A DNA stretch of 64,000 bases, from NCBI GenBank assembly GCA_001599355.1, contig BCGQ01000001.1, positions 2,483,135 to 2,547,134 of the forward strand, written 5' to 3'. The DNA comes from Nakazawaea peltata. Lineage: Eukaryota; Ascomycota; Pichiomycetes; Alaninales; Pachysolenaceae. This document shows positions 1 through 64,000 of this stretch, one piece after another. Each line of letters starts with the position of its first letter. Positions within the stretch are counted from its first letter, which is position 1. The translations under genes and the position numbers were made by a program. A model generated the notes under the pieces. That model searched no databases, was not told where the DNA came from, and saw nothing but the letters and a program-made list of their open reading frames with translations.

Positions 1-1039
1 AGGTACCGTCTCTCTTTCTGACGACAACCTTACCCAATTTCTTGTTGAATCTGGTCAAGTCGATCAATAAAGAGCCTTGGTCTTCTTTGGCCAAGTCGTA
101 CTTGGTGAAAAGTTCTTCAGCCTCTTTTAAGATGGATTGTGGGACTTGAGATTCACCAGAATAAAGGTCAAATACAATGTTAAGACGAGCATAAGTCTCG
201 ATATACTTCTCGATGGACAAATCACGGAATCTTTCCCAAATAGCAACGGCTTGTTTGTCACCGTCTTCCATTCTCTTGAAGAAAGCTCTGGCTTGACCGT
301 CGGTGGACTCTTCTTCGGATAAGGAGTCACCTTCGGAGGTGATGTCTTGGTTGACTCTGACGTAGACATCGAAAAGATGGTTGATAGGATCGGTTTTCAA
401 CTTCTCCTCGGAACCGTATCTCTCGAAACCAACGGCCAACACACCAAACTGCTTACCCCAATCACCCAAATAATTCATAGTGAATACTTCCCATCCCAAT
501 TTTCTGTACAAGTTAGCGAGGAACCCACCGATGATGGTACTTCTTAAGTGACCAGCATGGAATGGTTTGGCAATGTTAGGAGAAGAGAACTCCAAGACAA
601 GTTTCTTACCACCACCAATTGGAGCTGAACCGTAATCGTCGGTTCTAGTCAAGACATCCTTGATAACAACGTTGTATAAGAACTTTGGAGAGAAGAAGAA
701 CTGGAGGAACTTACCTTGGGCCTTTACGTCTTGCAAATAGTTGCCCTTTGGGAACTTCTCGGCCCATTCCTTGGTCAACCCATCGAGATCTTTGCTCTTG
801 ACTCTCAATCTTGGGACTGGGACGATCAAATCACCTTTGTCTAAGGTGGTGGTCCATTCCAAAGCTGGGAAGATGATGGACTTTTCGACACCGGAGATCT
901 TGTGCAACTCCTCGGTGATGTAGTTACGGAATAAGTCGACAGTGTTGGATAATGGATGGGAATCTGGGACCGCTGGTGGCATCTCGGTGATACTGAGCTC
1001 TTTCAAGCGGTCGTTCAAGAAATCGACGGATCCAGTCAT
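1..1039 (-). CDS. Cytosolic arginyl-tRNA synthetase, N-terminal part (runs off the left edge)
   Basis: Charges tRNA-Arg with arginine in the cytosol (class Ia synthetase). The first 346 codons are visible; the ATG complement is at 1037-1039 and the frame stays open to base 1. The N-terminal tRNA-binding domain (about residues 1-130, including ISGVEKS and FPALEW) is followed by the catalytic signature SSPNIAKPFHAGHLRSTIIG, in which HAGH is the HIGH equivalent. Next come WEVFTMNYLGDWGKQFG and GDKQAVAIWERFRDLSIEKY. From memory this order and wording match the yeast cytosolic enzyme YDR341C (about 607 aa) rather than mitochondrial MSR1, and no targeting presequence is seen. The KMSKS-like part lies outside the window. 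PAC and RRPE-like motifs lie 110-160 bp upstream of the ATG. Confidence 0.95.
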   Translation of the reverse strand, partial: MTGSVDFLNDRLKELSITEMPPAVPDSHPLSNTVDLFRNYITEELHKISGVEKSIIFPALEWTTTLDKGDLIVPVPRLRVKSKDLDGLTKEWAEKFPKGNYLQDVKAQGKFLQFFFSPKFLYNVVIKDVLTRTDDYGSAPIGGGKKLVLEFSSPNIAKPFHAGHLRSTIIGGFLANLYRKLGWEVFTMNYLGDWGKQFGVLAVGFERYGSEEKLKTDPINHLFDVYVRVNQDITSEGDSLSEEESTDGQARAFFKRMEDGDKQAVAIWERFRDLSIEKYIETYARLNIVFDLYSGESQVPQSILKEAEELFTKYDLAKEDQGSLLIDLTRFNKKLGKVVVRKRDGT

Positions 1040-1658
1040 TGCAAATCTTTTGTTAATAGAGAAAGATGAGGGTATGATGTTTCTGGCACTGGAAAGTATG
1101 GATTTACCAAGTATCATGAACAGGTTTCCCTATGTAATTTGAGGGTTTGGTAACGATGAGAGTTGGGAGGGAGGAAAATTTTTTCAGCTCATCAGGGGGC
1201 AGAAGGGGAGGGCAGGAGGGGCAGAGGGGGGAAGGAAAGGTGGGGGGAGAAGGAAAGGGCCGAGAGGATGAGGCGAGACGATGGGGTAGCATTGTGTAGA
1301 GCAGGTAGAGAATGGGATTAGTGGACGCATTGTGAGAACCATGGCTCTACAGATCGTGACTACCGTAGTTTAGTTAGGTGTAAACGGTGGATGAGTCATA
1401 TTTAGTAGTGTACGAAATATCAATTTATTAAGCGCGGTTTTTCAAGAGCCTCTTGATTACCTAAAACGGAAATAAGCCTAACCCCCCAAACGATGAATTC
1501 ATTGATCAATTGAGTTTGAGTTTGTGGGCGCTGACCACTGCCCACTACTTTAATTAATACCTTTTCTACTCTTTGCTTACTCTCACCTACTCTCACCTAC
1601 TCTCTTCATAACTATATTTCTTGTTATTTTATCATAATTCTATTCATAATCTATTCTA
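1040..1658. other. Intergenic: ArgRS promoter and 3' flank of the first hexose transporter
   Basis: No convincing gene. The left half is the purine-rich 5' flank of the synthetase gene with the PAC/RRPE module. The right half holds a 10-bp tandem repeat (CTACTCTCAC, about 2.5 copies, 1577-1606) just downstream of the hexose transporter stop. Confidence 0.6.
1154..1193 (-). promoter_or_regulatory. PAC + RRPE-like module upstream of arginyl-tRNA synthetase
   Basis: CGATGAG (1154-1160, PAC core), GAAAATTTTTTC (1173-1184, RRPE-like) and GCTCATC (1187-1193, reverse PAC core) are packed into 40 bp, 115-155 bp upstream of the ATG. In S. cerevisiae the PAC/RRPE pair marks ribosome-biogenesis and translation genes (Dot6/Tod6 and Stb3 sites). 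That these proteins bind here is inference. Confidence 0.5.
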
Positions 1659-3347
1659 TTAAACCTCCTCAGGTACAGAGGTTTGTGACCCAGCATGTTC
1701 AACAACACTAGCTTGAGCCTTGTTATAAGCATTCTTTTGAGTAAATCTTTCAGATGGTGTCCAACTAGAAGACTTCCAAGCACTGATACCTGATCCGTAC
1801 AACTCATCGACATCCTCCAATCTCAAACCTTTGGTTTCTGGAACACAGAAATAGACAAAGAAGAAAGAGAAGATCAAACATCCCATGAAAACATATCCGT
1901 AGGCAAAGTGAATAGCAGAGGTGATGAATGGAGTGAAGAAAGCAATCAAGAATCCCCAAATCCAGTTGGCACCTTGAGCAATACCCATAGCCTTAGATTT
2001 AATTCTCAATGGATAAATTTCAGAGACAACAACAAAGGTAACTGGGGCCCATGAAGTTGCAAAGAAGAAGATGAACAAACAGGCGAAAAGAATCATAACG
2101 TTACCAGCATTAGTAGAAGTTGGACCATCGTATCCATGTGGGTACAACAGGGTGATACCGACGGTCGAGTAGACAACATAACAGACAACCATAGCAGCAG
2201 ATCCTGTCAACAAAACCTTTCTTCTACCCATGAACTCAACAGCCCACAAGGCAACAAAAGTAGAAGCAAAATTAACAATACCCAAGACAATCGAAGTTTC
2301 GAAAGAATCGTTCATACCAACAGCTTGGAAAATAGTAGTACCGTAGTAGAAGAAGTAGTTGTTACCGGTCAATTGTTGAACAGATTGCATAATGACACCG
2401 GTCATAACTCTGAAGAAGATCTTTGGTTTACCAGTGACTAATTCAAGCCATGTGGCTCTTCCGGCGGCAGCTTCCATTTGGATGGCAGCCTCAATTTCTT
2501 CAGCCTCGCCGAAGACTGCTGGATCATCTTCAGAAATACCATTAACGTATCCAATGGATTTTCTAGCTTGGTCAATTCTTCCCTTTTGGATCAAGAAACG
2601 TGGAGATTCTGGCATGAAGGTCATACCAGTGATCATCAAGAGAGCCCAGGCAAATGATAAACCTAACGGGACTCTCCATTGAACAGAGTTGGAATAAGAT
2701 TTGGTTCCATAAGTGGTACAGTAACCCAAGAAAATACCTCCGGTAATCATTAATTGGTAACAAGAGACCAAGGTACCTCTAATGTGCTTTGGAGCGGTTT
2801 CGGAGATGAACATAGGAGATAAAACGGAAATACCACCAACACCAACACCGGAAATGATTCTTCCAATGAAATATTGGTACCATTTGTCAATCGAAGCAAT
2901 TTGAATAACAATACCAACAACATAAATGATCATATTAACAGTGATACCGATCTTTCTACCGTACATATCACCAAGCTTACCCAATAATATACAACCGAAG
3001 GCACATCCAATATTGAAAATACCAACGATCAAACCAGTTCTAACATTGGAGAAATAATATTCACCATCAGAATTGACCGAACCAAATCTTTGTTTGAAAT
3101 CGGACATATTCACAAACCCAGAGATGGTTCCGGTATCCCAACCGAATACGAAACCACCAAATGCAACCAATAAACAAAGACCAGAAACTAAAAGATATTC
3201 TTTTGCTGGTTTCTTTGGCAATTCAACTTCGTCAGTCAGATCAGGCTGACTAGAAATTTCATTGTTCTTGGCTTCTTCTTGTGTAGAGATCTTATCTAAG
3301 TCGTTATTATTGAAAGGAGTTTCCAGACCGGAAATATCAGACGACAT
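1659..3347 (-). CDS. HXT-family hexose transporter (paralogue 1)
   Basis: Major-facilitator hexose carrier of the plasma membrane (Hxt/Rag1 type, 12 predicted membrane segments). The 562-aa product starts at the ATG complement 3345-3347; the open frame extends four codons further but has no other ATG. Family signatures: [17 protein letters not shown] in TM1, DMYGRKIG after TM2, [52 protein letters not shown] in TM7 and [12 protein letters not shown] at the end. The N-tail is hydrophilic and short. It is followed 943 bp upstream by a close paralogue in the same orientation, so the two arose by tandem duplication. TM7 has N (QLTGNN) where paralogue 2 has D, so affinity or substrate may differ. 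Substrate (glucose or another hexose) is inferred from the family. Confidence 0.93.
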
Positions 3348-4290
3348 CTTTATTAACAATTATTTTAATTCAATCTCCAAATTGTGGCAAAAAAAGGGGA
3401 TATCAGTAGGCTTTATATGACGATTTTAGAAGAGAACGGTCGACTGACTCCAAAATAATAAACAATAGGTACTCCAAGTTTTTTCTCCCGACTCTTTCCA
3501 ACATGTTGGAATTCATGCCAGATCTGCAACGAGACCAAACCAACTCTATAGTTTCGGCCCTCGCACCCTCTTTTCTTTTTTCCGACGCTTTATTGCTGCG
3601 TTTCTTTTTCATGCAGTCCAAAAAATTTTTCCGGCTGGTGTTGGGAAATTGGCCTAAAAAATGATGACATCAGCAATAGAGGTTGGGGAAAGTGGAGTTA
3701 CCTTTAGGTAATAGCAAGCATTAGAGAAGCGGGAGAATTTTTAGTAGTCCTAACTTGTTAATAAATCGGCCATAAAGGTGATCTGATTCTATGTCGCCGA
3801 GACGTTTTTGAGTGAGAGTGCTATTAAGAAAGGCTCGGCAAATTCTCTCATCATCACGTTTCATGTTCATGCTTCGCCGACTTATGATCTAACTCGTGAT
3901 CTGACTAGTGATCGGCTACCCTCTTCAAATTCACTAAGACAAATCATGTATTACTTCCTTAATTACGGTCATGATATACTGTACTTGGTCAACTCAAAAA
4001 GGTCGTGCACCGACCAATTTGACAGGGTTTTTCCGGCGTGCATAATCAGTACTAAAAGTCAAATCTTTGTAAGGACCCTAAATTACCAATCTTAGTCATG
4101 CATGTGTCATCTGTAGATCACCATCAGTCTCCTACAGTTTCCTTAGTCATCCCCCTTATCAGGGGAATCATTCTACATCAGATATTATTATAATTGCAAA
4201 TCTATTTTAATCTATAGATGATCAGATCTCTCTGATACTGTAAAATCATTATTCGTAACCTGTTAAGAAAATCTATTGCACACTTGGAAA
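3348..4290. other. Intergenic between the two HXT genes
   Basis: Holds the HXT1-like promoter and the 3' flank of paralogue 2; no gene seen. Items present: an A(n)T(n) element followed by CCGG near 3624; 12-bp imperfect tandem units beginning TGATCTAACTCG (3885-3908, two and a half copies); and an inverted pair CCCCT-TATC-AGGGG (4152-4165), which is both a short hairpin and two opposed STRE cores, 126 bp past the paralogue 2 stop. Confidence 0.55.
3411..3417 (-). promoter_or_regulatory. TATA box of HXT paralogue 1
   Basis: TATAAAG on the minus strand, 64-70 bp upstream of the ATG. It is the only good TATA in the proximal region. Placement fits a yeast regulated promoter; the assignment is positional only. 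Confidence 0.45.
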
Positions 4291-5925
4291 TTAAGCAGAA
4301 ACAGCAGCTTCACTGGCATGATCAGTCTCACCCTTTGGAACTGGGGTTTCGTCACCGGCATCAGCATGAGCATGTGGTGGAACGAATTTAGAAGAGTTCC
4401 ATGGCTTGTAGTCAGAAGCATACAAGAGGTCGACATCCTCCAATCTCATACCCTTGGTCTCGTAGACGAAGAAGTGAACGTAGAAGAAGGCAAAGATCAA
4501 ACATCCCATGAAGACGTAACCGTAAGCAAAGTGAATGGCAGAGGTGATGAATGGAGTGAAGAAAGCGATCAAGAATCCCCAAATCCAGTTAGCACCTTGG
4601 GCAATGGCCATGGCCTTGGATCTGATTCTCAATGGGTAACATTCAGAGACAACGACGAAGACACCTGGAGCCCAAGTACTAGCGAAGGCAAAGATGTAGA
4701 AACAAGTGAAGACAATCAAAACGTTACCAGCACCGACAGAAGTTGGACCATCGTAACCATGTGGGTATAACTTGGTGACACCGACAGTAGCAAAGACAAC
4801 GAAACAGACAACTTGAGCAGCAGCACCCCACTTCAAGATTTGTCTTCTACCGAACTTGTCCATGACGTAGATACCGAAGAAAGTAGAACCAAAGTTGACA
4901 ATACCCAAGACAATAGAAGTTTCGTAAGAGTCGTTCATACCGACAGCTTGGAAAATAGTAGTACCGTAGTAGAAGAAGTAGTTGTCACCGGTCAATTGTT
5001 GTAAAGATTGCAACATAGTACCCATAACAACTCTGTAGAAGATCTTTGGCTTACCAGTAACCAATTCACCCCAAGAGGCGCTACCAGCCAGTCTTTCCTT
5101 CTCGACACCAGCCTCGATCAATTCAACTTCAGCGTCGACAGATGGGTGCTCGACAGAGACCTTGTTGACCTTAGCGATAGATCTCTTAGCCTCGTCGTAT
5201 CTCTTCTTCTCAACCAAGTAACGTGGGGATTCTGGCATGAAAGTCATACCCAGGATCATTAAAAGAGCCCAAGCGAAACACAAACCTAATGGGACTCTCC
5301 ATTGGACAGAGTTGGTGTAAGACTTGGTACCGTAGGTAGTACAGTAACCCAAGAAGATACCCAAGGTGATCATCAATTGGTAACAAGAAACCAAGGTACC
5401 TCTGATGTGCTTTGGAGCAGTTTCGGAGATGAACATTGGGGACAAAACGGCGACACCACCGACACCCAAACCGGAGATAATTCTTCCGATGAAGTATTGG
5501 TACCAAGCACTGACGGAGGAGATTTGAATGACGATACCAACGATGTAGACAACCATAACAGCCATTAATCCGATCTTTCTACCGTACATATCACCCAACT
5601 TACCCAAGGTAAGACCACCGACAGCACAACCGATGTTGAAGATGGAAACAATCAAACCGGTTCTGACGTTGGTGAAGTAGTATTCACCGTCAGCGTTAAC
5701 GGAACCGAATCTTTGCTTAAAGTCGGACATGTTAACGAAACCGGAGATAGTTCCGGTATCCCAACCGAAGACGAAACCACCAAAGGCGACTAACAAACAT
5801 AAGACGGAGACAAGGATGTACTCACTGGCATTCTTCTTTGGGATTTCTTCGAAAGAAGTTTGTTCGGAGAGCTTTTGCTCTAATTCAGCGTTGTTGACTG
5901 GAGTTTGATCACCGGAGTCAGACAT
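4291..5925 (-). CDS. HXT-family hexose transporter (paralogue 2)
   Basis: Plasma-membrane hexose carrier of the major facilitator superfamily, 544 aa, starting at the ATG complement 5923-5925. It has the same signatures as paralogue 1: [70 protein letters not shown] and [18 protein letters not shown] is the usual wording in S. cerevisiae Hxt proteins. The two window paralogues differ mainly in the cytosolic tails, the central loop and TM8-TM9. Codons here look strongly biased (ACC, GTC, TTG, AAG), suggesting higher expression than paralogue 1. The 5' flank has a TATA box, a CCAAT box and a Mig1-like site, fitting sugar-controlled expression. The exact substrate is inferred. Confidence 0.94.
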
Positions 5926-5984
5926 TTTAGTATAGTAGATGAATGTTGGGTGGAGGCGAGAGAAAAAAGGTGGATTAAGATCAA

Positions 5985-6086
5985 TTTATATGGCTGGAAA
6001 ATCAGAGTTACGGTAGCCAGGACACCAACGAAACTCGAGTTCTGTTATTTCTATTTATCCGGGGCATTTATGCAGCTTCAGCCAAT
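5985..6086 (-). promoter_or_regulatory. Proximal promoter of HXT paralogue 2: TATA, Mig1-like site, CCAAT box
   Basis: TATAAA (minus strand, 5985-5990) sits about 60 bp upstream of the ATG. TATTTATCCGGGG (6052-6064) fits the Mig1 pattern of an AT block followed by SYGGGG. CCAATCA (6082-6088) fits a Hap complex site. All three are motif matches by eye. Together they suggest glucose or carbon-source control, as for other yeast hexose transporters. Confidence 0.4.
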
Positions 6087-7222
6087 CAGAACTTCCCCTA
6101 GCCCCCCTGGGGAGTCTCATGATCTGCACGAGAGAAAAATTTTCCGTGGAGCGCATGATTTTATCCCATGGGGAAAAACTTTTATGGCCTGGGGCCCCAA
6201 CAAGGAGTACAAAGTCGGGTGGGGAGGTGGAATTTGGGTAGTGGTGTGTAAAAATGATGCGAGAAAAAGGTGGGCGGACAAAGAAAGCGAAGAAAGGGCT
6301 GATAAAGGTGCATTTTGGGAAGTTTGAATAGTAGCAGAGGAGAATGAATTGGTCAAGGGTTGAACGAGGAGTCAGAGTGTCGGGTACGATCTGGTCCCCG
6401 CTTGTATGTTGTGTAGTTCCGTACCGAGAATCCGGAGTCGGATGGTAATTTTGCGGGTGTTTTGTTGTTGTTGCAGAAATTACTAAAATGGAGAAACTTG
6501 AGATCAGCCATACGGAAAAATTTGGAGAAAATATGCACGTTGAGCCGGGGCAAAGTCGGGAAGGCCTGCAGTTGCATAAAAAATTAACCAGTTAAAGTTT
6601 TTCGTGGGCGCCGAAAGCGGAAGGAGAGACGTAAGTGGTTTGAAGGTTTTTCCTTTTTTTAATAGCGCTAGTTAGGTGATGCCGAGGAGGAGGTGCATGA
6701 AAGGAGGAGATTTTCCATGAAATTTTCCGTTCCTGGGTTGAGAGTGCAGCAGGCGGTCAGGTCGTGTAGTATGCGGGCTTAGAGTATAGGTGATGGTAGT
6801 GCGTTGTTTTGGGTGATTGCATCAGATGGTGGTTGAGTGTTTGGTATGATCGGAGGGGGAGTGTATTGTTGACGGACAGGGGAATACTTGACTATGAGAG
6901 ACAATAGAACTGGATAGGAGTTTGTGGGAACAGATTTCGTTTTGTCTCGTTGTATTGTTTTAGTTTAAGTGGAAGAAAGCCTTTGCTAAGGTTGATTATT
7001 AACGCCTGGTTAATAAATATTATATAAGATATTTTTAAGGTGAATAAATAGAATTGAGTGGGGGAGTGATGGAGGGGGGGGAGTCCGAAAATAAATTTGG
7101 AATTGTAATGATTGTGGAGAGGATCAATATGACGAAGTTCGAAGTTAATAGGGTATAAATTTGATGGGTATTGGATTTGAAGTAGGATTTGCTAGATGGA
7201 AATTATAGGAATTTTTATAGGG

Positions 7223-7531
7223 AATTTTTCATAGTAATTTCCGTACTATTTCTTTCATAGTAATTTTCGTACTATTTTTCTTATAGTAATTTTTCATAGT
7301 GGTGCCCATAGTAATTTTTCATAGTAATGTCCATAGTATTTTCTCACAGTAATTTTTCATAGTAATTTCCCCCAGTGATTCTCCTTACTGATTTTTTCAT
7401 AGTGAGGTTCTAGCAGTGATTTTCTCACAATAATCTTACTAATTTTCTCAGTGATTCCCATAATATTTTTCTCATACTATTAGCATAGACTCTCTGTTTT
7501 CTCATAATAATTTCCCGTTTCAGTAATTTCC
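7223..7531 (+). repeat. Degenerate 12-14 bp tandem array, consensus AATTTTTCATAGT
   Basis: About 22 head-to-tail units can be read by eye, for example AATTTTTCATAGT, AATTTTCGTACT, AATGTCCATAGT and GATTTTTTCATAGT. Each ends in an AGT or ACT core and has a T-run. Units vary by one to four bases and degrade toward the right end. The array lies 320-630 bp upstream of the TRA1 ATG. A reverse-complementary array of nearly the same unit lies upstream of UTP10. Confidence 0.7.
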
Positions 7532-7730
7532 CATTTCGTGTTCTGTTTCTCCTTCCTATTTAGGAAATACACGAATTCTAAACAACTCCACCAATCCTCG
7601 ATATCGGATCATCCACCAGTCAGATGACTTCCAAACTCATACAGTATCATCATTACACAATGACCTATCTACTTACCAAATTTCAAGTCCTCAGGTGGTT
7701 TGGAACCCCAAAATACCACCCCTTCGATGA

Positions 7731-7773
7731 TCACGTGACTTCCACGTGACCCGCTCACTCCGCCAAAATTTTC
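7731..7773 (+). promoter_or_regulatory. TRA1 promoter: two CACGTG boxes, TCCGCC and A/T palindrome
   Basis: TCACGTGA (7731-7738) and CACGTGAC (7743-7750) are Cbf1/bHLH E-boxes. TCCGCC (7759-7764) runs straight into CAAAATTTTC (7764-7773). This lies 80-120 bp upstream of the ATG. The TCCGCC plus A/T element combination also occurs in the GEP4/HEL2 promoter at 20701-20738. Confidence 0.5.
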
Positions 7774-7851
7774 ATCCCCCAACTTTTTCTCAGCGCTTAA
7801 CTCTTTAAATCCAAAGGTATTTACAAAGGTAAAGTGAACAAGCAAGCTGGC

Positions 7852-10800
7852 ATGTCATACACTCAAGAACTTGACGCGTTCGCGTCAAAGTTATCGGCCA
7901 ACACCGACTATCAATCCAAAGCGTCGGTAGTTTCCGAACTTTGTGATATGATCGAGGCCTTCAACGGTACTCAAGAGTATTCGTACTTTCTCAAAGTGTT
8001 GATGCCGGTGTTTAAACAGCAATTGGAAGAGGTGGCGGTGACTTTCGTGTCGAGTACGCCCGAACACAAGCTTCGGAACTTGATTCTCGAGATCATCCAT
8101 CGGTCCGCCATGAACGAGATCTTCCAACCCTATGCCGCTGATATTCTCTCCACCTTAATGAAGTTGTTGCCGGTGGAGAACGAGGAGAACGGGATCTTGT
8201 GTATGAAGATCATCACGTCGCTTCATAAACTGTACAAGAGTGAGCTTGAGGCTCAGGTCGGCGAGTTTATTGAGATAATCAACGGCGTTTACAAGAATAT
8301 GCCGGGGGTATTTAATGAGATGGTGGCTGGGACAGGAAATAGCACTGAAGGTGCCGGTAATGGAGCCGGTGCCGATGCCAATTCGCCGCCAATGTCTCCA
8401 ATTCCAGACGACTCCAAACTCCTCTCGAAATCAATGACCTCCTTCAAAATTTTATCCGAATGTCCAATCACAATGGTGTCTTTATACTCGTCATACAAAC
8501 AATTAGTAGCTACTTCGTTGCCGGAGTTCATTCCTCACGTGATCGCGTTGCTTGATCTCGAATCTCCTGCTCAGAAACAGGCCAGGGAGCTGGCTGAGCT
8601 GAAAGGTGAACATTTCGTGGCTCTGGACGCCAATTTACCCATCAAAAATAGACAAGCGTACAATGATTTCATCTTGGGACAGGTCAAGGCCGCCTCTTTC
8701 GTGGCTTATGTCTTCATTAGAGGCTATTCCACCGAGTATTTGAAAGATTATACACAGCAGATCCCGGATTTGATCGTCAGACTCTTACAGAACTGTCCAA
8801 GTGAGCTTTCACTGGCCAGAAAAGAGCTTTTACATGCCACCAGACACATTCTTTCGACCAATTTCAGGACCCTGTTCATTCCCAAGATTGATATGCTCTT
8901 TGACGATCGGGTTTTGATCGGAAATGGGCTCACTGTCCATGAGACTTTACGTCCATTGGCGTATTCAACTGTAGCAGATTTCATCCATAACGTCCGGGCC
9001 GAGTTGAGTCCTCAGCAGATATGGAAGACCGTAGAGATTTATTGTAGGAACCTCCAGGACAATACGTTGGCATTGACGGTTCAGATCATGAGTGCGAAGC
9101 TTCTTTTGAACTTGGTTGAGAAGATCATGAAGCTTCAGAGTAAGGCTGATAGTAGACTGTTGTTTATGTTGATCATAGATGCGTATGCTAAGAGGTTTGG
9201 TAGTTTGAATCGGGAATGGGAGGAGATAATGAGGGGGCATGAAGAGTTTTTGAAGAGAAAGACTACTCCAGAGGCGAAGTCTACGGAGTCAGTTGTCTCT
9301 GAGGTGGAGACCAGTTCAAAGGCTGAGAATGTCTCGACTGCTTTAGCTGCTTCAGCTGATCCAAAGGTTGAGACTTCTTCGGCTGACCAAGTCGAGTCAG
9401 CTCCATCGGCTTCGCCTCTGGAGCTGCCTCTGGAGCCACTGAAACTCCCCATCGAACTCTCATCCCCATCCTCCTCTGACCCCCTCAAAGACGCAAGATA
9501 CCTCTTCCGTACCTTAATGACCTTCCTCAAATCAGTCATCTTCGGCCTCAAAAACTGCAACGTCATCCCATCCGACTCTCCTCCATCAGGTCTGTGGGCT
9601 TCCACTCCCTCCGGTTTCTCCTCACAAGAACTCAACATCTTACGTACTCTTTACCGTGAAGGGATCCTTGGGCTCCGGTTCTTCCGTTACTCCAAGTCAA
9701 TTCTTCCCCCAGACCTTCCTAAACATTCGTTCGACTTGACAGGACCGAACCTCCCGATCACCTCGTCCAAAGACGAGAAGGATTTGATGGAGATCTTCGC
9801 TACGATGTTCATCAACATCGATCCTTCATCCTTCAACGAGATTGTCCAGTCGGAGATGCCCTTCTTGTACGCGGCCATGCTCGACAATGCCGCTTTATTG
9901 CACATTCCACAGTTCTTTTTGGCCAGCGACACCACCACGTCCAATTTCTCCGGCCTCTTGATCAGTTTCTTGAAAACCCAGTTGCCCGAGCTCGGAGATG
10001 TCGACATTGTCAAGTCGAGTATCTTGATCAGACTCTTCAAGTTGTGTTTCATGTCGGTGAATTTGTTCCCTTCGCTGAACGAAAGTGTCATTGTACCTCA
10101 TTTGAACGGGCTCATTTTGGAGTCGTTGAAATTGGTCACCACTGCTAAGGAACCATTGGACTATTTCTACTTGATCCGGACGTTGTTCAGAAGCATTGCC
10201 GGTGGCAGATTCGAGAACCTTTACAAAGAGATCATGCCGTTGTTGCAGGTGTTTTTGGAGTCGTTGAACAGGATGATCCGCACTGCCAGAAGACCCCATG
10301 AACGTGATATCTACGTGGAATTGTGTCTTACTGTTCCAGTCAGGTTGTTCGTGCTTGTGCCCCACTTGAATTACCTCATGAGACCTCTTGTGTATGCTTT
10401 GAATGGGTCTCAAGAGCTTGTCACCCAAGGGTTAAGAACTTTAGAGCTTTGTATCGACAATTTCACTGCCGAATACTTCGATCCGATCATCGAGCCGGTT
10501 ATTGAGGAGGTAATGCAAGCGTTATGGCGTCATCTTAAACCATCGCCGTATTTCCACCAACATTCTCACACAACGTTCAGGATTTTGGGTAAATTGGGTG
10601 GAAGAAACCGTAAATTCTTGAAACCTCCAAGCAATTTGGAGTTCGACACGGCCACCTCCCAAAAAGTAGAGCTGATGTTCGTCATTGAGGGCATCCCTGA
10701 CAAGGTTCCTGTGTCTGTGACACCGGGAGTCAACTCTGCCTTGTCGTTGTTAGTCGATTTGCGTCCAAAAACTCACTACCGAGTCAATGCTTTCAAGTAT

Positions 10801-13800
10801 TTGAAGACACTTTTGCAATTGTTCATTGATTCGAGTCCAATGCCCGATGATTACGAGGACCAGGTCAAGCTGTGTGTCGAGTATCTTTGTGAGGACACTG
10901 TGGACGAGTCGTCCAGCATGCTGCTCCAAGCTCATACACCACGTGACCAGGACAAGTTACAAAAACAGCAGGATTTGCTCAGTAAATTGGTCGAGCTGAT
11001 GTTCTATGCCGTTTCTATCGATGAGGTACTGGACGAGGCCCGTGAAACTATCGGCCATTTGTGTGAGCACTTCACTTTGAATGCTCTTGGGTCTTCGGCC
11101 GTCGAGAAACGTAAATTGGAGAGAGCTTTCTCGGTGAATCACAGCGAGGGCCAGATTTTCTTGGACGAACGGGCTCTTCTCGAGGCCATCTCGTATGCTC
11201 TTAGTTTCTATGTATCGGAAGTACGTGAGATGGGTGTCGAGCTGATCAAGACGGTGTTCCGCACGTCGGTCACTCTCTTCGGATCACCCGACAAGCTGCT
11301 CAAGTTCCCCTTCTTAAAAGCTTTGTATTCGACCTTTGTTCACCAGTGTTATAAAGAGGAATACTACAACAAATTGGGTGGATGTATTGGACTCACCACC
11401 ATGTTGGGTGATTTGGGGATCCCTGTGGCCTGGTTCACACCTCAACAGAGCGAGATTTGTCACGCCATGTTCTTCATTTTGCGTGATACTCCGGCCGATG
11501 TGCCGCTGACGGTCAGAGACATGGCCAAGGCGTTGATTTTGAAGGTGTTGAGGGAATGTAATCGGGAAGTATCGCAGGCTGAAGTGTTCCAAGGTCCATT
11601 CCAACTCGTAGTTAGTTCGTTAGTGGCCGATTTGGCTAATGCCAATGAAGCTGTGAGACATACGGCTCAAGAAGGGTTGAAACTGTTGTCGGAGACGACT
11701 CAGATGCCAATTGCCGAGCTTATGAAGAGCTCTAAAGAGTTGTTGTTGGCTCCGATCTTCGGTAAACCACTAAGAGCCTTGCCGTTCCCAATGCAAATCG
11801 GAAATATCGATGCTATCACCTTCTGTTTAGGACTCGAGAACACTTTCCTCACATTCAGTGAAGAGTTGAGAAGATTACTCAGCGAACTGCTTGCTCTTGT
11901 AGATGCTGACGATGAGAGTTTGATCAATGCCAACAGGATCTACGAACATAGAACATCTGAACAGCTCGTGAGACTCCGTGTGGTTTGTATCGAGCTCCTC
12001 TCTTTGCTGCTCACGAAACCGGAGTTTGCCGAGTACCAACAAGGAGCGATCAGGATCCGAGTCCTTGCCGTCTTCTTCAAGATCTTGAGTGCCAAATCCA
12101 CCGAGATCATCAACGCTTCTCATAAAGGTTTGGCGGCCGTGTTGGCCCAGAATGCCAAACTTCCGAAGGAGTTGCTCCAGAACGGATTGAGACCGATGTT
12201 GATGAACCTTTCGGACCACAAGAAGCTCACCGTTCAAGGTCTTGAGCTGCTCTCGAGGTTGTTGGAGTTGCTTATTTCGTACTTCAAGGTGGAGATTGGC
12301 CGTAAATTGCTTGACCATTTGATGGCTTGGGCATTGCCGGCAACATTACACCAAATTGCCAGTCAAGAGCTCGAGAACAACCCAACTGTCAAGGTGATGG
12401 TGGCCATCCTCAACATCTTCCATTTACTCCCTCCTAAACTGTACACTTTCATGGACGAGTTGATGAGAGCATTGGAGTACCTTGAGAATCATCTTGGACG
12501 TCGTCAAAGCTCGCCGTTCAGAGCTCCAATTGCCAAATTCCTCGACAGATTTGCCGACGAGAGTATTGAGTATTTCACCGGCAAGTTCGGCAACTCGTTC
12601 TATGGGTCTTGTCTTGGGTATTTCGTCGGGTTGGACGAGTGTGGTAAGCTCAGGGAGCTGCTGAAACTGGCAGCTAAGTCGTTGTACGAGTCGATCTCTG
12701 CTGAGCAAGACGAGGAGGTGAAATGTGTTCGGTTCGTCAACTTCATCCATCTCTTTGGGTCGATCACTCAGAGGGACGACTCATGGTTCGAGCTGGAACG
12801 TGACATGCTTCTTAGTCTTCCATCTCTTTTGCCGGAGATCTTGAGGATCGAGAGAGGTTTGCCATTGACCTCGCCTGTTCATTTGTTGGTTCAACAAGGA
12901 ACTGAGGAACTCCAGGACCGGTTTGTGGAGTATTTCGAGCATCATCAGGGCAATGCTGAGGAGGTGATCAGACTTTTGAACAGACTTTGTTCGCTTGACG
13001 TTGGGATTGCTACGTCGTTGGAGTCGTTTATCTTTGAGAAGATTGTCAAGTCTGAGGATGTGGAGCTTCGTCAACATTACTTGACGAGGGGAATTAGGAT
13101 TGGAACGAGTGAGGATTGTCCTTTGAAGACGAGTGTTTGGGTGTTTAAGAATATAGTGAATGGGATATTGGTGTATGAGGTTGGGAGAAGTGGGAATATT
13201 GATGTGTTTGGGCTGGGTGCGGCCAAGCCTGAGCTGGAGGAGCCAGCGAAGGTTGAAGCTGGTACTGAAGCTGGTACTGAAGCTGGTACTGAAACTGGCA
13301 CTGAAGAACCAGTCACAGAGACTGAACCGGGCACAGAAGCTGGCACAGAAGCTGGCACTGAAGAGCCGGGCACTGATGCTGTGCCGGGCACTCCAGAATG
13401 GATCTCCCTCCTCCACAACAACATCTACCTCTCTCAATCCTCCATCATCTCCGACCATCGTGCCGGTTCCATCGACACCTACCGTCTTCAACTCCTTCAA
13501 CTCACCTCCATCTTCCTCAAATACTCGCCTCATCTCTTGTCGCATCTCCGTAAAGAAGTGGTCAAGTTCAGTTGGAATTACATCAAGTTGGAGGACCTGC
13601 TCACCAAGCAGGCTGCCTACGTGACCACAGCTCACTTCATCGCCGCCTACGACACCCCAGTCAAGCTCATCACCCAGGTCTTCGTCGCCTTGTTACGTAC
13701 CCACCAAGTGGACACTCGTTATTTGGTTCGTCAAGCGCTTGATATCTTGGCTCCGGTCCTTCCTAAGAAGAGTGGAGAGCCAATGGAGTGGTTGAAATGG

Positions 13801-16800
13801 CCACGTCGTGTGATCAGTGAGGATGGGTTCAATGTCACCCAGGTATTGAATGTATATCAGTTCATTGTGCAGCATTCTGAGTATTTCTTTGTCGCTAGGG
13901 ATCATTTCATTCCGAATATCATCTCTGCGATGGGGAAGTTGACGATGTTGAGTAATCCTGCGGTGGAGAATCAGACACTTGCGATCGATTTGGCAGATTT
14001 GATTTTGAAATGGGAGAGACAGGCGAAGGCAGAGGCCAAGGCCAAGGCAGGGACCGAAGAAATTAAGAGTGAGAGTAAGGTTGAGAGTAAGGTTGAGAGT
14101 AAGTCTGAGCCTGAAGGTGAAGCAGAAGGTGAAGCAGAGACTGAGCCTCAGATTAAAGAAGAGGATAAGATGGATGAAGATGAGAAGGAGGAGGAGGAAG
14201 AGAAGGAAGAAGAGAAGGAAGAAGAGAAGGAGGAAGATGAAGAGAAGGAAGATGAAGAGAAGGAAGAGAAGGAGGAGGAAGAGGAAGAGAAGGAGAATGA
14301 AGGTGACGCTGACGAAGACACAGAAATGAAAGATGTCGAGTCCCTGGAAGTCACATCCCTGGTCAAGTCTCCGGAAGCAGAGCAGACTCTGCCAGGCACC
14401 TACGAAATCCCCTTCATTCAACGTGAAGCCTGTATCACCTTCCTCATTAGGTACATTTGTATCTCTCCCCAACGTGCTTCCGACACCGAACTTGGCCAAC
14501 GTGCCCTTTCGATCCTTCAGGAGCTTCTCGGCCCAGAATTCTGGCCAGAAGTCACCGTCAAACTCGCTTTCTTCGAACGTTTCCTCGTCACCACCGAGCT
14601 CAACACAAACTCCCTCCTTGGGTATTGTCTCAATGCTCTTGAAGTGTTAAGTGTAGCATTACAATGGAAATCCAACGACTGGATCATCTCCAATATCGGC
14701 TACCTCGGTAAGCTTATCGAGAAATGTCTTAAGAGCGACAACCATGACGTCCAGGAGGTTCTCCAAAGAGTTCTCTCCATTATTCTTCGTGCTATCGCAG
14801 CCACATCATCAGATGAGGAGAAACCTGAAGAAGTAGAAGCCTTCCTTTCATCGTTGGCTCAAATCATATCGGATGATCTCAGCAATACTCCATCAGTAGC
14901 TGCTGGTGTCACTTTATGTTGGACTCTTGTCAACCATTGTCCTGCTGTATTGGATCCTCTTCTTCCTAACATTATGAGGACGTTTGGAAGGTTGTGTAAA
15001 GATCACATTTCGATCTCAACCACCTCTCAGACTCACGATTCCACCACCAGTTCATCCAGCATTGAATTCGAGCTGAAAACCACCACCAAGTTACTTGAAA
15101 AGATCCTCAAATTGGGTTCAATGAGAATAGCTCAGCTTGGTGATCAACGTAGAGTCTTCCTTTCGTTGATGCTGCAATTGATTGAACGTTCTCTTGACAA
15201 GGAGATTCTTCAGATGATCATTGGGGTTGTCCGTGGATGGGTCTTCGCTAAGAACGATCCTTACCCGGCCGTTAAAGAGAAGCTGGCCATCTTGACTAAG
15301 ATGATGGTGTTTGAAATCCGTGGAGAACCATCTCTTAGTCGTGATTTCTATCAAATTATCGTTGATATCTTCAAAGATAGTTCACTTGCTTGTACCGAGT
15401 TGACTATTCGTATGGAGCAGCCATTCTTGGTGGGTACTCGTCTTTCAGATGTTCAAATCCGTCAAGATTTAGTTGGACTTTTGAACAACAGTTTGGAGAA
15501 GGACATTGGAAAGAGGTTGTTCTACATAGTTAGAGAACAGAATTGGGAGTTTTTGGGAGATTATCCATGGTTGAACCAGGCCTTACAGTTGTTGTTTGGA
15601 CTGTTTGATGGTGATGAGAAGATTGAGTTGGGTGAAGGTGAGTATAAAATGGGTCTGTTGAGTAGTATTGGTGAGGGGCTTCGGTCCGGAAAAACTCCCG
15701 GAAAAACTGAATCCGGAAAAATTAACGGAGAAACTGTTGGTGAGACCGAGGGCGAGTCACGTTCTGACGAGAATTCCGAGGGTAAGACCGAGGGACCAGA
15801 AGCTCAAGATAATGATATTCAAATGACAGAAAACGATGAGAATATCAAACCAAATGGAACCGATGAAATGGAGGTTGAAAAGGTTGAGACCGAGCAAATC
15901 ACAACCGAGGGTCTTGTTGTTGCCAACGGCGAAGTTCTGCCGGGCACTGACCTCTCGTCTCTTCTTGCTCGTCACCGTCAATTCCTCCTCTCGGTCTCCT
16001 CCACCACCGCTCGTAACCTTCTTGAACCTCTCTCCGACCTTCTCTACCAATCAGCAGAGACTATCCATTCCGCTTGGGTCGATCTCTTCCCTGTAGCTTA
16101 CCAAGCGATCTCACGTCATGATCAAATGGACTTCAAACGTTGTCTTATCCACCTTCTCTCGAAAGAATACCACATCAGACAGCAAGACACCCGTCCAAAC
16201 GTGGTGATATCGTTGTTGGAAGGTATCTCGAGATGCCACAGCATCACGCTCCCACCTCATTTGGTCAAATATCTCGGTATCAATTTCAATGGTTGGTACC
16301 AACTGATCCAGATCCTTGAGGAACTCGATCGTGAGCCAGGTGTCGACAATGACAAAGTCCGCGAGATCAACAAAGACGCCTTGTTCGAGATGTACGCCAA
16401 TTTGCAAGAAGACGACATGTTCTATGGAATGTGGAGACGACGGGCTAAGTACAACGAGACCAACTCTGCTCTTTTGTACGAACAAGTTGGTCAATGGGAG
16501 AAACTGTCTCAATTATATGAGGCTGCCCAGATCAAGGCTCGTTCAGGAACCTTACCATTCTCTGAGCTGGAGTATTCGTTATGGGAAGACAACTGGATCA
16601 TGTGTGCCGAGAAACTTCAACATTGGGAGATCCTCACCGAGCTCGCTAAACATGAAGGATTCACCGATCTCTTACTTGAGTGTGGTTGGCGTGTAGCCGA
16701 TTGGAATAACGACAAGGACCTGCTTGAACATTCGGTCAAGACGGTGATGGACGTTCCAACACCTCGTCGTCAAATTTTCCAAACCTTCTTGTGTTTGCAA

Positions 16801-19734
16801 GGTTTCGCTCAACAGAAAGAGTCTCTCCAAGACGTCTCAAGATACTGTGATGAAGGTATTCAGCTTGCCTTGAGGAAATGGTTCGCTCTTCCAGAGAAAT
16901 TCACCACTGCTCATATCAGTTTGTTACACACCTTCCAACAGTACGTAGAATTCATGGAAGCCAGCCAAGTTTACGGCAGTCTTATCTCGACGACAGCTCA
17001 GAATCTCGATGTGAAATCTCAAGAGCTCAAGAGGGTCCTTCAACTGTGGAGAGAACGTTTACCAAACCTGTGGGATGACATCAACATTTGGAATGATCTC
17101 GTCACTTGGAGACAACATGCCTTTGGTGTGATCAACAAGGTTTACATGCCATTTATCCCGGCCTTACAACAGGCCAATGGAGGAACCGGCAATGCCAACT
17201 CGTATGCTTACCGTGGATACCATGAGATTGCTTGGGTGATCAATAGGTTCGCTCATGTCGCCAGAAAACACGACATGCCAGAGGTTTGTATCAACCAACT
17301 CACCAAGATCTACACTCTTCCGAACATTGAGATCCAGGAAGCGTTCTTGAAGCTTCGTGAACAAGCCAAGTGCCATTACCAGAAACAGAACGAACTCAAT
17401 ACTGGTCTTGACGTGATCAGCAACACCAACCTCGTGTACTTTGCTACTCAACAGAAGGCTGAGTTCTTCACTTTGAAGGGAATGTTCTTGGCCAAGTTGA
17501 ATGCCAAAGAAGAAGCCAACCAACTGTATGCTACGGCTGTCCAGATCGATCTCAACTTGCCTAAACTGTGGGCCGAGTGGGGATTCTTCAACGACCGCAG
17601 ATTCAAGGAGAGTCCATCGGACATTTTCTACGCCAACAATGCCATCAGTTGTTACTTACAAGCTGCTGGTTTGTATAAGAACGGTAAGACCAGGAAGCTT
17701 CTTAGTAGGATCTTGTGGTTGATCAGTTTGGACGATTCGAGTGGCAGTTTACTGGCTGCTTTCGAGAGTTACCATGGAGAGATCCCAGTATGGTACTGGA
17801 TCACGTTCATTCCTCAGTTGTTGACTAGTTTGTCACATAGTGAGCTGAGGTTGGTGAGACAGATTCTTATCAGTATGGCTCGGTCGTATCCACAGGCATT
17901 GCACTTCCAATTGAGAACTACGAGGGAGGACTTTGCTGTGTTGGAGAATGTGAAGGGATCTGGAGGATCTGGTGGAGCCGGAGGATCTGGAGCAGCTCAA
18001 GGACTGTCGGGACTGACAGCTCAAGGACTGGCCGGTCAAGCCGGTCTGGGATCAGGTGCCTCTCTGGGCACTGCTCTGGGTGCCAGCACTCCAAAACCTC
18101 TCGACTACGTCGACGAAATCATGGGCATCCTCAAAACCGCCTATCCCCTCCTTGCCCTCTCTCTCGAGTCCCTTGTCGACCAGATCTCCAAACGTTTCAA
18201 ATGCTCAAGCGATGAAGACGTCTACCGTCTCGTTGTCGCCTTATACAACGACGGAGTATCGTACCTCAACCGTCTTGGAAATCCTGCTCTGGACGCCAAA
18301 CTCTCGGGTGTCACCGAGGCAAGTATCGTCAAGTTCGCCGAGACCGTATTGCCTAAGTATATCCGTGCCGAGTTCGAGCTGGATTTCATCTCCTCTAAAC
18401 CTAATTTGGAGGAGTACATCTCGAGATTACGTCGCTGGAGAGACCGTATGGAGGCCAAGTTGGATCGTCGTGTGAGAGTGGTCAATTTGGAGACCATCTG
18501 CCCTCATCTCAGTCTGTTCCACCACCAAAAGTTCGAGGACATCGAGGTCCCAGGCCAATACCTCGCCAACAAAGACAGCAACACTCATTTCATCAAGATT
18601 GAGAGGTTCTTACCTGAGGTTGACTTGGTCAGAGGCACTTCTGCTTGTTATAAACGCATCAGGATCCGTGGTCACGACGGAAGTTTGCATCCGTTCGTCG
18701 TCCAGTTCCCAGCTGCTCGTCATTGTCGTCGTGAGGAACGTATTTTCCAATTGTTCCGCTTGTTCAATGACCTGCTTTCTCGTAAAGTCCAGACCCGTCG
18801 CCGTAACATCCAGTTCACCTTGCCTGTGGCTGTTCCTCTCTCACCTCATATCCGAATCTTGGTCGATGACGGTGCCTACATCAGCATGCTTGCTGTTTAT
18901 GAACAGTACTGTAGTGAGAAGGGTCAGAACAGAGACGAACCTCTTGCTTATAACGTTCAGAAATTGAGAGCAGCCTTTGATCCTCGTTTACCTAAGCCTG
19001 ATCTCAGCTCGATCCGGTCGGAGATCTTGGCCGGAATCCAGTCGTTACTCGTTCCAAGCACCGTTCTTCGTGACTATTTCACCAGATTGTACCCTAAATT
19101 TGAGGACTTCTGGTTGTTCCGTAAACAATTCACTTCTCAATATGCCACTTTCATCCTCACAACTTATATGATGTCGATCAATTCCCGTCAACCACAGAAG
19201 ATTCATATCGATAAACTGAGTGGTAACGTTTACACCTCTGAAATGCTTCCATTTAAGGTGGCTTGTGGACGTACCACCAGCACCGCTTACCAAAACTCTT
19301 CACTTGACGCTCAGAACCAAAGAGCTGCTCCATTGTTCCATAACATGGAAGCCATCCCATTCAGATTGACTCCTAATGTCCAGAAATTGATTGGAGATTC
19401 CGGCTTGGAAGGTATCTTGTCCGTTCATATCATGTTGATTGCCCGTAGCTTGGCCGATCCAGAGTACGACATGGAACAATTCTTGAGTCTCTTTGTGAGG
19501 GATGAGATTATCACTTGGTTCACTCAACAACATCGTCCAAGTGCTCAAGATCCTCAATTGAGAGAGATTGTTCGTGTCAATGTCGACTTGATTGTTAAGA
19601 GAGTCGAAAGACTTGCTGGAGAAACCGAAGACAAGCAAAGATTGGCTTCTCAACATGTTCTTGATTTGATAGCACAAGCTGTCAATCCACGTAATCTTGC
19701 TTCTACTGATACGTTGTTTATGGCATATCTTTAG
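7852..19734 (+). CDS. TRA1: Tra1/TRRAP, activator-binding pseudokinase subunit of SAGA and NuA4
   Basis: Giant nuclear scaffold that binds transcription activators and recruits the SAGA and NuA4 histone acetyltransferase complexes. I start at ATG 7852 (MSYTQELD); six upstream codons are open but lack an ATG. The product is 3960 aa against about 3744 in S. cerevisiae. HEAT repeats fill residues 1-2700 (for example HTTFRILGKLGGRNRKFL). The FAT domain spans about 2850-3350 (NSALLYEQVGQWEKLSQLYE, IPVWYWITFIPQLLTSL). A PI3K-like domain without catalytic residues follows from about 3610, and a FATC tail ends in NPRNLASTDTLFMAYL. Extra length comes from an A-G-T-E repeat (13255-13395), a Lys/Glu tract (14040-14310) and a Gly/Ala/Ser linker (17955-18090). 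CTG codons at conserved sites (for example 19216-19218 in HIDK[CTG]SGNV) read better as Ala. Confidence 0.98.
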   Translation: MSYTQELDAFASKLSANTDYQSKASVVSELCDMIEAFNGTQEYSYFLKVLMPVFKQQLEEVAVTFVSSTPEHKLRNLILEIIHRSAMNEIFQPYAADILSTLMKLLPVENEENGILCMKIITSLHKLYKSELEAQVGEFIEIINGVYKNMPGVFNEMVAGTGNSTEGAGNGAGADANSPPMSPIPDDSKLLSKSMTSFKILSECPITMVSLYSSYKQLVATSLPEFIPHVIALLDLESPAQKQARELAELKGEHFVALDANLPIKNRQAYNDFILGQVKAASFVAYVFIRGYSTEYLKDYTQQIPDLIVRLLQNCPSELSLARKELLHATRHILSTNFRTLFIPKIDMLFDDRVLIGNGLTVHETLRPLAYSTVADFIHNVRAELSPQQIWKTVEIYCRNLQDNTLALTVQIMSAKLLLNLVEKIMKLQSKADSRLLFMLIIDAYAKRFGSLNREWEEIMRGHEEFLKRKTTPEAKSTESVVSEVETSSKAENVSTALAASADPKVETSSADQVESAPSASPLELPLEPLKLPIELSSPSSSDPLKDARYLFRTLMTFLKSVIFGLKNCNVIPSDSPPSGLWASTPSGFSSQELNILRTLYREGILGLRFFRYSKSILPPDLPKHSFDLTGPNLPITSSKDEKDLMEIFATMFINIDPSSFNEIVQSEMPFLYAAMLDNAALLHIPQFFLASDTTTSNFSGLLISFLKTQLPELGDVDIVKSSILIRLFKLCFMSVNLFPSLNESVIVPHLNGLILESLKLVTTAKEPLDYFYLIRTLFRSIAGGRFENLYKEIMPLLQVFLESLNRMIRTARRPHERDIYVELCLTVPVRLFVLVPHLNYLMRPLVYALNGSQELVTQGLRTLELCIDNFTAEYFDPIIEPVIEEVMQALWRHLKPSPYFHQHSHTTFRILGKLGGRNRKFLKPPSNLEFDTATSQKVELMFVIEGIPDKVPVSVTPGVNSALSLLVDLRPKTHYRVNAFKYLKTLLQLFIDSSPMPDDYEDQVKLCVEYLCEDTVDESSSMLLQAHTPRDQDKLQKQQDLLSKLVELMFYAVSIDEVLDEARETIGHLCEHFTLNALGSSAVEKRKLERAFSVNHSEGQIFLDERALLEAISYALSFYVSEVREMGVELIKTVFRTSVTLFGSPDKLLKFPFLKALYSTFVHQCYKEEYYNKLGGCIGLTTMLGDLGIPVAWFTPQQSEICHAMFFILRDTPADVPLTVRDMAKALILKVLRECNREVSQAEVFQGPFQLVVSSLVADLANANEAVRHTAQEGLKLLSETTQMPIAELMKSSKELLLAPIFGKPLRALPFPMQIGNIDAITFCLGLENTFLTFSEELRRLLSELLALVDADDESLINANRIYEHRTSEQLVRLRVVCIELLSLLLTKPEFAEYQQGAIRIRVLAVFFKILSAKSTEIINASHKGLAAVLAQNAKLPKELLQNGLRPMLMNLSDHKKLTVQGLELLSRLLELLISYFKVEIGRKLLDHLMAWALPATLHQIASQELENNPTVKVMVAILNIFHLLPPKLYTFMDELMRALEYLENHLGRRQSSPFRAPIAKFLDRFADESIEYFTGKFGNSFYGSCLGYFVGLDECGKLRELLKLAAKSLYESISAEQDEEVKCVRFVNFIHLFGSITQRDDSWFELERDMLLSLPSLLPEILRIERGLPLTSPVHLLVQQGTEELQDRFVEYFEHHQGNAEEVIRLLNRLCSLDVGIATSLESFIFEKIVKSEDVELRQHYLTRGIRIGTSEDCPLKTSVWVFKNIVNGILVYEVGRSGNIDVFGLGAAKPELEEPAKVEAGTEAGTEAGTETGTEEPVTETEPGTEAGTEAGTEEPGTDAVPGTPEWISLLHNNIYLSQSSIISDHRAGSIDTYRLQLLQLTSIFLKYSPHLLSHLRKEVVKFSWNYIKLEDLLTKQAAYVTTAHFIAAYDTPVKLITQVFVALLRTHQVDTRYLVRQALDILAPVLPKKSGEPMEWLKWPRRVISEDGFNVTQVLNVYQFIVQHSEYFFVARDHFIPNIISAMGKLTMLSNPAVENQTLAIDLADLILKWERQAKAEAKAKAGTEEIKSESKVESKVESKSEPEGEAEGEAETEPQIKEEDKMDEDEKEEEEEKEEEKEEEKEEDEEKEDEEKEEKEEEEEEKENEGDADEDTEMKDVESLEVTSLVKSPEAEQTLPGTYEIPFIQREACITFLIRYICISPQRASDTELGQRALSILQELLGPEFWPEVTVKLAFFERFLVTTELNTNSLLGYCLNALEVLSVALQWKSNDWIISNIGYLGKLIEKCLKSDNHDVQEVLQRVLSIILRAIAATSSDEEKPEEVEAFLSSLAQIISDDLSNTPSVAAGVTLCWTLVNHCPAVLDPLLPNIMRTFGRLCKDHISISTTSQTHDSTTSSSSIEFELKTTTKLLEKILKLGSMRIAQLGDQRRVFLSLMLQLIERSLDKEILQMIIGVVRGWVFAKNDPYPAVKEKLAILTKMMVFEIRGEPSLSRDFYQIIVDIFKDSSLACTELTIRMEQPFLVGTRLSDVQIRQDLVGLLNNSLEKDIGKRLFYIVREQNWEFLGDYPWLNQALQLLFGLFDGDEKIELGEGEYKMGLLSSIGEGLRSGKTPGKTESGKINGETVGETEGESRSDENSEGKTEGPEAQDNDIQMTENDENIKPNGTDEMEVEKVETEQITTEGLVVANGEVLPGTDLSSLLARHRQFLLSVSSTTARNLLEPLSDLLYQSAETIHSAWVDLFPVAYQAISRHDQMDFKRCLIHLLSKEYHIRQQDTRPNVVISLLEGISRCHSITLPPHLVKYLGINFNGWYQLIQILEELDREPGVDNDKVREINKDALFEMYANLQEDDMFYGMWRRRAKYNETNSALLYEQVGQWEKLSQLYEAAQIKARSGTLPFSELEYSLWEDNWIMCAEKLQHWEILTELAKHEGFTDLLLECGWRVADWNNDKDLLEHSVKTVMDVPTPRRQIFQTFLCLQGFAQQKESLQDVSRYCDEGIQLALRKWFALPEKFTTAHISLLHTFQQYVEFMEASQVYGSLISTTAQNLDVKSQELKRVLQLWRERLPNLWDDINIWNDLVTWRQHAFGVINKVYMPFIPALQQANGGTGNANSYAYRGYHEIAWVINRFAHVARKHDMPEVCINQLTKIYTLPNIEIQEAFLKLREQAKCHYQKQNELNTGLDVISNTNLVYFATQQKAEFFTLKGMFLAKLNAKEEANQLYATAVQIDLNLPKLWAEWGFFNDRRFKESPSDIFYANNAISCYLQAAGLYKNGKTRKLLSRILWLISLDDSSGSLLAAFESYHGEIPVWYWITFIPQLLTSLSHSELRLVRQILISMARSYPQALHFQLRTTREDFAVLENVKGSGGSGGAGGSGAAQGLSGLTAQGLAGQAGLGSGASLGTALGASTPKPLDYVDEIMGILKTAYPLLALSLESLVDQISKRFKCSSDEDVYRLVVALYNDGVSYLNRLGNPALDAKLSGVTEASIVKFAETVLPKYIRAEFELDFISSKPNLEEYISRLRRWRDRMEAKLDRRVRVVNLETICPHLSLFHHQKFEDIEVPGQYLANKDSNTHFIKIERFLPEVDLVRGTSACYKRIRIRGHDGSLHPFVVQFPAARHCRREERIFQLFRLFNDLLSRKVQTRRRNIQFTLPVAVPLSPHIRILVDDGAYISMLAVYEQYCSEKGQNRDEPLAYNVQKLRAAFDPRLPKPDLSSIRSEILAGIQSLLVPSTVLRDYFTRLYPKFEDFWLFRKQFTSQYATFILTTYMMSINSRQPQKIHIDKLSGNVYTSEMLPFKVACGRTTSTAYQNSSLDAQNQRAAPLFHNMEAIPFRLTPNVQKLIGDSGLEGILSVHIMLIARSLADPEYDMEQFLSLFVRDEIITWFTQQHRPSAQDPQLREIVRVNVDLIVKRVERLAGETEDKQRLASQHVLDLIAQAVNPRNLASTDTLFMAYL
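13255..13395 (+). repeat. Coding minisatellite in TRA1 (A-G-T-E repeats)
   Basis: A 12-bp unit GAAGCTGGTACT and its GGCAC variants are repeated about eight times in frame. They encode a low-complexity A-G-T-E/P-G-T stretch at about residues 1805-1848, between HEAT repeats. There is no disruption of the frame. It is likely a surface loop prone to length change. Confidence 0.75.
14040..14310 (+). repeat. Coding Lys/Glu-rich tract in TRA1 with a long polypurine run
   Basis: Built from GAAGAG/GAGAAG/GAGGAG words. From about 14156 to 14290 the strand is almost purely purine (a few T in GAT codons). It encodes a highly charged loop (residues about 2063-2150). Such tracts can slip in replication and could form triplex DNA. 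Confidence 0.75.
17955..18090 (+). repeat. Gly/Ala/Ser-rich linker in TRA1 FAT region, rich in CTG codons
   Basis: GGATCTGGAGGATCT-type codons encode a flexible linker. Six CTG codons (18004, 18013, 18028, 18046, 18064, 18076) interrupt it in regular fashion. With CTG as Ala the stretch becomes a uniform Gly-Ala-Ser-Gln linker; with Leu it would not be. Confidence 0.75.
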
Positions 19735-19835
19735 GCAGATACGTCTTATGTTTATGGCTTATCTTTAGATAGATATGCTAGACTATTTTGTATGTTTATT
19801 AGTTTAATAATTAGATTGTATTTAGAAGATGTAGA

Positions 19836-19949
19836 CGGAAAAACGGAAAAACTCTTTGACCGGAAAACCCCTGGAAACCCACCGGAAAACCACCTGAGAA
19901 GAACCCCCGGAAATCTCGATAATGTGGGGTCGGAAAAACCTTCGGAAAA
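19836..19949. repeat. Cluster of CGGAAAA words between TRA1 and GEP4
   Basis: Six copies of CGGAAAA and one CGGAAAT lie within 114 bp in the convergent TRA1/GEP4 3' spacer (starts at 19836, 19844, 19861, 19883, 19908, 19931, 19943). Related CCGGAAAAACT words occur three times inside the TRA1 coding region at 15686-15722. Confidence 0.6.
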
Positions 19950-19964
19950 ACCCCCCACCATACC

Positions 19965-20573
19965 CTACTCTCTTCTTAACCCCCCATATAATACCCTCTC
20001 AAACCGACAAACCAAACTCTCACTCCTCTTAACCCCATCCCTTAACCATACTCCATATGCCCCCATCATATTAGCCATCAAAATATCGGTGAAAAGTCGA
20101 TCCCCAACTATCGCAACCTCCCTTGGATCATTAGTGATATTATGCTTAGCAAAATACCCCATAATAGCTTCATGGCATCCAGGTTTCTTAGTGCTATGTC
20201 GAAGAACTTCAACTCCTGTATTTTTTTCAAGAATCTTAGCTTGGACATGGTCTATATCATCATTTGTTCCAGCTGAGTTACTCACTATCAATAATCTAGC
20301 CCCCGGATATGCCAATTTCAACTGGTTCCAATTGTCCTATAAAGTTAGTATGGGAACTAGGCTCAAGAATAAGCTGATACTCACTAAATATTCAGGCCAA
20401 ATCTTGTCATCGTGATTCTTCGATATACAATTGTCTTTATCAAGAACTACAGCCTTGATACGTGACTCGAATGGGAACTTCAAGTCATTGAAATTTGAGA
20501 CACAAATGTGAGGGAGACAAAGATGAGGATTCCATAGGAGTCTTGTAACGTTGAGAGTAGCACTGATGTTCAT
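19965..20573 (-). CDS. GEP4: Gep4, mitochondrial phosphatidylglycerophosphate phosphatase (spliced)
   Basis: Dephosphorylates phosphatidylglycerol phosphate to phosphatidylglycerol in the mitochondrial matrix, a step of cardiolipin synthesis. It is a HAD-superfamily phosphatase. Exon 1 is 20385-20573 (63 codons, MNISATLNVTRLLWNP to IWPEYL), the intron is 20337-20384 (48 nt, GTGAGT, TACTAAC, ATAG) and exon 2 is 19965-20336. The joined protein has 186 aa, like the yeast enzyme (about 185). HAD motif I is VVLDKDNC (about residues 42-49), motif II is LLIVSNSAG, and motif III/IV is KKPGCHE with VGDRLFTDILMANMMGAYGVW. The start ATG (20571-20573) begins the conserved N-terminus. The gene is divergent from HEL2 and convergent with TRA1. 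Confidence 0.95.
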
Positions 20574-20854
20574 GATATGGATGTCCTGTGGAGTGTATTT
20601 CTCAAGTCTCAGGTGTGTAGCTCAAGTGTAGCCCAGTGTATACCTCAATCGTGGAGTGTATATCTCAGTGTAGCTCAAGTGCGTAGCATCCCCCATTTTC
20701 TCCGCCCAACCCCCACCGAAAAATTTTTTCACTCCGCCTAACCCGAAGGAGTAGTTCCAACGATAAGATAACTTACCAGCACCGCACAACCTATTCCTAC
20801 AAGAGTACTCCTACACAAGATACAAGAGATACACAGATACGCTATCCCACTAAT
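20574..20854. promoter_or_regulatory. Shared GEP4/HEL2 divergent promoter
   Basis: 281 bp. It contains loosely repeated words of the type GTGTAGCTCAAGTGTA and GTGGAGTGTAT (20585-20690). A block TCCGCC (20701-20706), GAAAAATTTTTTC (20718-20730), TCCGCC (20733-20738) resembles the TRA1 promoter. Direction of action is unknown. Confidence 0.45.
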
Positions 20855-22810
20855 ATGTCAGGAAATCGAAAAATAGGCGGTCGTGTGGTGAGATCCGACA
20901 ACAAAAGCTACAAAGAACGCCCCTTCTCCAAGAAAGCTGACTCATCCAATGGGTCTCTGACAAATACCCCCAAGTTGACACCAACTCCTGGGGACTCCAA
21001 TGAGGCCGATGATGCCGATGACGCCGATTTATGTATCATCTGTGCAAACCATATCAATTACGCCGCCATTTCCCCCTGTAATCATACCACTTGTGAACGT
21101 TGTTCCATGAGACAACGTGCCCTCTACGAGAAGAAGACTTGTTTAATATGTAGAACCGAAAACAACGAGATAATAGTCACAGAAGATATCCATAAAGGAT
21201 ATAATGACTTCAGCCAGGCCGATTTCCGCGCATTCAACGATAAGTACGGCATCAGTTTCACCTCCGGTGATTGTGAGAAGGCCACCTTAGGTCTCCTCGA
21301 GCTCTTATGTCCAATGAAATATTGTGCCAAATACCAGTCCCACCACGTATTCAAATCGTTTGGTCAATTGAACGACCATGTGAAAAACGAGCACGACAAA
21401 CAGTTCTGTGACATCTGTGCTTCTCATAAGAAAGCCTTCATCTCAGAACTCCTGCTCTACACTCCTAAAACTCTCCAACAACATAAACTGAAAGGTGATT
21501 CCGAAGGTTTCAAAGGCCACCCTGCTTGTAAATTTTGTACCGGTAAAAGATTCTACTCCGACGACGAATTGTACCTCCATATGAGAGAGAGACATGAACG
21601 TTGTCACGTGTGTGATAAGATCGATAGCTCCAATCCCAAATACTTCAAGAATTATGACCAATTAAGTGAACATTTCCGCGACGAGCATTACGTTTGTAAT
21701 GTTCAAAGTTGTCTTGAACAAAAGTTCGTTGTGTTTGTCGATGAGTTCGAATTGAAGGCTCATATGCTTAAAGAACACAAGAATTTATATGGAGGAGACA
21801 AGAATTTATTAACTATCGGAACTATTGGCTACAGCACACCAAGACGTGGCTTTGGGTCCCAATTATCAACCTTCCCCCAGTCCTCTATATCCCTGACTGC
21901 CCAAAATAACAATAGAAGATCAGGTGAAGATGAAATCGCTTCAAGAGAGTTGAAAAAAATGAGACTCGAAGAAAGAGCCAGACACTACTTAAACTACGAT
22001 GCTCTGATGGTACTGAAATTCAAGGAAATCAACACCAAGTACGAAAACTACAAAATAGAATGTGATGAGTTGCTCAAGAGATACAGAGATTTATTCACTT
22101 CGCTTAAAGAAGACGAGTTTGTAATTTTATTGAGGGCTCTTGCCGAATTGTTCGAGGGAAACTCTTTGAGATCCAAGAGATTACTTGAAGCTGCATCCAA
22201 GTTGGAGAACACTCCAGTTAGAACCGAGGAGGAGAAGTTCCCCGCATTGCCTGGAGCTGCTTCGTATTCGTTCTCTGGAGGATGGAATGGCAACGCGAAT
22301 AGCAAGAAACTGCTGCGCAAGCCCGATTCGGAACTGTTTCCGGCTTTACCTCCGCCCTCACTGCCGGTCAAATTGAATAATAATGTTATCAGTTATAGGA
22401 CGACGTTGAAGAAGGGAGGGAACACAGTTCCTGTGATTAAGAGGGGGACCACATATAACATTCAAGATGTGAAGACTTCGTATTTGACAGGAGCTAAGGG
22501 TTCAGGTTCGGCTTCGGCTTCTGCCTCTGCCTCTCCTTCTCCTTCTACCACTCCAACCATATCATCCGGCAACGTTGCATTCCCGGCTTTGCCTAAAAGA
22601 GTTATAAAAAGACCTCCAAGAGTCAACCCAATTAAAATCGATTCGGGAGTTTGGGGTCAATCTACTTCAGGAGCTTCTTCGGCTTCAGGTTCCGCCTCCA
22701 ATTCGGCCGCTTCCAGCTCCCTTGATCTTTCCTCATTAAATGATTCTCTTCCTCAAGGTAAAAAATCCCAGAAGAAGAAGAAACAACTTTTGTATCACGT
22801 TGGTATCTAA
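20855..22810 (+). CDS. HEL2: Hel2/ZNF598, RING E3 ubiquitin ligase of ribosome quality control
   Basis: Senses collided ribosomes in the cytoplasm and ubiquitinates small-subunit proteins to start ribosome-associated quality control. 651 aa from ATG 20855 (yeast Hel2 about 639). An N-terminal RING follows a basic leader: CIICANHINYAAISPCNHTT, ERCSMRQRALYEKK, CLICRTE (about residues 59-101). Cys/His pairs of C2H2-like fingers follow at about 170-310 (FCDICASHKKAF, ACKFCTGKRFYSDDELYLHM, RCHVCDKIDSS, HMLKEH). The C-terminal part is low complexity with FPALP motifs; three occur (EEEKFPALPG, SE[CTG]FPALP, NVAFPALPKR). CTG as Ala makes the second match the third. The gene ends 19 bp from the convergent PEX10 stop. 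Confidence 0.96.
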   Translation: MSGNRKIGGRVVRSDNKSYKERPFSKKADSSNGSLTNTPKLTPTPGDSNEADDADDADLCIICANHINYAAISPCNHTTCERCSMRQRALYEKKTCLICRTENNEIIVTEDIHKGYNDFSQADFRAFNDKYGISFTSGDCEKATLGLLELLCPMKYCAKYQSHHVFKSFGQLNDHVKNEHDKQFCDICASHKKAFISELLLYTPKTLQQHKLKGDSEGFKGHPACKFCTGKRFYSDDELYLHMRERHERCHVCDKIDSSNPKYFKNYDQLSEHFRDEHYVCNVQSCLEQKFVVFVDEFELKAHMLKEHKNLYGGDKNLLTIGTIGYSTPRRGFGSQLSTFPQSSISLTAQNNNRRSGEDEIASRELKKMRLEERARHYLNYDALMVLKFKEINTKYENYKIECDELLKRYRDLFTSLKEDEFVILLRALAELFEGNSLRSKRLLEAASKLENTPVRTEEEKFPALPGAASYSFSGGWNGNANSKKLLRKPDSELFPALPPPSLPVKLNNNVISYRTTLKKGGNTVPVIKRGTTYNIQDVKTSYLTGAKGSGSASASASASPSPSTTPTISSGNVAFPALPKRVIKRPPRVNPIKIDSGVWGQSTSGASSASGSASNSAASSSLDLSSLNDSLPQGKKSQKKKKQLLYHVGI

Positions 22811-22829
22811 AGAATTTACTTAATAATGC

Positions 22830-23807
22830 CTAATTTAAACATACAACATCCTGTAGAACGAGTTTCTGCCTACAAAGAGGACATTCAGACCTCTCTTTAC
22901 AATAATCAGCAAGACAAGTCCAACAGAAACAATGTCCACATATCGCCAGAGCTGGAGCCTTCATATATTCCAAGCATAAGATACATTTACGAGATGCTTC
23001 AGGGATATACGGGAGCTGAGAGCTATCAGATAAGTCAATAATATGCTCAGAATTGTTCTGGGCTCCATAAACCAAACCTTTTTCGCTCACATCTTCAACC
23101 TTCTCATTCTCTTCGTCAGCTTCGGTGTATTGGTTGAGTTTATTCAACATTTTAGAAGCGAATTGGATCAAAATCAATACTCCTAAGACTTCATAGCTTC
23201 CATTGTTTTGTGCAGCTTCCACTTTATGTCCTAAAACATATCTTAACCCAAATACCCTCTTGGATATCTGATAAAATTTCCCGTTCAAGTAAAAAAATGC
23301 CACATGCAAATTGATCAAGCTGTCCATTGCTGTTCTGTAATCGATTTTCGAGAGAAAACCACCTTTTTCCGGATCCTTCTCATCTACAGATCTCCATCTT
23401 TTCGTTATCTGCGAAATTAAATAAGGTAACACCAGATATGAAACTATAAACCCCACCCTTCTGATCAAACTAGGAAGCTTTCGGCCGTCTCTCCGCACAT
23501 AGATCAAATTTGTATACTCTTCGCCCAATGTTTTGGATCCTATCAAGGTAGTCAATGCGAGATATGCGAATTTGGAAAATGTTGTGATCTCATTAGGATA
23601 AGTGTTAATGAATCTTTGGCCTTTAATCACCTTCAATGCATCTTCAATCTTGGTTCTAATCACAGACTCGAAATAGAAGTCTTTTTGATGGGCTCTCACT
23701 GAATAATGTTAGTACTAAAACGATGAAAAGAGATGTTATATGGACTTACCAATTGCAGGAGCATCTGCCAGTTGCAAATTCACCCCATTAACACTTTGAT
23801 CTGTCAT
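22830..23807 (-). CDS. PEX10: Pex10, peroxisomal RING E3 ligase (spliced)
   Basis: Membrane subunit of the Pex2-Pex10-Pex12 ubiquitin ligase that recycles the import receptor Pex5 at peroxisomes. Exon 1 is 23750-23807 (MTDQSVNGVNLQ[CTG]ADAPAI plus one base). The intron is 23699-23749 (51 nt, GTAAGT, TACTAAC, TTCAG). Exon 2 is 22830-23698. The joined protein is 308 aa and the junction restores the family signature ADAPAIVRAHQKD. Membrane segments lie around residues 60-220 (for example VGFIVSYLVLPYLI). A C-terminal RING reads CILCLEYMKAPALAICGHCF, CWTCLADYC, CPLCRQ. Without the intron the frame lacks an ATG start, so the spliced model is preferred. Confidence 0.95.
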
Positions 23808-23985
23808 GTTGTATCCACTGTCTCTCCTAACAACCTCTTCTAAACTTGATGGATTTATAAATAGTTAAATAATAAAATGCTCTATCACATGATTGATATT
23901 CTGCTCAGTATGGAGAAGTGGAGAAGTACTATTATATTTCGTAAAATGCTAAATACATATTTCGTAGATTGCCAATTATACATTT

Positions 23986-25911
23986 CTAACCCCTAAAAAA
24001 AGGGAGAGTCGATTGACCTTTATCCAATTTCCGTTTCTTTTTTGGTTCTTCCCTCAGAGGTGTAGGCAGAGACAGACCCAGATCTTCATTGAACTGACGT
24101 GACAATTCTAAAGCAAAATGATAATCTTTATGACTCAGCATATCCTCATGTATAATATTCTCTTTACATTCAGGGCAATAATTAGGGCTATTGATATCGA
24201 CATTCTTGGCTGGAGCCTTAGAAGAGATACTGTTCAAGATGTCATATTTTCTAGAATTCTTCTTAGGTGAAGATCTTGAAGATGCTGGAGTAACGGTCTG
24301 TTCATTTTTTAATTCAGAAAACATCTGGTTTATAACATCATCATTCGTACTACCTTTCTGTGCAAATTTATCAATACTACTCATGGCATCTATCTCTTCG
24401 AAATTTGACACTTCAACTCCAAAATTAGTAAATGGAAACAAAGGACCATATGCCTTTTCATTCCAGGTCTCAATTGTAGTTTCAAATAATTTACAGCCAC
24501 TCTTATAAATAAGATCCTGGATCTTGTCTAAGGGGATAGTAAGAGGAATCGAACATTGACGAGAAAATGATTGAAATTCCAGAGTTCGGAGCCTTACTGA
24601 TACGGTTTTAGGTCTTCTGAAAGTTTTCTTTGCTACATCTCCAGCTAAAATCCCACTTTCTTCATCCAATTCTACTAGTCTCTGGAAAATATCTCCACAA
24701 AATACGGGCATCCAATCCAAGATATCTTTAAGCGAAGAAACAGCATTGCCTCTAAAATTCTTGGATGAAGCCATAGATTTAACATCTGTTCTCATATTCA
24801 ATGGAGTATAGAGTTCCCCACGAATCATTTTATACAAATTTGTAGCCAAAGATGTATCAGGCAGTAATCTCTCTATTAATTGTTCCTCGGTAAAATTATC
24901 CCTAATATATGGTACTGTGTCTTCAGAAGGAGTATTTAATTTCAGTTGTATGATCTTTCCCAGCTTGCCTCCCATACTCCAGAAATCGGTAAAATCGAAC
25001 TTGTCGACGAAATTAGGAATTGCAGACGATCTTACTATAGTCTGTGCATTGGGCTTTATAAACCCACTTGCAAGCTTTGCTACGGTCTTGGTCCTGGCAA
25101 CTCCACAGGAAGTAGTGTATCCAAGACTAGACTCGATCAAATCACGAACTTCCTGCGCAAATTGAGACCCAAGCAGAATAAATATGTCATCCCAATCATA
25201 AATATGTCGTACTGGAGAATCTTCAGTTTCAAACTCATTATTAATTACAGTCCCATAAAATTTGAGTTCTTCTGGTAACGATTTGGGCACTGCAGGCATA
25301 GTATCCAGTAAATTTGCAGGGGTATTACTAAGCTCTGGAAACAATTCACAAGCTCTGGAATATACAAGACGTCCAAAATCCATAAAACTCTCATCCACAC
25401 TAGCCTTCTCAACCTTATCACATTTACTCTTGAATAATCTCATCATCTTCCTACTTTCTCTTCTGTAAGGGTCAAGAGAAACTTTATGATTCTCAGGATT
25501 AGGACGCACACCATGGTCAAAGTACGACCAATGCGGCTCTCCTTTCTTGAATACAGCAGTATGGGCTGCTACCAAATTAGGGCATTTCTTACGGGCAGAA
25601 TCAATCGTGTCCATTCTCCCAATTCCATATTTACGTGCAGCATAAGATACGGCGATCAAACTGGACCATTGAACACATACTACGGGGTCATCTGCAGAAT
25701 AACCGAGTCGTAGTTGCTCCAGTTGTGCAAAAAACGCGTTAACATCCACATGAGCAATAACCAGAAGTGGTGTCCCATGTGATCTTTCGGTATTATTAAG
25801 GTCCATAAAGTTCTTCCATGAGAATTGGGATGGTCTGGGTTGGGAAATCAATTCTGTGAGTATTTTGGTGGACACCGCTGGAGTTTCAGGGGTCTCCTGA
25901 GATTCTGACAT
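23986..25911 (-). CDS. RAD30: Rad30, translesion DNA polymerase eta
   Basis: Y-family polymerase that copies accurately past UV cyclobutane dimers, acting with PCNA in the nucleus. 641 aa, ATG complement 25909-25911. The catalytic core opens with HVDVNAFFAQ (metal-binding Asp), then WSSLIAVSYAARKYGIGRMD (fingers), and KASVDESFMDF with the second acidic pair. Helix-hairpin and little-finger regions follow. A UBZ zinc finger is visible near the C-terminus (YCPECKENIIHEDMLSHKDYH), and the protein ends in a PIP box QSTLPFF (about residues 634-640). All functional modules are intact. Residue 64 is a CTG codon (FFAQ[CTG]EQ) where the yeast enzyme has Val, compatible with Ala. Confidence 0.96.
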   Translation of the reverse strand: MSESQETPETPAVSTKILTELISQPRPSQFSWKNFMDLNNTERSHGTPLLVIAHVDVNAFFAQLEQLRLGYSADDPVVCVQWSSLIAVSYAARKYGIGRMDTIDSARKKCPNLVAAHTAVFKKGEPHWSYFDHGVRPNPENHKVSLDPYRRESRKMMRLFKSKCDKVEKASVDESFMDFGRLVYSRACELFPELSNTPANLLDTMPAVPKSLPEELKFYGTVINNEFETEDSPVRHIYDWDDIFILLGSQFAQEVRDLIESSLGYTTSCGVARTKTVAKLASGFIKPNAQTIVRSSAIPNFVDKFDFTDFWSMGGKLGKIIQLKLNTPSEDTVPYIRDNFTEEQLIERLLPDTSLATNLYKMIRGELYTPLNMRTDVKSMASSKNFRGNAVSSLKDILDWMPVFCGDIFQRLVELDEESGILAGDVAKKTFRRPKTVSVRLRTLEFQSFSRQCSIPLTIPLDKIQDLIYKSGCKLFETTIETWNEKAYGPLFPFTNFGVEVSNFEEIDAMSSIDKFAQKGSTNDDVINQMFSELKNEQTVTPASSRSSPKKNSRKYDILNSISSKAPAKNVDINSPNYCPECKENIIHEDMLSHKDYHFALELSRQFNEDLGLSLPTPLREEPKKKRKLDKGQSTLPFFRG

Positions 25912-26052
25912 CTCTTCTTCTCGTTCAATAGTGCTAATCCAATGTTACTTATCTATTCACAGCTCTGCTCATCGCCTTCGAGGTCTTTATAAAGATCGTG
26001 CATTTCCTCCCAAAACCCCAATCGGGTATCTACATATTTTTAAAGTTCTAAC

Positions 26053-26087
26053 GAAAATTTTTCGCTTCTTTCAGCTCAGTATAAATA
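26053..26087 (+). promoter_or_regulatory. RRPE-like element and TATA box of the putative snoRNA host
   Basis: GAAAATTTTTC (26053-26063) is followed 17 bp later by TATAAATA (26080-26087). The spacing to the 5' splice site at 26142 leaves room for a start site and a short first exon. RRPE-like sites are typical of ribosome-biogenesis genes. Confidence 0.4.
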
Positions 26088-26141
26088 GGAGGAGGATCCC
26101 AGGGGAAATCTTTTTTATATGAGGGAACAAACAAGTGAATA

Positions 26142-26309
26142 GTAAGTGAGAATAATCATGAGCTTCTAGTTTTAGTATATTGTGATGACAAAGTTGTCGC
26201 CCCAAACGGATTCTATAATGACCGATTCGATATATAGCCAAACACTGAAAATTCTGATCATACAGACTAAGCTCTACAAGATATTTGAAGGAGTACTAAC
26301 AAGAAATAG
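26142..26309 (+). other. Putative 168-nt intron of a non-coding host transcript
   Basis: It begins GTAAGT (26142-26147), has a perfect TACTAAC (26294-26300) and ends ATAG (26306-26309), 9 nt past the branch motif like the coding introns here. It is three times longer than those (48-55 nt). Neither flank holds a sensible reading frame: ATG 26119 runs only 7 codons before the junction and then stops. I infer an untranslated host RNA. Confidence 0.5.
26160..26274 (+). ncRNA. Candidate intronic box C/D snoRNA
   Basis: Within the putative intron: box C GTGATGA (26182-26188), and box D CTGA (26245-26248 or 26254-26257). A possible C' is ATAATGA (26216-26222). An outer stem is formed by GAGCTT (26160-26165) with AAGCTC (26269-26274) plus AGT/ACT inside it. 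The guide region before box D reads ATATAGCCAAACA or CCAAACACTGAAAATT; I could not place an rRNA target from memory. Intronic snoRNAs in non-coding hosts are known from Candida-type yeasts. The order of all elements is right, but each motif is short. Confidence 0.4.
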
Positions 26310-26690
26310 GGACAGTATGACTGGTAACGAGAAGTAACCTGGATGATAATAATGGTGGGTTTAGTGGGAGTGATTTCCCGCTATGTGTGCTATAATTACT
26401 ATTTCAAGTATTTTAGTTATTTCTTCACTACTTAGCAGATGTGGGGGTGATTCTTTTTATACAGTTGTATGATCAGAGACACCATCATTTCTGCTATAAC
26501 TACCTCATTTCGACAATTGTATAGTTTTTTATTCTTTTTTCGAGTCATCCTCTGCTAATGATGCTTTTTTCTATGCTAATCATGAAATTTTATGATTAAA
26601 ACATAACCAAATCGCTTAACGGCGTCTGAAGCATGAGACTCATTGATATTGTTGAGTGAATGTGTAATTTAGGGGTTTGTTTTCGGTAGG

Positions 26691-26718
26691 GATCTCAGTA
26701 GAGATCTTTACTGAGATC
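26691..26718. repeat. Perfect 10-bp inverted repeat upstream of ERD1
   Basis: GATCTCAGTA (26691-26700) and TACTGAGATC (26709-26718) flank the 8-base loop GAGATCTT. It is 240 bp upstream of the ERD1 ATG. It could be a dyad binding site or a hairpin; nothing in the sequence decides which. Confidence 0.6.
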
Positions 26719-26957
26719 TTGCTCAGTAACGTACTACTGCATCTTTACCACTTTCTACATCTGTCTTTCTGTGATCCCCAATCATTTGTCTTCTGTAGTC
26801 TCGTCCTCTTCAGACTTTTCTCCTAAGATCTCCCGCACCCTCATGTCCAGCCCTAATTCTCACCTAAATCAATATTTTGCTCACCACATTTGTCCCCTGT
26901 CGAAATAAAAACACCTGTCGTACCTGACCCTCGTACCTCATCATCCACATAACAAAC

Positions 26958-28163
26958 ATGGCCGATGTTGCAGAGGGGGCTGGCCAGTTCCCGGTAGATG
27001 AGACCATCCTGCAATTGTCAACCTTCGATATCTTCTTACCATTACCCTTCAGATGTATCTTCTTGGTCAATTTAGGTGTTTGGTTATGGGCGCTTAATTG
27101 TAAGTTCTGCTACGACCATCATATCGACGTGTTTCTGGTGTTGAAATTGCTGCCTCAACAACACACCGACCGAAATTACTACAGAGCTCCACTGAGAATC
27201 ACCCTGGTGACATTTTTGAACTACCTTCTTTATTTGGGTCTCGGCAACCTCTATTTGAAAGACGATGACAATTCAATTAGTATCTTGGATATCCTGTGTT
27301 ATGTCAATTTGATACTGATATTCCTGTTCCTCGTCTTCCCATTGAGCTCGGCTTCCAATCGTCGTATGTTAGAGACCATCAAAAGGATTTTACTCGGCAA
27401 CATCGACATTAACTTGAGGAATAATGACATTTTACTAGCCGATACTTTGACTTCTTACTCTAAAGTTGTGGTTGATTTTTACATATTGAATACTCATCTT
27501 TTCACCAACCAAACTTCACTTCCAAATTTATCCAAGAATGAGGTCATGTTGAACAGATCTTTGGGTTCCTCGTACTACTTGGATTTGTTGATCTCTTGTT
27601 ATCCTGCTTGTGTGCGATTAAAACAATGTATATATGAATATCGCAAGACTCAGAAGCAACAACATTTACTCAATGCCTTGAAATATAGTACAAGTTTCTT
27701 GCCGGTGTTGGCCACTTTGTATTTGAAAGTCAATGGAGGTCAAGGTTCGAATATTTACTGGTTCATTGGCTCGTTCATCAACTCCACTTACTCGATCATT
27801 TGGGATATCATGATCGATTGGAATTTTGAGTTCTTCCACTACATCACAAGTAATTCCTGTCAGCAAAGAAACCTTTTAAGATCGGTCTTGATGTTCAACG
27901 TCACCTTCTACTACCATTGTGCCATTGCAGTCGACTTCCTCTTGAGATACATCTGGTCTGTCAGATTAATCTCCAACACCAACAGAGGTACATTACTCTT
28001 CACATTATACGATTCCGAACTCGGATTGTTCGTCTTGGAAATCTTGGAGATCCTCAGAAGATGGGTCTGGGTCTTCATCAAATTGGAAACTGAATACATC
28101 AAGATGTTCAACGGAGACGTCAACAAAATGAAAGATGCCGAGGAAGGTGAAATCCCATTGTAA
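26958..28163 (+). CDS. ERD1: Erd1-like EXS-domain Golgi membrane protein
   Basis: Golgi multispanning protein; in yeast Erd1 is needed for retention of luminal ER proteins and recycling of Golgi glycosyltransferases, and returns phosphate from the Golgi lumen. 401 aa from ATG 26958 (yeast about 362). An N-terminal hydrophobic segment has LPLPFRCIFLVNLGVWLWAL, followed by DVFLVLKLLP and several membrane spans. The C-terminal EXS domain shows SIIWDIMIDWNFEFF, LMFNVTFYYHCAIAVDFLLR and LEILRRWVWVFIKLETEYIK, all typical of EXS proteins (Erd1, Syg1/XPR1 tail). There is no SPX domain, which separates it from Syg1 and Pho transporters. Convergent with RRP17 (42 bp apart). Confidence 0.85.
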   Translation: MADVAEGAGQFPVDETILQLSTFDIFLPLPFRCIFLVNLGVWLWALNCKFCYDHHIDVFLVLKLLPQQHTDRNYYRAPLRITLVTFLNYLLYLGLGNLYLKDDDNSISILDILCYVNLILIFLFLVFPLSSASNRRMLETIKRILLGNIDINLRNNDILLADTLTSYSKVVVDFYILNTHLFTNQTSLPNLSKNEVMLNRSLGSSYYLDLLISCYPACVRLKQCIYEYRKTQKQQHLLNALKYSTSFLPVLATLYLKVNGGQGSNIYWFIGSFINSTYSIIWDIMIDWNFEFFHYITSNSCQQRNLLRSVLMFNVTFYYHCAIAVDFLLRYIWSVRLISNTNRGTLLFTLYDSELGLFVLEILEILRRWVWVFIKLETEYIKMFNGDVNKMKDAEEGEIPL

Positions 28164-28205
28164 AATTACCATATAGAAATAGATCAGGACTTGTTTATTA
28201 TACAT

Positions 28206-28916
28206 TTAACTTCTCTTCTTACTAGTTCTTTCCTTTCTTCTGTTCTCTCTTCTCTCTGCTTTGGTGAGGTATCTGAACTTCTTCTTCTTTTGTTTTGGTT
28301 TTGGAGCCAGTCCTGCTACAACTGCGTATTTCTTAGCTCTATCGATCGACTTCTCCAAGACTTCTTCGGATTTCTTCAAATCCACGTAGTTTGATTTGGC
28401 GATTTCCTCCAACATATCCCCATTGGAGTCCATGGATTCTATCGTTACTGTAGTCATTTGATCTTCTTCGGTATCTAAGGGAGTGGAGGTATATATGGCC
28501 TTTCTTTTCAAGATTCCTTTAACTCTTTCGGCCTCGGCAGCATCTTCATCATCACCGGAAAATCCAGTCCATTCTTCGGATTCTGAGTCCGAATCAGACT
28601 CCTTCTCATCATCATCACTAACTTCACCGTTCAAATCTTTCAACCCAGCATGAAACTGATCCAACTGTCTTTGAATATCCAGTTTACGTTCATCTCGTAT
28701 CTTTTTACGTTCCTCTATTCTAGCCAATCTTTCTTGTTCCAGGTTGAACTCCAGTGCCTTCTTCTGTCTCAGTACCTTTCTCTTATGGAATCCGGTAAGG
28801 TATTCTTTCCTGGCATCTTTGTCGAATACAACTTCTTCTACTCTATGCTTCAGTCTTTGTTTCTGTACGTATTTCTTACCACCGGTAAGGATTTCTCTGT
28901 TGGTTCTGACGGCCAT
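28206..28916 (-). CDS. RRP17: Rrp17/Nol12-family nucleolar pre-60S processing factor
   Basis: Nucleolar protein needed for 60S biogenesis and 5'-end processing of 5.8S/25S precursors (Nop25/Rrp17 family). 236 aa, as in yeast (about 235), ATG complement 28914-28916. The signature block is N-terminal: NREILTGGKKYVQKQRLKHR, then VVFDKDARKEYLTGFHKRK and a long charged coiled coil (QERLARIEERKKIRDERK, about residues 60-90). The middle is acidic (about 100-130) and the C-terminus is strongly basic (KPKQKKKKFRYLTKAERREN), as expected for a nucleolar RNA binder. An RRPE-like site and GATGAG lie 50-80 bp upstream. Confidence 0.93.
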   Translation of the reverse strand: MAVRTNREILTGGKKYVQKQRLKHRVEEVVFDKDARKEYLTGFHKRKVLRQKKALEFNLEQERLARIEERKKIRDERKLDIQRQLDQFHAGLKDLNGEVSDDDEKESDSDSESEEWTGFSGDDEDAAEAERVKGILKRKAIYTSTPLDTEEDQMTTVTIESMDSNGDMLEEIAKSNYVDLKKSEEVLEKSIDRAKKYAVVAGLAPKPKQKKKKFRYLTKAERRENRRKERTSKKRS

Positions 28917-30876
28917 CTTTAGTGGGTTTAGTTGATTGAGATGGTTTATTTGGCTGATTTTTATTAGGAAAATTTTTCAGACGCAGGAAGAGATGAGGGA
29001 GAAATGGGGAGAAGTGGGATGGGATGAGAGTTGTGAGAGTTTACGGAGGCGGGAATTAGGATAGAGGTTAGGAGGGCGAGAATTGAGCAGGTTAGATGAT
29101 AATGGGAATTTAAAGGTTTGGAAATGGTGAATACTTGTAACTAGTTAGTGATTATCATAGGAGGAAATATGAAGAAATATGAAGAAAATATGTGAAAAAT
29201 AGAGGAAAATTATATGAGGTAGAAGTATAGGGGAAATATAGGGGGGGTTTGTAACGGAAATTGTAAGGAAAATTATATAGGAAATTATGGAGTGCTGTGG
29301 GAAATTTGCGTGGGAAAACTACAATTTACATCCCTTTAGTATTAATTTTTCCGATCGATATTTGGGGGTGGATGATTGATTTAGATAGAGATTGATCGAT
29401 TGTGGAGCTTGAAATGGAACTGATCAACTAAGATACTCTGATATACAGGTAGTTGAGAGATAACCAAAACTACTTCTTCATACCAATTCATTTCAAATCC
29501 TTAAGTATTGTTTAATTCTCATCACATGAAAACTAAATATATAACTTTTAAATGAGATCTTATTAAATTCAATAAAATTTATCTCAATGAATTGAGTATT
29601 TCAGGATGGAAGAGTCCACATACCCTTTTTTCTCTAGTTCTTCATAGCAAATCTACTGACCTATACAACCCCATACAAACCTATACCAAATTATACACAT
29701 TTAAAACACTCCCACACATCTCGTCTCCCCTCGGCAAACCTGCCAAATACAGTAGCGCATATTTAACAAAGAGGAAAATGCTCGCTCGCTCAGCAGGAAC
29801 ACAAAAATTAAATATTCAACTCGAGCCGCACAAGATACCGATCGAGAGCATCTTGGGACTTTTGAGAAAACCGAAGAACAATAGACTGAGACTGAGAAGT
29901 GACAAGAACAATTAGGCCCGATGAGGGCAATTAGACAAGAACCGATGAGCTCCAATAATATATATGAAGTTTGATCTCGAAATGGTGTCTCCATTCCTTT
30001 ACTTCGTCCAGCACTCACCTTGAAGGCATTGCATCTCAAGGTTTTCGATTTGCATCGCCGATTATTGTTGAGCCTATCACTCATCGGGAACTACGGGGAA
30101 GCTGTAGGTTTTTCGTCCAAGAGGCTACATAAAAAAGAGGAAAAAAATCGAGGACAAAGAAAAAGGCAGATCGATCTGGATCGTAAACGAGAGCGTAAAC
30201 GACGGAAATAATAGGCGGAAAGGTCGGGAAGGTAGAGGAATCAGGGAGGACATAGATGAAGAAAGACACAGCCACCTGAACAAGCCTTAACAACCCGTAA
30301 CACCCTTGACACTCCTCAACTCCTAGACCCACCTAAACCTCCACGCATTCCATCCACTCCTCGCTCACCTCGCTTCCTTTTCCTACTCAAATCTGCCCCA
30401 ACAGATGCGTGAATTTTTGACTATACAAGGCATCCTTGTCGGTTTAATTGAGAAAAAAAATGACCGAAAAAAGACAAATGCGGCGAGCCGATAAATCGAG
30501 TCATCAGGGCAATGTTTGGTGGGATATGTTTGTAGAACGAGTAATTACAGGACGTTAATCTTTAGATGTTCTTTTACCATCTTTCTCTACTGTAACTCTA
30601 CTGTAACCTCTTTAAGTTCCATTCTCCTGCTACCCCTTTCCCCTGCGATCCTCCTCTCCTGCCAGTCCTTCTTCTTTCCCTGCCCTCCTGTATCCCCTTT
30701 TAAAAATTTTCCCACCCTGCCTTTGCCCTCCATAGAAAAATTTTTCTTAACAAACCGCTCCCTCCATTACAAATCACTTTATATAGTGAGAGAAATCTGC
30801 TTTTTCCCTTTGTTTCCAAGCGTTAACGAGACGATCAACCAGGTGATCGGTTTTACTTCTATACACACGATCAGCT
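28917..30876. other. Long divergent spacer RRP17-NAM8
   Basis: Two kilobases without a gene I can support. 29100-29300 is purine-rich with AAATATGAAG words and, read toward RRP17, units such as AATTTTCCTTAC. 29460-29600 is AT-rich with a CTCAAT-GA-ATTGAG palindrome. Short open frames (29592-29915, 29701-30084, 30081-30332) show no family resemblance and no conserved splice partners. The last 200 bp is the NAM8 promoter with two A(n)T(n) elements (30703, 30735). An unrecognised non-coding RNA or replication origin cannot be excluded. Confidence 0.5.
28968..28997 (-). promoter_or_regulatory. RRPE-like and GATGAG motifs upstream of RRP17
   Basis: GAAAATTTTTC (28968-28978) and GATGAG (28992-28997) lie 50-80 bp upstream of the RRP17 ATG. 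The gene is a ribosome-biogenesis gene, the class for which these motifs are known in yeast. A second GATGAG occurs near 29023. Confidence 0.45.
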
Positions 30877-32340
30877 ATGAGTTCGCATGATCAGTATAGG
30901 GGAGCTGCATATGGCCAGCCTAGTTATGGGTCGGTGCCTTTCAACTCCTTGAGTGGCAACAACTATTACAAGGGCAATGCATCCGCGGGAACTGCGGGAC
31001 TCGACCAGACCACTCAGATTTGGATGGGAGATTTAGATCCTTGGTGGGATGAGGCTGCTATCAAGCAGATTTGGGCCTCAATTGGTGAAGGTGACCAACT
31101 TACTCAGGTCAAGTTGATTTTCAACAGAAATATGCCTTCGATGACCACTCCTGCTCCAGGTGCTAAGATTCCAAATTCCGGCTATTGTTTCCTTACTTTT
31201 GGTTCTTATCAACTGGCTCAGCTGGCCTTATCTCACAATGGGATGGGAATTCCAGGTACTAAGAAGGCATTCAAGTTGAACTGGGCTTCCTCGAATCAAC
31301 AACAGCTGCCACAACAGCAACTGCCTCAACAACTTCTGCCCCAACAATCTCATTCTCATTACAGTTTGCATAGCATGGGCAATGGCAATTTGAATCAACC
31401 TCAAGAATTCTCCATTTTCGTAGGTGATTTACTGCCTGACGTATCAGAGAAGTTGCTCTTTGAGTTCTTCAAATCTCAATACCCTTCATGTTCCAATGCT
31501 AAGATCATGATCGACCAAGTTACCGGAAATTCGAGGGGTTATGGTTTTGTCAAATTCACTACTCAGTTGGATCAAAGTAAAGCATTGTTGGAGATGCAAA
31601 GTGCCATCTTGAACGGCCGTCCAATCCGTGTCTCAACTGCAATGAAGAATTCCCAATCTTCTCAGTTCAGATCAGGCACTCCAGATTTGCTGCAATCTCA
31701 ACAGTCAATGTTGCAACAACAATCCAAGGTGACTATTCCAGCTCAGTTCAATCCTCCTTTCAATCCTGTGACTGACTCGAACAACACCACCATCTTCATT
31801 GGTGGATTGAACGTTCCGATCAGTGCCGAGGAATTGAGATCTTATTTCATCACTTATGGTGAGATCGTTTATGTAAAGGTTCTCGATGGTAAGAATTGTG
31901 GATTTGTTCAGTACGTTCACAGATCCGATGCCGAGAGAGCAATGTTGGAGATGCAAGGATTCCCTGTTGGTACTTCGAGATTGAGATTGGCTTGGGGACA
32001 AAAATACAGTCAACACCAACAACCTCAACAATCTCAAACCCCATCTCAAACTCCTTCTCAACTTCCTCAACAACCAAATGAACACCAAACATTGTATTCC
32101 AGCTTATTAGGTCACTCGATGTCGAATTCAAACTTCCCGATCTCTAATGGTTTCCTCGACGACAATACCTATATAAACGGGAACTACAATTTCGGAAACG
32201 ATCTCAACTCTTTAGGCCAACAACCTCACATGGGATTGCAATTGCCAGGAAACTCGAACAATGGAGCCAACTACTCCAACATGGAATACTTCAACCTCAA
32301 AGATTTAATGTTGAACAACCAATTGAACTCATTCCAATAA
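30877..32340 (+). CDS. NAM8: Nam8-like three-RRM RNA-binding protein (U1 snRNP/splicing)
   Basis: RNA-binding protein with three RRMs; in yeast Nam8 is a U1 snRNP subunit that helps weak 5' splice sites and meiotic splicing. 487 aa from ATG 30877. RRM1 (about 47-138) has TQIWMGDLDPWWDEAAIKQI and GYCFLTF. RRM2 (about 178-260) has FSIFVGDL and RGYGFVKF. RRM3 (about 306-378) has TTIFIGGLNVPISAEELRSY, GKNCGFVQYV and a Trp-Gly end. RRM3 and DSNNTTIF resemble Nam8 more than Ngr1, and the length also favours Nam8. Gln-rich linkers separate the domains. CTG codons at residues 113, 116 and 186 fall on positions that are Ala in the family (FVGDL[CTG]P). Confidence 0.85.
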   Translation: MSSHDQYRGAAYGQPSYGSVPFNSLSGNNYYKGNASAGTAGLDQTTQIWMGDLDPWWDEAAIKQIWASIGEGDQLTQVKLIFNRNMPSMTTPAPGAKIPNSGYCFLTFGSYQLAQLALSHNGMGIPGTKKAFKLNWASSNQQQLPQQQLPQQLLPQQSHSHYSLHSMGNGNLNQPQEFSIFVGDLLPDVSEKLLFEFFKSQYPSCSNAKIMIDQVTGNSRGYGFVKFTTQLDQSKALLEMQSAILNGRPIRVSTAMKNSQSSQFRSGTPDLLQSQQSMLQQQSKVTIPAQFNPPFNPVTDSNNTTIFIGGLNVPISAEELRSYFITYGEIVYVKVLDGKNCGFVQYVHRSDAERAMLEMQGFPVGTSRLRLAWGQKYSQHQQPQQSQTPSQTPSQLPQQPNEHQTLYSSLLGHSMSNSNFPISNGFLDDNTYINGNYNFGNDLNSLGQQPHMGLQLPGNSNNGANYSNMEYFNLKDLMLNNQLNSFQ

Positions 32341-32888
32341 ACCAAATTGGTGCCAAAAGTTTCATCATAGATTGTTTTTATTCTGAAGTCATTCACTCAT
32401 AGTCATAAAAGGGATACTGGATATACTGTTTTTGTTTGTTATGAATCGTCTTGATAGTTTTATTTATTTACATGACCCGTCATAGTGTGCTTTTTGTTTG
32501 TTTTCAGTTTAGTTTTATCATTATCATCATCACCGCTACACGCTATTTTATTATTATTGCTCCAGTTAATATATCGATGGGGAACTGTCGGTTATCATTT
32601 AATGTGGGTTTGACCACTCTGTGTATAACTCAATATATCGTCATGTTAAGTGTTGTAGGAAGAGTCTTATCTGGGAAGTTTTGTTTGAAAAGTCTTATTT
32701 GGAGTTCTACGTCTGAATATGTTAATATGTTAATATGGAAATATGTTAATAAATAAATAACTGTGTAACCATAGACTAAGTCTGGAACACTAATAAATAA
32801 TAATAAATAAATAAATAAGGTCAGTCAGGTGGGAGACTAAGCAGCCAAGGGCCAGCGGCCAGGTAGCAAGGGCCAGGCACCATCCCGT
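32341..32888. other. Convergent spacer NAM8 / NDUFB8-like gene
   Basis: Both flanking genes end here. AT-rich with short repeats: ATGTTAAT repeated (about 32718-32752), AATAAATA runs (32750-32820), then a GGCCAG-rich patch (32845-32880). These are compatible with 3' ends and polyadenylation signals. No gene seen. Confidence 0.55.
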
Positions 32889-33398
32889 CTAATCCCCCCT
32901 ATCAACTCTCGTACGATACAAATGTGCATCACTCTCATCCTTAGCTCCTAAAGCCTTAGCTAATCCATCATGCGGATAATTACGTGGATAAGCTGGTCTC
33001 TCAGGCCACAGATCAGTGACATAAATTAATCCAACCCCGCTACCCAACACTAAGAAAAAGGTAACAAACCATCTAAAAGCTGTCTTATCATCGACATGAT
33101 TATAAAAGTCCGGAGACCATACATCTAATAAGTCATAATTCGGATGTAAAGGTTCATTGAAGTTTCTTTTCAACTGTTGATCATCATATTTCTTGTAAGG
33201 ATCTCTCAATTGATAGTTGACTGGCTCCAACTTGGGGTAATTCTCATAATCAAAATCGTATTCTTTAGGAACAAAGGGTGGGATCGTTGATTTGGATCTG
33301 AATCCAACAACTCTACTAGCAATAGGAGTTGTTCTGATCCCAGTACCTCTAATTCCGAGTCCAACCCCCCTCATTCTAATACTCATTGCAAAACTCAT
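32889..33398 (-). CDS. Probable mitochondrial complex I subunit, NDUFB8/ASHI family
   Basis: 169 aa, ATG complement 33396-33398. The N-terminus is Arg/Gly/Ser-rich without acidic residues up to about residue 35 (MSFAMSIRMRGVGLGIRG), as in a mitochondrial presequence. A conserved-looking core follows: EPVNYQLRDPYKKYDDQQLK, then EPLHPNYDLLDVWSPDFYNH. One membrane segment (FVTFFLVLGSGVGLIYVTDL, about 110-130) precedes PERPAYPRNYPHDGL. This arrangement fits the NDUFB8 accessory subunit of the membrane arm of NADH:ubiquinone oxidoreductase (NIAM in Yarrowia), from memory. It implies the organism retains complex I. The family call needs a profile search. Confidence 0.7.
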   Translation of the reverse strand: MSFAMSIRMRGVGLGIRGTGIRTTPIASRVVGFRSKSTIPPFVPKEYDFDYENYPKLEPVNYQLRDPYKKYDDQQLKRNFNEPLHPNYDLLDVWSPDFYNHVDDKTAFRWFVTFFLVLGSGVGLIYVTDLWPERPAYPRNYPHDGLAKALGAKDESDAHLYRTRVDRGD

Positions 33399-33635
33399 TG
33401 CCCTACTAATTACTCTCCTTTCTATTGACTCCTCCTTTATAAATAATCATCCAGTTTAATGTGGGGATACCCCGTTGAATCTGTCATTTTCGCGCACCGA
33501 TTCGCCCCTTTTCACCCTTCTTTTCACGGGTCAATAACCCTTTAATTTTCCTACAATTTTTCCTCCTTTTTAGCGCTGATTCGATATGAAAAGGAGACGT
33601 TTAGAGGTATAACGACCCGTGTATATAGAAGGAGG

Positions 33636-36600
33636 ATGTCATCTGAATCTAATGGACTTCAGGCCGACTCACCAGGGTCAACGCCGGCAAGACGAAGTTT
33701 GAGGCGACGTGAAACTGTCAATTATGACCTCAATCGGCGGTCGCGTCGTCTGGTGGAAACGCCCTCGAAGGCGCCCAAATCAAACGGCGCTTCACATACT
33801 CCAAAACCACAGAAACCTCTGCCCAAACATGGCCCAATATATCTGGACTACCAAGCTCCTCCCTTGATACAACCGGGATCTTCCAGGGATCAGTTGAAAC
33901 TGAACGCCGTCAATATCGCTCTGGACAGTGTCCGCAAGATCGACGAATTGTTCCAATTGATCAATTACACCTCGTTATTAGAGTTTGATCCCAACGCCAT
34001 TAATAGAGAAAGCAAGTTGTACTCGGAAGTCGAGGAAAAGTATAGCATATGGTCGGGTTTAGATGATCTGCTGGATGCGGAGGATGATTCTACAGCTCTG
34101 AGGAGGCGAAATGCCCGGTTTGTCCCTAAAGTGGATCCTTTGAAGCTGGAGATTATGCTGGCCGTGAAGGAGAAACTTAATCCGCCACCACCTCCACCAC
34201 CTCCACCACCTCTGAAGAAGGTTGAACCAGAAGTAGAGACCACGCCGTCCAAATCGAAGAGACCAAGTAAACCTATAGAAGAAGCACCATCACTGAAGAA
34301 AAAGAAGGTCAAGCAACAAGAAAGTGAAGATGAAGAACCTCTGACACCCGCTCGCTCTTCAAAAACAAAGAAGAAAACTAAACCACTGCCCAAAAAGAAG
34401 ACTGTTTGTGAACTGACTCCTGAAGAATCATCTGACTCCGACTTTTCCGACTCAGAAGACGAGATCTTTTCGGCTCCAATCGATGAGAAATTCCAAAACG
34501 TGAAAAAAGTCAAACTTAAAGTGACTCCTCCCAAACCGGTGGTGTTCAATCCTGGTCATGTAACGCATCCTCATTTCAAAGATCTCAGAGACTTCTTAAG
34601 GTCGTATAAATCGCTCGATGAAGACATGTCTAATGAGGAATATGAAGAATATATGCGTGGCCAGAATCTTTTGATTGAAAAAGTCCGTAAAGCTGTCAAG
34701 GACAAGACTTTGCGTATTGATTTTGAAGAGAATGTCGACAGAACTTATTGGAATATGAAGGAGGAACCAACCATGGTCAAGAGAGCTACGAAAATCCCTC
34801 TGTACAAAGATCCATTCCGTACTCATATGCCTCCTACTCATCATGATCATTTAGTTGCTCAAGGGATCTTCTCTCTGAAGTTGGTACAAGACTTGAGGAA
34901 GCAGAGAATGCTGCGTTGCAGAAGGATATCTCAAATGATCGAGACTCATTTCAAGAGGAAAGCCATGGCCAAGGAGAGAGAACTGAAAGAGTATGAGCAA
35001 AAGATGTTGAAGTTGGCCAAAGAAACTATGAGACAGGTGAAAAGAAAATGGTTACTTGCTGAGAAAGCTTGGAAGATTTTGGATGATAAGAGAAAGGAAG
35101 AAGAGAGAGTTAAGAGGGGTAAGAAACATTTGAGTGAGATGTTGGAACATTCTACTCAATTACTTGAGCTGCAAATGACTAATCGTAATTCTTCCACACG
35201 TACTGGAACACCTACCGAGGAGAGTGAGGCAGAATCTTCGGGTCCTGATAGTGATGAATTCTCTTCGGAATCTGATCTGTCGTCTGAAGATGAACATAAA
35301 GATGTCGAAGAAGATGATAGTAAACTTTCCGTAGAAGCTTTGAAACTGAAGTACAAAAACATGCAAGAATCTGAACCAGTCAAGAAAGAAAACGGAAACA
35401 ACAGCTCACTTGCCCTGTTGTATGACGTGAAAACAGAGGTAGACGAGTCTGAAATCCTCAAATACACAGAAATCACTCAAGAGGAGAAGGATGCTATCGC
35501 TAAAGAAGGACCTTATGATCTGTTATTGGATAGTGATACAGAAGAATCTGATTCGGATGATGAATCCGAGTCTGAATCCGAGTCGGGAAGTTCCGAGTCC
35601 GAATCAGGTTCTGAATCTGCCTCTGAAGAAGAAACAACTAGATCTGGACCTGGTTTAGCTTCCTTATTTGGCTCAGTACCTGACGATGACAGCGAGGATG
35701 AGTCTATTGATAGCGATGATGAAAATATCCGCTCTGATACCTCTATCTCAACCCCAGAAGGAAACACCGACCTGACTCCATTGAGTAAAGATTCTGATGC
35801 CGTCACGAATGAACAAATTAATTCGGTCGCAGACGTTCCAACACCTGCTTTATTACGTGGAACTTTACGTGTGTACCAGAAACAAGGATTGAACTGGCTT
35901 GCCGGTCTTTACAATAACAATACCAATGGTATCTTGGCAGATGAAATGGGTCTTGGTAAGACTATTCAGACCATCTCCTTGATCACATATCTTGCTTGCG
36001 AGAAAGAGATCTGGGGTCCACATTTGATTGTAGTTCCTACCTCTGTTATGTTGAATTGGGAAATGGAATTCAAGAGATTTGCTCCGGGAATGAAAGTACT
36101 CACGTATTATGGTTCTCCTCAACAAAGAAAGGAAAAGAGAAAGGGCTGGAATAGCCCAGACACCTTCCACGTGTGTATCACTTCCTACCAATTGGTAGTC
36201 CATGACCATCAAATATTCAGAAGAAAGAAGTGGAGATACATGATCTTGGATGAAGCGCATAACATCAAGAATTTTAGGTCTCAAAGATGGCAACTGTTGT
36301 TGAATTTCAACACTGAACATAGATTATTGTTAACCGGTACACCATTGCAGAACAATATCATGGAGTTATGGTCATTATTATACTTTTTGATGCCTTCTTC
36401 GAAAGCAACTCAATCTATGCCTGCTGGATTTGCCGATCTCCAAGATTTCCAGCAATGGTTCGGGAAACCAGTGGATAAAATCATCGAAGGAGGAGGCTCT
36501 TCTGCTGAAGCTGACCAAGAAACAAGACTGACAGTCTCCAAATTGCATCAGGTTCTTAGACCGTATTTGCTCAGAAGATTAAAAGCTGATGTCGAGAAAC

Positions 36601-38309
36601 AAATGCCTGCTAAGTATGAGCATATCGTCTATTGTAGATTATCTAAAAGACAGAGATTCCTTTACGATGATTTCATGTCTCGTGCCCAGACCAAAGAGAC
36701 GTTGGCTTCTGGTAATTTCTTGTCGATTATCAATTGTTTGATGCAATTGAGAAAGGTTTGTAACCATCCTGATTTGTTCGAAGTTCGTCCGATTGTCACT
36801 TCTTTTGCTATGCCCAAATCAGTGGCTTCTGGATATGAGATGAAGGAGTTGGTGGTGAGACGTAATTTGGATTGTGGTCCAGCTAGAATTAACTTGAAAA
36901 GTATCGACGCTGTCATCACATCAAACGATTCTATGTCCACTTCGGACCATGTCTCGTTGCAACTGTTGAATGCTTCACCATTATTACAGAAAGAGTCGGA
37001 GAAATTAGAAGCTGTTCTCGGTGAGAAACTAGAACCGGATTTCCAGAATATCAACAACTATTACCTCCATTTGAAACGCAAAGAACAAGAAGAACTGTTG
37101 GATCATACAAGACATGTCATTTATTTGAATAATATGAGATGTGGTCGTGCTCCAATTTATGGGTCGAATTTACTTCTGCTCGCCAAAGTTGTAAAACCTA
37201 TCAATGAATTGCATCCAGAGTCGAACGCCATGCAAGAAATGGTCAAATCATTAGCTGATCGACTGGAAGTAATGCGTCCGACTATTGAGAAATATGCTTG
37301 TGTAACTCCTGCCCTGGTTCTGTTAGACATGAAGAATGTAACTGTACCAGCTGAGATCAGAAACGAGTTGTTACCATCACTTGTCTCGAACCCTAATCCA
37401 TTCCATCAATCTCAAGTTAAGTTGTCTATCGCATTCCCAGATAAGAGTTTGTTACAATATGACTGTGGTAAGTTGCAAAAACTTGCCGTATTATTGCAAC
37501 AATTGAAGGATAATGGTCACAGAGCTTTGATTTTCACCCAAATGACAAAGGTATTGGATATTTTAGAGCTTTTCTTGAGTTTCCATGGTTACAAATATAT
37601 GAGATTGGACGGTGCTACAAAAATTGAAGATAGACAAATCTTGACAGAGAGATTCAACACCGATCCGAGAATCACATGTTTCATTTTATCGACTAGATCT
37701 GGTGGGTTAGGTATCAACTTGACCGGTGCAGATACCGTTATTTTCTACGATAGTGATTGGAATCCTGCAATGGATAAACAATGTCAAGATAGATGTCACA
37801 GAATCGGACAAACTCGTGATGTTCACATTTACCGGTTTGTATCGGAGTTCACTATTGAGTCCAATATTTTAAGGAAAGCTAATCAAAAGAGACAGTTGGA
37901 CAATGTGGTGATTCAAGAAGGTGACTTCACAACCGATTATTTCAGTAAATTCTCTGTCTCTGATATCATTGGAGAAGAGGCCGGTATCCAAGAGGACAAA
38001 CCATTGATCGCAACTTCTAATACCAAGAATTTCACTGCCGCTTTGGCTCAAGCCGAGGATGCTGATGATGCAGCAGCTGCTAATGTGGCCATGAAGGAAG
38101 TGGAGCTTGATAACGAAGACTTTGATGAAAATGTATCAAAGACTGCTTCAGCTTCTGGAACTCCAGGACCTGGTACACCAGGACCTGATAGCATGTCTAT
38201 TGACACACCAGTAGGAACAGTGGGTGAATATTATGATGATGATGACGATGCTGGGCATATTGATGAATATATGCTTAGATTTATTGAGGGGGGTCATTAC
38301 TGGGATTAA
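33636..38309 (+). CDS. SWR1: Swr1, catalytic ATPase of the SWR1 H2A.Z-exchange remodeller
   Basis: Snf2/INO80-class ATPase that replaces H2A by H2A.Z in promoter nucleosomes. 1557 aa from ATG 33636 (yeast 1514). An HSA region (about 370-490: YWNMKEEP, FSLKLVQDLRKQRM, RQVKRKWLLAEKAWKILDDK) binds actin-related proteins. A long acidic Ser/Asp/Glu segment (about 520-700) is the histone-chaperone-like part. ATPase lobe 1 has ILADEMGLGKTIQT (Walker A, about 767) and ILDEAHNIKNF (DEAH, about 870). A large insert follows, then lobe 2 with RALIFTQMTKVLDIL and QCQDRCHRIGQTRDVHIYRF (about 1380). A proline run occurs at about residues 187-196. CTG at 36294-36296 sits in RWQ[CTG]LLNF where yeast Swr1 has Ala. 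Confidence 0.98.
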   Translation: MSSESNGLQADSPGSTPARRSLRRRETVNYDLNRRSRRLVETPSKAPKSNGASHTPKPQKPLPKHGPIYLDYQAPPLIQPGSSRDQLKLNAVNIALDSVRKIDELFQLINYTSLLEFDPNAINRESKLYSEVEEKYSIWSGLDDLLDAEDDSTALRRRNARFVPKVDPLKLEIMLAVKEKLNPPPPPPPPPPLKKVEPEVETTPSKSKRPSKPIEEAPSLKKKKVKQQESEDEEPLTPARSSKTKKKTKPLPKKKTVCELTPEESSDSDFSDSEDEIFSAPIDEKFQNVKKVKLKVTPPKPVVFNPGHVTHPHFKDLRDFLRSYKSLDEDMSNEEYEEYMRGQNLLIEKVRKAVKDKTLRIDFEENVDRTYWNMKEEPTMVKRATKIPLYKDPFRTHMPPTHHDHLVAQGIFSLKLVQDLRKQRMLRCRRISQMIETHFKRKAMAKERELKEYEQKMLKLAKETMRQVKRKWLLAEKAWKILDDKRKEEERVKRGKKHLSEMLEHSTQLLELQMTNRNSSTRTGTPTEESEAESSGPDSDEFSSESDLSSEDEHKDVEEDDSKLSVEALKLKYKNMQESEPVKKENGNNSSLALLYDVKTEVDESEILKYTEITQEEKDAIAKEGPYDLLLDSDTEESDSDDESESESESGSSESESGSESASEEETTRSGPGLASLFGSVPDDDSEDESIDSDDENIRSDTSISTPEGNTDLTPLSKDSDAVTNEQINSVADVPTPALLRGTLRVYQKQGLNWLAGLYNNNTNGILADEMGLGKTIQTISLITYLACEKEIWGPHLIVVPTSVMLNWEMEFKRFAPGMKVLTYYGSPQQRKEKRKGWNSPDTFHVCITSYQLVVHDHQIFRRKKWRYMILDEAHNIKNFRSQRWQLLLNFNTEHRLLLTGTPLQNNIMELWSLLYFLMPSSKATQSMPAGFADLQDFQQWFGKPVDKIIEGGGSSAEADQETRLTVSKLHQVLRPYLLRRLKADVEKQMPAKYEHIVYCRLSKRQRFLYDDFMSRAQTKETLASGNFLSIINCLMQLRKVCNHPDLFEVRPIVTSFAMPKSVASGYEMKELVVRRNLDCGPARINLKSIDAVITSNDSMSTSDHVSLQLLNASPLLQKESEKLEAVLGEKLEPDFQNINNYYLHLKRKEQEELLDHTRHVIYLNNMRCGRAPIYGSNLLLLAKVVKPINELHPESNAMQEMVKSLADRLEVMRPTIEKYACVTPALVLLDMKNVTVPAEIRNELLPSLVSNPNPFHQSQVKLSIAFPDKSLLQYDCGKLQKLAVLLQQLKDNGHRALIFTQMTKVLDILELFLSFHGYKYMRLDGATKIEDRQILTERFNTDPRITCFILSTRSGGLGINLTGADTVIFYDSDWNPAMDKQCQDRCHRIGQTRDVHIYRFVSEFTIESNILRKANQKRQLDNVVIQEGDFTTDYFSKFSVSDIIGEEAGIQEDKPLIATSNTKNFTAALAQAEDADDAAAANVAMKEVELDNEDFDENVSKTASASGTPGPGTPGPDSMSIDTPVGTVGEYYDDDDDAGHIDEYMLRFIEGGHYWD

Positions 38310-38399
38310 CAATTGTATATTAGCATTAAATGTATTTATATGAAAGGTGTAGGATCAACTATTAAGGTGGGCAGCATGGTGTGGGTGTTAATGGCTGTT

Positions 38400-39302
38400 T
38401 TACGGAATAAAGGCAACTCTCTTAAACTCCCGATGAATTTCTTCAGTTGGGTTCCGATGCATCCATCTTAAAGGCGGAAAATGGTCAGGATCTCTTCTAT
38501 TGGTGATGTCTGTTAGTGGTGCAGGTGTAGAGGGGGCATAAAAACTGGATTGGGGGTGTTCAGGATATTGTTGGTGTGGAGATTCTTGTAGCTGAATAGT
38601 CTCGTCAGATGAAGTGTTGTTCTCAAATTGGGTCTCTGATACAGAAAAATGAGGATACTCTCTCGTCTCACCGATATTAAAATCTGTAACATTAATACTA
38701 GCTAAAATCTGATCATCATACAGCTGTTTTACATAGTAAATTTCAGATAAAATCCACAGTTTATCTTGATCCACAATAAATTTATGGGACCCAGTTGCCG
38801 ATCTCAATTGTATAGCAGATGCCAACCCTGGTGTCATCAATATAGTCAACATGAGATCCACTCGCTCTTGTTTTTGTAAATGGTCGGGTTCTCGATGTCT
38901 AACAATTGAGGGCCACCATTCAGGTTTAGACCTATCACCCCCTTTGTAAGGATGAGTAGTCTGTTTTTTAGGACAGATCGATTTGATCCAGCTTTTACAT
39001 ATTTGTTTGCAATTCGTCTGTCTTAGCAGCTCTAAACAGTTAGCTAAGTGTCGATTCACCAAATATGGGTTATTAAGTTGAAGCAAATAATTGAATCCTT
39101 TGGGGGTATAAAAAGGGGATAACGATGAGATGGCAGAGGGGGTTCGGAGTCTGGAGGCCGCTTCAATTAAATCTTCTGTTGTCACATTGAACATATTATT
39201 GTTTAGTTGAAGTTGGAGTATTCCATGATGAGATCGGAGTAGCACTTCTAAATCGTCGGTGTTGATATTCATTTTGGGATATTCATTTTGGGGGTGTTCC
39301 AT
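38400..39302 (-). CDS. YDR124W-like protein (fungal helical-bundle domain)
   Basis: 300 aa, ATG complement 39300-39302. The middle carries the block I recall for the fungal AFUB_079030/YDR124W-like domain: CKQICKSWIKSICPKKQTTH, PYKGG, KPEWWPSIVRHREPDHLQKQ and ERVDLMLTILM (about residues 97-155). Function is unknown; proteins of this family are fungus-specific and often predicted nuclear. The C-terminal third is Ser/Pro/Thr-rich with LTDITNRRDPDHFPPL. No signal peptide or membrane span. It is convergent with SWR1 (90 bp apart). The domain call rests on memory of the WWP-x-VRHxEPDHL pattern. Confidence 0.75.
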   Translation of the reverse strand: MEHPQNEYPKMNINTDDLEVLLRSHHGILQLQLNNNMFNVTTEDLIEAASRLRTPSAISSLSPFYTPKGFNYLLQLNNPYLVNRHLANCLELLRQTNCKQICKSWIKSICPKKQTTHPYKGGDRSKPEWWPSIVRHREPDHLQKQERVDLMLTILMTPGLASAIQLRSATGSHKFIVDQDKLWILSEIYYVKQLYDDQILASINVTDFNIGETREYPHFSVSETQFENNTSSDETIQLQESPHQQYPEHPQSSFYAPSTPAPLTDITNRRDPDHFPPLRWMHRNPTEEIHREFKRVAFIP

Positions 39303-39601
39303 TAGAATTTCCAGGTGGGTTATGAAGTTTATATAGGGAGATCTAGGTAGAAATACTGAATAGTGTGGGGGGTATGCAAAGGACTTGTAAAAGGTTTGTA
39401 CAGAGTCTGTTTAGATTTAGTATGGTGTCTGTATGGTCTGCATACCTCCCGGTACAGTATTTGTATGGTGTCTGTAGCATCAGTAGCCTGTTAAGTGTGT
39501 ACTACCTGATATTACTGAGCAAAATACAAATAATATTCCTATAAAACACCTTTGCCGCTGTATCAGATCCGTTTCATACTTCTCCAGGTCAAGTGGTCAT
39601 C

Positions 39602-40897
39602 ATGTCAACAACTCAACATGCAGAACGCCGAGCCACGGCAGACAACTCCTCCTCAATATCTGACGTGACTCTCATGCAATTGGAAAACATGCAAATATCA
39701 GAACCAACCTCCAGACCCTTACAAGGTAGAGACAAATACATAGAACAGGTGAAGAATTTATCGTCACGTCTGAAGAAAGCATTGGAGATTTTCGAGTTAG
39801 GAGTCAAGAAAGAAGAAAATGGGTCGATGAGTGATGCTATAGAATATTATAGAAAGGCTATGAAGGTATGTACGAAGTGAGGTCTAAGGTAGTGAAATTA
39901 CTAACAAACTTTATAGTTAGAGGAGAAAGTGGAGCAGTTATATAGGGCGAAAATATATGCGGAATTACCTGAGACCGAACATAGAAAGGGTAAAGAAAGT
40001 CAAAGAGTGCTTTTGGATGAGAAGGTCATTGCCAAGATCGACGTCCCCTCATTATTGGCTTCGTTTCTGCATGAACCTATTCATTCATTGAGTGCTGATG
40101 TGCACAGTGGACCAGGGGAAGACGAGGTGGAAAATCCAAAGGGAAAAACAGTCTCCTGTCCCTTACAAAAGTTACCGGATGATATTCTTAATTTGATATT
40201 CACAGAGTTGATCGTATCTGATACTCCATCTTTTGTGCTGTTTGCATTGACTTGTAAACGGTTACTGTATCTTGGGTTTTATCAGAGCCACAGTTGGAAA
40301 GTGCTATGTAAACTTGTTTATCCTTACCAAAGATACGACCCGGAGCTGGCCAAGCTCAATGGGATCAAGAAGGATCAGAATAAGATGGTGGAATTGTACG
40401 ATCACAATTGGCATAGAATGTACCAAGAACGTCCCTTCATCAAATTCAATGGGTTGTATATAAGTGTGGTGAATTACTACCGTGAAGGAGGAAGATCAGA
40501 CGGATCTTCGAGCTGGAATAATCCCATCAGAATGATCACTTACTATAGATATTTGAGATTTTTCAAGGATGGGTCGTGTATGAAACTACTTACAGTTACC
40601 GAACCGCCTCATGTGGTGCCTCATTTTACCAAAGATTGGCGCAATTCAAATCTTAAAAAAGTATTTGAAGGTTTTTGGACTATGACCCCAGATGGACAAG
40701 TAGCCATCGATACCGAAGGATCGGTCGACAAATATCGTTTTGTGGAGAACTTACAGATCAAATCTTCCAGGCACCATCATTCAAGATTACTGTGGATCAA
40801 TTATGAGTTCCGTGATATCGAAACCACAGAAACAAGTTTATTTGACATCCACAAGGAAAAGCCGTATATATTTTCTAGAGTCAAATCTTATATATAG
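39602..40897 (+). CDS. HRT3: Hrt3/FBXO9-family F-box protein (spliced)
   Basis: Substrate-recognition subunit of an SCF ubiquitin ligase. Exon 1 is 39602-39865 (88 codons), the intron is 39866-39916 (51 nt, GTATGT, TACTAAC, TTATAG) and exon 2 is 39917-40897; the product is 414 aa. I start at ATG 39602 because the three upstream open codons hold no ATG. The N-terminal helical repeat, typical of FBXO9/Pof7/Hrt3, spans the splice junction: ALEIFELGVKKEENGSMSDA, EYYRKAMK joined to LEEKVEQLYRAKIY. The F-box is about residues 168-215 (LPDDILNLIFTEL, FALTCKRLLYLGF, SWKVLC). The C-terminal part (RPFIKFNGLYISVVNYYREG, YYRYLRFFKDG) matches the family's beta-rich region. Confidence 0.92.
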
Positions 40898-41219
40898 ACA
40901 AATAAATCAACCCCCCCCACCAACTCTACCGCATACTGTTTCCCCTATTGTTTCAAATTCCGCTCGCTTCCTCATCTCCACTGTAGCCTCGGATTTATTT
41001 TTTGCTCCACATTTCCCCGTGTTCTGCCAGGCGTGCCCTTCTGAATTTTGCCCAGCTTTTCCTTTCCTTGCTCTTCGTTTTCTCAATGACAGCTCCGAAA
41101 ATCATATGCTAATAAATATCGAGTTTTCGCTAGTAATTTTCAGCGAGAGAGAGAGAAGAGGAAGAGTGAGAAAAGACAAGCCAAGAAAGAGAGAAGAAAA
41201 TAGATGGTGTAAAACAGTG
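40898..41219. promoter_or_regulatory. 5' flank of the bHLH gene
   Basis: Pyrimidine-rich to about 41090, then a strongly purine-rich leader (41140-41205) ending at the ATG at 41220. The bHLH frame stays open through this region and even into the 3' end of HRT3. ATG 41106 is an in-frame alternative giving 38 more residues, but the encoded Arg/Glu-rich peptide looks like translated leader. Confidence 0.5.
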
Positions 41220-42668
41220 ATGTCGCAGAAACATAGTCCCAGTTATCAGCATCCTTCGCCATCGGTGATGCCTTTGAATGGACATCATCTGACTGACGAA
41301 GTGATAAAGCCCCACCTGAGCTCTACTTCAATGGCTCGGTCCGAGAGTCAACTCAGTTTTGTACATAATATTCGCCGGAACATTGGGTCATCTTCGACAT
41401 CTTTAGCACTGTTTCTGCATCCTTTGAACTCCAAAAATCCTTCAGCTCTGAATTTGCTGGAGTTGAAAGACAGAGCCCAGATCTCCTTGTCTCCATTTGA
41501 ATATGGCAATTCGTTTGGTGGTGATACCAAGAAGAATGGGTATTTTGATGCCACGCATCTGCCTGCAAAGAGACCATTTTCCAGTCTGGAAGATATGTTG
41601 ATGAATATGGGAGGTGATGATCTCGATTTCGACACCGCTTATAATATGATTAGTGAAACAATAGATAAAGAGATCCCATCGGTAGGAAACATCAGTGCTC
41701 CAAGAACACCTGAACATCAATACGCTACATTTGCGTCACCAGGACTGCCTCCAAGTGTGAAAAGTGATCTGGGATCAGAAATATATACCGATCACAGAAG
41801 AGCCATTATAGAGGCGGGTTTAGCCACATCAAATAATGATCCTACGCTGCTACCTTATGGCCAATCTTACTCTCATATGTCGAACAGATCACCTTTCACT
41901 GTGTCTCCACATACCAGGAAATTATTGAACTCAGTGAATAACTTGGCTTCCCAGTACCAGCTCAATAACAGTGGATATGAATTATTATCGATCACCGAAA
42001 GTTCTCTGTTGGAGAAATTCTTGGATAGTGTGGTGGACGACTCGAAATTAAGCGATTTGGAGAAATATTGGCCCTCAATTGATCCGTCTCTGAAAACAGG
42101 CCATGACGATACTTCGTCTAAATTCGATATGCCCGATCTTCGATTACAGAAGTTGGACAACTCATTGCGAACAATGCCATTTGTTCATCCTATTCCACCT
42201 GGTCATATTATGCCATTGTCATCGGCATCTTCAGTCGCTCAAAGCCCTAATAATAATGTGCTATCACAGGGAATGGAAGAATCTAAGAAAAAAAGGGGCA
42301 GAAAGAAGAAATCAGAGTCCTCCCCGGAACTGGGAGAGCCATTTAAAAGGATCAAGACAGAAGATGGAGACTCTTCTTTCAGTAAATCTCGCCGACAAAC
42401 ATTATCAGAAGAACAAAAGAAGCTCAATCACACCGAATCAGAGAAAAAACGTAGAGCCATGATTAAAGATCTGTATGATCTGCTCTTGAAGACGATCGAT
42501 TCGTCCCAATGTTATTACATCAACCAGGGCAAGGAAGCGGAGTTCTCTGAGAAAAAGGGGAAAAGGGGCAATTCGAGGTTTGCGGTCATGAGTTCGGTGA
42601 TTCGGGAGATTGAATATTTGGAGAGGACGAATCGTGAGTTGAAGCTGCGACTTGGAAATACTATGTAA
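41220..42668 (+). CDS. bHLH transcription factor with C-terminal DNA-binding domain
   Basis: 482 aa from ATG 41220 (MSQKHSPSYQHPSPSVMPLN). The last 110 residues form a basic helix-loop-helix: NHTESEKKRRAMIKDLYDLL carries the His-Glu-Arg basic triad that reads CACGTG-type E-boxes. A long loop of about 30 residues follows, then SVIREIEYLERTNRELKLRL as helix 2 with a short coiled extension. An AT-hook/NLS-like KKKRGRKKK precedes the domain. The N-terminal 340 residues are Ser/Pro-rich with acidic patches and could be the activation region. The layout (long N-terminal part, C-terminal bHLH) recalls Ino2-type factors, but I cannot assign an orthologue. Many CTG codons lie in the low-complexity part. 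Confidence 0.82.
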   Translation: MSQKHSPSYQHPSPSVMPLNGHHLTDEVIKPHLSSTSMARSESQLSFVHNIRRNIGSSSTSLALFLHPLNSKNPSALNLLELKDRAQISLSPFEYGNSFGGDTKKNGYFDATHLPAKRPFSSLEDMLMNMGGDDLDFDTAYNMISETIDKEIPSVGNISAPRTPEHQYATFASPGLPPSVKSDLGSEIYTDHRRAIIEAGLATSNNDPTLLPYGQSYSHMSNRSPFTVSPHTRKLLNSVNNLASQYQLNNSGYELLSITESSLLEKFLDSVVDDSKLSDLEKYWPSIDPSLKTGHDDTSSKFDMPDLRLQKLDNSLRTMPFVHPIPPGHIMPLSSASSVAQSPNNNVLSQGMEESKKKRGRKKKSESSPELGEPFKRIKTEDGDSSFSKSRRQTLSEEQKKLNHTESEKKRRAMIKDLYDLLLKTIDSSQCYYINQGKEAEFSEKKGKRGNSRFAVMSSVIREIEYLERTNRELKLRLGNTM

Positions 42669-43028
42669 ATCAAACTACTGGATTACTTTGATGACCTGGT
42701 GGCCGTGGATGACAACCATATTCCCTACCCCTCCCCTCTTCCTTCTCCACCACTTTTACCACCCCTATTCCCATCAGCCCTTCTATGTACTACTATTTAT
42801 TAACTAATTTGCCCTATGTCCTGCTATTTATTCCTCTGTATTTGCCCCCCACAGCTACTTATCCCTCTTTATCTGCCCCTCAGTAGTCATTTTCTGCTCG
42901 CGCACTCACGCGCACAAGATGCCCTTTGCCTCCCCATCCCATCAGATTACCTTTATTTTCCCACAAATTAGGCACAATCTATTTATAAAAGGGTTAGTCA
43001 TAAGGTTAAGAATAAACACGGCAATAAG
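42669..43028. other. Intergenic between the bHLH gene and UBC8
   Basis: Pyrimidine-rich (C/T blocks 42715-42900) with the UBC8 promoter at its right end. TATTTATAAAAGGG (about 42979-42992) is a good TATA box some 40 bp upstream of the UBC8 ATG. A CGCGCACTCACGCGCAC stretch lies near 42900. No gene seen. Confidence 0.55.
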
Positions 43029-43714
43029 ATGAGGTGAGTATTTGACACGCAAGAAACTCCATAGACTCGTACATACTAACAGACCAAGTTCGCCTAAAAG
43101 AAGAATCGAAACTGATGTCATGAAACTGTAAGTATCCTGATTGCGATAAGCCCGGGACTGCGGCCATACTAACATTAGATAGCTTGATGAGTGATTATGA
43201 GGTCAATTTAGTAGATGATAACATGCAAGAGTTCTATGTGAAGTTCCATGGACCAAAAGATACACCATATGAAGGCGGATGTTGGAAGATTCATGTAGAA
43301 TTACCAAATGAATACCCTTATAAGTCACCATCGATTGGGTTTCAGAACAAGATATTCCATCCAAATATTGACGAGGTGAGTGGATCGGTCTGTCTCGATG
43401 TCATTAATCAGACATGGTCACCTATGTTTGATATTTTCAATGTTTTTGAGACGTTTTTGCCTCAGTTGTTGAGTTATCCGAATGCTGCTGATCCATTGAA
43501 TAGTGAGGCAAGCAGCTTGTATACGAGAGATAACAAGATGTATGTCGAGAGGGTCAAAGGGTATGTAGCTCGGTATGCTGATCCAAGTAGGTTTACAGAA
43601 GATGGTGATTTAATTATGGATGATGAGGATGAGAAAATCGATGAGGAAGAGGATGAGAGTATGGACAATAGTGATAGTAGTGATGAGGAAGTTGCTGGGG
43701 AGATTATTATTTAG
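43029..43714 (+). CDS. UBC8: Ubc8, ubiquitin-conjugating enzyme E2 (UBE2H type), two introns
   Basis: E2 that works with the GID/CTLH ligase in glucose-induced degradation of gluconeogenic enzymes. Exon 1 is only 5 nt (43029-43033, ATGAG). Intron 1 is 43034-43088, exon 2 is 43089-43127, intron 2 is 43128-43182 and exon 3 is 43183-43714. The joined 191-aa protein starts [19 protein letters not shown], matching the yeast N-terminus. The UBC fold shows [27 protein letters not shown], the HPN motif (FHPNID) and the active-site Cys85 in [13 protein letters not shown]. The acidic tail ([20 protein letters not shown]) is a hallmark of this subfamily. Both introns have TACTAAC; intron 1 ends in the weak AAG. 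Confidence 0.95.
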
Positions 43715-44200
43715 GTTGGAATGAACGTTTGATTATGGAATCCTGGTGTCTACATTATGTCTAGGCCCTTCCCTTTATTGGTATCTACCCCTTCTGCCCC
43801 CTCCCCCCGACATTACCTGCCCCTACTCTTTGCCTCTCTCTTATCCCCCTTATAATTCTCCCTTATTTTCCTACTATTCTCCTATTATTTTCCTACTATT
43901 TCCCTTACTATTTTACTACTCCCCCCTATTTTCCCTCCCCTTTTACCAATTCCCCTTTATTTTATCATCTTTTCCCTTATTTTTATCACCCTCTCCCCCT
44001 CATCGGTTCCAATTAGTTCATTTTCCCTCCCATCCTCATTACTCCCTTCCCCTCACATCAACTACATAACGAATATCAAGAGCATACTTTTATTTTTAGT
44101 CTGTGCATCGTAGAGTGCGCGAGTGTGTCAAATCTCTCGAGGAAAAATAGTTTATATGTAGAGCAATCTGTAGAAGGACAAGTTACACAAAGAGCAAGCG
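43715..44200. other. Intergenic between UBC8 and SPO14
   Basis: Pyrimidine-rich. 43858-43925 holds a run of TATTTTCCTACT / ATTTCCCTTACT units resembling the 13-bp arrays upstream of TRA1 and UTP10. Further right are CCCTCC blocks and the SPO14 leader. The open frame 43746-44069 is a low-complexity translation and not a credible gene. Confidence 0.55.
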
Positions 44201-47200
44201 ATGACTGTACAAGAGGATAGTAGTAAGCTTGTAGATCGGAGTGTGAATAGTTTAGGAGGAGATGACAGGCAGCAGGAGGCTGTGGAACTGGAACCTTCTC
44301 AGAGATGGCATTCGTTCAAGATGAGGTTTGGGGGAAGCAATGATTCACAGAGTAATGTGAGTGAGAATGATCCTAATTCCATAGTAGAGTACAATGGTAA
44401 TGGCCTGACAGTCAATGGACAGAGTGTTGATCGTCCTAACCCACTCTCCTTCATGTTCTCCAAGAAAGACGAGTCTGAAAAGATAGAGATAGGTACAGAT
44501 TCTGGTGAAGTGAGCGATGCTGATAAAGAGAGACTTAAGATGGGTAAAGGTCAGTATGATGATAGTAATGAGAGGGCTCAGAGTGAGAATTCCAAGTCAC
44601 AGAATGGGTTCTTGAGACCTTCATTGCCTAAACGATTATCAATTAGGACAGACCCATCTCTCATACCTAGAAGCCCAGATTTAGAAGAAGAAGACACTGG
44701 TAATACGTGGAGAAGAAGATTATCCAAGTTTGCAACCCCTACAGGTGTAGATGCGACACCTAGTGGAGGGATTGAGAACAAGAAATGGAAAGAGTTCAAG
44801 AATTCGATCCTTGGCTTCAAGAAACGTGATAGACAACCGAGTATTATTGGGACAGAACCTAGGAAAACAGAGATTGAGAAGGAATTAGATGAGAAAGCTA
44901 AGCAACGTACCGAGTTTTTGATCACTTCCTTGATTTCAGGGTCGCCAGCTCTGTTATTTGCTGGAAGTGTATTCCTTAGAGATGAACATGGGACTCAAAG
45001 AGCTCCATTATTGCTCTCTCTTCTTGGGTACCAACTTACTGATGTCTCCGATCCTCGTAATAAGAAACAGAAACGTACTATCAGGATAGATTTAGAATAT
45101 GGAGTTGATGATAATAGATTGAGATGGTCTGTTGTACGAGACACTCGTGACTTTCAGGCTTTGCATGCCCGTTTGAAGGTGCTTTTCTTTCAATCTAATG
45201 CCTTCAGTAAGAAAGATGTTGAACTTCCCAAGTTACCTAAGTATGGCCATCTGAGAAGACCAGAGCTGAAGAAGATCAATGGGCTCCCTCGTAGAGAGGG
45301 CGAAATCCCAGACAACCACTCTTTGACAACAGTTAGTACGGCCTCAACCGCAAACTCTAGACATGTTCGTGATGCTATAGAGAGTATAGTTAGTAGGATA
45401 CATAGTACTAGTTCTAAACAAGAGATGGGGGTTCATCTGAGCTCTCAATATTTAGACGAGATGGAAAAGTACCTCGATGAGTTGCTCATGTGTTTAGCTT
45501 TGAGACCACAGTCTAATAGAGTATTCCAGTTCTTCGAACTCTCTCCTATTGGAGTTCTTTTGAGTTCAGAAAGAGGTTATCAAGGTAAACAAGGGTATCT
45601 TCTTGTCAGAACCAGTGCTAAGGCACAGGGGTGGAGAGTAGGACATCTCAAGTTACGAGAATTGAAAGATATGGTGGAAAGACACACCAATAAATGGTTC
45701 CTTATTAGGAATAGTTATATCATGTACGTGAATGACATTTATTCTACGACTCCATTGGAAGTTTTCTTGGTCGATTCATCTTTTAAAATGGAATTCACTG
45801 GATCAGATGGGTCGGAATGGGGATCTCAGGCAATTGCTCCGGATTCTGACGATGATGACATTTCATTACTTGAACAAGCCGAACGCAAAGTATCTAAAAA
45901 GAGACCTTATTTGGTTATCAAGTTGGAGAACAGTGAACGTAAAATGAAGATGATTGCCAGATCCAAGAAACAAATGAGAACTTGGGTCAACTCTATCAAT
46001 TCAATGTTATCCAAGACTCTATGGTCTCAACCCAAACGGTTTGGTAGCTTTGCTCCAGTGAGACAGGACTGTTTTGCCCAATGGTTTGTAGATGGAAGAG
46101 ATTATATGTGGGCTTGTAGTTCAGCCCTTGAGATGGCCCAAGAGACCATTTACATTCATGATTGGTGGCTTTCTCCAGAACTTTATATGCGTAGACCGGC
46201 TAACGGAAACCAGCAATGGCGTCTTGATCGTATTTTAAAGAGGAAAGCAGAGCAAGGCGTCAAGATTTTTGTAATTGTGTATAGAAATGTAGGAAATACC
46301 GTAGTTACAGACTCGTCATGGACCAAACATTCGTTGTTAGATCTCCACCAGAACATTTATGTGATCAGATCACCTAATCAATTACTCCAGAATACCTACT
46401 TTTGGGCTCATCATGAGAAGTTATGTATTATTGATAGTACTATCTGTTTCCTTGGAGGAATTGACCTTTGTTTTGGAAGATTCGATACTCCTGATCATGT
46501 CTTGGCAGACGATGTGAAGAGAGCATTCCCGGATGCTGTTCAACCAAGAGAGGCCAATGAGGAAGATATCAAATTCCAAAACTTCCCAGGTAAAGATTAC
46601 TCGAACCCTAGAGTTAAAGATTTCTTCAGTCTCGATAAGCCGTATGAATCTATGTATGATAGAGAAGAGGTTCCTCGTATGCCTTGGCATGATGTTCATA
46701 TGATGTCTGCTGGACAAGTGGCTCGTGATCTTTCGAGACATTTCGTCCAGAGATGGAACTATTTGATCAGACAGAAGAGACCTTCTCGTCCTACACCTTT
46801 GTTACTTCCACCATCAGACCTTACTCCGAAAGAAGTGAAAGAGCTTGGTTTTGATGGCAGTTGTGAAGTTCAATTGTTAAGATCATCCGGTAATTGGTCT
46901 CTTGGATTGAAAGACCACGAACAAAGTATCCAAGATGCTTATTTGAAGACTATCGAGACCAGTGAATACTTTATTTACTTGGAGAATCAATTCTTTGTCA
47001 CCAGTTCCGATGTAGATGGAACTGTCATTCATAATAGAATTGGTGATGCCTTGGTGGATCGTATCATTCGTGCTCACTCCGAGAAGAGACCTTGGAGAGC
47101 TGTGATAATGATCCCATTAATGCCTGGATTTGAGAGTCAAGTTAGTGAAGCTGATGGTTCTGCCGTCCGAGTCATTATGCAATGTCAATTCATGTCTATC

Positions 47201-49036
47201 TCTAGAGGTTCTACTTCGATCTTTGCCAAATTGAGAAAACTCGGTATCAATCCAGATGATTATATCCAGTTCTTCTCTCTTCGTAAATGGGATAAAGTTG
47301 GTCCTAACAAGAAACTTGTCACCGAGCAACTTTATATCCATGCGAAGACATTGATGGCCGATGATCGTATAGCTATTATCGGGTCGGCTAATATCAATGA
47401 AAGATCCATGAGAGGAGATCGTGATTCTGAGGTGGCCGCCATTGTCCGTGACAAGAAGATGATCAAAACCACAATGAACGGTGAGCCATACCTTGCCGGT
47501 AGGTTTGCTCATAGTTTGCGGATGAGATTAATGAGGGAGCACCTTGGTGTAGATGTAGATCTTTTAGAGTTAGTAGAAAGACGATTTGCTGAGATTGAGA
47601 GAATCGCTTGTACAGATTTAGGTAGACATGCCTGTACAGGACGGTTCCTGACTCGCAAAGGTGCAGAATTATCTGCTATGGTGGAGCTTGGATCTAGAGA
47701 GATTCTTGATCAACCTTCTGGAACTCAAAGATGGCTCAATTTCATGGATATTATTGGGGGTACACCTACAGATATCCCTATGGAAGAAGAGCAAATTCCA
47801 GAGTCTCTTCAGGAAACAGGTGACAAGTATACTGCTCATCCTCTTTTACATACCTTTAACCATAGATCTGGTGTCGAAAACTTGGGAATGAGGGACAAGA
47901 AGAAGTTCTCGTCAGACTCAAGAATCCACAACAATAGAGAACACAAAGAAGACATCGACGGGTATGGAAGAGATAAGTTTAAGACTTCATCTTTCAGTAA
48001 ACACCAGAAGAGATTGAGAAACGCATTAAAAGACTGGTCTAGATCGGCTGTTCGTCCAAGTAAAGATTATTTACCGGATGCCCAACAAGTAATCGATTAT
48101 CTTACTGACGATGGCATAGAGATTAATGTGGAGTTGGAATTGACCGAGGAAGAAGAAGAGTATATGAATAAAATGAACGAGGAAAGATGGCTTTTCTTGA
48201 AGAAAGTATCATACTTGCAGAGATGTGCTAGTAAACTGAAGGAATCAGGGGATTCAAGTAGTGGAGGATCCTCTGAGACTTTGGAATCCAGTCCATCTAA
48301 GGATCTTCTGACTACTGCCGAGGTCGATCATGTGACTACTCTTGACGATGAGGCTATAAAAGCTACAGTAGATTCGTTAGTCTCTAACTCTGGGATCCAT
48401 AGATCTCATTTTATTGATCCTTATGATTTCCTGGATCCATTGGATGAGGATTTCTACGAGGATTTATGGTTCAATACAGCTCTCCGTAATACTAAAATAT
48501 ATAGAATGGTATTCCATTGTCAGCCTGATGATGCGGCTGAGTCATGGACTGATTACACTAATTTCTACAATTTAGAAAGCGGATTTGAGAGGGTCCAAAA
48601 GGCAGGTTTCGAATCGGTCAAACATATAGACCAAAATGAGATGGCCAATGGACACCCAAAGACAGATATAGAGACACCTAAATCCAGTGGACTTGGGTTA
48701 TTGGGACTTCGACCAGAACTTTCTGATAGTACAGAAGGACCTCGTGAATCTACTTCGTCAGATAACGTTTCCTCCCATAGTCTTTCCAATAAAGAACCGA
48801 CTGCTAGCCCCCCAAAATCCAGAACTAAACGGAGAACAGTCACTTTCGGATCAAGACACCGTGGACTGGCTCATGACGGGGAAATCTACGACTACAGAAC
48901 CGCTGAGAAGTTACTCAACCATATACAAGGCCATTTAGTTCTCTTCCCAGCAGATTGGCTCCATAAAGAGCTCGACAAAGGAGGCAGTTGGTTCTTCAAT
49001 ACAGACCGGCTTCCTCCGATCGAAATTTACGACTAA
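44201..49036 (+). CDS. SPO14: Spo14, phosphatidylcholine-specific phospholipase D (PX-PH type)
   Basis: Hydrolyses phosphatidylcholine to phosphatidic acid and choline; in yeast needed for prospore-membrane formation and Sec14-independent secretion. 1611 aa from ATG 44201 (yeast about 1683). The Ser-rich N-tail is followed by a PX domain (about 285-435: RTIRIDLEYG, DTRDFQALHARLKVLF) and a PH domain (about 455-605: KQGYLLVRTSAK, NKWFLIRNSYIMYV, MKMIARSKKQMRTWV). The first HKD motif is AHHEKLCIIDSTICFLGGID (about 736). The second is IHAKTLMADDRIAIIGSANI with NERSMRGDRDSE (about 1046). Both catalytic His/Lys/Asp sets are intact. The C-terminal tail carries Ser/Thr-rich and basic KSRTKRRT segments. 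No meiosis-type URS1 was noticed upstream. Confidence 0.97.
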   Translation: MTVQEDSSKLVDRSVNSLGGDDRQQEAVELEPSQRWHSFKMRFGGSNDSQSNVSENDPNSIVEYNGNGLTVNGQSVDRPNPLSFMFSKKDESEKIEIGTDSGEVSDADKERLKMGKGQYDDSNERAQSENSKSQNGFLRPSLPKRLSIRTDPSLIPRSPDLEEEDTGNTWRRRLSKFATPTGVDATPSGGIENKKWKEFKNSILGFKKRDRQPSIIGTEPRKTEIEKELDEKAKQRTEFLITSLISGSPALLFAGSVFLRDEHGTQRAPLLLSLLGYQLTDVSDPRNKKQKRTIRIDLEYGVDDNRLRWSVVRDTRDFQALHARLKVLFFQSNAFSKKDVELPKLPKYGHLRRPELKKINGLPRREGEIPDNHSLTTVSTASTANSRHVRDAIESIVSRIHSTSSKQEMGVHLSSQYLDEMEKYLDELLMCLALRPQSNRVFQFFELSPIGVLLSSERGYQGKQGYLLVRTSAKAQGWRVGHLKLRELKDMVERHTNKWFLIRNSYIMYVNDIYSTTPLEVFLVDSSFKMEFTGSDGSEWGSQAIAPDSDDDDISLLEQAERKVSKKRPYLVIKLENSERKMKMIARSKKQMRTWVNSINSMLSKTLWSQPKRFGSFAPVRQDCFAQWFVDGRDYMWACSSALEMAQETIYIHDWWLSPELYMRRPANGNQQWRLDRILKRKAEQGVKIFVIVYRNVGNTVVTDSSWTKHSLLDLHQNIYVIRSPNQLLQNTYFWAHHEKLCIIDSTICFLGGIDLCFGRFDTPDHVLADDVKRAFPDAVQPREANEEDIKFQNFPGKDYSNPRVKDFFSLDKPYESMYDREEVPRMPWHDVHMMSAGQVARDLSRHFVQRWNYLIRQKRPSRPTPLLLPPSDLTPKEVKELGFDGSCEVQLLRSSGNWSLGLKDHEQSIQDAYLKTIETSEYFIYLENQFFVTSSDVDGTVIHNRIGDALVDRIIRAHSEKRPWRAVIMIPLMPGFESQVSEADGSAVRVIMQCQFMSISRGSTSIFAKLRKLGINPDDYIQFFSLRKWDKVGPNKKLVTEQLYIHAKTLMADDRIAIIGSANINERSMRGDRDSEVAAIVRDKKMIKTTMNGEPYLAGRFAHSLRMRLMREHLGVDVDLLELVERRFAEIERIACTDLGRHACTGRFLTRKGAELSAMVELGSREILDQPSGTQRWLNFMDIIGGTPTDIPMEEEQIPESLQETGDKYTAHPLLHTFNHRSGVENLGMRDKKKFSSDSRIHNNREHKEDIDGYGRDKFKTSSFSKHQKRLRNALKDWSRSAVRPSKDYLPDAQQVIDYLTDDGIEINVELELTEEEEEYMNKMNEERWLFLKKVSYLQRCASKLKESGDSSSGGSSETLESSPSKDLLTTAEVDHVTTLDDEAIKATVDSLVSNSGIHRSHFIDPYDFLDPLDEDFYEDLWFNTALRNTKIYRMVFHCQPDDAAESWTDYTNFYNLESGFERVQKAGFESVKHIDQNEMANGHPKTDIETPKSSGLGLLGLRPELSDSTEGPRESTSSDNVSSHSLSNKEPTASPPKSRTKRRTVTFGSRHRGLAHDGEIYDYRTAEKLLNHIQGHLVLFPADWLHKELDKGGSWFFNTDRLPPIEIYD

Positions 49037-49238
49037 ATAAAATCAACCAATAATATTGCTTTAAAATCTTACGTAAGCCATTCGGCGTTGTGCCCTCGGC
49101 GTTGTGTGTTATCTTGTAGATAAGGTGATAAGTTGGGGCAAGTTGCGCGGCCGATGGAATTTATTGGCTTTGCCCCAACCGGAATTTGCTTATCAGTCCC
49201 GATTGGGAAAGATAAGAGTCGAGGAAGGGCAGATCGAA

Positions 49239-49304
49239 ATGGATAGTCAAAATCGAGGGAGAAATGATAAATTCACGTCAAATTATGGAAGTGTTGTATA
49301 TTGA
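49239..49304 (+). CDS. uORF of 21 codons overlapping the next gene's start (TGATG)
   Basis: ATG 49239 opens a 21-aa frame (MDSQNRGRNDK...) that ends TGA at 49302-49304. The last base of that stop is the first base of the ATG at 49304, giving TGATG. Such an arrangement permits termination-reinitiation and would limit or regulate translation of the main frame. Whether the transcript includes this uORF is unknown. Confidence 0.4.
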   Translation: MDSQNRGRNDKFTSNYGSVVY

Positions 49305-50437
49305 TGAGTGGCATACTGATGGAACCAGAAGTTGAGAGGATAGAGCAGCGTGGGCGTCAGTTCAACCCGCCTATGCGACAGGAGTTTCTGTCTAAAAATA
49401 TCCAATTCAAGGGCACACTTGGGTCAAATGCCAATGAGATTCTTCGGAGTCGATCACAGTTCAGTAGGAACTCATCTCTGCACAGCGCTAAAGGTCGGAT
49501 GAATAGTCTGACCAAGGCGTTGATGTCAGCGTATAATGAGAATATGGTGAATGACACTGTGATACCTCAGAACAGGTTGAATCTTGCCAGGCAGGACTCG
49601 ATCACCAGATTTAACCACCACTATCAGCATCAACAGGCCTCATCGCGGGCCAGTTCTCGACATTCCGGTCGTCGAATCGAAGATAACGACTCAATATTGG
49701 ATCATAAGGACCGGTCGCATATGGGAATATCGAATTTTTCAGCAGATGATCTTCATATCGGATCATCTTCTCGTCTTCGATCAGGATTAGGTAATAAAGC
49801 CGCCAGTATATCGGGTCCAGTAGTACGAAGGACACATGGGGAGCACAAAAGATCGTCTTTGAACCATTCTTATAATAACTCACCCAATGACAACTCATCT
49901 TCAGACGTTGGTGATGGCAATGACAGCACTTTTGATCATTATATGGAGACAGATCTCTCTCATAAAGATCCATTTTGGACTCCACCAATATCTGCTGACA
50001 ATATGTTCCCTAAGAACTCATTTGACTCGGCATCTCCTAAGAGTACCCGGCCATTAGCTGAATATCTTCATGAGGCACATCTGACTGCTACTGAGAGCCT
50101 GACTGAGGGTCCATTGACAAGAACTCTGGACCGTCAAATGCATCTCAGAGATCATTTTTTGATTTCATCGAGACGAGAGGAGCCTGAGACCACCGATTTC
50201 GCTCAGAAATGGAACCAGGTCATGAGTATTGACGACAAGAGGATGTTCGAGGCGATAACTAACGATTTAAGAAGAATGGCTCGATACGGTCAAAAACCAG
50301 TAGTGGGAAGTATCCAAAGATTAGCAGAGGGACAAGAACAACTACGGAATTACGCTACAAATGAACAGAAATTCGATCTAACCAAGGCAAGAGCTCATGC
50401 TACATCCTTCTGGAATGAACTTAATGAAGAAAAATAG
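49304..50437 (+). CDS. Unidentified Ser/Asn/His-rich protein
   Basis: 377 aa from ATG 49304 (MSGILMEPEVERIEQRGRQF). I do not recognise it. The first 240 residues are low complexity, rich in Ser, Asn, Arg and His (HHYQHQQASSRASSRHSGRR), with several RxxS sites that could be phosphorylated. The last 130 residues look ordered and helical: FAQKWNQVMSIDDKRMFEAI, NDLRRMARYGQKPVVGSIQR and FDLTKARAHATSFWNELNEE. No signal peptide, membrane span or zinc site is seen. A second ATG at codon 6 is possible. The gene ends 42 bp from the convergent UTP10 stop and is preceded by an overlapping uORF. Coding likelihood is supported by length and by the non-repetitive C-terminal part. Confidence 0.75.
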   Translation: MSGILMEPEVERIEQRGRQFNPPMRQEFLSKNIQFKGTLGSNANEILRSRSQFSRNSSLHSAKGRMNSLTKALMSAYNENMVNDTVIPQNRLNLARQDSITRFNHHYQHQQASSRASSRHSGRRIEDNDSILDHKDRSHMGISNFSADDLHIGSSSRLRSGLGNKAASISGPVVRRTHGEHKRSSLNHSYNNSPNDNSSSDVGDGNDSTFDHYMETDLSHKDPFWTPPISADNMFPKNSFDSASPKSTRPLAEYLHEAHLTATESLTEGPLTRTLDRQMHLRDHFLISSRREEPETTDFAQKWNQVMSIDDKRMFEAITNDLRRMARYGQKPVVGSIQRLAEGQEQLRNYATNEQKFDLTKARAHATSFWNELNEEK

Positions 50438-50479
50438 GCATTGTATAATAATAATGAAGTCGTTTAATATGTATTTTCT

Positions 50480-53400
50480 TTAATCAAGATATCTATCTAA
50501 AGGTTCACCTAAAACGGACTCGATGACTTTAACCAAACCACTTCTTACCTCGTATTCGACCTCCTCGTCATCGTCATCCAACAATTCAGCAATCAATGGG
50601 ACCAACTGAGGTAATAATCCCAACCATTGGTCACCCACCTTTTGGTAGATCATTTTCAAGGTACGAGCAGTCCAGAACTTCTCACGAGCACGACAAGAAA
50701 GAGCCAAATGTGACATCAACAACTCATTAAGAGCCTTGTTATGTGAGTCGGAACCACAAGTTTGAGCTGCCGAAGAAATGGCCTTAACAAGGTACTTACC
50801 AATTCCATCCTCAATAGAGACAAGTTGGTCAGCTAAAGATTTGGAAATCAACTCGAAACGAGAATCGGTCGACCAGAAATCGTCACGGTCGTATTTGAAC
50901 GACGAGATCAACGAAATCAAGAGAACACGACGTAAATTGATATCGACGAGGTCTCCGTTCAGAAGTCTCAGCAATAATCTCTCTACATTATCCATTAAGT
51001 ACGAGTAATACGAGGTGACGATCGACTTCAAGTTCTCTTGTAATTTGTTGAAGAACTTGAAGAAGGCAAGGACTCTAGCAGGCTCGGAGATCGCTGGAGA
51101 AGCACCTTCACCATCGAAAGCCCATCTGGCCATGCTGGCAAACAACGGACGGAAGCTCTTGTCGTTCAATTTCATCACATAGGTGATACCACACTGGTAT
51201 AACGACAGCTCGATACGATGGATAGTATTGGACTCGTATTTACTGGAACTACGGTACTCGAGTGCTTGGAGTAAGAAGCGGAAGAAACGGTTCAGTTCAG
51301 TCGAAGCAGAACGTTTATCGATCTTCTCTACAGTGAGCTCCATGGTGTGTAAGAACAAACCAATTGCGACTGGATCCAATTGGGTCATCTCGATCCAAAT
51401 GGAGGTCAAAGATTTCAATACTTCCTTCAATTCCAAACTCTCAACGATGACATCCAAAAGAGATAATCTAGTGGACTCAGCAATAGTTCTGGCATTGAAA
51501 GCAAGCTTGAAGATCTCGTTCAAATTGGTCAAGATAAAGGCTGGTAACTTCTTAATCACACAAGAGAACAAAACGAGTACCGAGACTTGTAAAAGTTCTT
51601 TGTCATTGGAAGACTCGGACTCATAGAAGATCTCAAAGACTCGAGGGATGATCTTCGGGAAGAGACCAATCATCTTAACACCTACGATGGATATAATAGT
51701 TGTTATACAGTTCATAGAGGCGATCAAAATCTCCGGAGCATCTTTATGAAGCAATCCACGATCGGTGATGAGCACACGCAAGGTATCGATGAGGAGAGCA
51801 GAGTCGAGATGAGATGAGAATTTGCCAAATACAGTACTCAATGAGTCAATGGACGATTGAGAGAGTTCTACGTCTTGTTTACTTTGGACATTACTGAGTA
51901 AGACCGGAACTAAATCGATAGCAGCAGATTGGGCCAGCAGATCGGTTGAGGATTCCAATTCGAACTTCTTTCCAGCCAAAAGAGTCAAGTATCTTGCGAC
52001 TCCCAAGTCCAGCAGTTCTCTAGGAACAAGAACTGGAGTAACTGCCTCTATAAATGTCTTTATAGGTAACAAATTCAAGATATCACCTAAGATTTTGTAG
52101 AGATTAGAGGAGATAGTTTCGGATTGGGAGGTCAATTGGGCCAAAATGAACAGAACAAGATCACTGAAGGACAGTTTAAGATCAGCAGTTGCTTGAGATT
52201 CAGAGTCGAGTAAAACCGAGGCGATTTTAACTCTCAAATGAGGTAAAGAACTCAAGTCAACATTACCAGTGATGGTCTGATCCAAGAAATTGGTCATGTT
52301 GTTACGTAAATTGGTCAATTCCACAGGTGTCAACGATACAACATTGACTCCGAAGATACTACGAGCGATTAAACTCTTATACTCAGCAGATTCAGGGTCC
52401 AATTGAACTACTGGCAAGAGGTTACATAATTTCAAGTACTCGTGGAAGGCATGAAGTTGGTCGACAGGGTCGAAATTCTTCAAATAAGAAGAACCAAACT
52501 CCAAAAGAGCCCTACAATCAGCCATCTTATGCTTACTATAAGCTCTAGAATACTGTTGTCCACACAAGAAGAGCACTAAACTCATACTCAGTTGGACACC
52601 CAAGATTCTAGTCAAAGTAGAGAATAATCTGACCCTACGGTGTCTTGGGATGTGTTGGAAAGCACTGACGAAGGAGGCAGTCAAGAACTCAATCTCCTCG
52701 ACCTTTCCGTTCTGAGAGGCCGAAGCCAAAGCAGGAACTACACACATAATAGTCTGTTCGACGACATGGCTGGAAAACTCGTCATCTTGTCTGACCGTAT
52801 GAGCACCCATGAAGGTGAAGATAGGCATGACAGAGTGGAGGACAGTCTCAGGAGCCAACGAAGCCAAAGCAGCAACTACAAGTAATAATTTATTCTGGAC
52901 TTGAGGAGAGGCTGAAGATCTGATCGTAGCAACGATGGAATCGATTCTGATACTTGACAGATCGGCGAGTTTCTTGGAGTCATGATCGATTTTCAAGCTC
53001 TCAATTACCTTTAATAAACAAGAAGCCAAGGTTTCTTGAGTATAAACTACAGGAAGATTACCGTCATTATCTAAAGTCTCTAAATCGTTCAAGACATTCA
53101 ACAATTTCTGTAATAATGGGACAGAGACTGAATGTAACTCGGTGTTTAAGAGGACTTCTAAGATGAGAGTGACCTTTTTCAAGTGATCACCAGCCAATTT
53201 AGACACCAGACTGTCTTTCATGGCCAGTCTAGTTGACAGAGATGATCTTCTTCTTCTCTTGACAGTACCAGTCATATCTTGGGTCTGAGTCAAAGTGGAT
53301 TTCTTCAAGAGCAGAACAAAGATATCGCTGGACATGTTGAGAGGACCCAAAAGTTCAAGAGGGTCAATATCAGCACTCGAAGAGTCGATAATATTGCTGA

Positions 53401-55723
53401 CAATCTCCAATTGGAACTCATGTTTCAAATGAGGATACATTTCTTTCAACTTCAGAGCACATAACTCTACTAATTGCTCTTCACCTGAAGAAAGACCTTT
53501 AGCTACGAATTCTACAGCATGGTGGTTCTTTTCTTTGGTAGAAACTAAGCTGACAATGGTCGATTCGAAGTCACTGAAGGAAATACCAGCATCTTCACAG
53601 TTGAAAGACCATGTCGATCTGTCATCAAAGTAGTTCTTTAACAATTCCTCGAATAATTGAGAAGGTAAAGACACTCCCTTGACGACATGTTTAGCATTTA
53701 CGATGATTTGGATAAGCCTCATCTTTAATACTACTAAATTACTGGCCAAGGCATGAGAAACGAACATGGCATACAATAATTTACTGTTCTTCTTATCGGA
53801 TTCGATGATTTTATCCAACTTTGAGAAGATTTGATCCAGATCCAAGGCGAAAGATTCGGCAGAATCGGCCAATTCAGCATAAAGATGGGTGATCTCTTTA
53901 GGATCTAAGACTACTAATTGATCTGAGTTGGACAGGTAGATGGTTTTGGCCATGAAAAGGTCTTGGAAGTCTGGAGATTCCTTGGATTTGATGGTGGAAA
54001 TCAACTCACAAGCTCCTCTTCTGATGGAGGCCTTCTTATCGGCCAATAAAACCACCAAAGAAGGAAGAACCACAAACAAAGAAACCTTTCTATTCAAAAT
54101 CTCCTTGAATCTACGTCTTAAAATAGTTATAGACAGTAATCTTGCCCTGATAGGAACACTCAGAGACATCAGGACTCTCAATAAGAACGAAATAGAGCTC
54201 TCTGGAGAGCTGAAGACGGTCTTGTTGAAGGTTTGGAAGTACTTGTTCTGAATAGAGTCTACGAAAATGGTTACTAATCTTTTAAATTCGGAATTGGTGG
54301 CCGAATTCGATACTAAGAAGGAAGATTGGTCGGATTTTGAGAGATTCAGACTCAAATCTGCAGCTTCAGGAGCATCTTCGAACAGTTCTTGATCCTCTGG
54401 GTCCTCAGAAATACCCTCAAGAACGTCCTCTTCAACTAAAGTAACCTTCAATAACATTTCCAACGATTCTAAACTAGTATCATTCTCAAGTAAAGTAGCT
54501 ACGAATAAAGGTTTGTTCTTTTTAATTAAGAATTGGAAATATTCCAGAGATTGGGTCTGAGACTTCAAGAGATCGGTCAAGATGAGCTTGAAAGAGGTCT
54601 CGGAGGTCAAGTTGGCTTTAGTGAAGATCTCAGAGAACAAAGTGCCCGACATATTGTCATTGACAATACAAGATCTGATATAACTGGAGATGAATTTCTT
54701 GTTTCTGGCATCTTTGAATAAGATTTCTTTGAGGTCATCGGAGGTCTCGATCTCAGCTAACAGAGATGACACATTGAGAGGCAAGGCATCGGTGGACTGA
54801 ACAGCTTGGTAGATTTTTAACACAGCTGCCAAACTGTGTTTAGTAACAGTAGGAGTCGAGGTCAAAATCGAGTCGATACAAGCCAATAAAACGTCCTGTG
54901 ATAATGGGACAGACGAGGCAAATACCGATAAAATCGAATAAGCAGCTAACTTAGCATCTTGGGAACTTGATTTCAAAAGCTCACCACACGTCTTCAAGAC
55001 ACTTGGGGTCAACTCCTCCAATTTACCAGGACTGTCAAACAGCATCGACATAACTGAGGCGATGGTACAGCCTAAATAGAACACCAATTGTTTAGAGTTT
55101 TGGTTCTTGTAGTTTAATTGTTGGACCAAGTACAGCGAGTAGAATTTGGAGAAATCAACATCGGTGAAAGCCCTGAACATCACCTGTTGAGATGGAGTCC
55201 TTCCAGATTTCTTGAAATTGGATAAGAACTCAAAGATGTTAGGGAAACTTTGCTGAGGGATAACGTACAAGACACGGTTGAAAACTGGACGGTTATAATA
55301 TGGCAAGGCACTCAAGATCAACTCTTCCAGGTTATGAACATTGATATTGAACCTTCTTAAAGGCCATTCGGCCAGTTTGATTGAGATGGTCAAGTCCCAA
55401 AATGGGGATAACAAGTTCAAAAAGGCAGTGACTTGAGCATCTAAATTATTGTTCTGTTCTTGAGATTGGACAGATCTGTCAATGTTGATAGTTGTCTCAT
55501 GGAAGATGGTATCTCTGAACTTGGCAAATCTTCTGTCAATCAGACATAACTCCTCCAACAGGTCGACTGCATCATAGTAGATGGTCTCGTAGTCTTGAGT
55601 AGCGGCGTACTTTGGTTCGTAGACGAAGGAAACCGAATGTAACTTTGATCTTTTCTTACGATCCAAAGCAATGGTTTGGTTGGCCGTTGCAATGGTCGAA
55701 AGTTGGGCTGATAATGAGGACAT
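50480..55723 (-). CDS. UTP10: Utp10/HEATR1, HEAT-repeat subunit of the t-UTP (SSU processome)
   Basis: Nucleolar scaffold of the UTP-A/t-UTP complex, needed for pre-18S processing and rDNA transcription. 1747 aa (yeast 1769), ATG complement 55721-55723. The N-terminal signature is intact: MSSLSAQLSTIATANQTIAL, then KLHSVSFVYEPKYAATQDYE. HEAT repeats fill the rest. The C-terminal BP28CT-type domain (about 1480-1620) and tail (KFWTARTLKMIYQKVGDQWL, LDDDDEEVEYEVRSGLVKVI) match the family end. Codon use is moderately biased to preferred codons. The promoter has an RRPE palindrome 48 bp upstream of the ATG and a repeat array just beyond. Confidence 0.97.
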   Translation of the reverse strand: MSSLSAQLSTIATANQTIALDRKKRSKLHSVSFVYEPKYAATQDYETIYYDAVDLLEELCLIDRRFAKFRDTIFHETTINIDRSVQSQEQNNNLDAQVTAFLNLLSPFWDLTISIKLAEWPLRRFNINVHNLEELILSALPYYNRPVFNRVLYVIPQQSFPNIFEFLSNFKKSGRTPSQQVMFRAFTDVDFSKFYSLYLVQQLNYKNQNSKQLVFYLGCTIASVMSMLFDSPGKLEELTPSVLKTCGELLKSSSQDAKLAAYSILSVFASSVPLSQDVLLACIDSILTSTPTVTKHSLAAVLKIYQAVQSTDALPLNVSSLLAEIETSDDLKEILFKDARNKKFISSYIRSCIVNDNMSGTLFSEIFTKANLTSETSFKLILTDLLKSQTQSLEYFQFLIKKNKPLFVATLLENDTSLESLEMLLKVTLVEEDVLEGISEDPEDQELFEDAPEAADLSLNLSKSDQSSFLVSNSATNSEFKRLVTIFVDSIQNKYFQTFNKTVFSSPESSISFLLRVLMSLSVPIRARLLSITILRRRFKEILNRKVSLFVVLPSLVVLLADKKASIRRGACELISTIKSKESPDFQDLFMAKTIYLSNSDQLVVLDPKEITHLYAELADSAESFALDLDQIFSKLDKIIESDKKNSKLLYAMFVSHALASNLVVLKMRLIQIIVNAKHVVKGVSLPSQLFEELLKNYFDDRSTWSFNCEDAGISFSDFESTIVSLVSTKEKNHHAVEFVAKGLSSGEEQLVELCALKLKEMYPHLKHEFQLEIVSNIIDSSSADIDPLELLGPLNMSSDIFVLLLKKSTLTQTQDMTGTVKRRRRSSLSTRLAMKDSLVSKLAGDHLKKVTLILEVLLNTELHSVSVPLLQKLLNVLNDLETLDNDGNLPVVYTQETLASCLLKVIESLKIDHDSKKLADLSSIRIDSIVATIRSSASPQVQNKLLLVVAALASLAPETVLHSVMPIFTFMGAHTVRQDDEFSSHVVEQTIMCVVPALASASQNGKVEEIEFLTASFVSAFQHIPRHRRVRLFSTLTRILGVQLSMSLVLFLCGQQYSRAYSKHKMADCRALLEFGSSYLKNFDPVDQLHAFHEYLKLCNLLPVVQLDPESAEYKSLIARSIFGVNVVSLTPVELTNLRNNMTNFLDQTITGNVDLSSLPHLRVKIASVLLDSESQATADLKLSFSDLVLFILAQLTSQSETISSNLYKILGDILNLLPIKTFIEAVTPVLVPRELLDLGVARYLTLLAGKKFELESSTDLLAQSAAIDLVPVLLSNVQSKQDVELSQSSIDSLSTVFGKFSSHLDSALLIDTLRVLITDRGLLHKDAPEILIASMNCITTIISIVGVKMIGLFPKIIPRVFEIFYESESSNDKELLQVSVLVLFSCVIKKLPAFILTNLNEIFKLAFNARTIAESTRLSLLDVIVESLELKEVLKSLTSIWIEMTQLDPVAIGLFLHTMELTVEKIDKRSASTELNRFFRFLLQALEYRSSSKYESNTIHRIELSLYQCGITYVMKLNDKSFRPLFASMARWAFDGEGASPAISEPARVLAFFKFFNKLQENLKSIVTSYYSYLMDNVERLLLRLLNGDLVDINLRRVLLISLISSFKYDRDDFWSTDSRFELISKSLADQLVSIEDGIGKYLVKAISSAAQTCGSDSHNKALNELLMSHLALSCRAREKFWTARTLKMIYQKVGDQWLGLLPQLVPLIAELLDDDDEEVEYEVRSGLVKVIESVLGEPLDRYLD

Positions 55724-55770
55724 TGTGGTTATCAGGACCGGTGGTTCTTTCGAATGATCTTTGTTTGTTA

Positions 55771-55784
55771 GTGAAAATTTTCAC
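55771..55784 (-). promoter_or_regulatory. RRPE palindrome of UTP10
   Basis: GTGAAAATTTTCAC is a perfect 14-bp palindrome 48-61 bp upstream of the UTP10 ATG. It contains the TGAAAATTTT core of the ribosomal RNA processing element bound by Stb3 in S. cerevisiae, and UTP10 belongs to that regulon there. Confidence 0.55.
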
Positions 55785-55805
55785 TTATAAAAAATTTTTT
55801 TCACT

Positions 55806-55937
55806 ATGAAAAATTGTATGCAGAGCTTAAGTATGGGAGTTTAGTATGGAAAATTAGTATGGAAAATTAGTATGGACAGCTTAAGTATGGGAAATTAGTA
55901 GGGAAAATTAGAATTAGTATGGACAGCTTAAGTATGG
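55806..55937 (-). repeat. 13-bp tandem array upstream of UTP10 (unit AATTTTCCATACT on the minus strand)
   Basis: On the plus strand: AGTATGGAAAATT twice in a row, then AGTATGGACAGCTTA (55874 region), AGTATGGGAAATT, AGTAGGGAAAATT, AGTATGGACAGCTTA again, and AGTATGGAGTTA. About nine units are visible, with a higher-order copy of the GACAGCTTAAGTATGG segment. It lies 83-214 bp upstream of the ATG and, read toward UTP10, matches the TRA1 array unit at about 11 of 13 positions. Confidence 0.75.
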
Positions 55938-56396
55938 AGTTAAGCGTGAAGGAAGAGGGTGCTGTAATTGATGAAAAAACCGGAGGGGGGCTACTGAAAT
56001 TGCTATATATGGGTCTATATGGTCTACTATACATGACTCAATCCTGAGTTACCTCCCCCAACTCCTGCTCATCAAAATCAATACCCCCCATCCACCTCCT
56101 CATCTCCATTTTAGGAGGGTCTCGAGTCCCGATAAGAGAGGTGCGATGCTTCCCCAAAACGGTAACCCAGATGAGCGAAAAAGAAATGTGCCTCGAATTT
56201 CATCTCCTTACTTAGAGGCGGAGTGACACCGGCATCTCAGAATTGGGGATGATGCAGAAGTGCGAGACTAAGGAAAGGCCAATCGCCGTTTCATACAGTT
56301 GAACAATACAGAATAAGCTTTTTTCGGTTTCAGATATAAATATCACCTCTATTCCTTTCAGCTGTCTTTTTCACCTTCTATAATTAACTACTAAAT

Positions 56397-56649
56397 ATGC
56401 CAGTACGTAAAGAATTTTTCAACTAAAAACAAGAAATTTACTAACGCCTATTAATAGAGAGGTCACCGTGGACCACCACCTCCTCCAGGAGGATACCAAC
56501 AACAACAACAACCTATGTACAACCAACAACCTCCTCCTCCTCACCATGGGGAAAGAAGAGACCGTGGATGTTTATGGAGCTGTGTTGCTCTGATTTGTTA
56601 CTGTTGTGCTGTTGACGAATGTTGCAAGTGTTTGTGCTGTTGTTGTTAG
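56397..56649 (+). CDS. CYSTM-family small Cys-rich tail-anchored protein (spliced)
   Basis: Missed by simple frame calling because exon 1 is only ATGCCA (56397-56402). The intron is 56403-56457 (55 nt; GTACGT, TACTAAC at 56439-56445, ATAG). Exon 2 is 56458-56649. The product is 65 aa: a Gly/Pro/Gln/Tyr-rich head (MPRGHRGPPPPPGGYQQQQQ, PPPPHHGERRDRG) and a Cys-rich end (CLWSCVA[CTG]ICYCCAVDE, CCKCLCCCC). This is the CYSTM layout, whose members (yeast YDL012C, YBR016W, YDR210W) are palmitoylated tail-anchored plasma-membrane proteins linked to stress tolerance. The CTG (56590-56592) lies in the hydrophobic Cys segment and reads well as Ala. Confidence 0.85.
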
Positions 56650-56836
56650 TTGGGGATACCCCCTCCTCCGACCCCTTTTTTTAGTTAGAGTACTTAAAAA
56701 ATTGCTAAGATTTCTTTAGATTTTTGTAATTGTTTAGCCGTATCTTTTTCGTAGCTTTAAGAGGGTGTAGTACTGGTGTAGAATTGTGTACTGAGGTAAA
56801 ATTGAGATCTAGGCGTTAAGGAGAATAGAGGAGATC

Positions 56837-57718
56837 ATGCCAAGTAGAATCATCTCCAAATCAATTGAAAACTGGTCTCATCCCAAAATTTACCTGAAAA
56901 TTGAGGATATCTCCGATAATGATGACTTCTGTATTGAGGTGAGCCTTACTGACGGTGAACATAACTATAGACTAGATAAACCAGTTACTAGATCGGGATT
57001 GTTGAGCTTAATAAAAGAAGAAACAACCGCAGATATTGTTTATGATGTGTTAGTAACGGGAATACTAGACGATGGAGAAACATATAATGTTCAGTTCAAT
57101 GTGAATACTGAGGACTCGGCACCAAGATTGGCCTTAAATGTACTAGAGTCAAGACTTGGAGTATGGATTATCATACTAGGGGATATATATTTGGTGGAGG
57201 ATCCAACAATGGAAATAGATCTATTCAGCTGGTTTGAAGATCTTACTGAATCCAATAAACAATTGGTGAATCAAGTGGAATTGCAGAAACGTGATAATCG
57301 TAAACTTGAATTCCAAGTCAAAGACATGGAACAACAGTTCGAGACTGTTATGGAACATTATGAGAAATTGAAAGAGTCTACCGGGAAATTTGTACAGCTT
57401 TTAAACGAGAAGAAGAGAAAGATTCTGGAGTTATCAGGAGAGATTCCTTATCCGTCACCATTTCTTAATTATAATATTGAGCTGGGGATACCTACAGTGA
57501 AGAAGGAAGAATCTATAGTAAAGTTAGAAGATGTGCCTGTAAAGTTGGAGGAAGGGGAAGTGGAAATGGGGAGTGAATTCACTAACAAACATACACAAAA
57601 TACAATAACAGAAGCTATGAATCCAAAACCAGAACCTACAAGTACTCCCATCCCCGACATTGAATCCACAGACGAAGACATCGACGATAACTTATCATTG
57701 ACAGATGATAGTGAATAA
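56837..57718 (+). CDS. LIF1: Lif1/XRCC4-family non-homologous end-joining factor
   Basis: Partner of DNA ligase IV (Dnl4) in double-strand-break end joining; nuclear. 293 aa from ATG 56837. The N-terminal beta-sandwich head covers about residues 1-130 (IYLKIEDISDNDDFCIEVSL, ALNVLESRLGVWII). A long coiled coil follows (about 133-205): LTESNKQLVNQVELQKRDNR, KLEFQVKDMEQQFETVMEHY, ending in FVQLLNEKKRKILEL. The last block closely resembles the FILVLNEKKTKI end of the XRCC4 stalk. The acidic tail (STDEDIDDNLSLTDDSE) looks like a casein-kinase and Xrs2-type phospho-target, which is inference. Length is a little short for S. cerevisiae Lif1 (about 421) and close to other yeasts. Confidence 0.85.
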   Translation: MPSRIISKSIENWSHPKIYLKIEDISDNDDFCIEVSLTDGEHNYRLDKPVTRSGLLSLIKEETTADIVYDVLVTGILDDGETYNVQFNVNTEDSAPRLALNVLESRLGVWIIILGDIYLVEDPTMEIDLFSWFEDLTESNKQLVNQVELQKRDNRKLEFQVKDMEQQFETVMEHYEKLKESTGKFVQLLNEKKRKILELSGEIPYPSPFLNYNIELGIPTVKKEESIVKLEDVPVKLEEGEVEMGSEFTNKHTQNTITEAMNPKPEPTSTPIPDIESTDEDIDDNLSLTDDSE

Positions 57719-58371
57719 CATCATTACACCAAATAAGAAATCCGTGTATCGGTCGTGTATAATTTACTAAGTAGTGCGCATAGCAAATACCAACCATCGG
57801 TTCAAAATAGTGACAAAATTACTGCAAAATCGGTGGTTGTTAAGCGCTGTTTATAATTAGCGCGCACAAGGCCGCGCACAAGGCCGCGCACAACCCCCAC
57901 AAGGCTTTCCCAAGCCTAACTCGCGCACCAACTGATCGTCGCTCAGTAAGCATTTCACTGTATAATATTTTAAAATTATTTCTTCGTTAAACTAATAGTA
58001 TAGATTTCATATGCATGGATTTCATGATCTGCTATGAAATTCGACACCATTAAAAAGTAGCCACAAATAGTAGACACCTTTCCCCGACAATTCATCTTTT
58101 CCTCCCAGATTCATACTTTTCATTCCATCCCAATCTCCTCCCAAGTCTCCCCAATTCTCTCTACCTCCACCACCTCTCCACCTCCCCCCCTGCATCTCAA
58201 CCCTTGAACCTCTTTCTCTTTGCTGTCAAATTCTCCTACTATATATAGAACCCGCGCTCGAAGCACAATCCTAACAATCTCAAGGAAAAAATTTTTATTT
58301 CTTCGAGGAGTGTTAGGGAAGGGAAAAGCAACTTGACGAGACAACATTAACAAGTGCTGGAGTAAGAAGAC
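57719..58371. other. Spacer LIF1-MRN1 (MRN1 promoter and leader)
   Basis: No gene seen. 57862-57893 holds 2.7 copies of the 12-mer GCGCACAAGGCC. Pyrimidine-rich leader sequence fills 58080-58230; TATATATAG (about 58239) is the likely MRN1 TATA; GGAAAAAATTTTTAT (58284-58298) is another A(n)T(n) element about 75 bp upstream of the ATG. Confidence 0.55.
57862..57893. repeat. Tandem 12-bp GC-rich repeat
   Basis: GCGCACAAGGCC at 57862-57873 and 57874-57885, then GCGCACAA at 57886-57893. Copies are identical, so the duplication is recent or maintained. It is GC-rich within an AT-rich spacer. Confidence 0.7.
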
Positions 58372-60327
58372 ATGGCTTACCAACAGTACCCCAAATATCA
58401 TCTGTCGATGATGTCTGCAGGACCCTTTGACTCTATGGCTCAACCTGTGTCACTGCTGCAATTACAACAGATCCCTGTCTCTCACCTGGCCTCTCCATAT
58501 ATGGCCCAGGCGCGTTTCCTGGCGCCAAACGGTGCTCCTGTTTACGCTGGAGGTCACCAACCTGTCGCTGGAGCTGGCGCAGCTGGCTATTATGCTATGC
58601 CATCAGGTTCCAATTCTCAAGTTTCCTTGGGTAGTTACCACCCACATCCTCATCATCAGCATCAATCTCCTCAACTTCTGACTCCATATCCTGGAATTCC
58701 AGAGGAATATCATCATCGTCAGCATGAAAATGGTATCCCTAGGGGTAGTGTCGCTGCTGGAGGTGCTGATCCTCTGTACGATGATATCTACCTTCAAGGA
58801 CCCCCAGATATGATGTCCCCAGATAGACAAGGACATCATTCCAATGGACATTCTCCTTCGAGAACCGTGTATTTAGGAAATATCCCAAGTGATATCACTC
58901 CTAAGGAGTTGTTAGATCATGTCCGTTCAGGAATCATCGAAAGTATCAAGATCTTACCCCTGAAAAACTGTGCATTTATTTCTTTCTTGGATGAGAGTTC
59001 GCTGTTATTATTCCATTCTGACCTGATACTTAAACGTTTGACTATCAAACAGAACGATATCAGAATCGGTTGGGGTAAGAACACCCAGTTACCACCTGTA
59101 GTACTCAATTCTGTCAACCGTTATGGAGCCACCAGAAATGTTTATTTAGGAAATTTGGATCCCGAAACCACCGAAGATGAATTAGTACTGGACTTGTCCG
59201 AATTCGGTCCTATTGATACCGTGAAGTTGATCCCAGAAAAGAAGATTGCATTTGTTCATTTCACAAGTATCTTGGATCTGATAAGAGTCGTCCAAAACTT
59301 ACCAATCAATGAAAAATACCAGGATAAGAAGATCTTTTATGGTAAGGATAGATGTGCATTTATCACCAAGACTCAGCAGCATAATGCCCTGCAATATCTT
59401 GGATTGAATCCAAATTTCGAGCATTTGATCACCAATGCTGATAGAGAGTTTATTTCTACTGCTTTAGTTCAACAATCTACACTGCTGCTGCTGATTCTGA
59501 CTTCTGCTGGAGGTGCTAATAATTTGGGAAACAGAACAGTTTACTTGGGTAATCTCCATCCAGATTCTACCATTGAAGAGATTTGTAATGTTGTACGTGG
59601 TGGGATCTTACAGAATATCAGGTTAATTGCCGAAAGACATGTATGTTTTATCACTTTTATTGACCCAATTGCTCTGGCCCAATTCTTCGCTATGTCTTCA
59701 TTGCATGGATTAATCATTCATAATAGAAAGATCAAGATCGGATGGGGTAAACATTCTGGTCCATTAAGCAATGCTTTAACATTAGCTGTTGGTAACGGAG
59801 CCTCAAGAAATATCTATGTGGGTGGTTTAGATTTACAAAAATTCGTCATCAAAGATGAATCCGAGGCTTCTGAAGAAAGTGTATCAGAATTGGACAAGAT
59901 GCTGAGCAAATTAAGAACCGATTTCGAAGAATTTGGAGAAATTGAGCAGATCAATTTCTTTGTCGAGAAGAATTGTGCCTTTATTAACTTCACCAATATT
60001 TCTAATGCCATCAAAGCCATCGATGGTATTAAATACAAAAAGGACTACGAGAATTTGAAGATTAACTTCGGTAAGGACAGATGTGGTAATATTCCAAGAC
60101 AATTCCAAAACTATAATTCGAATAACGGTATGCAAAACGGACAACAACCTGGGAATCATGAAGATATTATGCTTAATAATGGATTTTTCGTCCAACAGCA
60201 AGCTGCCTTGGATGAAAATGGACATGAACTTGATGAGGGCTCGGTGATTAGTAGTAATAATGGGTCCAGGACATCACGTGATCAGAATGGTACTTTTAGC
60301 AACAACACAGACAGTGAATTTGAATAA
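58372..60327 (+). CDS. MRN1: Mrn1-like four-RRM mRNA-binding protein
   Basis: Cytoplasmic mRNA-binding protein; yeast Mrn1 binds many transcripts, including those for cell-wall and mitochondrial proteins. 651 aa from ATG 58372 (yeast 612). RRM1 starts at RTVYLGNIPSDITPKELLDH (about 164), RRM2 at RNVYLGNLDPETTEDELVLD (about 255), RRM3 at RTVYLGNLHPDSTIEEICNV (about 387) and RRM4 at RNIYVGGLDLQKF (about 479). Repeated IGWGKN/IGWGKHSG and FGKDRCG signatures are typical of Mrn1. Between RRM2 and RRM3 are four consecutive CTG codons plus one more (59482-59499). Read as Ala they give the Ala-rich segment STAAAAIATSAGG before NLGNRTVYLG, and DPIA[CTG]AQFF becomes DPIAAAQFF. Confidence 0.93.
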   Translation: MAYQQYPKYHLSMMSAGPFDSMAQPVSLLQLQQIPVSHLASPYMAQARFLAPNGAPVYAGGHQPVAGAGAAGYYAMPSGSNSQVSLGSYHPHPHHQHQSPQLLTPYPGIPEEYHHRQHENGIPRGSVAAGGADPLYDDIYLQGPPDMMSPDRQGHHSNGHSPSRTVYLGNIPSDITPKELLDHVRSGIIESIKILPLKNCAFISFLDESSLLLFHSDLILKRLTIKQNDIRIGWGKNTQLPPVVLNSVNRYGATRNVYLGNLDPETTEDELVLDLSEFGPIDTVKLIPEKKIAFVHFTSILDLIRVVQNLPINEKYQDKKIFYGKDRCAFITKTQQHNALQYLGLNPNFEHLITNADREFISTALVQQSTLLLLILTSAGGANNLGNRTVYLGNLHPDSTIEEICNVVRGGILQNIRLIAERHVCFITFIDPIALAQFFAMSSLHGLIIHNRKIKIGWGKHSGPLSNALTLAVGNGASRNIYVGGLDLQKFVIKDESEASEESVSELDKMLSKLRTDFEEFGEIEQINFFVEKNCAFINFTNISNAIKAIDGIKYKKDYENLKINFGKDRCGNIPRQFQNYNSNNGMQNGQQPGNHEDIMLNNGFFVQQQAALDENGHELDEGSVISSNNGSRTSRDQNGTFSNNTDSEFE

Positions 60328-60849
60328 CTTCCCCCATACTTCTAACTCGTTCGAACCCCTCTCAATGACCATCGACTATACTTCTCGACTACTATTACTA
60401 TATAACTTTATACTATACGTCTTTTTTTACCTTTTCTGTAAAGTGCTTCGAGCTTCCTAATTAGGTAAAGAAATCTTGCCAGGACCCCTCCATGGAGCTC
60501 CCCTCGCGCGCCCCTCGCGCGAGCTTACTTTACGTTGACAGAATTTTGAGAAAAACTTCGTCATGGGCTACCGTTAGCTGTCGTATTTAGGTGGGGAGGA
60601 GGGCGAGATAGGGGACGAGCGGGTGAAATGGGTGGCTTCAGAGTGTGAGGTGTTATCAGGACCGTACGGCTCTGATTACCGGTGTTCTGGCGCGTTTTAC
60701 CTTTTCAGGAATAATTTCTTATCTTGTTGGTATTATTTTGGGTGTGAGTGCCACGCCCTTGGGGGGTTATATATATTAGGTGGTGTAGCCCACCATATAC
60801 ATAAATATGGTTGACTATTGAATAGTGTTAGAGTGTATAGAAGTTTAGT
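60328..60849. other. Spacer MRN1-aminotransferase
   Basis: 3' flank of MRN1 then the promoter of the next gene. A GC-rich direct and inverted repeat lies at 60500-60523. TATATATTAGG (about 60769) may serve as TATA about 75 bp upstream of the ATG. The open frame 60623-60814 (63 codons, ATG-led) has no recognisable similarity. Confidence 0.5.
60500..60523. repeat. GC-rich tandem repeat that is also a hairpin
   Basis: CCCCTCGCGCG occurs twice in a row (60500-60510, 60511-60521). The same bases form a perfect stem CTCGCGCG (60503-60510) with CGCGCGAG (60516-60523) around loop CCCCT. CGCGC words are the core of Rsc3/Rsc30 sites in yeast promoters, so a nucleosome-clearing role is possible. Confidence 0.65.
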
Positions 60850-62145
60850 ATGATTAAGGAAGTGGAATTTATTTTGGAATCTTTTTTAAGTGACCGTTCT
60901 AAAACAGGGATGATCTCCATGCATCCCTCTTTTGATGAGCTTCCTGTTGAACCACATCCTTCACCTATTTCTCTTGGATTGGGTGAGCCTTACCATCATT
61001 TCCAACCTATTACTGGCTTGAAAATTAAGTTACATAATTCTAAACAGGTTGAGATCCCAAAAGTTCACTCTACTAATAATGCCACTTTACTGCAAGAGGT
61101 GGTTATGTCTGAGACTTTGCGATACCAGGGGATGCTTGGAGTGACGGAGTTTTCTTTGTGGCTTAATGAGACGTTGATTCAGCATATGAAGCCTAAATAT
61201 GCTGACTGGGCATCTCACCTTACTTTTGGAAGGCAAAATGGGTACCATCGAGTACTTCATCTTTTAGCAAATGAAGGTGATTCAGTACTTGTTCCTGAGT
61301 TTTCGTCTGTGGTGTTAACTGAGCAAATTGAACATTTCAATGCCTCCGTAGTACCTTATAAGGTACAGGAGGTTAAAGGTACAGATGTTGTTCTGTTGGA
61401 ATCTTTACTCTCCGATTGGGATACTACGAAATCTTCCAGGCCTAAAATCATATTTGTATCCCCAAGTGGATCTGAGCTGTTCTCACAGTCAGATTCTCTT
61501 GAGACCAGATCTAAAATATACGAGTTGGCTCAACTGTTCAATATGATCATAATTGAAGATGATCCCTACTCTTTTATTAGTCTTAAACCTTCTAATTCGG
61601 CACTGGATTATATCAGCTCGTTAACTCCATCATACCTATCGCTTGATACTGCGGGAAGAGTAATTAGGCTCGACTCGTTCTCTAAAACATTTGCTCCGGG
61701 ATTGAGATTGGGTTTCTTAGTTGCACATGAACTGTTGGTATGCCGTCTTAATGCCTTCTCTGAGATCATCAATGATTTTCCACCTGGTCCTGCTCAAGCT
61801 CTTGTTTTCCATACCATCAATAATCTTGGAGGGTGGGTTTCTTGGTTTAGAGTATTAAGTGGGAAGTATCAGAGGAGATGGAATATCCTCAAAGAGGCTA
61901 TCGGTCATAAAACGACATTGATATCTCCTAAATATGGAGTCTCTCTGTCTTTTTTAGTCGCCAAACCAGAGATTGTACTTAAATTATGCCAAGATGCCCA
62001 TTTGCAAATGGCTACGATCAATTCACTTACAACTAAGAAGAAGATATTCAACATTCAGCTTAGCTCAGGTACAGATGCTGAATTCCAGCTGGCAGTGGAA
62101 AGGCTCTCGTTCGTCCTAGATGAATACTACAATGATAATTTATAA
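60850..62145 (+). CDS. Diverged class I/II PLP aminotransferase (Aro8/Aro9-like)
   Basis: Fold type I PLP enzyme related to aromatic or 2-aminoadipate aminotransferases. 431 aa from ATG 60850, shorter than Aro8/Aro9 (about 500), mainly at the N-terminus. Family landmarks: LRYQGMLGVTEFSLWL, KYADWASHLTFGRQNG, IIIEDDPYSF (Asp and Tyr of the PLP pocket) and RLDSFSKTFAPGLRLGF with the Schiff-base Lys279. The usual PTGQNPTG loop is replaced by PSGSE[CTG]FSQ (residues 205-213), so the Asn that contacts the PLP ring is missing. The partner-stem region and C-terminal domain (PPGPAQALVF, KYGVSLSFLV) are present. It may have changed substrate or lost activity. Its stop is only 9 bp from the convergent KIP3 stop. 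Confidence 0.82.
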   Translation: MIKEVEFILESFLSDRSKTGMISMHPSFDELPVEPHPSPISLGLGEPYHHFQPITGLKIKLHNSKQVEIPKVHSTNNATLLQEVVMSETLRYQGMLGVTEFSLWLNETLIQHMKPKYADWASHLTFGRQNGYHRVLHLLANEGDSVLVPEFSSVVLTEQIEHFNASVVPYKVQEVKGTDVVLLESLLSDWDTTKSSRPKIIFVSPSGSELFSQSDSLETRSKIYELAQLFNMIIIEDDPYSFISLKPSNSALDYISSLTPSYLSLDTAGRVIRLDSFSKTFAPGLRLGFLVAHELLVCRLNAFSEIINDFPPGPAQALVFHTINNLGGWVSWFRVLSGKYQRRWNILKEAIGHKTTLISPKYGVSLSFLVAKPEIVLKLCQDAHLQMATINSLTTKKKIFNIQLSSGTDAEFQLAVERLSFVLDEYYNDNL

Positions 62146-62154
62146 ATGCTGTCT

Positions 62155-64000
62155 TTAAAATATAGAACTAATATCTCCAAATAAACTCTTAGGTTCATTC
62201 TCTTTGTAAGTTTCATCATCGGCTTGCATCATATCGGAAGTTTCAAAGAAACCTTTCTCTTTAGAAAGTTCTGGGGTGTCCTGTCCTTCTTTAGCCTCTT
62301 CTTCATCGTGTTTCTCGGGTGATACATTAATATCAAGTCTTCTTGGTTGAAGAGTTCTTTTAGGAGGACCCAAATTGAATTTCGCCAAAGGTGTAGAATC
62401 AGGGTCATCACCACGATGTTTCACCGGATCAGGAGGAACTAACTTTCGAGATGTAAGAGACGTACTTTTCAACTTAAACTGTTTCAAGCCATTGAAAGAT
62501 TTACTGTTCTTTGGGGGTGCAGAAATGTTCATCTTCTCTTGAAGACTTTGATGCAATGGAGTATCCTTCAGATCATCATCAGACATATCATCATCGTTCT
62601 CGAAATCCGAATATGACTCAGATGATTCAGACTCACTATCTTTATGAGGAACCTGCCAACGAACCCGTTTCGGTTTGGATTCCTGAATTCTTGCAGGCGA
62701 TCTGGATTTGGTTATTTTAGCTGGGGATTTATGTAATGGAGAAGGAGCCCGTTTGAAACTTCTTCTTTTAGGATTTAAAGAAGGAAAGCCACCTGTAGAA
62801 AGAGAATTGATCCCAGATGATTCTGAATAATCATTCAAAGGAACCTCAAGCGGAATATTGGCTTCAATCAAAGTGTCTAAAGCATTTGAAACGTCAGAAA
62901 CAATACTTTTCAAATTCTCAACCTTGATCGAATCATGCTCAAGACAAGATTTCAAGAGTCTCAAGAAATTCATACTCTGGAACTTGAAAGAAGACAATAC
63001 TGAAACGGACTCGTCGAAGATAACCGAACTCTCATATAATATCTCCCTCTCTACGGAACTTCTCAATCTTTCAATATGGATTTCAAAGTTGATAGTATCG
63101 AAGGAAGACCAACATTCATCTTCTGATAATCTCTTCAATATGGATTTCGGAGTATTGTTCAAAATATGATCCAATTGAGTTTCTCCAGCATACAGTTTTT
63201 CTAAATCGTCGATTTGTAAGAGATACTTTGTATGTAAAGTCTCAGCTTTGTGAACAATAGAGCTAAAACCGGGAACAATAGAATCAAGCTCTAAAAGATC
63301 ATCCTCCTCTTCTCGAATATTGAAGATTTTATCAAAAGACAGAACGAAATCCCCAACTTCATGAGCTAACACTTTCAAGATCTTCCGTTTGGCGAGTACG
63401 AACAGCTTCTGCTTCTTTATGATGCTATGATTGTCGATAGCATGAGCAATTTCATCCAAACCTTCAATTGCCAGCTTTTGGATCCTCTCATATTGCATTG
63501 ATTGTTGAGACAATGCCTGTTCTACAGCCTTCTTCTCTTTATTTCTCAAAAGTTCGATCTCTTGCTTCTGTTCAGTGATCATTTTCAAATATGAACCGAC
63601 ATGTCGATTCAAATTGTGTCTATTTCTAATCACTTTAGTCTTGATCTCTTTAGCTCGATTGGCATATTTCAAAGTATTCAATGTCTCATCATAATGCTCA
63701 GAAGAAGGGGATACACAAACAATCATTACAGTTTTACAATTGCCCCCAAGCGAGAACTTCAATAATCTAGTCAACTTGGAGTCTCTGTAAGGCACATGGT
63801 TACGTCTTTTAGGGTCGCATAAAGCATTTATACAGTTTCCAAGTGCCAATAAAGATCTGTTAATATTAGCACCTTCTTGTAATCTTTCGCCAGTGTTCTT
63901 GGTGGCAGCAGCTCTTTCACTTCCAGCAAGATCAATGATCGACAAGGTAGCAAAAGTATGTTCTTCTGTCAATCCTGAACCTTTAGGCCGAGAATCAATA
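62155..64000 (-). CDS. KIP3: Kip3, kinesin-8 motor, C-terminal part (runs off the right edge)
   Basis: Plus-end-directed microtubule motor and depolymerase that controls spindle length and nuclear position. About 614 residues are visible; the frame is open to base 64000, so the N-terminal half of the motor lies outside. The motor end shows switch [22 protein letters not shown], the helix [39 protein letters not shown] and [20 protein letters not shown]. The kinesin-8 neck block [20 protein letters not shown] is diagnostic. A coiled coil and helical stalk follow, then a basic Ser/Pro-rich tail ([20 protein letters not shown]) expected to bind microtubules, and a final acidic stretch. Start and promoter are not in the window. 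Confidence 0.95.

What the first reader, a model, noticed from the sequence alone, without database searches (positions are those of the whole stretch)
1..64000. CTG appears to encode alanine throughout the window (CUG-Ala yeast)
Seen directly: CTG codons at family-conserved positions fall where relatives carry Ala: NAM8 residue 186 in FVGDL[CTG]PDV, MRN1 residue 435 in DPIA[CTG]AQFF, SWR1 residue 887 in RWQ[CTG]LLNF, TRA1 at 17845 in SHSE[CTG]RLVR. From memory, the S. cerevisiae orthologues have Ala at the NAM8, SWR1 and TRA1 sites. Several sites tolerate Ser, but the MRN1 and linker sites fit Ala better than Ser, and none I checked demands Leu. Nuclear CUG-to-Ala reassignment is established for Pachysolen and relatives (code table 26). 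Standard-code translations of every gene here are therefore wrong at CTG.
Basis: partly seen in the sequence, partly recalled or inferred. Interest (0 to 1): 0.85.

Follow-up and report, generated by a model that had tools for sequence, protein, structure and literature searches.

The report
Yeast that reads CUG as alanine
This stretch of yeast genome uses a rare but already described genetic code in which the codon CUG means alanine instead of leucine, and the matching transfer RNA gene is present elsewhere in the same genome.

Summary
Observation and reading hold up. With CTG masked, five window proteins were aligned to solved orthologues. CTG columns show Ala in 21, Ser in 10 and Leu in 2 of 70 S. 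cerevisiae cells; in Komagataella (TRA1 only) Ala 13, Ser 3, Leu 0 of 29. Of 20 amino acids Ala fits best; the runner-up trails by at least 23 bits and Leu by at least 117. The same procedure called 53 of 59 and 49 of 54 control codons right. Pfam agrees: in the window Ala beats Ser by 27.8 and Leu by 111.5 bits (31 domain rows); in nine ORFs elsewhere in the genome by 15.2 and 37.1 (15 rows). A tRNA gene with anticodon CAG lies on another contig (C4:81426-81498), with a short variable arm and the alanine pair G3:U70. Two pattern searches found no Leu- or Ser-type CAG tRNA; the tRNA census is incomplete. This is the CUG-Ala code (NCBI table 26) of Pachysolen, Nakazawaea and Peterozyma: already known. 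Less trodden: CTG is common (22% of Ala codons), CTA is strongly depleted, and the CAG tRNA carries G37.

The parts
7852..19734 (+). TRA1 (SAGA/NuA4 subunit), 63 CTG codons; main source of CTG columns
   Evidence: PDB Tra1 matches, E=0; Tra1_ring, Tra1_central, FAT, PI3K and FATC domains; CTG columns
17845..17847 (+).
   Evidence: query position 643
30877..32340 (+). NAM8, 7 CTG; residue 186 at 31432-31434 is Ala in the S. cerevisiae NAM8 chain
33636..38309 (+). SWR1, 33 CTG; residue 887 at 36294-36296 is Ala in the S. cerevisiae SWR1 chain
50480..55723 (-). UTP10, 32 CTG
23986..25911 (-). DNA polymerase eta (RAD30-like), 13 CTG
58372..60327 (+). MRN1 (multi-RRM protein), 20 CTG; includes a run of CTG at residues 371-374 and 376 (59482-59499)
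Evidence: RRM_1 score 101.9 (Ala), 96.1 (Ser), 93.0 (Leu); translation.
60850..62145 (+). class I/II aminotransferase, 8 CTG; largest code effect on a domain score outside TRA1
   Evidence: Aminotran_1_2 score 48.2 (Ala), 44.0 (Ser), 37.1 (Leu)
28206..28916 (-). Nop25 / nucleolar protein 12 family, 6 CTG
   Evidence: score 125.2 (Ala), 123.7 (Ser), 120.3 (Leu)

Best explanation
The window comes from a budding yeast of the CUG-Ala group. In its nuclear genes CUG is read as alanine by a dedicated tRNA gene, at G000:C4:81426-81498 outside the window. That tRNA has anticodon CAG, a short variable arm and the alanyl-tRNA synthetase identity pair G3:U70. AlaRS does not read the anticodon, so a tRNA with an alanine acceptor stem can carry CAG and still be charged with Ala. 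Shown here: CTG columns are Ala-like, and the tRNA gene exists with Ala identity elements. Inferred: transcription, charging and actual insertion of Ala.
For: CTG columns against S. cerevisiae (TRA1 pieces, SWR1, UTP10, RAD30, NAM8): A 21, S 10, K 9, T 7, L 2 of 70; against Komagataella (TRA1 only): A 13, S 3, L 0 of 29. Ala is best of 20; Leu is -193 and -117 bits. Control codons were called right in 53 of 59 and 49 of 54. Nine of 28 TRA1 sites aligned in both species are Ala in both; none is Leu in both. Pfam, window: Ala over Ser +27.8 bits, over Leu +111.5 bits, 31 domain rows; elsewhere in the genome +15.2 and +37.1 bits, 15 rows (summed in 78). The tRNA(CAG) gene has G1:C72, G2:C71, G3:U70, C4:G69, A73, a short variable arm and a following T-run. 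It shares the U6.U67 mismatch and the AGGTC variable loop with this genome's tRNA-Ala(AGC). CUG-Ala with a tRNA-Ala(CAG) is the established state of Pachysolen, Nakazawaea and Peterozyma (PMC5951914, parts 1-3 of 5 of the text read).
Against: Not every column favours Ala. Ser scores above Ala in 9 of 31 window domain rows (at most 1.3 bits) and 2 of 15 elsewhere (at most 1.7); Leu above Ala in 7 of 31 (at most 1.9) and 4 of 15 (at most 0.6). In N-terminal TRA1, read by eye and not in the tally, S. cerevisiae has S, Q, S, I, S, L, K, L, I at nine CTG sites: no Ala and two Leu; Komagataella has T, A, E, V, A, M, Q, N, A. Four Komagataella cells in the TRA1 linker that I left out read Q, E, P, P by eye. 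A mixture fit leaves a Ser-like share of 0.23 (0.01-0.44) for S. cerevisiae and 0.22 (0.00-0.39) for Komagataella, above both Ala control codons fitted (GCT 0.17 and 0.03, GCC 0.00 and 0.00); the Leu share is 0.00. Charging was not measured.
Confidence: 0.96

Rival explanations
1. CUG is serine, as in the Candida (Ser1) or Ascoidea/Saccharomycopsis (Ser2) groups.
For: Ser is among the commonest aligned residues after Ala (10 of 70 and 3 of 29); 9 of 31 window and 2 of 15 outside Pfam rows score slightly higher with Ser.
Against: Ser is 25-33 bits worse than Ala in all four column tests and 27.8 bits worse over the window's Pfam rows. The only CAG tRNA found has a short variable arm, whereas tRNA-Ser has a long one. 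A 5'-half pattern for tRNA-Leu/Ser with CAG gave two hits, neither called a tRNA by ARAGORN.
Confidence: 0.02
2. CUG keeps the standard meaning, leucine.
For: A few columns have Leu in S. cerevisiae: 2 of 70 in the filtered tally, 4 of 83 without the gap filter, and 2 of 9 read by eye.
Against: True Leu codons in the same alignments match Leu in 62-69% of S. cerevisiae cells (CTT, CTC, TTG, TTA), CTG in 3%. Leu is 117-194 bits worse than Ala. The CAG tRNA is not Leu-shaped.
Confidence: 0.005
3. CUG is mainly Ala but partly ambiguous: either tRNA-Ala(CAG) is sometimes leucylated, because it carries A35, G37 and A73, or tRNA-Leu(UAG) sometimes reads CUG by wobble.
For: A35, G37 and A73 are the yeast tRNA-Leu identity elements listed in PMC8629427 (passage seen); all three are in the CAG tRNA. 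Position 37 is A, not G, in this genome's tRNA-Ala(AGC). A tRNA-Leu(UAG) gene with a 120-nt intron exists. CTA is strongly depleted (28 of 1577 Leu codons).
Against: No Leu component in the mixture fit of CTG columns (0.00), though low-level misreading would not show there. No expression, charging or peptide data.
Confidence: 0.1

Closest known systems
CUG-Ala code, NCBI table 26 (Pachysolen tannophilus, Nakazawaea, Peterozyma)
   Same: CTG in Ala-like columns; a CAG tRNA with Ala identity; most other codons that could be called are standard.
   Different: Nothing shown to differ. [quoted passage not shown] The species was not identified.
CUG-Ser1 and CUG-Ser2 codes (Candida group; Ascoidea and Saccharomycopsis)
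   Same: The same codon was moved away from Leu, and CTA is depleted, as reported for these groups (PMC6701816, passages seen).
   Different: Residue is Ala, not Ser; the CAG tRNA is of the short-variable-arm type; no tRNA-Ser(CAG) found in two pattern searches.
Standard code of the sister Pichiaceae (Komagataella, Ogataea)
   Same: TRA1 is closer to Komagataella than to S. cerevisiae (pieces 50% against 39% and 76% against 67%).
   Different: CTG is not Leu.

Membership tests
CUG-Ala code (NCBI table 26) | CTG columns of conserved proteins favour Ala over Ser and Leu | tested here: met
CUG-Ala code (NCBI table 26) | tRNA gene with anticodon CAG and Ala identity (G3:U70, short variable arm) | tested here: met
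   L037/L039 = G000:C4:81426-81498
CUG-Ala code (NCBI table 26) | ancestral tRNA-Leu(CAG) lost | tested here: inconclusive
   two patterns found no Leu- or Ser-type CAG tRNA, but the tRNA census is incomplete (63 of 608 candidates scored)
CUG-Ala code (NCBI table 26) | no other codon reassigned | tested here: inconclusive
   53 of 59 and 49 of 54 codons called as standard. ATG and TGG have no sister codon, so the leave-one-out test has no profile for them; the other misses (AGC, ATA, CGC, CGG, GGG) rest on 5 to 21 cells each; CTA had 3 cells and was not called
CUG-Ala code (NCBI table 26) | phylogenetic position in the Pachysolen/Nakazawaea/Peterozyma group, beside Pichiaceae | not tested
   no fungal genomes in reach; higher TRA1 identity to Komagataella than to S. 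cerevisiae is only a hint
CUG-Ala code (NCBI table 26) | Ala found at CTG sites in peptides | not testable with these tools
   needs mass spectrometry
CUG-Ser1 / CUG-Ser2 codes | tRNA-Ser(CAG) with long variable arm | tested here: inconclusive
   only a short-variable-arm CAG tRNA was found, but the tRNA census is incomplete
CUG-Ser1 / CUG-Ser2 codes | CTG columns favour Ser | tested here: not met
   Ser is 25-33 bits worse than Ala

The most novel reading that the evidence does not exclude
The single CAG tRNA found is a mosaic with two conflicting identities. It has the Ala acceptor stem (G3:U70, C4:G69, A73, U6.U67) but an anticodon arm with A35 and G37, listed as Leu elements. Its D-arm matches this genome's tRNA-Val(UAC) (17 of 19) and tRNA-Gln (16 of 19) better than tRNA-Ala (13 of 19), and overall it is closer to tRNA-Val(UAC) (52 of 74) than to tRNA-Ala(AGC) (49 of 74) (nine tRNAs compared). 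CUG would then still be slightly ambiguous (Ala/Leu), and the tRNA would be a chimera rather than a tRNA-Ala with only its anticodon changed. The near-loss of CTA and the long-intron tRNA-Leu(UAG) would be traces of avoiding Leu at CUG.
Probability: 0.1. Interest if true: 0.55.

Novelty: already known. Interest (0 to 1): 0.27.

Why it matters
Anyone translating this genome must use table 26; with table 1 or 11 about 1.5% of the residues in the window's ORFs, and 22% of their alanines, come out as leucine. For biology it is one more clean instance of a known nuclear sense-codon change. The points that could be worth a specialist's look are that CTG has become an ordinary Ala codon here, that CTA is depleted as in the CUG-Ser groups (the one codon-usage survey seen left the CUG-Ala species out), and that the CAG tRNA carries G37, the base linked to leucylation of the Candida tRNA-Ser(CAG).

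Tried and rejected
The first anticodon pattern was misplaced by one base and found no tRNA; one search corrected it. RF01852 gave nothing. Two patterns to find tRNA-Val(CAC) or tRNA-Val(AAC) as a possible source of the CAG tRNA found neither, and one search found six places: four that fit Gln genes, tRNA-Val(UAC) and the CAG gene itself. So the idea that it arose from tRNA-Val(CAC) by one base change in the anticodon stays untested. The test for virus-like-element remnants with DNA_pol_B_2 is uninformative: no control rang. The third translation was in a wrong frame and was not used. MATalpha was sought only to help place the species and did not settle it. Two RNA models were built but could not be used on this genome. 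One paper search held a malformed term and returned one unrelated paper.

Dropped before the main count: cells within four columns of an alignment gap. Without that filter S. cerevisiae has 83 CTG cells (A 22, S 11, T 9, K 9, E 6, N 6, D 4, I 4, L 4, V 2, P 2 and four single cells). I also cut the start of the second Komagataella segment of TRA1, a low-complexity linker with four CTG cells that read Q, E, P, P by eye. Not used at all: SWR1 residues 103-288 (aligned poorly), parts of SWR1 and UTP10 cut off in the printed alignments, TRA1 outside the two pieces, and rows printed for other chains (9ynu; 5jpq and 7suk-like UTP10 chains; other RRM proteins). The five proteins hold 148 CTG in all. 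The nine TRA1 sites were read by eye and left out of the count. SWR1 start positions were wrong by 1 and 3 and were corrected.

Pfam rows left out of the sums, as overlapping or weak, include some against Ala: SGSH_C (+2.1 for Leu), MFS_1 of the second transporter (+1.8 for Leu), RRM_PARP14_3 (+1.1 for Leu), RRM_YTH1 (+1.7 for Ser), ATG16 (+1.4 for Ser). Others left out, such as RRM_occluded in MRN1 (+5.2 over Ser, +10.9 over Leu), favour Ala. Of 11 ORFs listed, nine were scanned.
Full report
What was claimed.

The sites. All four are present as described. The S. cerevisiae chain has Ala at the NAM8, SWR1 and TRA1 sites, and the Komagataella chain has Ala at the TRA1 site. The PDB tables name the molecule only; the species of the chains (5oej as Komagataella, the others as S. 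cerevisiae) are recalled. The MRN1 site was not aligned on its own; over its RRM_1 matches Ala scores 5.8 bits above Ser and 8.9 above Leu.

CTG columns with controls. I masked CTG as X, searched the proteins against the PDB sequences and tallied the residue facing each codon (scripts 48, 49). The 70 CTG cells against S. cerevisiae (TRA1 pieces, SWR1, UTP10, RAD30, NAM8) are A 21, S 10, K 9, T 7, D 4, N 4, E 4, I 3, V 2, L 2 and four single cells. The 29 against Komagataella (TRA1 only) are A 13, S 3, E 3, V 2 and eight single cells. I then asked which amino acid's own column profile in the same alignments best explains the CTG tally. Ala is best; the next is 23 bits worse (Thr, S. cerevisiae) or 25.5 bits worse (Ser, Komagataella), and Leu is 193 or 117 bits worse. 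With only better-aligned cells kept (57 and 26), the second (Ser) is 33 or 26 bits worse and Leu 194 or 140. As a control, every other codon with at least five cells was called by the same procedure: 53 of 59 and 49 of 54 right, and 55 of 57 and 50 of 54 with the stricter filter. ATG and TGG have no sister codon to give a profile; the remaining misses rest on 5 to 21 cells each. True Leu codons face Leu in 62-69% of S. cerevisiae cells, CTG in 3%. At the 28 TRA1 sites aligned in both species, nine are Ala in both, two Ser in both, one Thr in both, none Leu in both. The two species share TRA1, so these are not fully independent tests.

Results against. N-terminal TRA1 is weaker: at nine CTG sites read by eye, S. 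cerevisiae has no Ala and two Leu; Komagataella has three Ala and no Leu. Four linker cells of Komagataella that I left out have no Ala. A mixture fit gives CTG an Ala share of 0.57 (0.39-0.73) and a Ser-like share of 0.23 (0.01-0.44) for S. cerevisiae, and 0.77 (0.55-0.96) and 0.22 (0.00-0.39) for Komagataella; the Leu share is 0.00 in both. The Ser-like share is above that of both Ala controls fitted (GCT 0.17 and 0.03; GCC 0.00 and 0.00). Mean local identity around CTG (0.47 and 0.60) is a little lower than around GCN (0.52 and 0.67), in line with the published remark that CUG sits at less conserved sites (PMC5951914, part 3 of the text read).

Pfam scores. Eighteen window ORFs, TRA1 given as two pieces, were scanned under tables 26, 12 and 1 (19 entries; one had no family). 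Over 31 domain rows chosen as best and mostly non-overlapping (Tra1_ring appears as two pieces), Ala exceeds Ser by 27.8 bits and Leu by 111.5; Ala is ahead of Ser in 15, behind in 9, tied in 7; ahead of Leu in 20, behind in 7, tied in 4. About a third of the gain comes from Tra1_ring (+9.8 over Ser, +33.5 over Leu). For a test outside the window, nine of 11 ORFs from four 9-kb stretches on contigs 2, 5, 7 and 9 gave +15.2 over Ser and +37.1 over Leu in 15 rows; Ala is behind Ser in 2 and behind Leu in 4.

The tRNA. The window has no tRNA gene. The genome (11,631,020 bases, 11 contigs) has a tRNA gene with anticodon CAG at C4:81426-81498; a DNA search with its sequence returned only this copy. 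ARAGORN names it Leu by anticodon, but it is 73-74 bases long with a short variable arm, has G1:C72, G2:C71, G3:U70, C4:G69 and A73, and is followed by a T-run. The sixth acceptor pair is U.U, as in this genome's tRNA-Ala(AGC) and tRNA-Ala(UGC), and the variable loop AGGTC is that of tRNA-Ala. Its D-arm and anticodon arm are less Ala-like: D-arm 17 of 19 to tRNA-Val(UAC), 16 of 19 to tRNA-Gln, 13 of 19 to tRNA-Ala; overall 52 of 74 to tRNA-Val(UAC), 49 of 74 to tRNA-Ala(AGC). The shared acceptor stem favours an Ala origin, as published for the group, but a chimera is not excluded. No tRNA-Leu(CAG) or tRNA-Ser(CAG) was found, though only 63 of 608 candidates were scored, so the census is incomplete.

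How it works. AlaRS does not require anticodon bases (PMC5951914, part 3 read), so a tRNA with an alanine acceptor stem and anticodon CAG puts Ala at CUG. Shown: column preference and tRNA gene. Inferred: expression, charging, insertion.

Known or new. The CUG-Ala code is described for Pachysolen, Nakazawaea and Peterozyma (PMC5951914, parts 1-3 of 5 read; PMC11415595, passage seen). A screen of 462 yeasts found 453 consistent with the known distribution and nine without a call (PMC8629427, section 7 read). The species here was not named, but its code is not new.

Side observations. CTG is 253 of 16367 codons in the window (15.5 per 1000) and 93 of 5724 elsewhere (16.2 per 1000), 22% of Ala codons in the window. 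CTA is 28 of 1577 Leu codons in the window (RSCU 0.089) and 8 of 537 elsewhere. CUA depletion is reported for the CUG-Ser groups, and the five CUG-Ala species were left out of that survey (PMC6701816, passages seen); one search for CUA usage in CUG-Ala yeasts returned only that paper and PMC8629427. A tRNA-Leu(UAG) gene has a 120-nt intron. The CAG tRNA has A35, G37 and A73; PMC8629427 (passage) lists these as yeast leucine elements, and PMC5951914 links G37 to the 3% leucylation of the Candida tRNA-Ser(CAG). This makes slight Ala/Leu ambiguity a fair but unsupported possibility.

Verdict. Observation confirmed, interpretation supported, already known; of practical weight for annotation, of modest scientific surprise.

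Noticed in passing
window ORFs, whole window: CTA is strongly depleted: 28 of 1577 Leu codons (RSCU 0.089), against 235 CTC and 312 CTT.
   Followed up: partly
L038, minus strand 1490-1697 (around G000:C4:804529): tRNA-Leu(UAG) gene with a 120-nt intron in the anticodon loop.
   Followed up: no
L037 1470-1543 (G000:C4:81426-81498): The tRNA-Ala(CAG) has G37 and a D-arm like tRNA-Val and tRNA-Gln rather than tRNA-Ala.
   Followed up: partly
L083 1909-3372, minus strand: An MFS transporter ORF holds 7 of the 8 CTA codons counted in the 11 ORFs of four stretches outside the window, which sets it apart from its neighbours.
   Followed up: no
window 59482-59499: MRN1 has four CTG codons, one Ile codon and one more CTG in a row, a short alanine-rich tract written in CTG under table 26.
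   Followed up: no
window 1659-3347 and 4291-5925, minus strand: Two adjacent, very similar sugar transporter genes, apparently a tandem duplication (similarity judged by eye).
   Followed up: no
L085, G000:C4:145775-145981: A single MATalpha HMG-box match in the genome.
   Followed up: no
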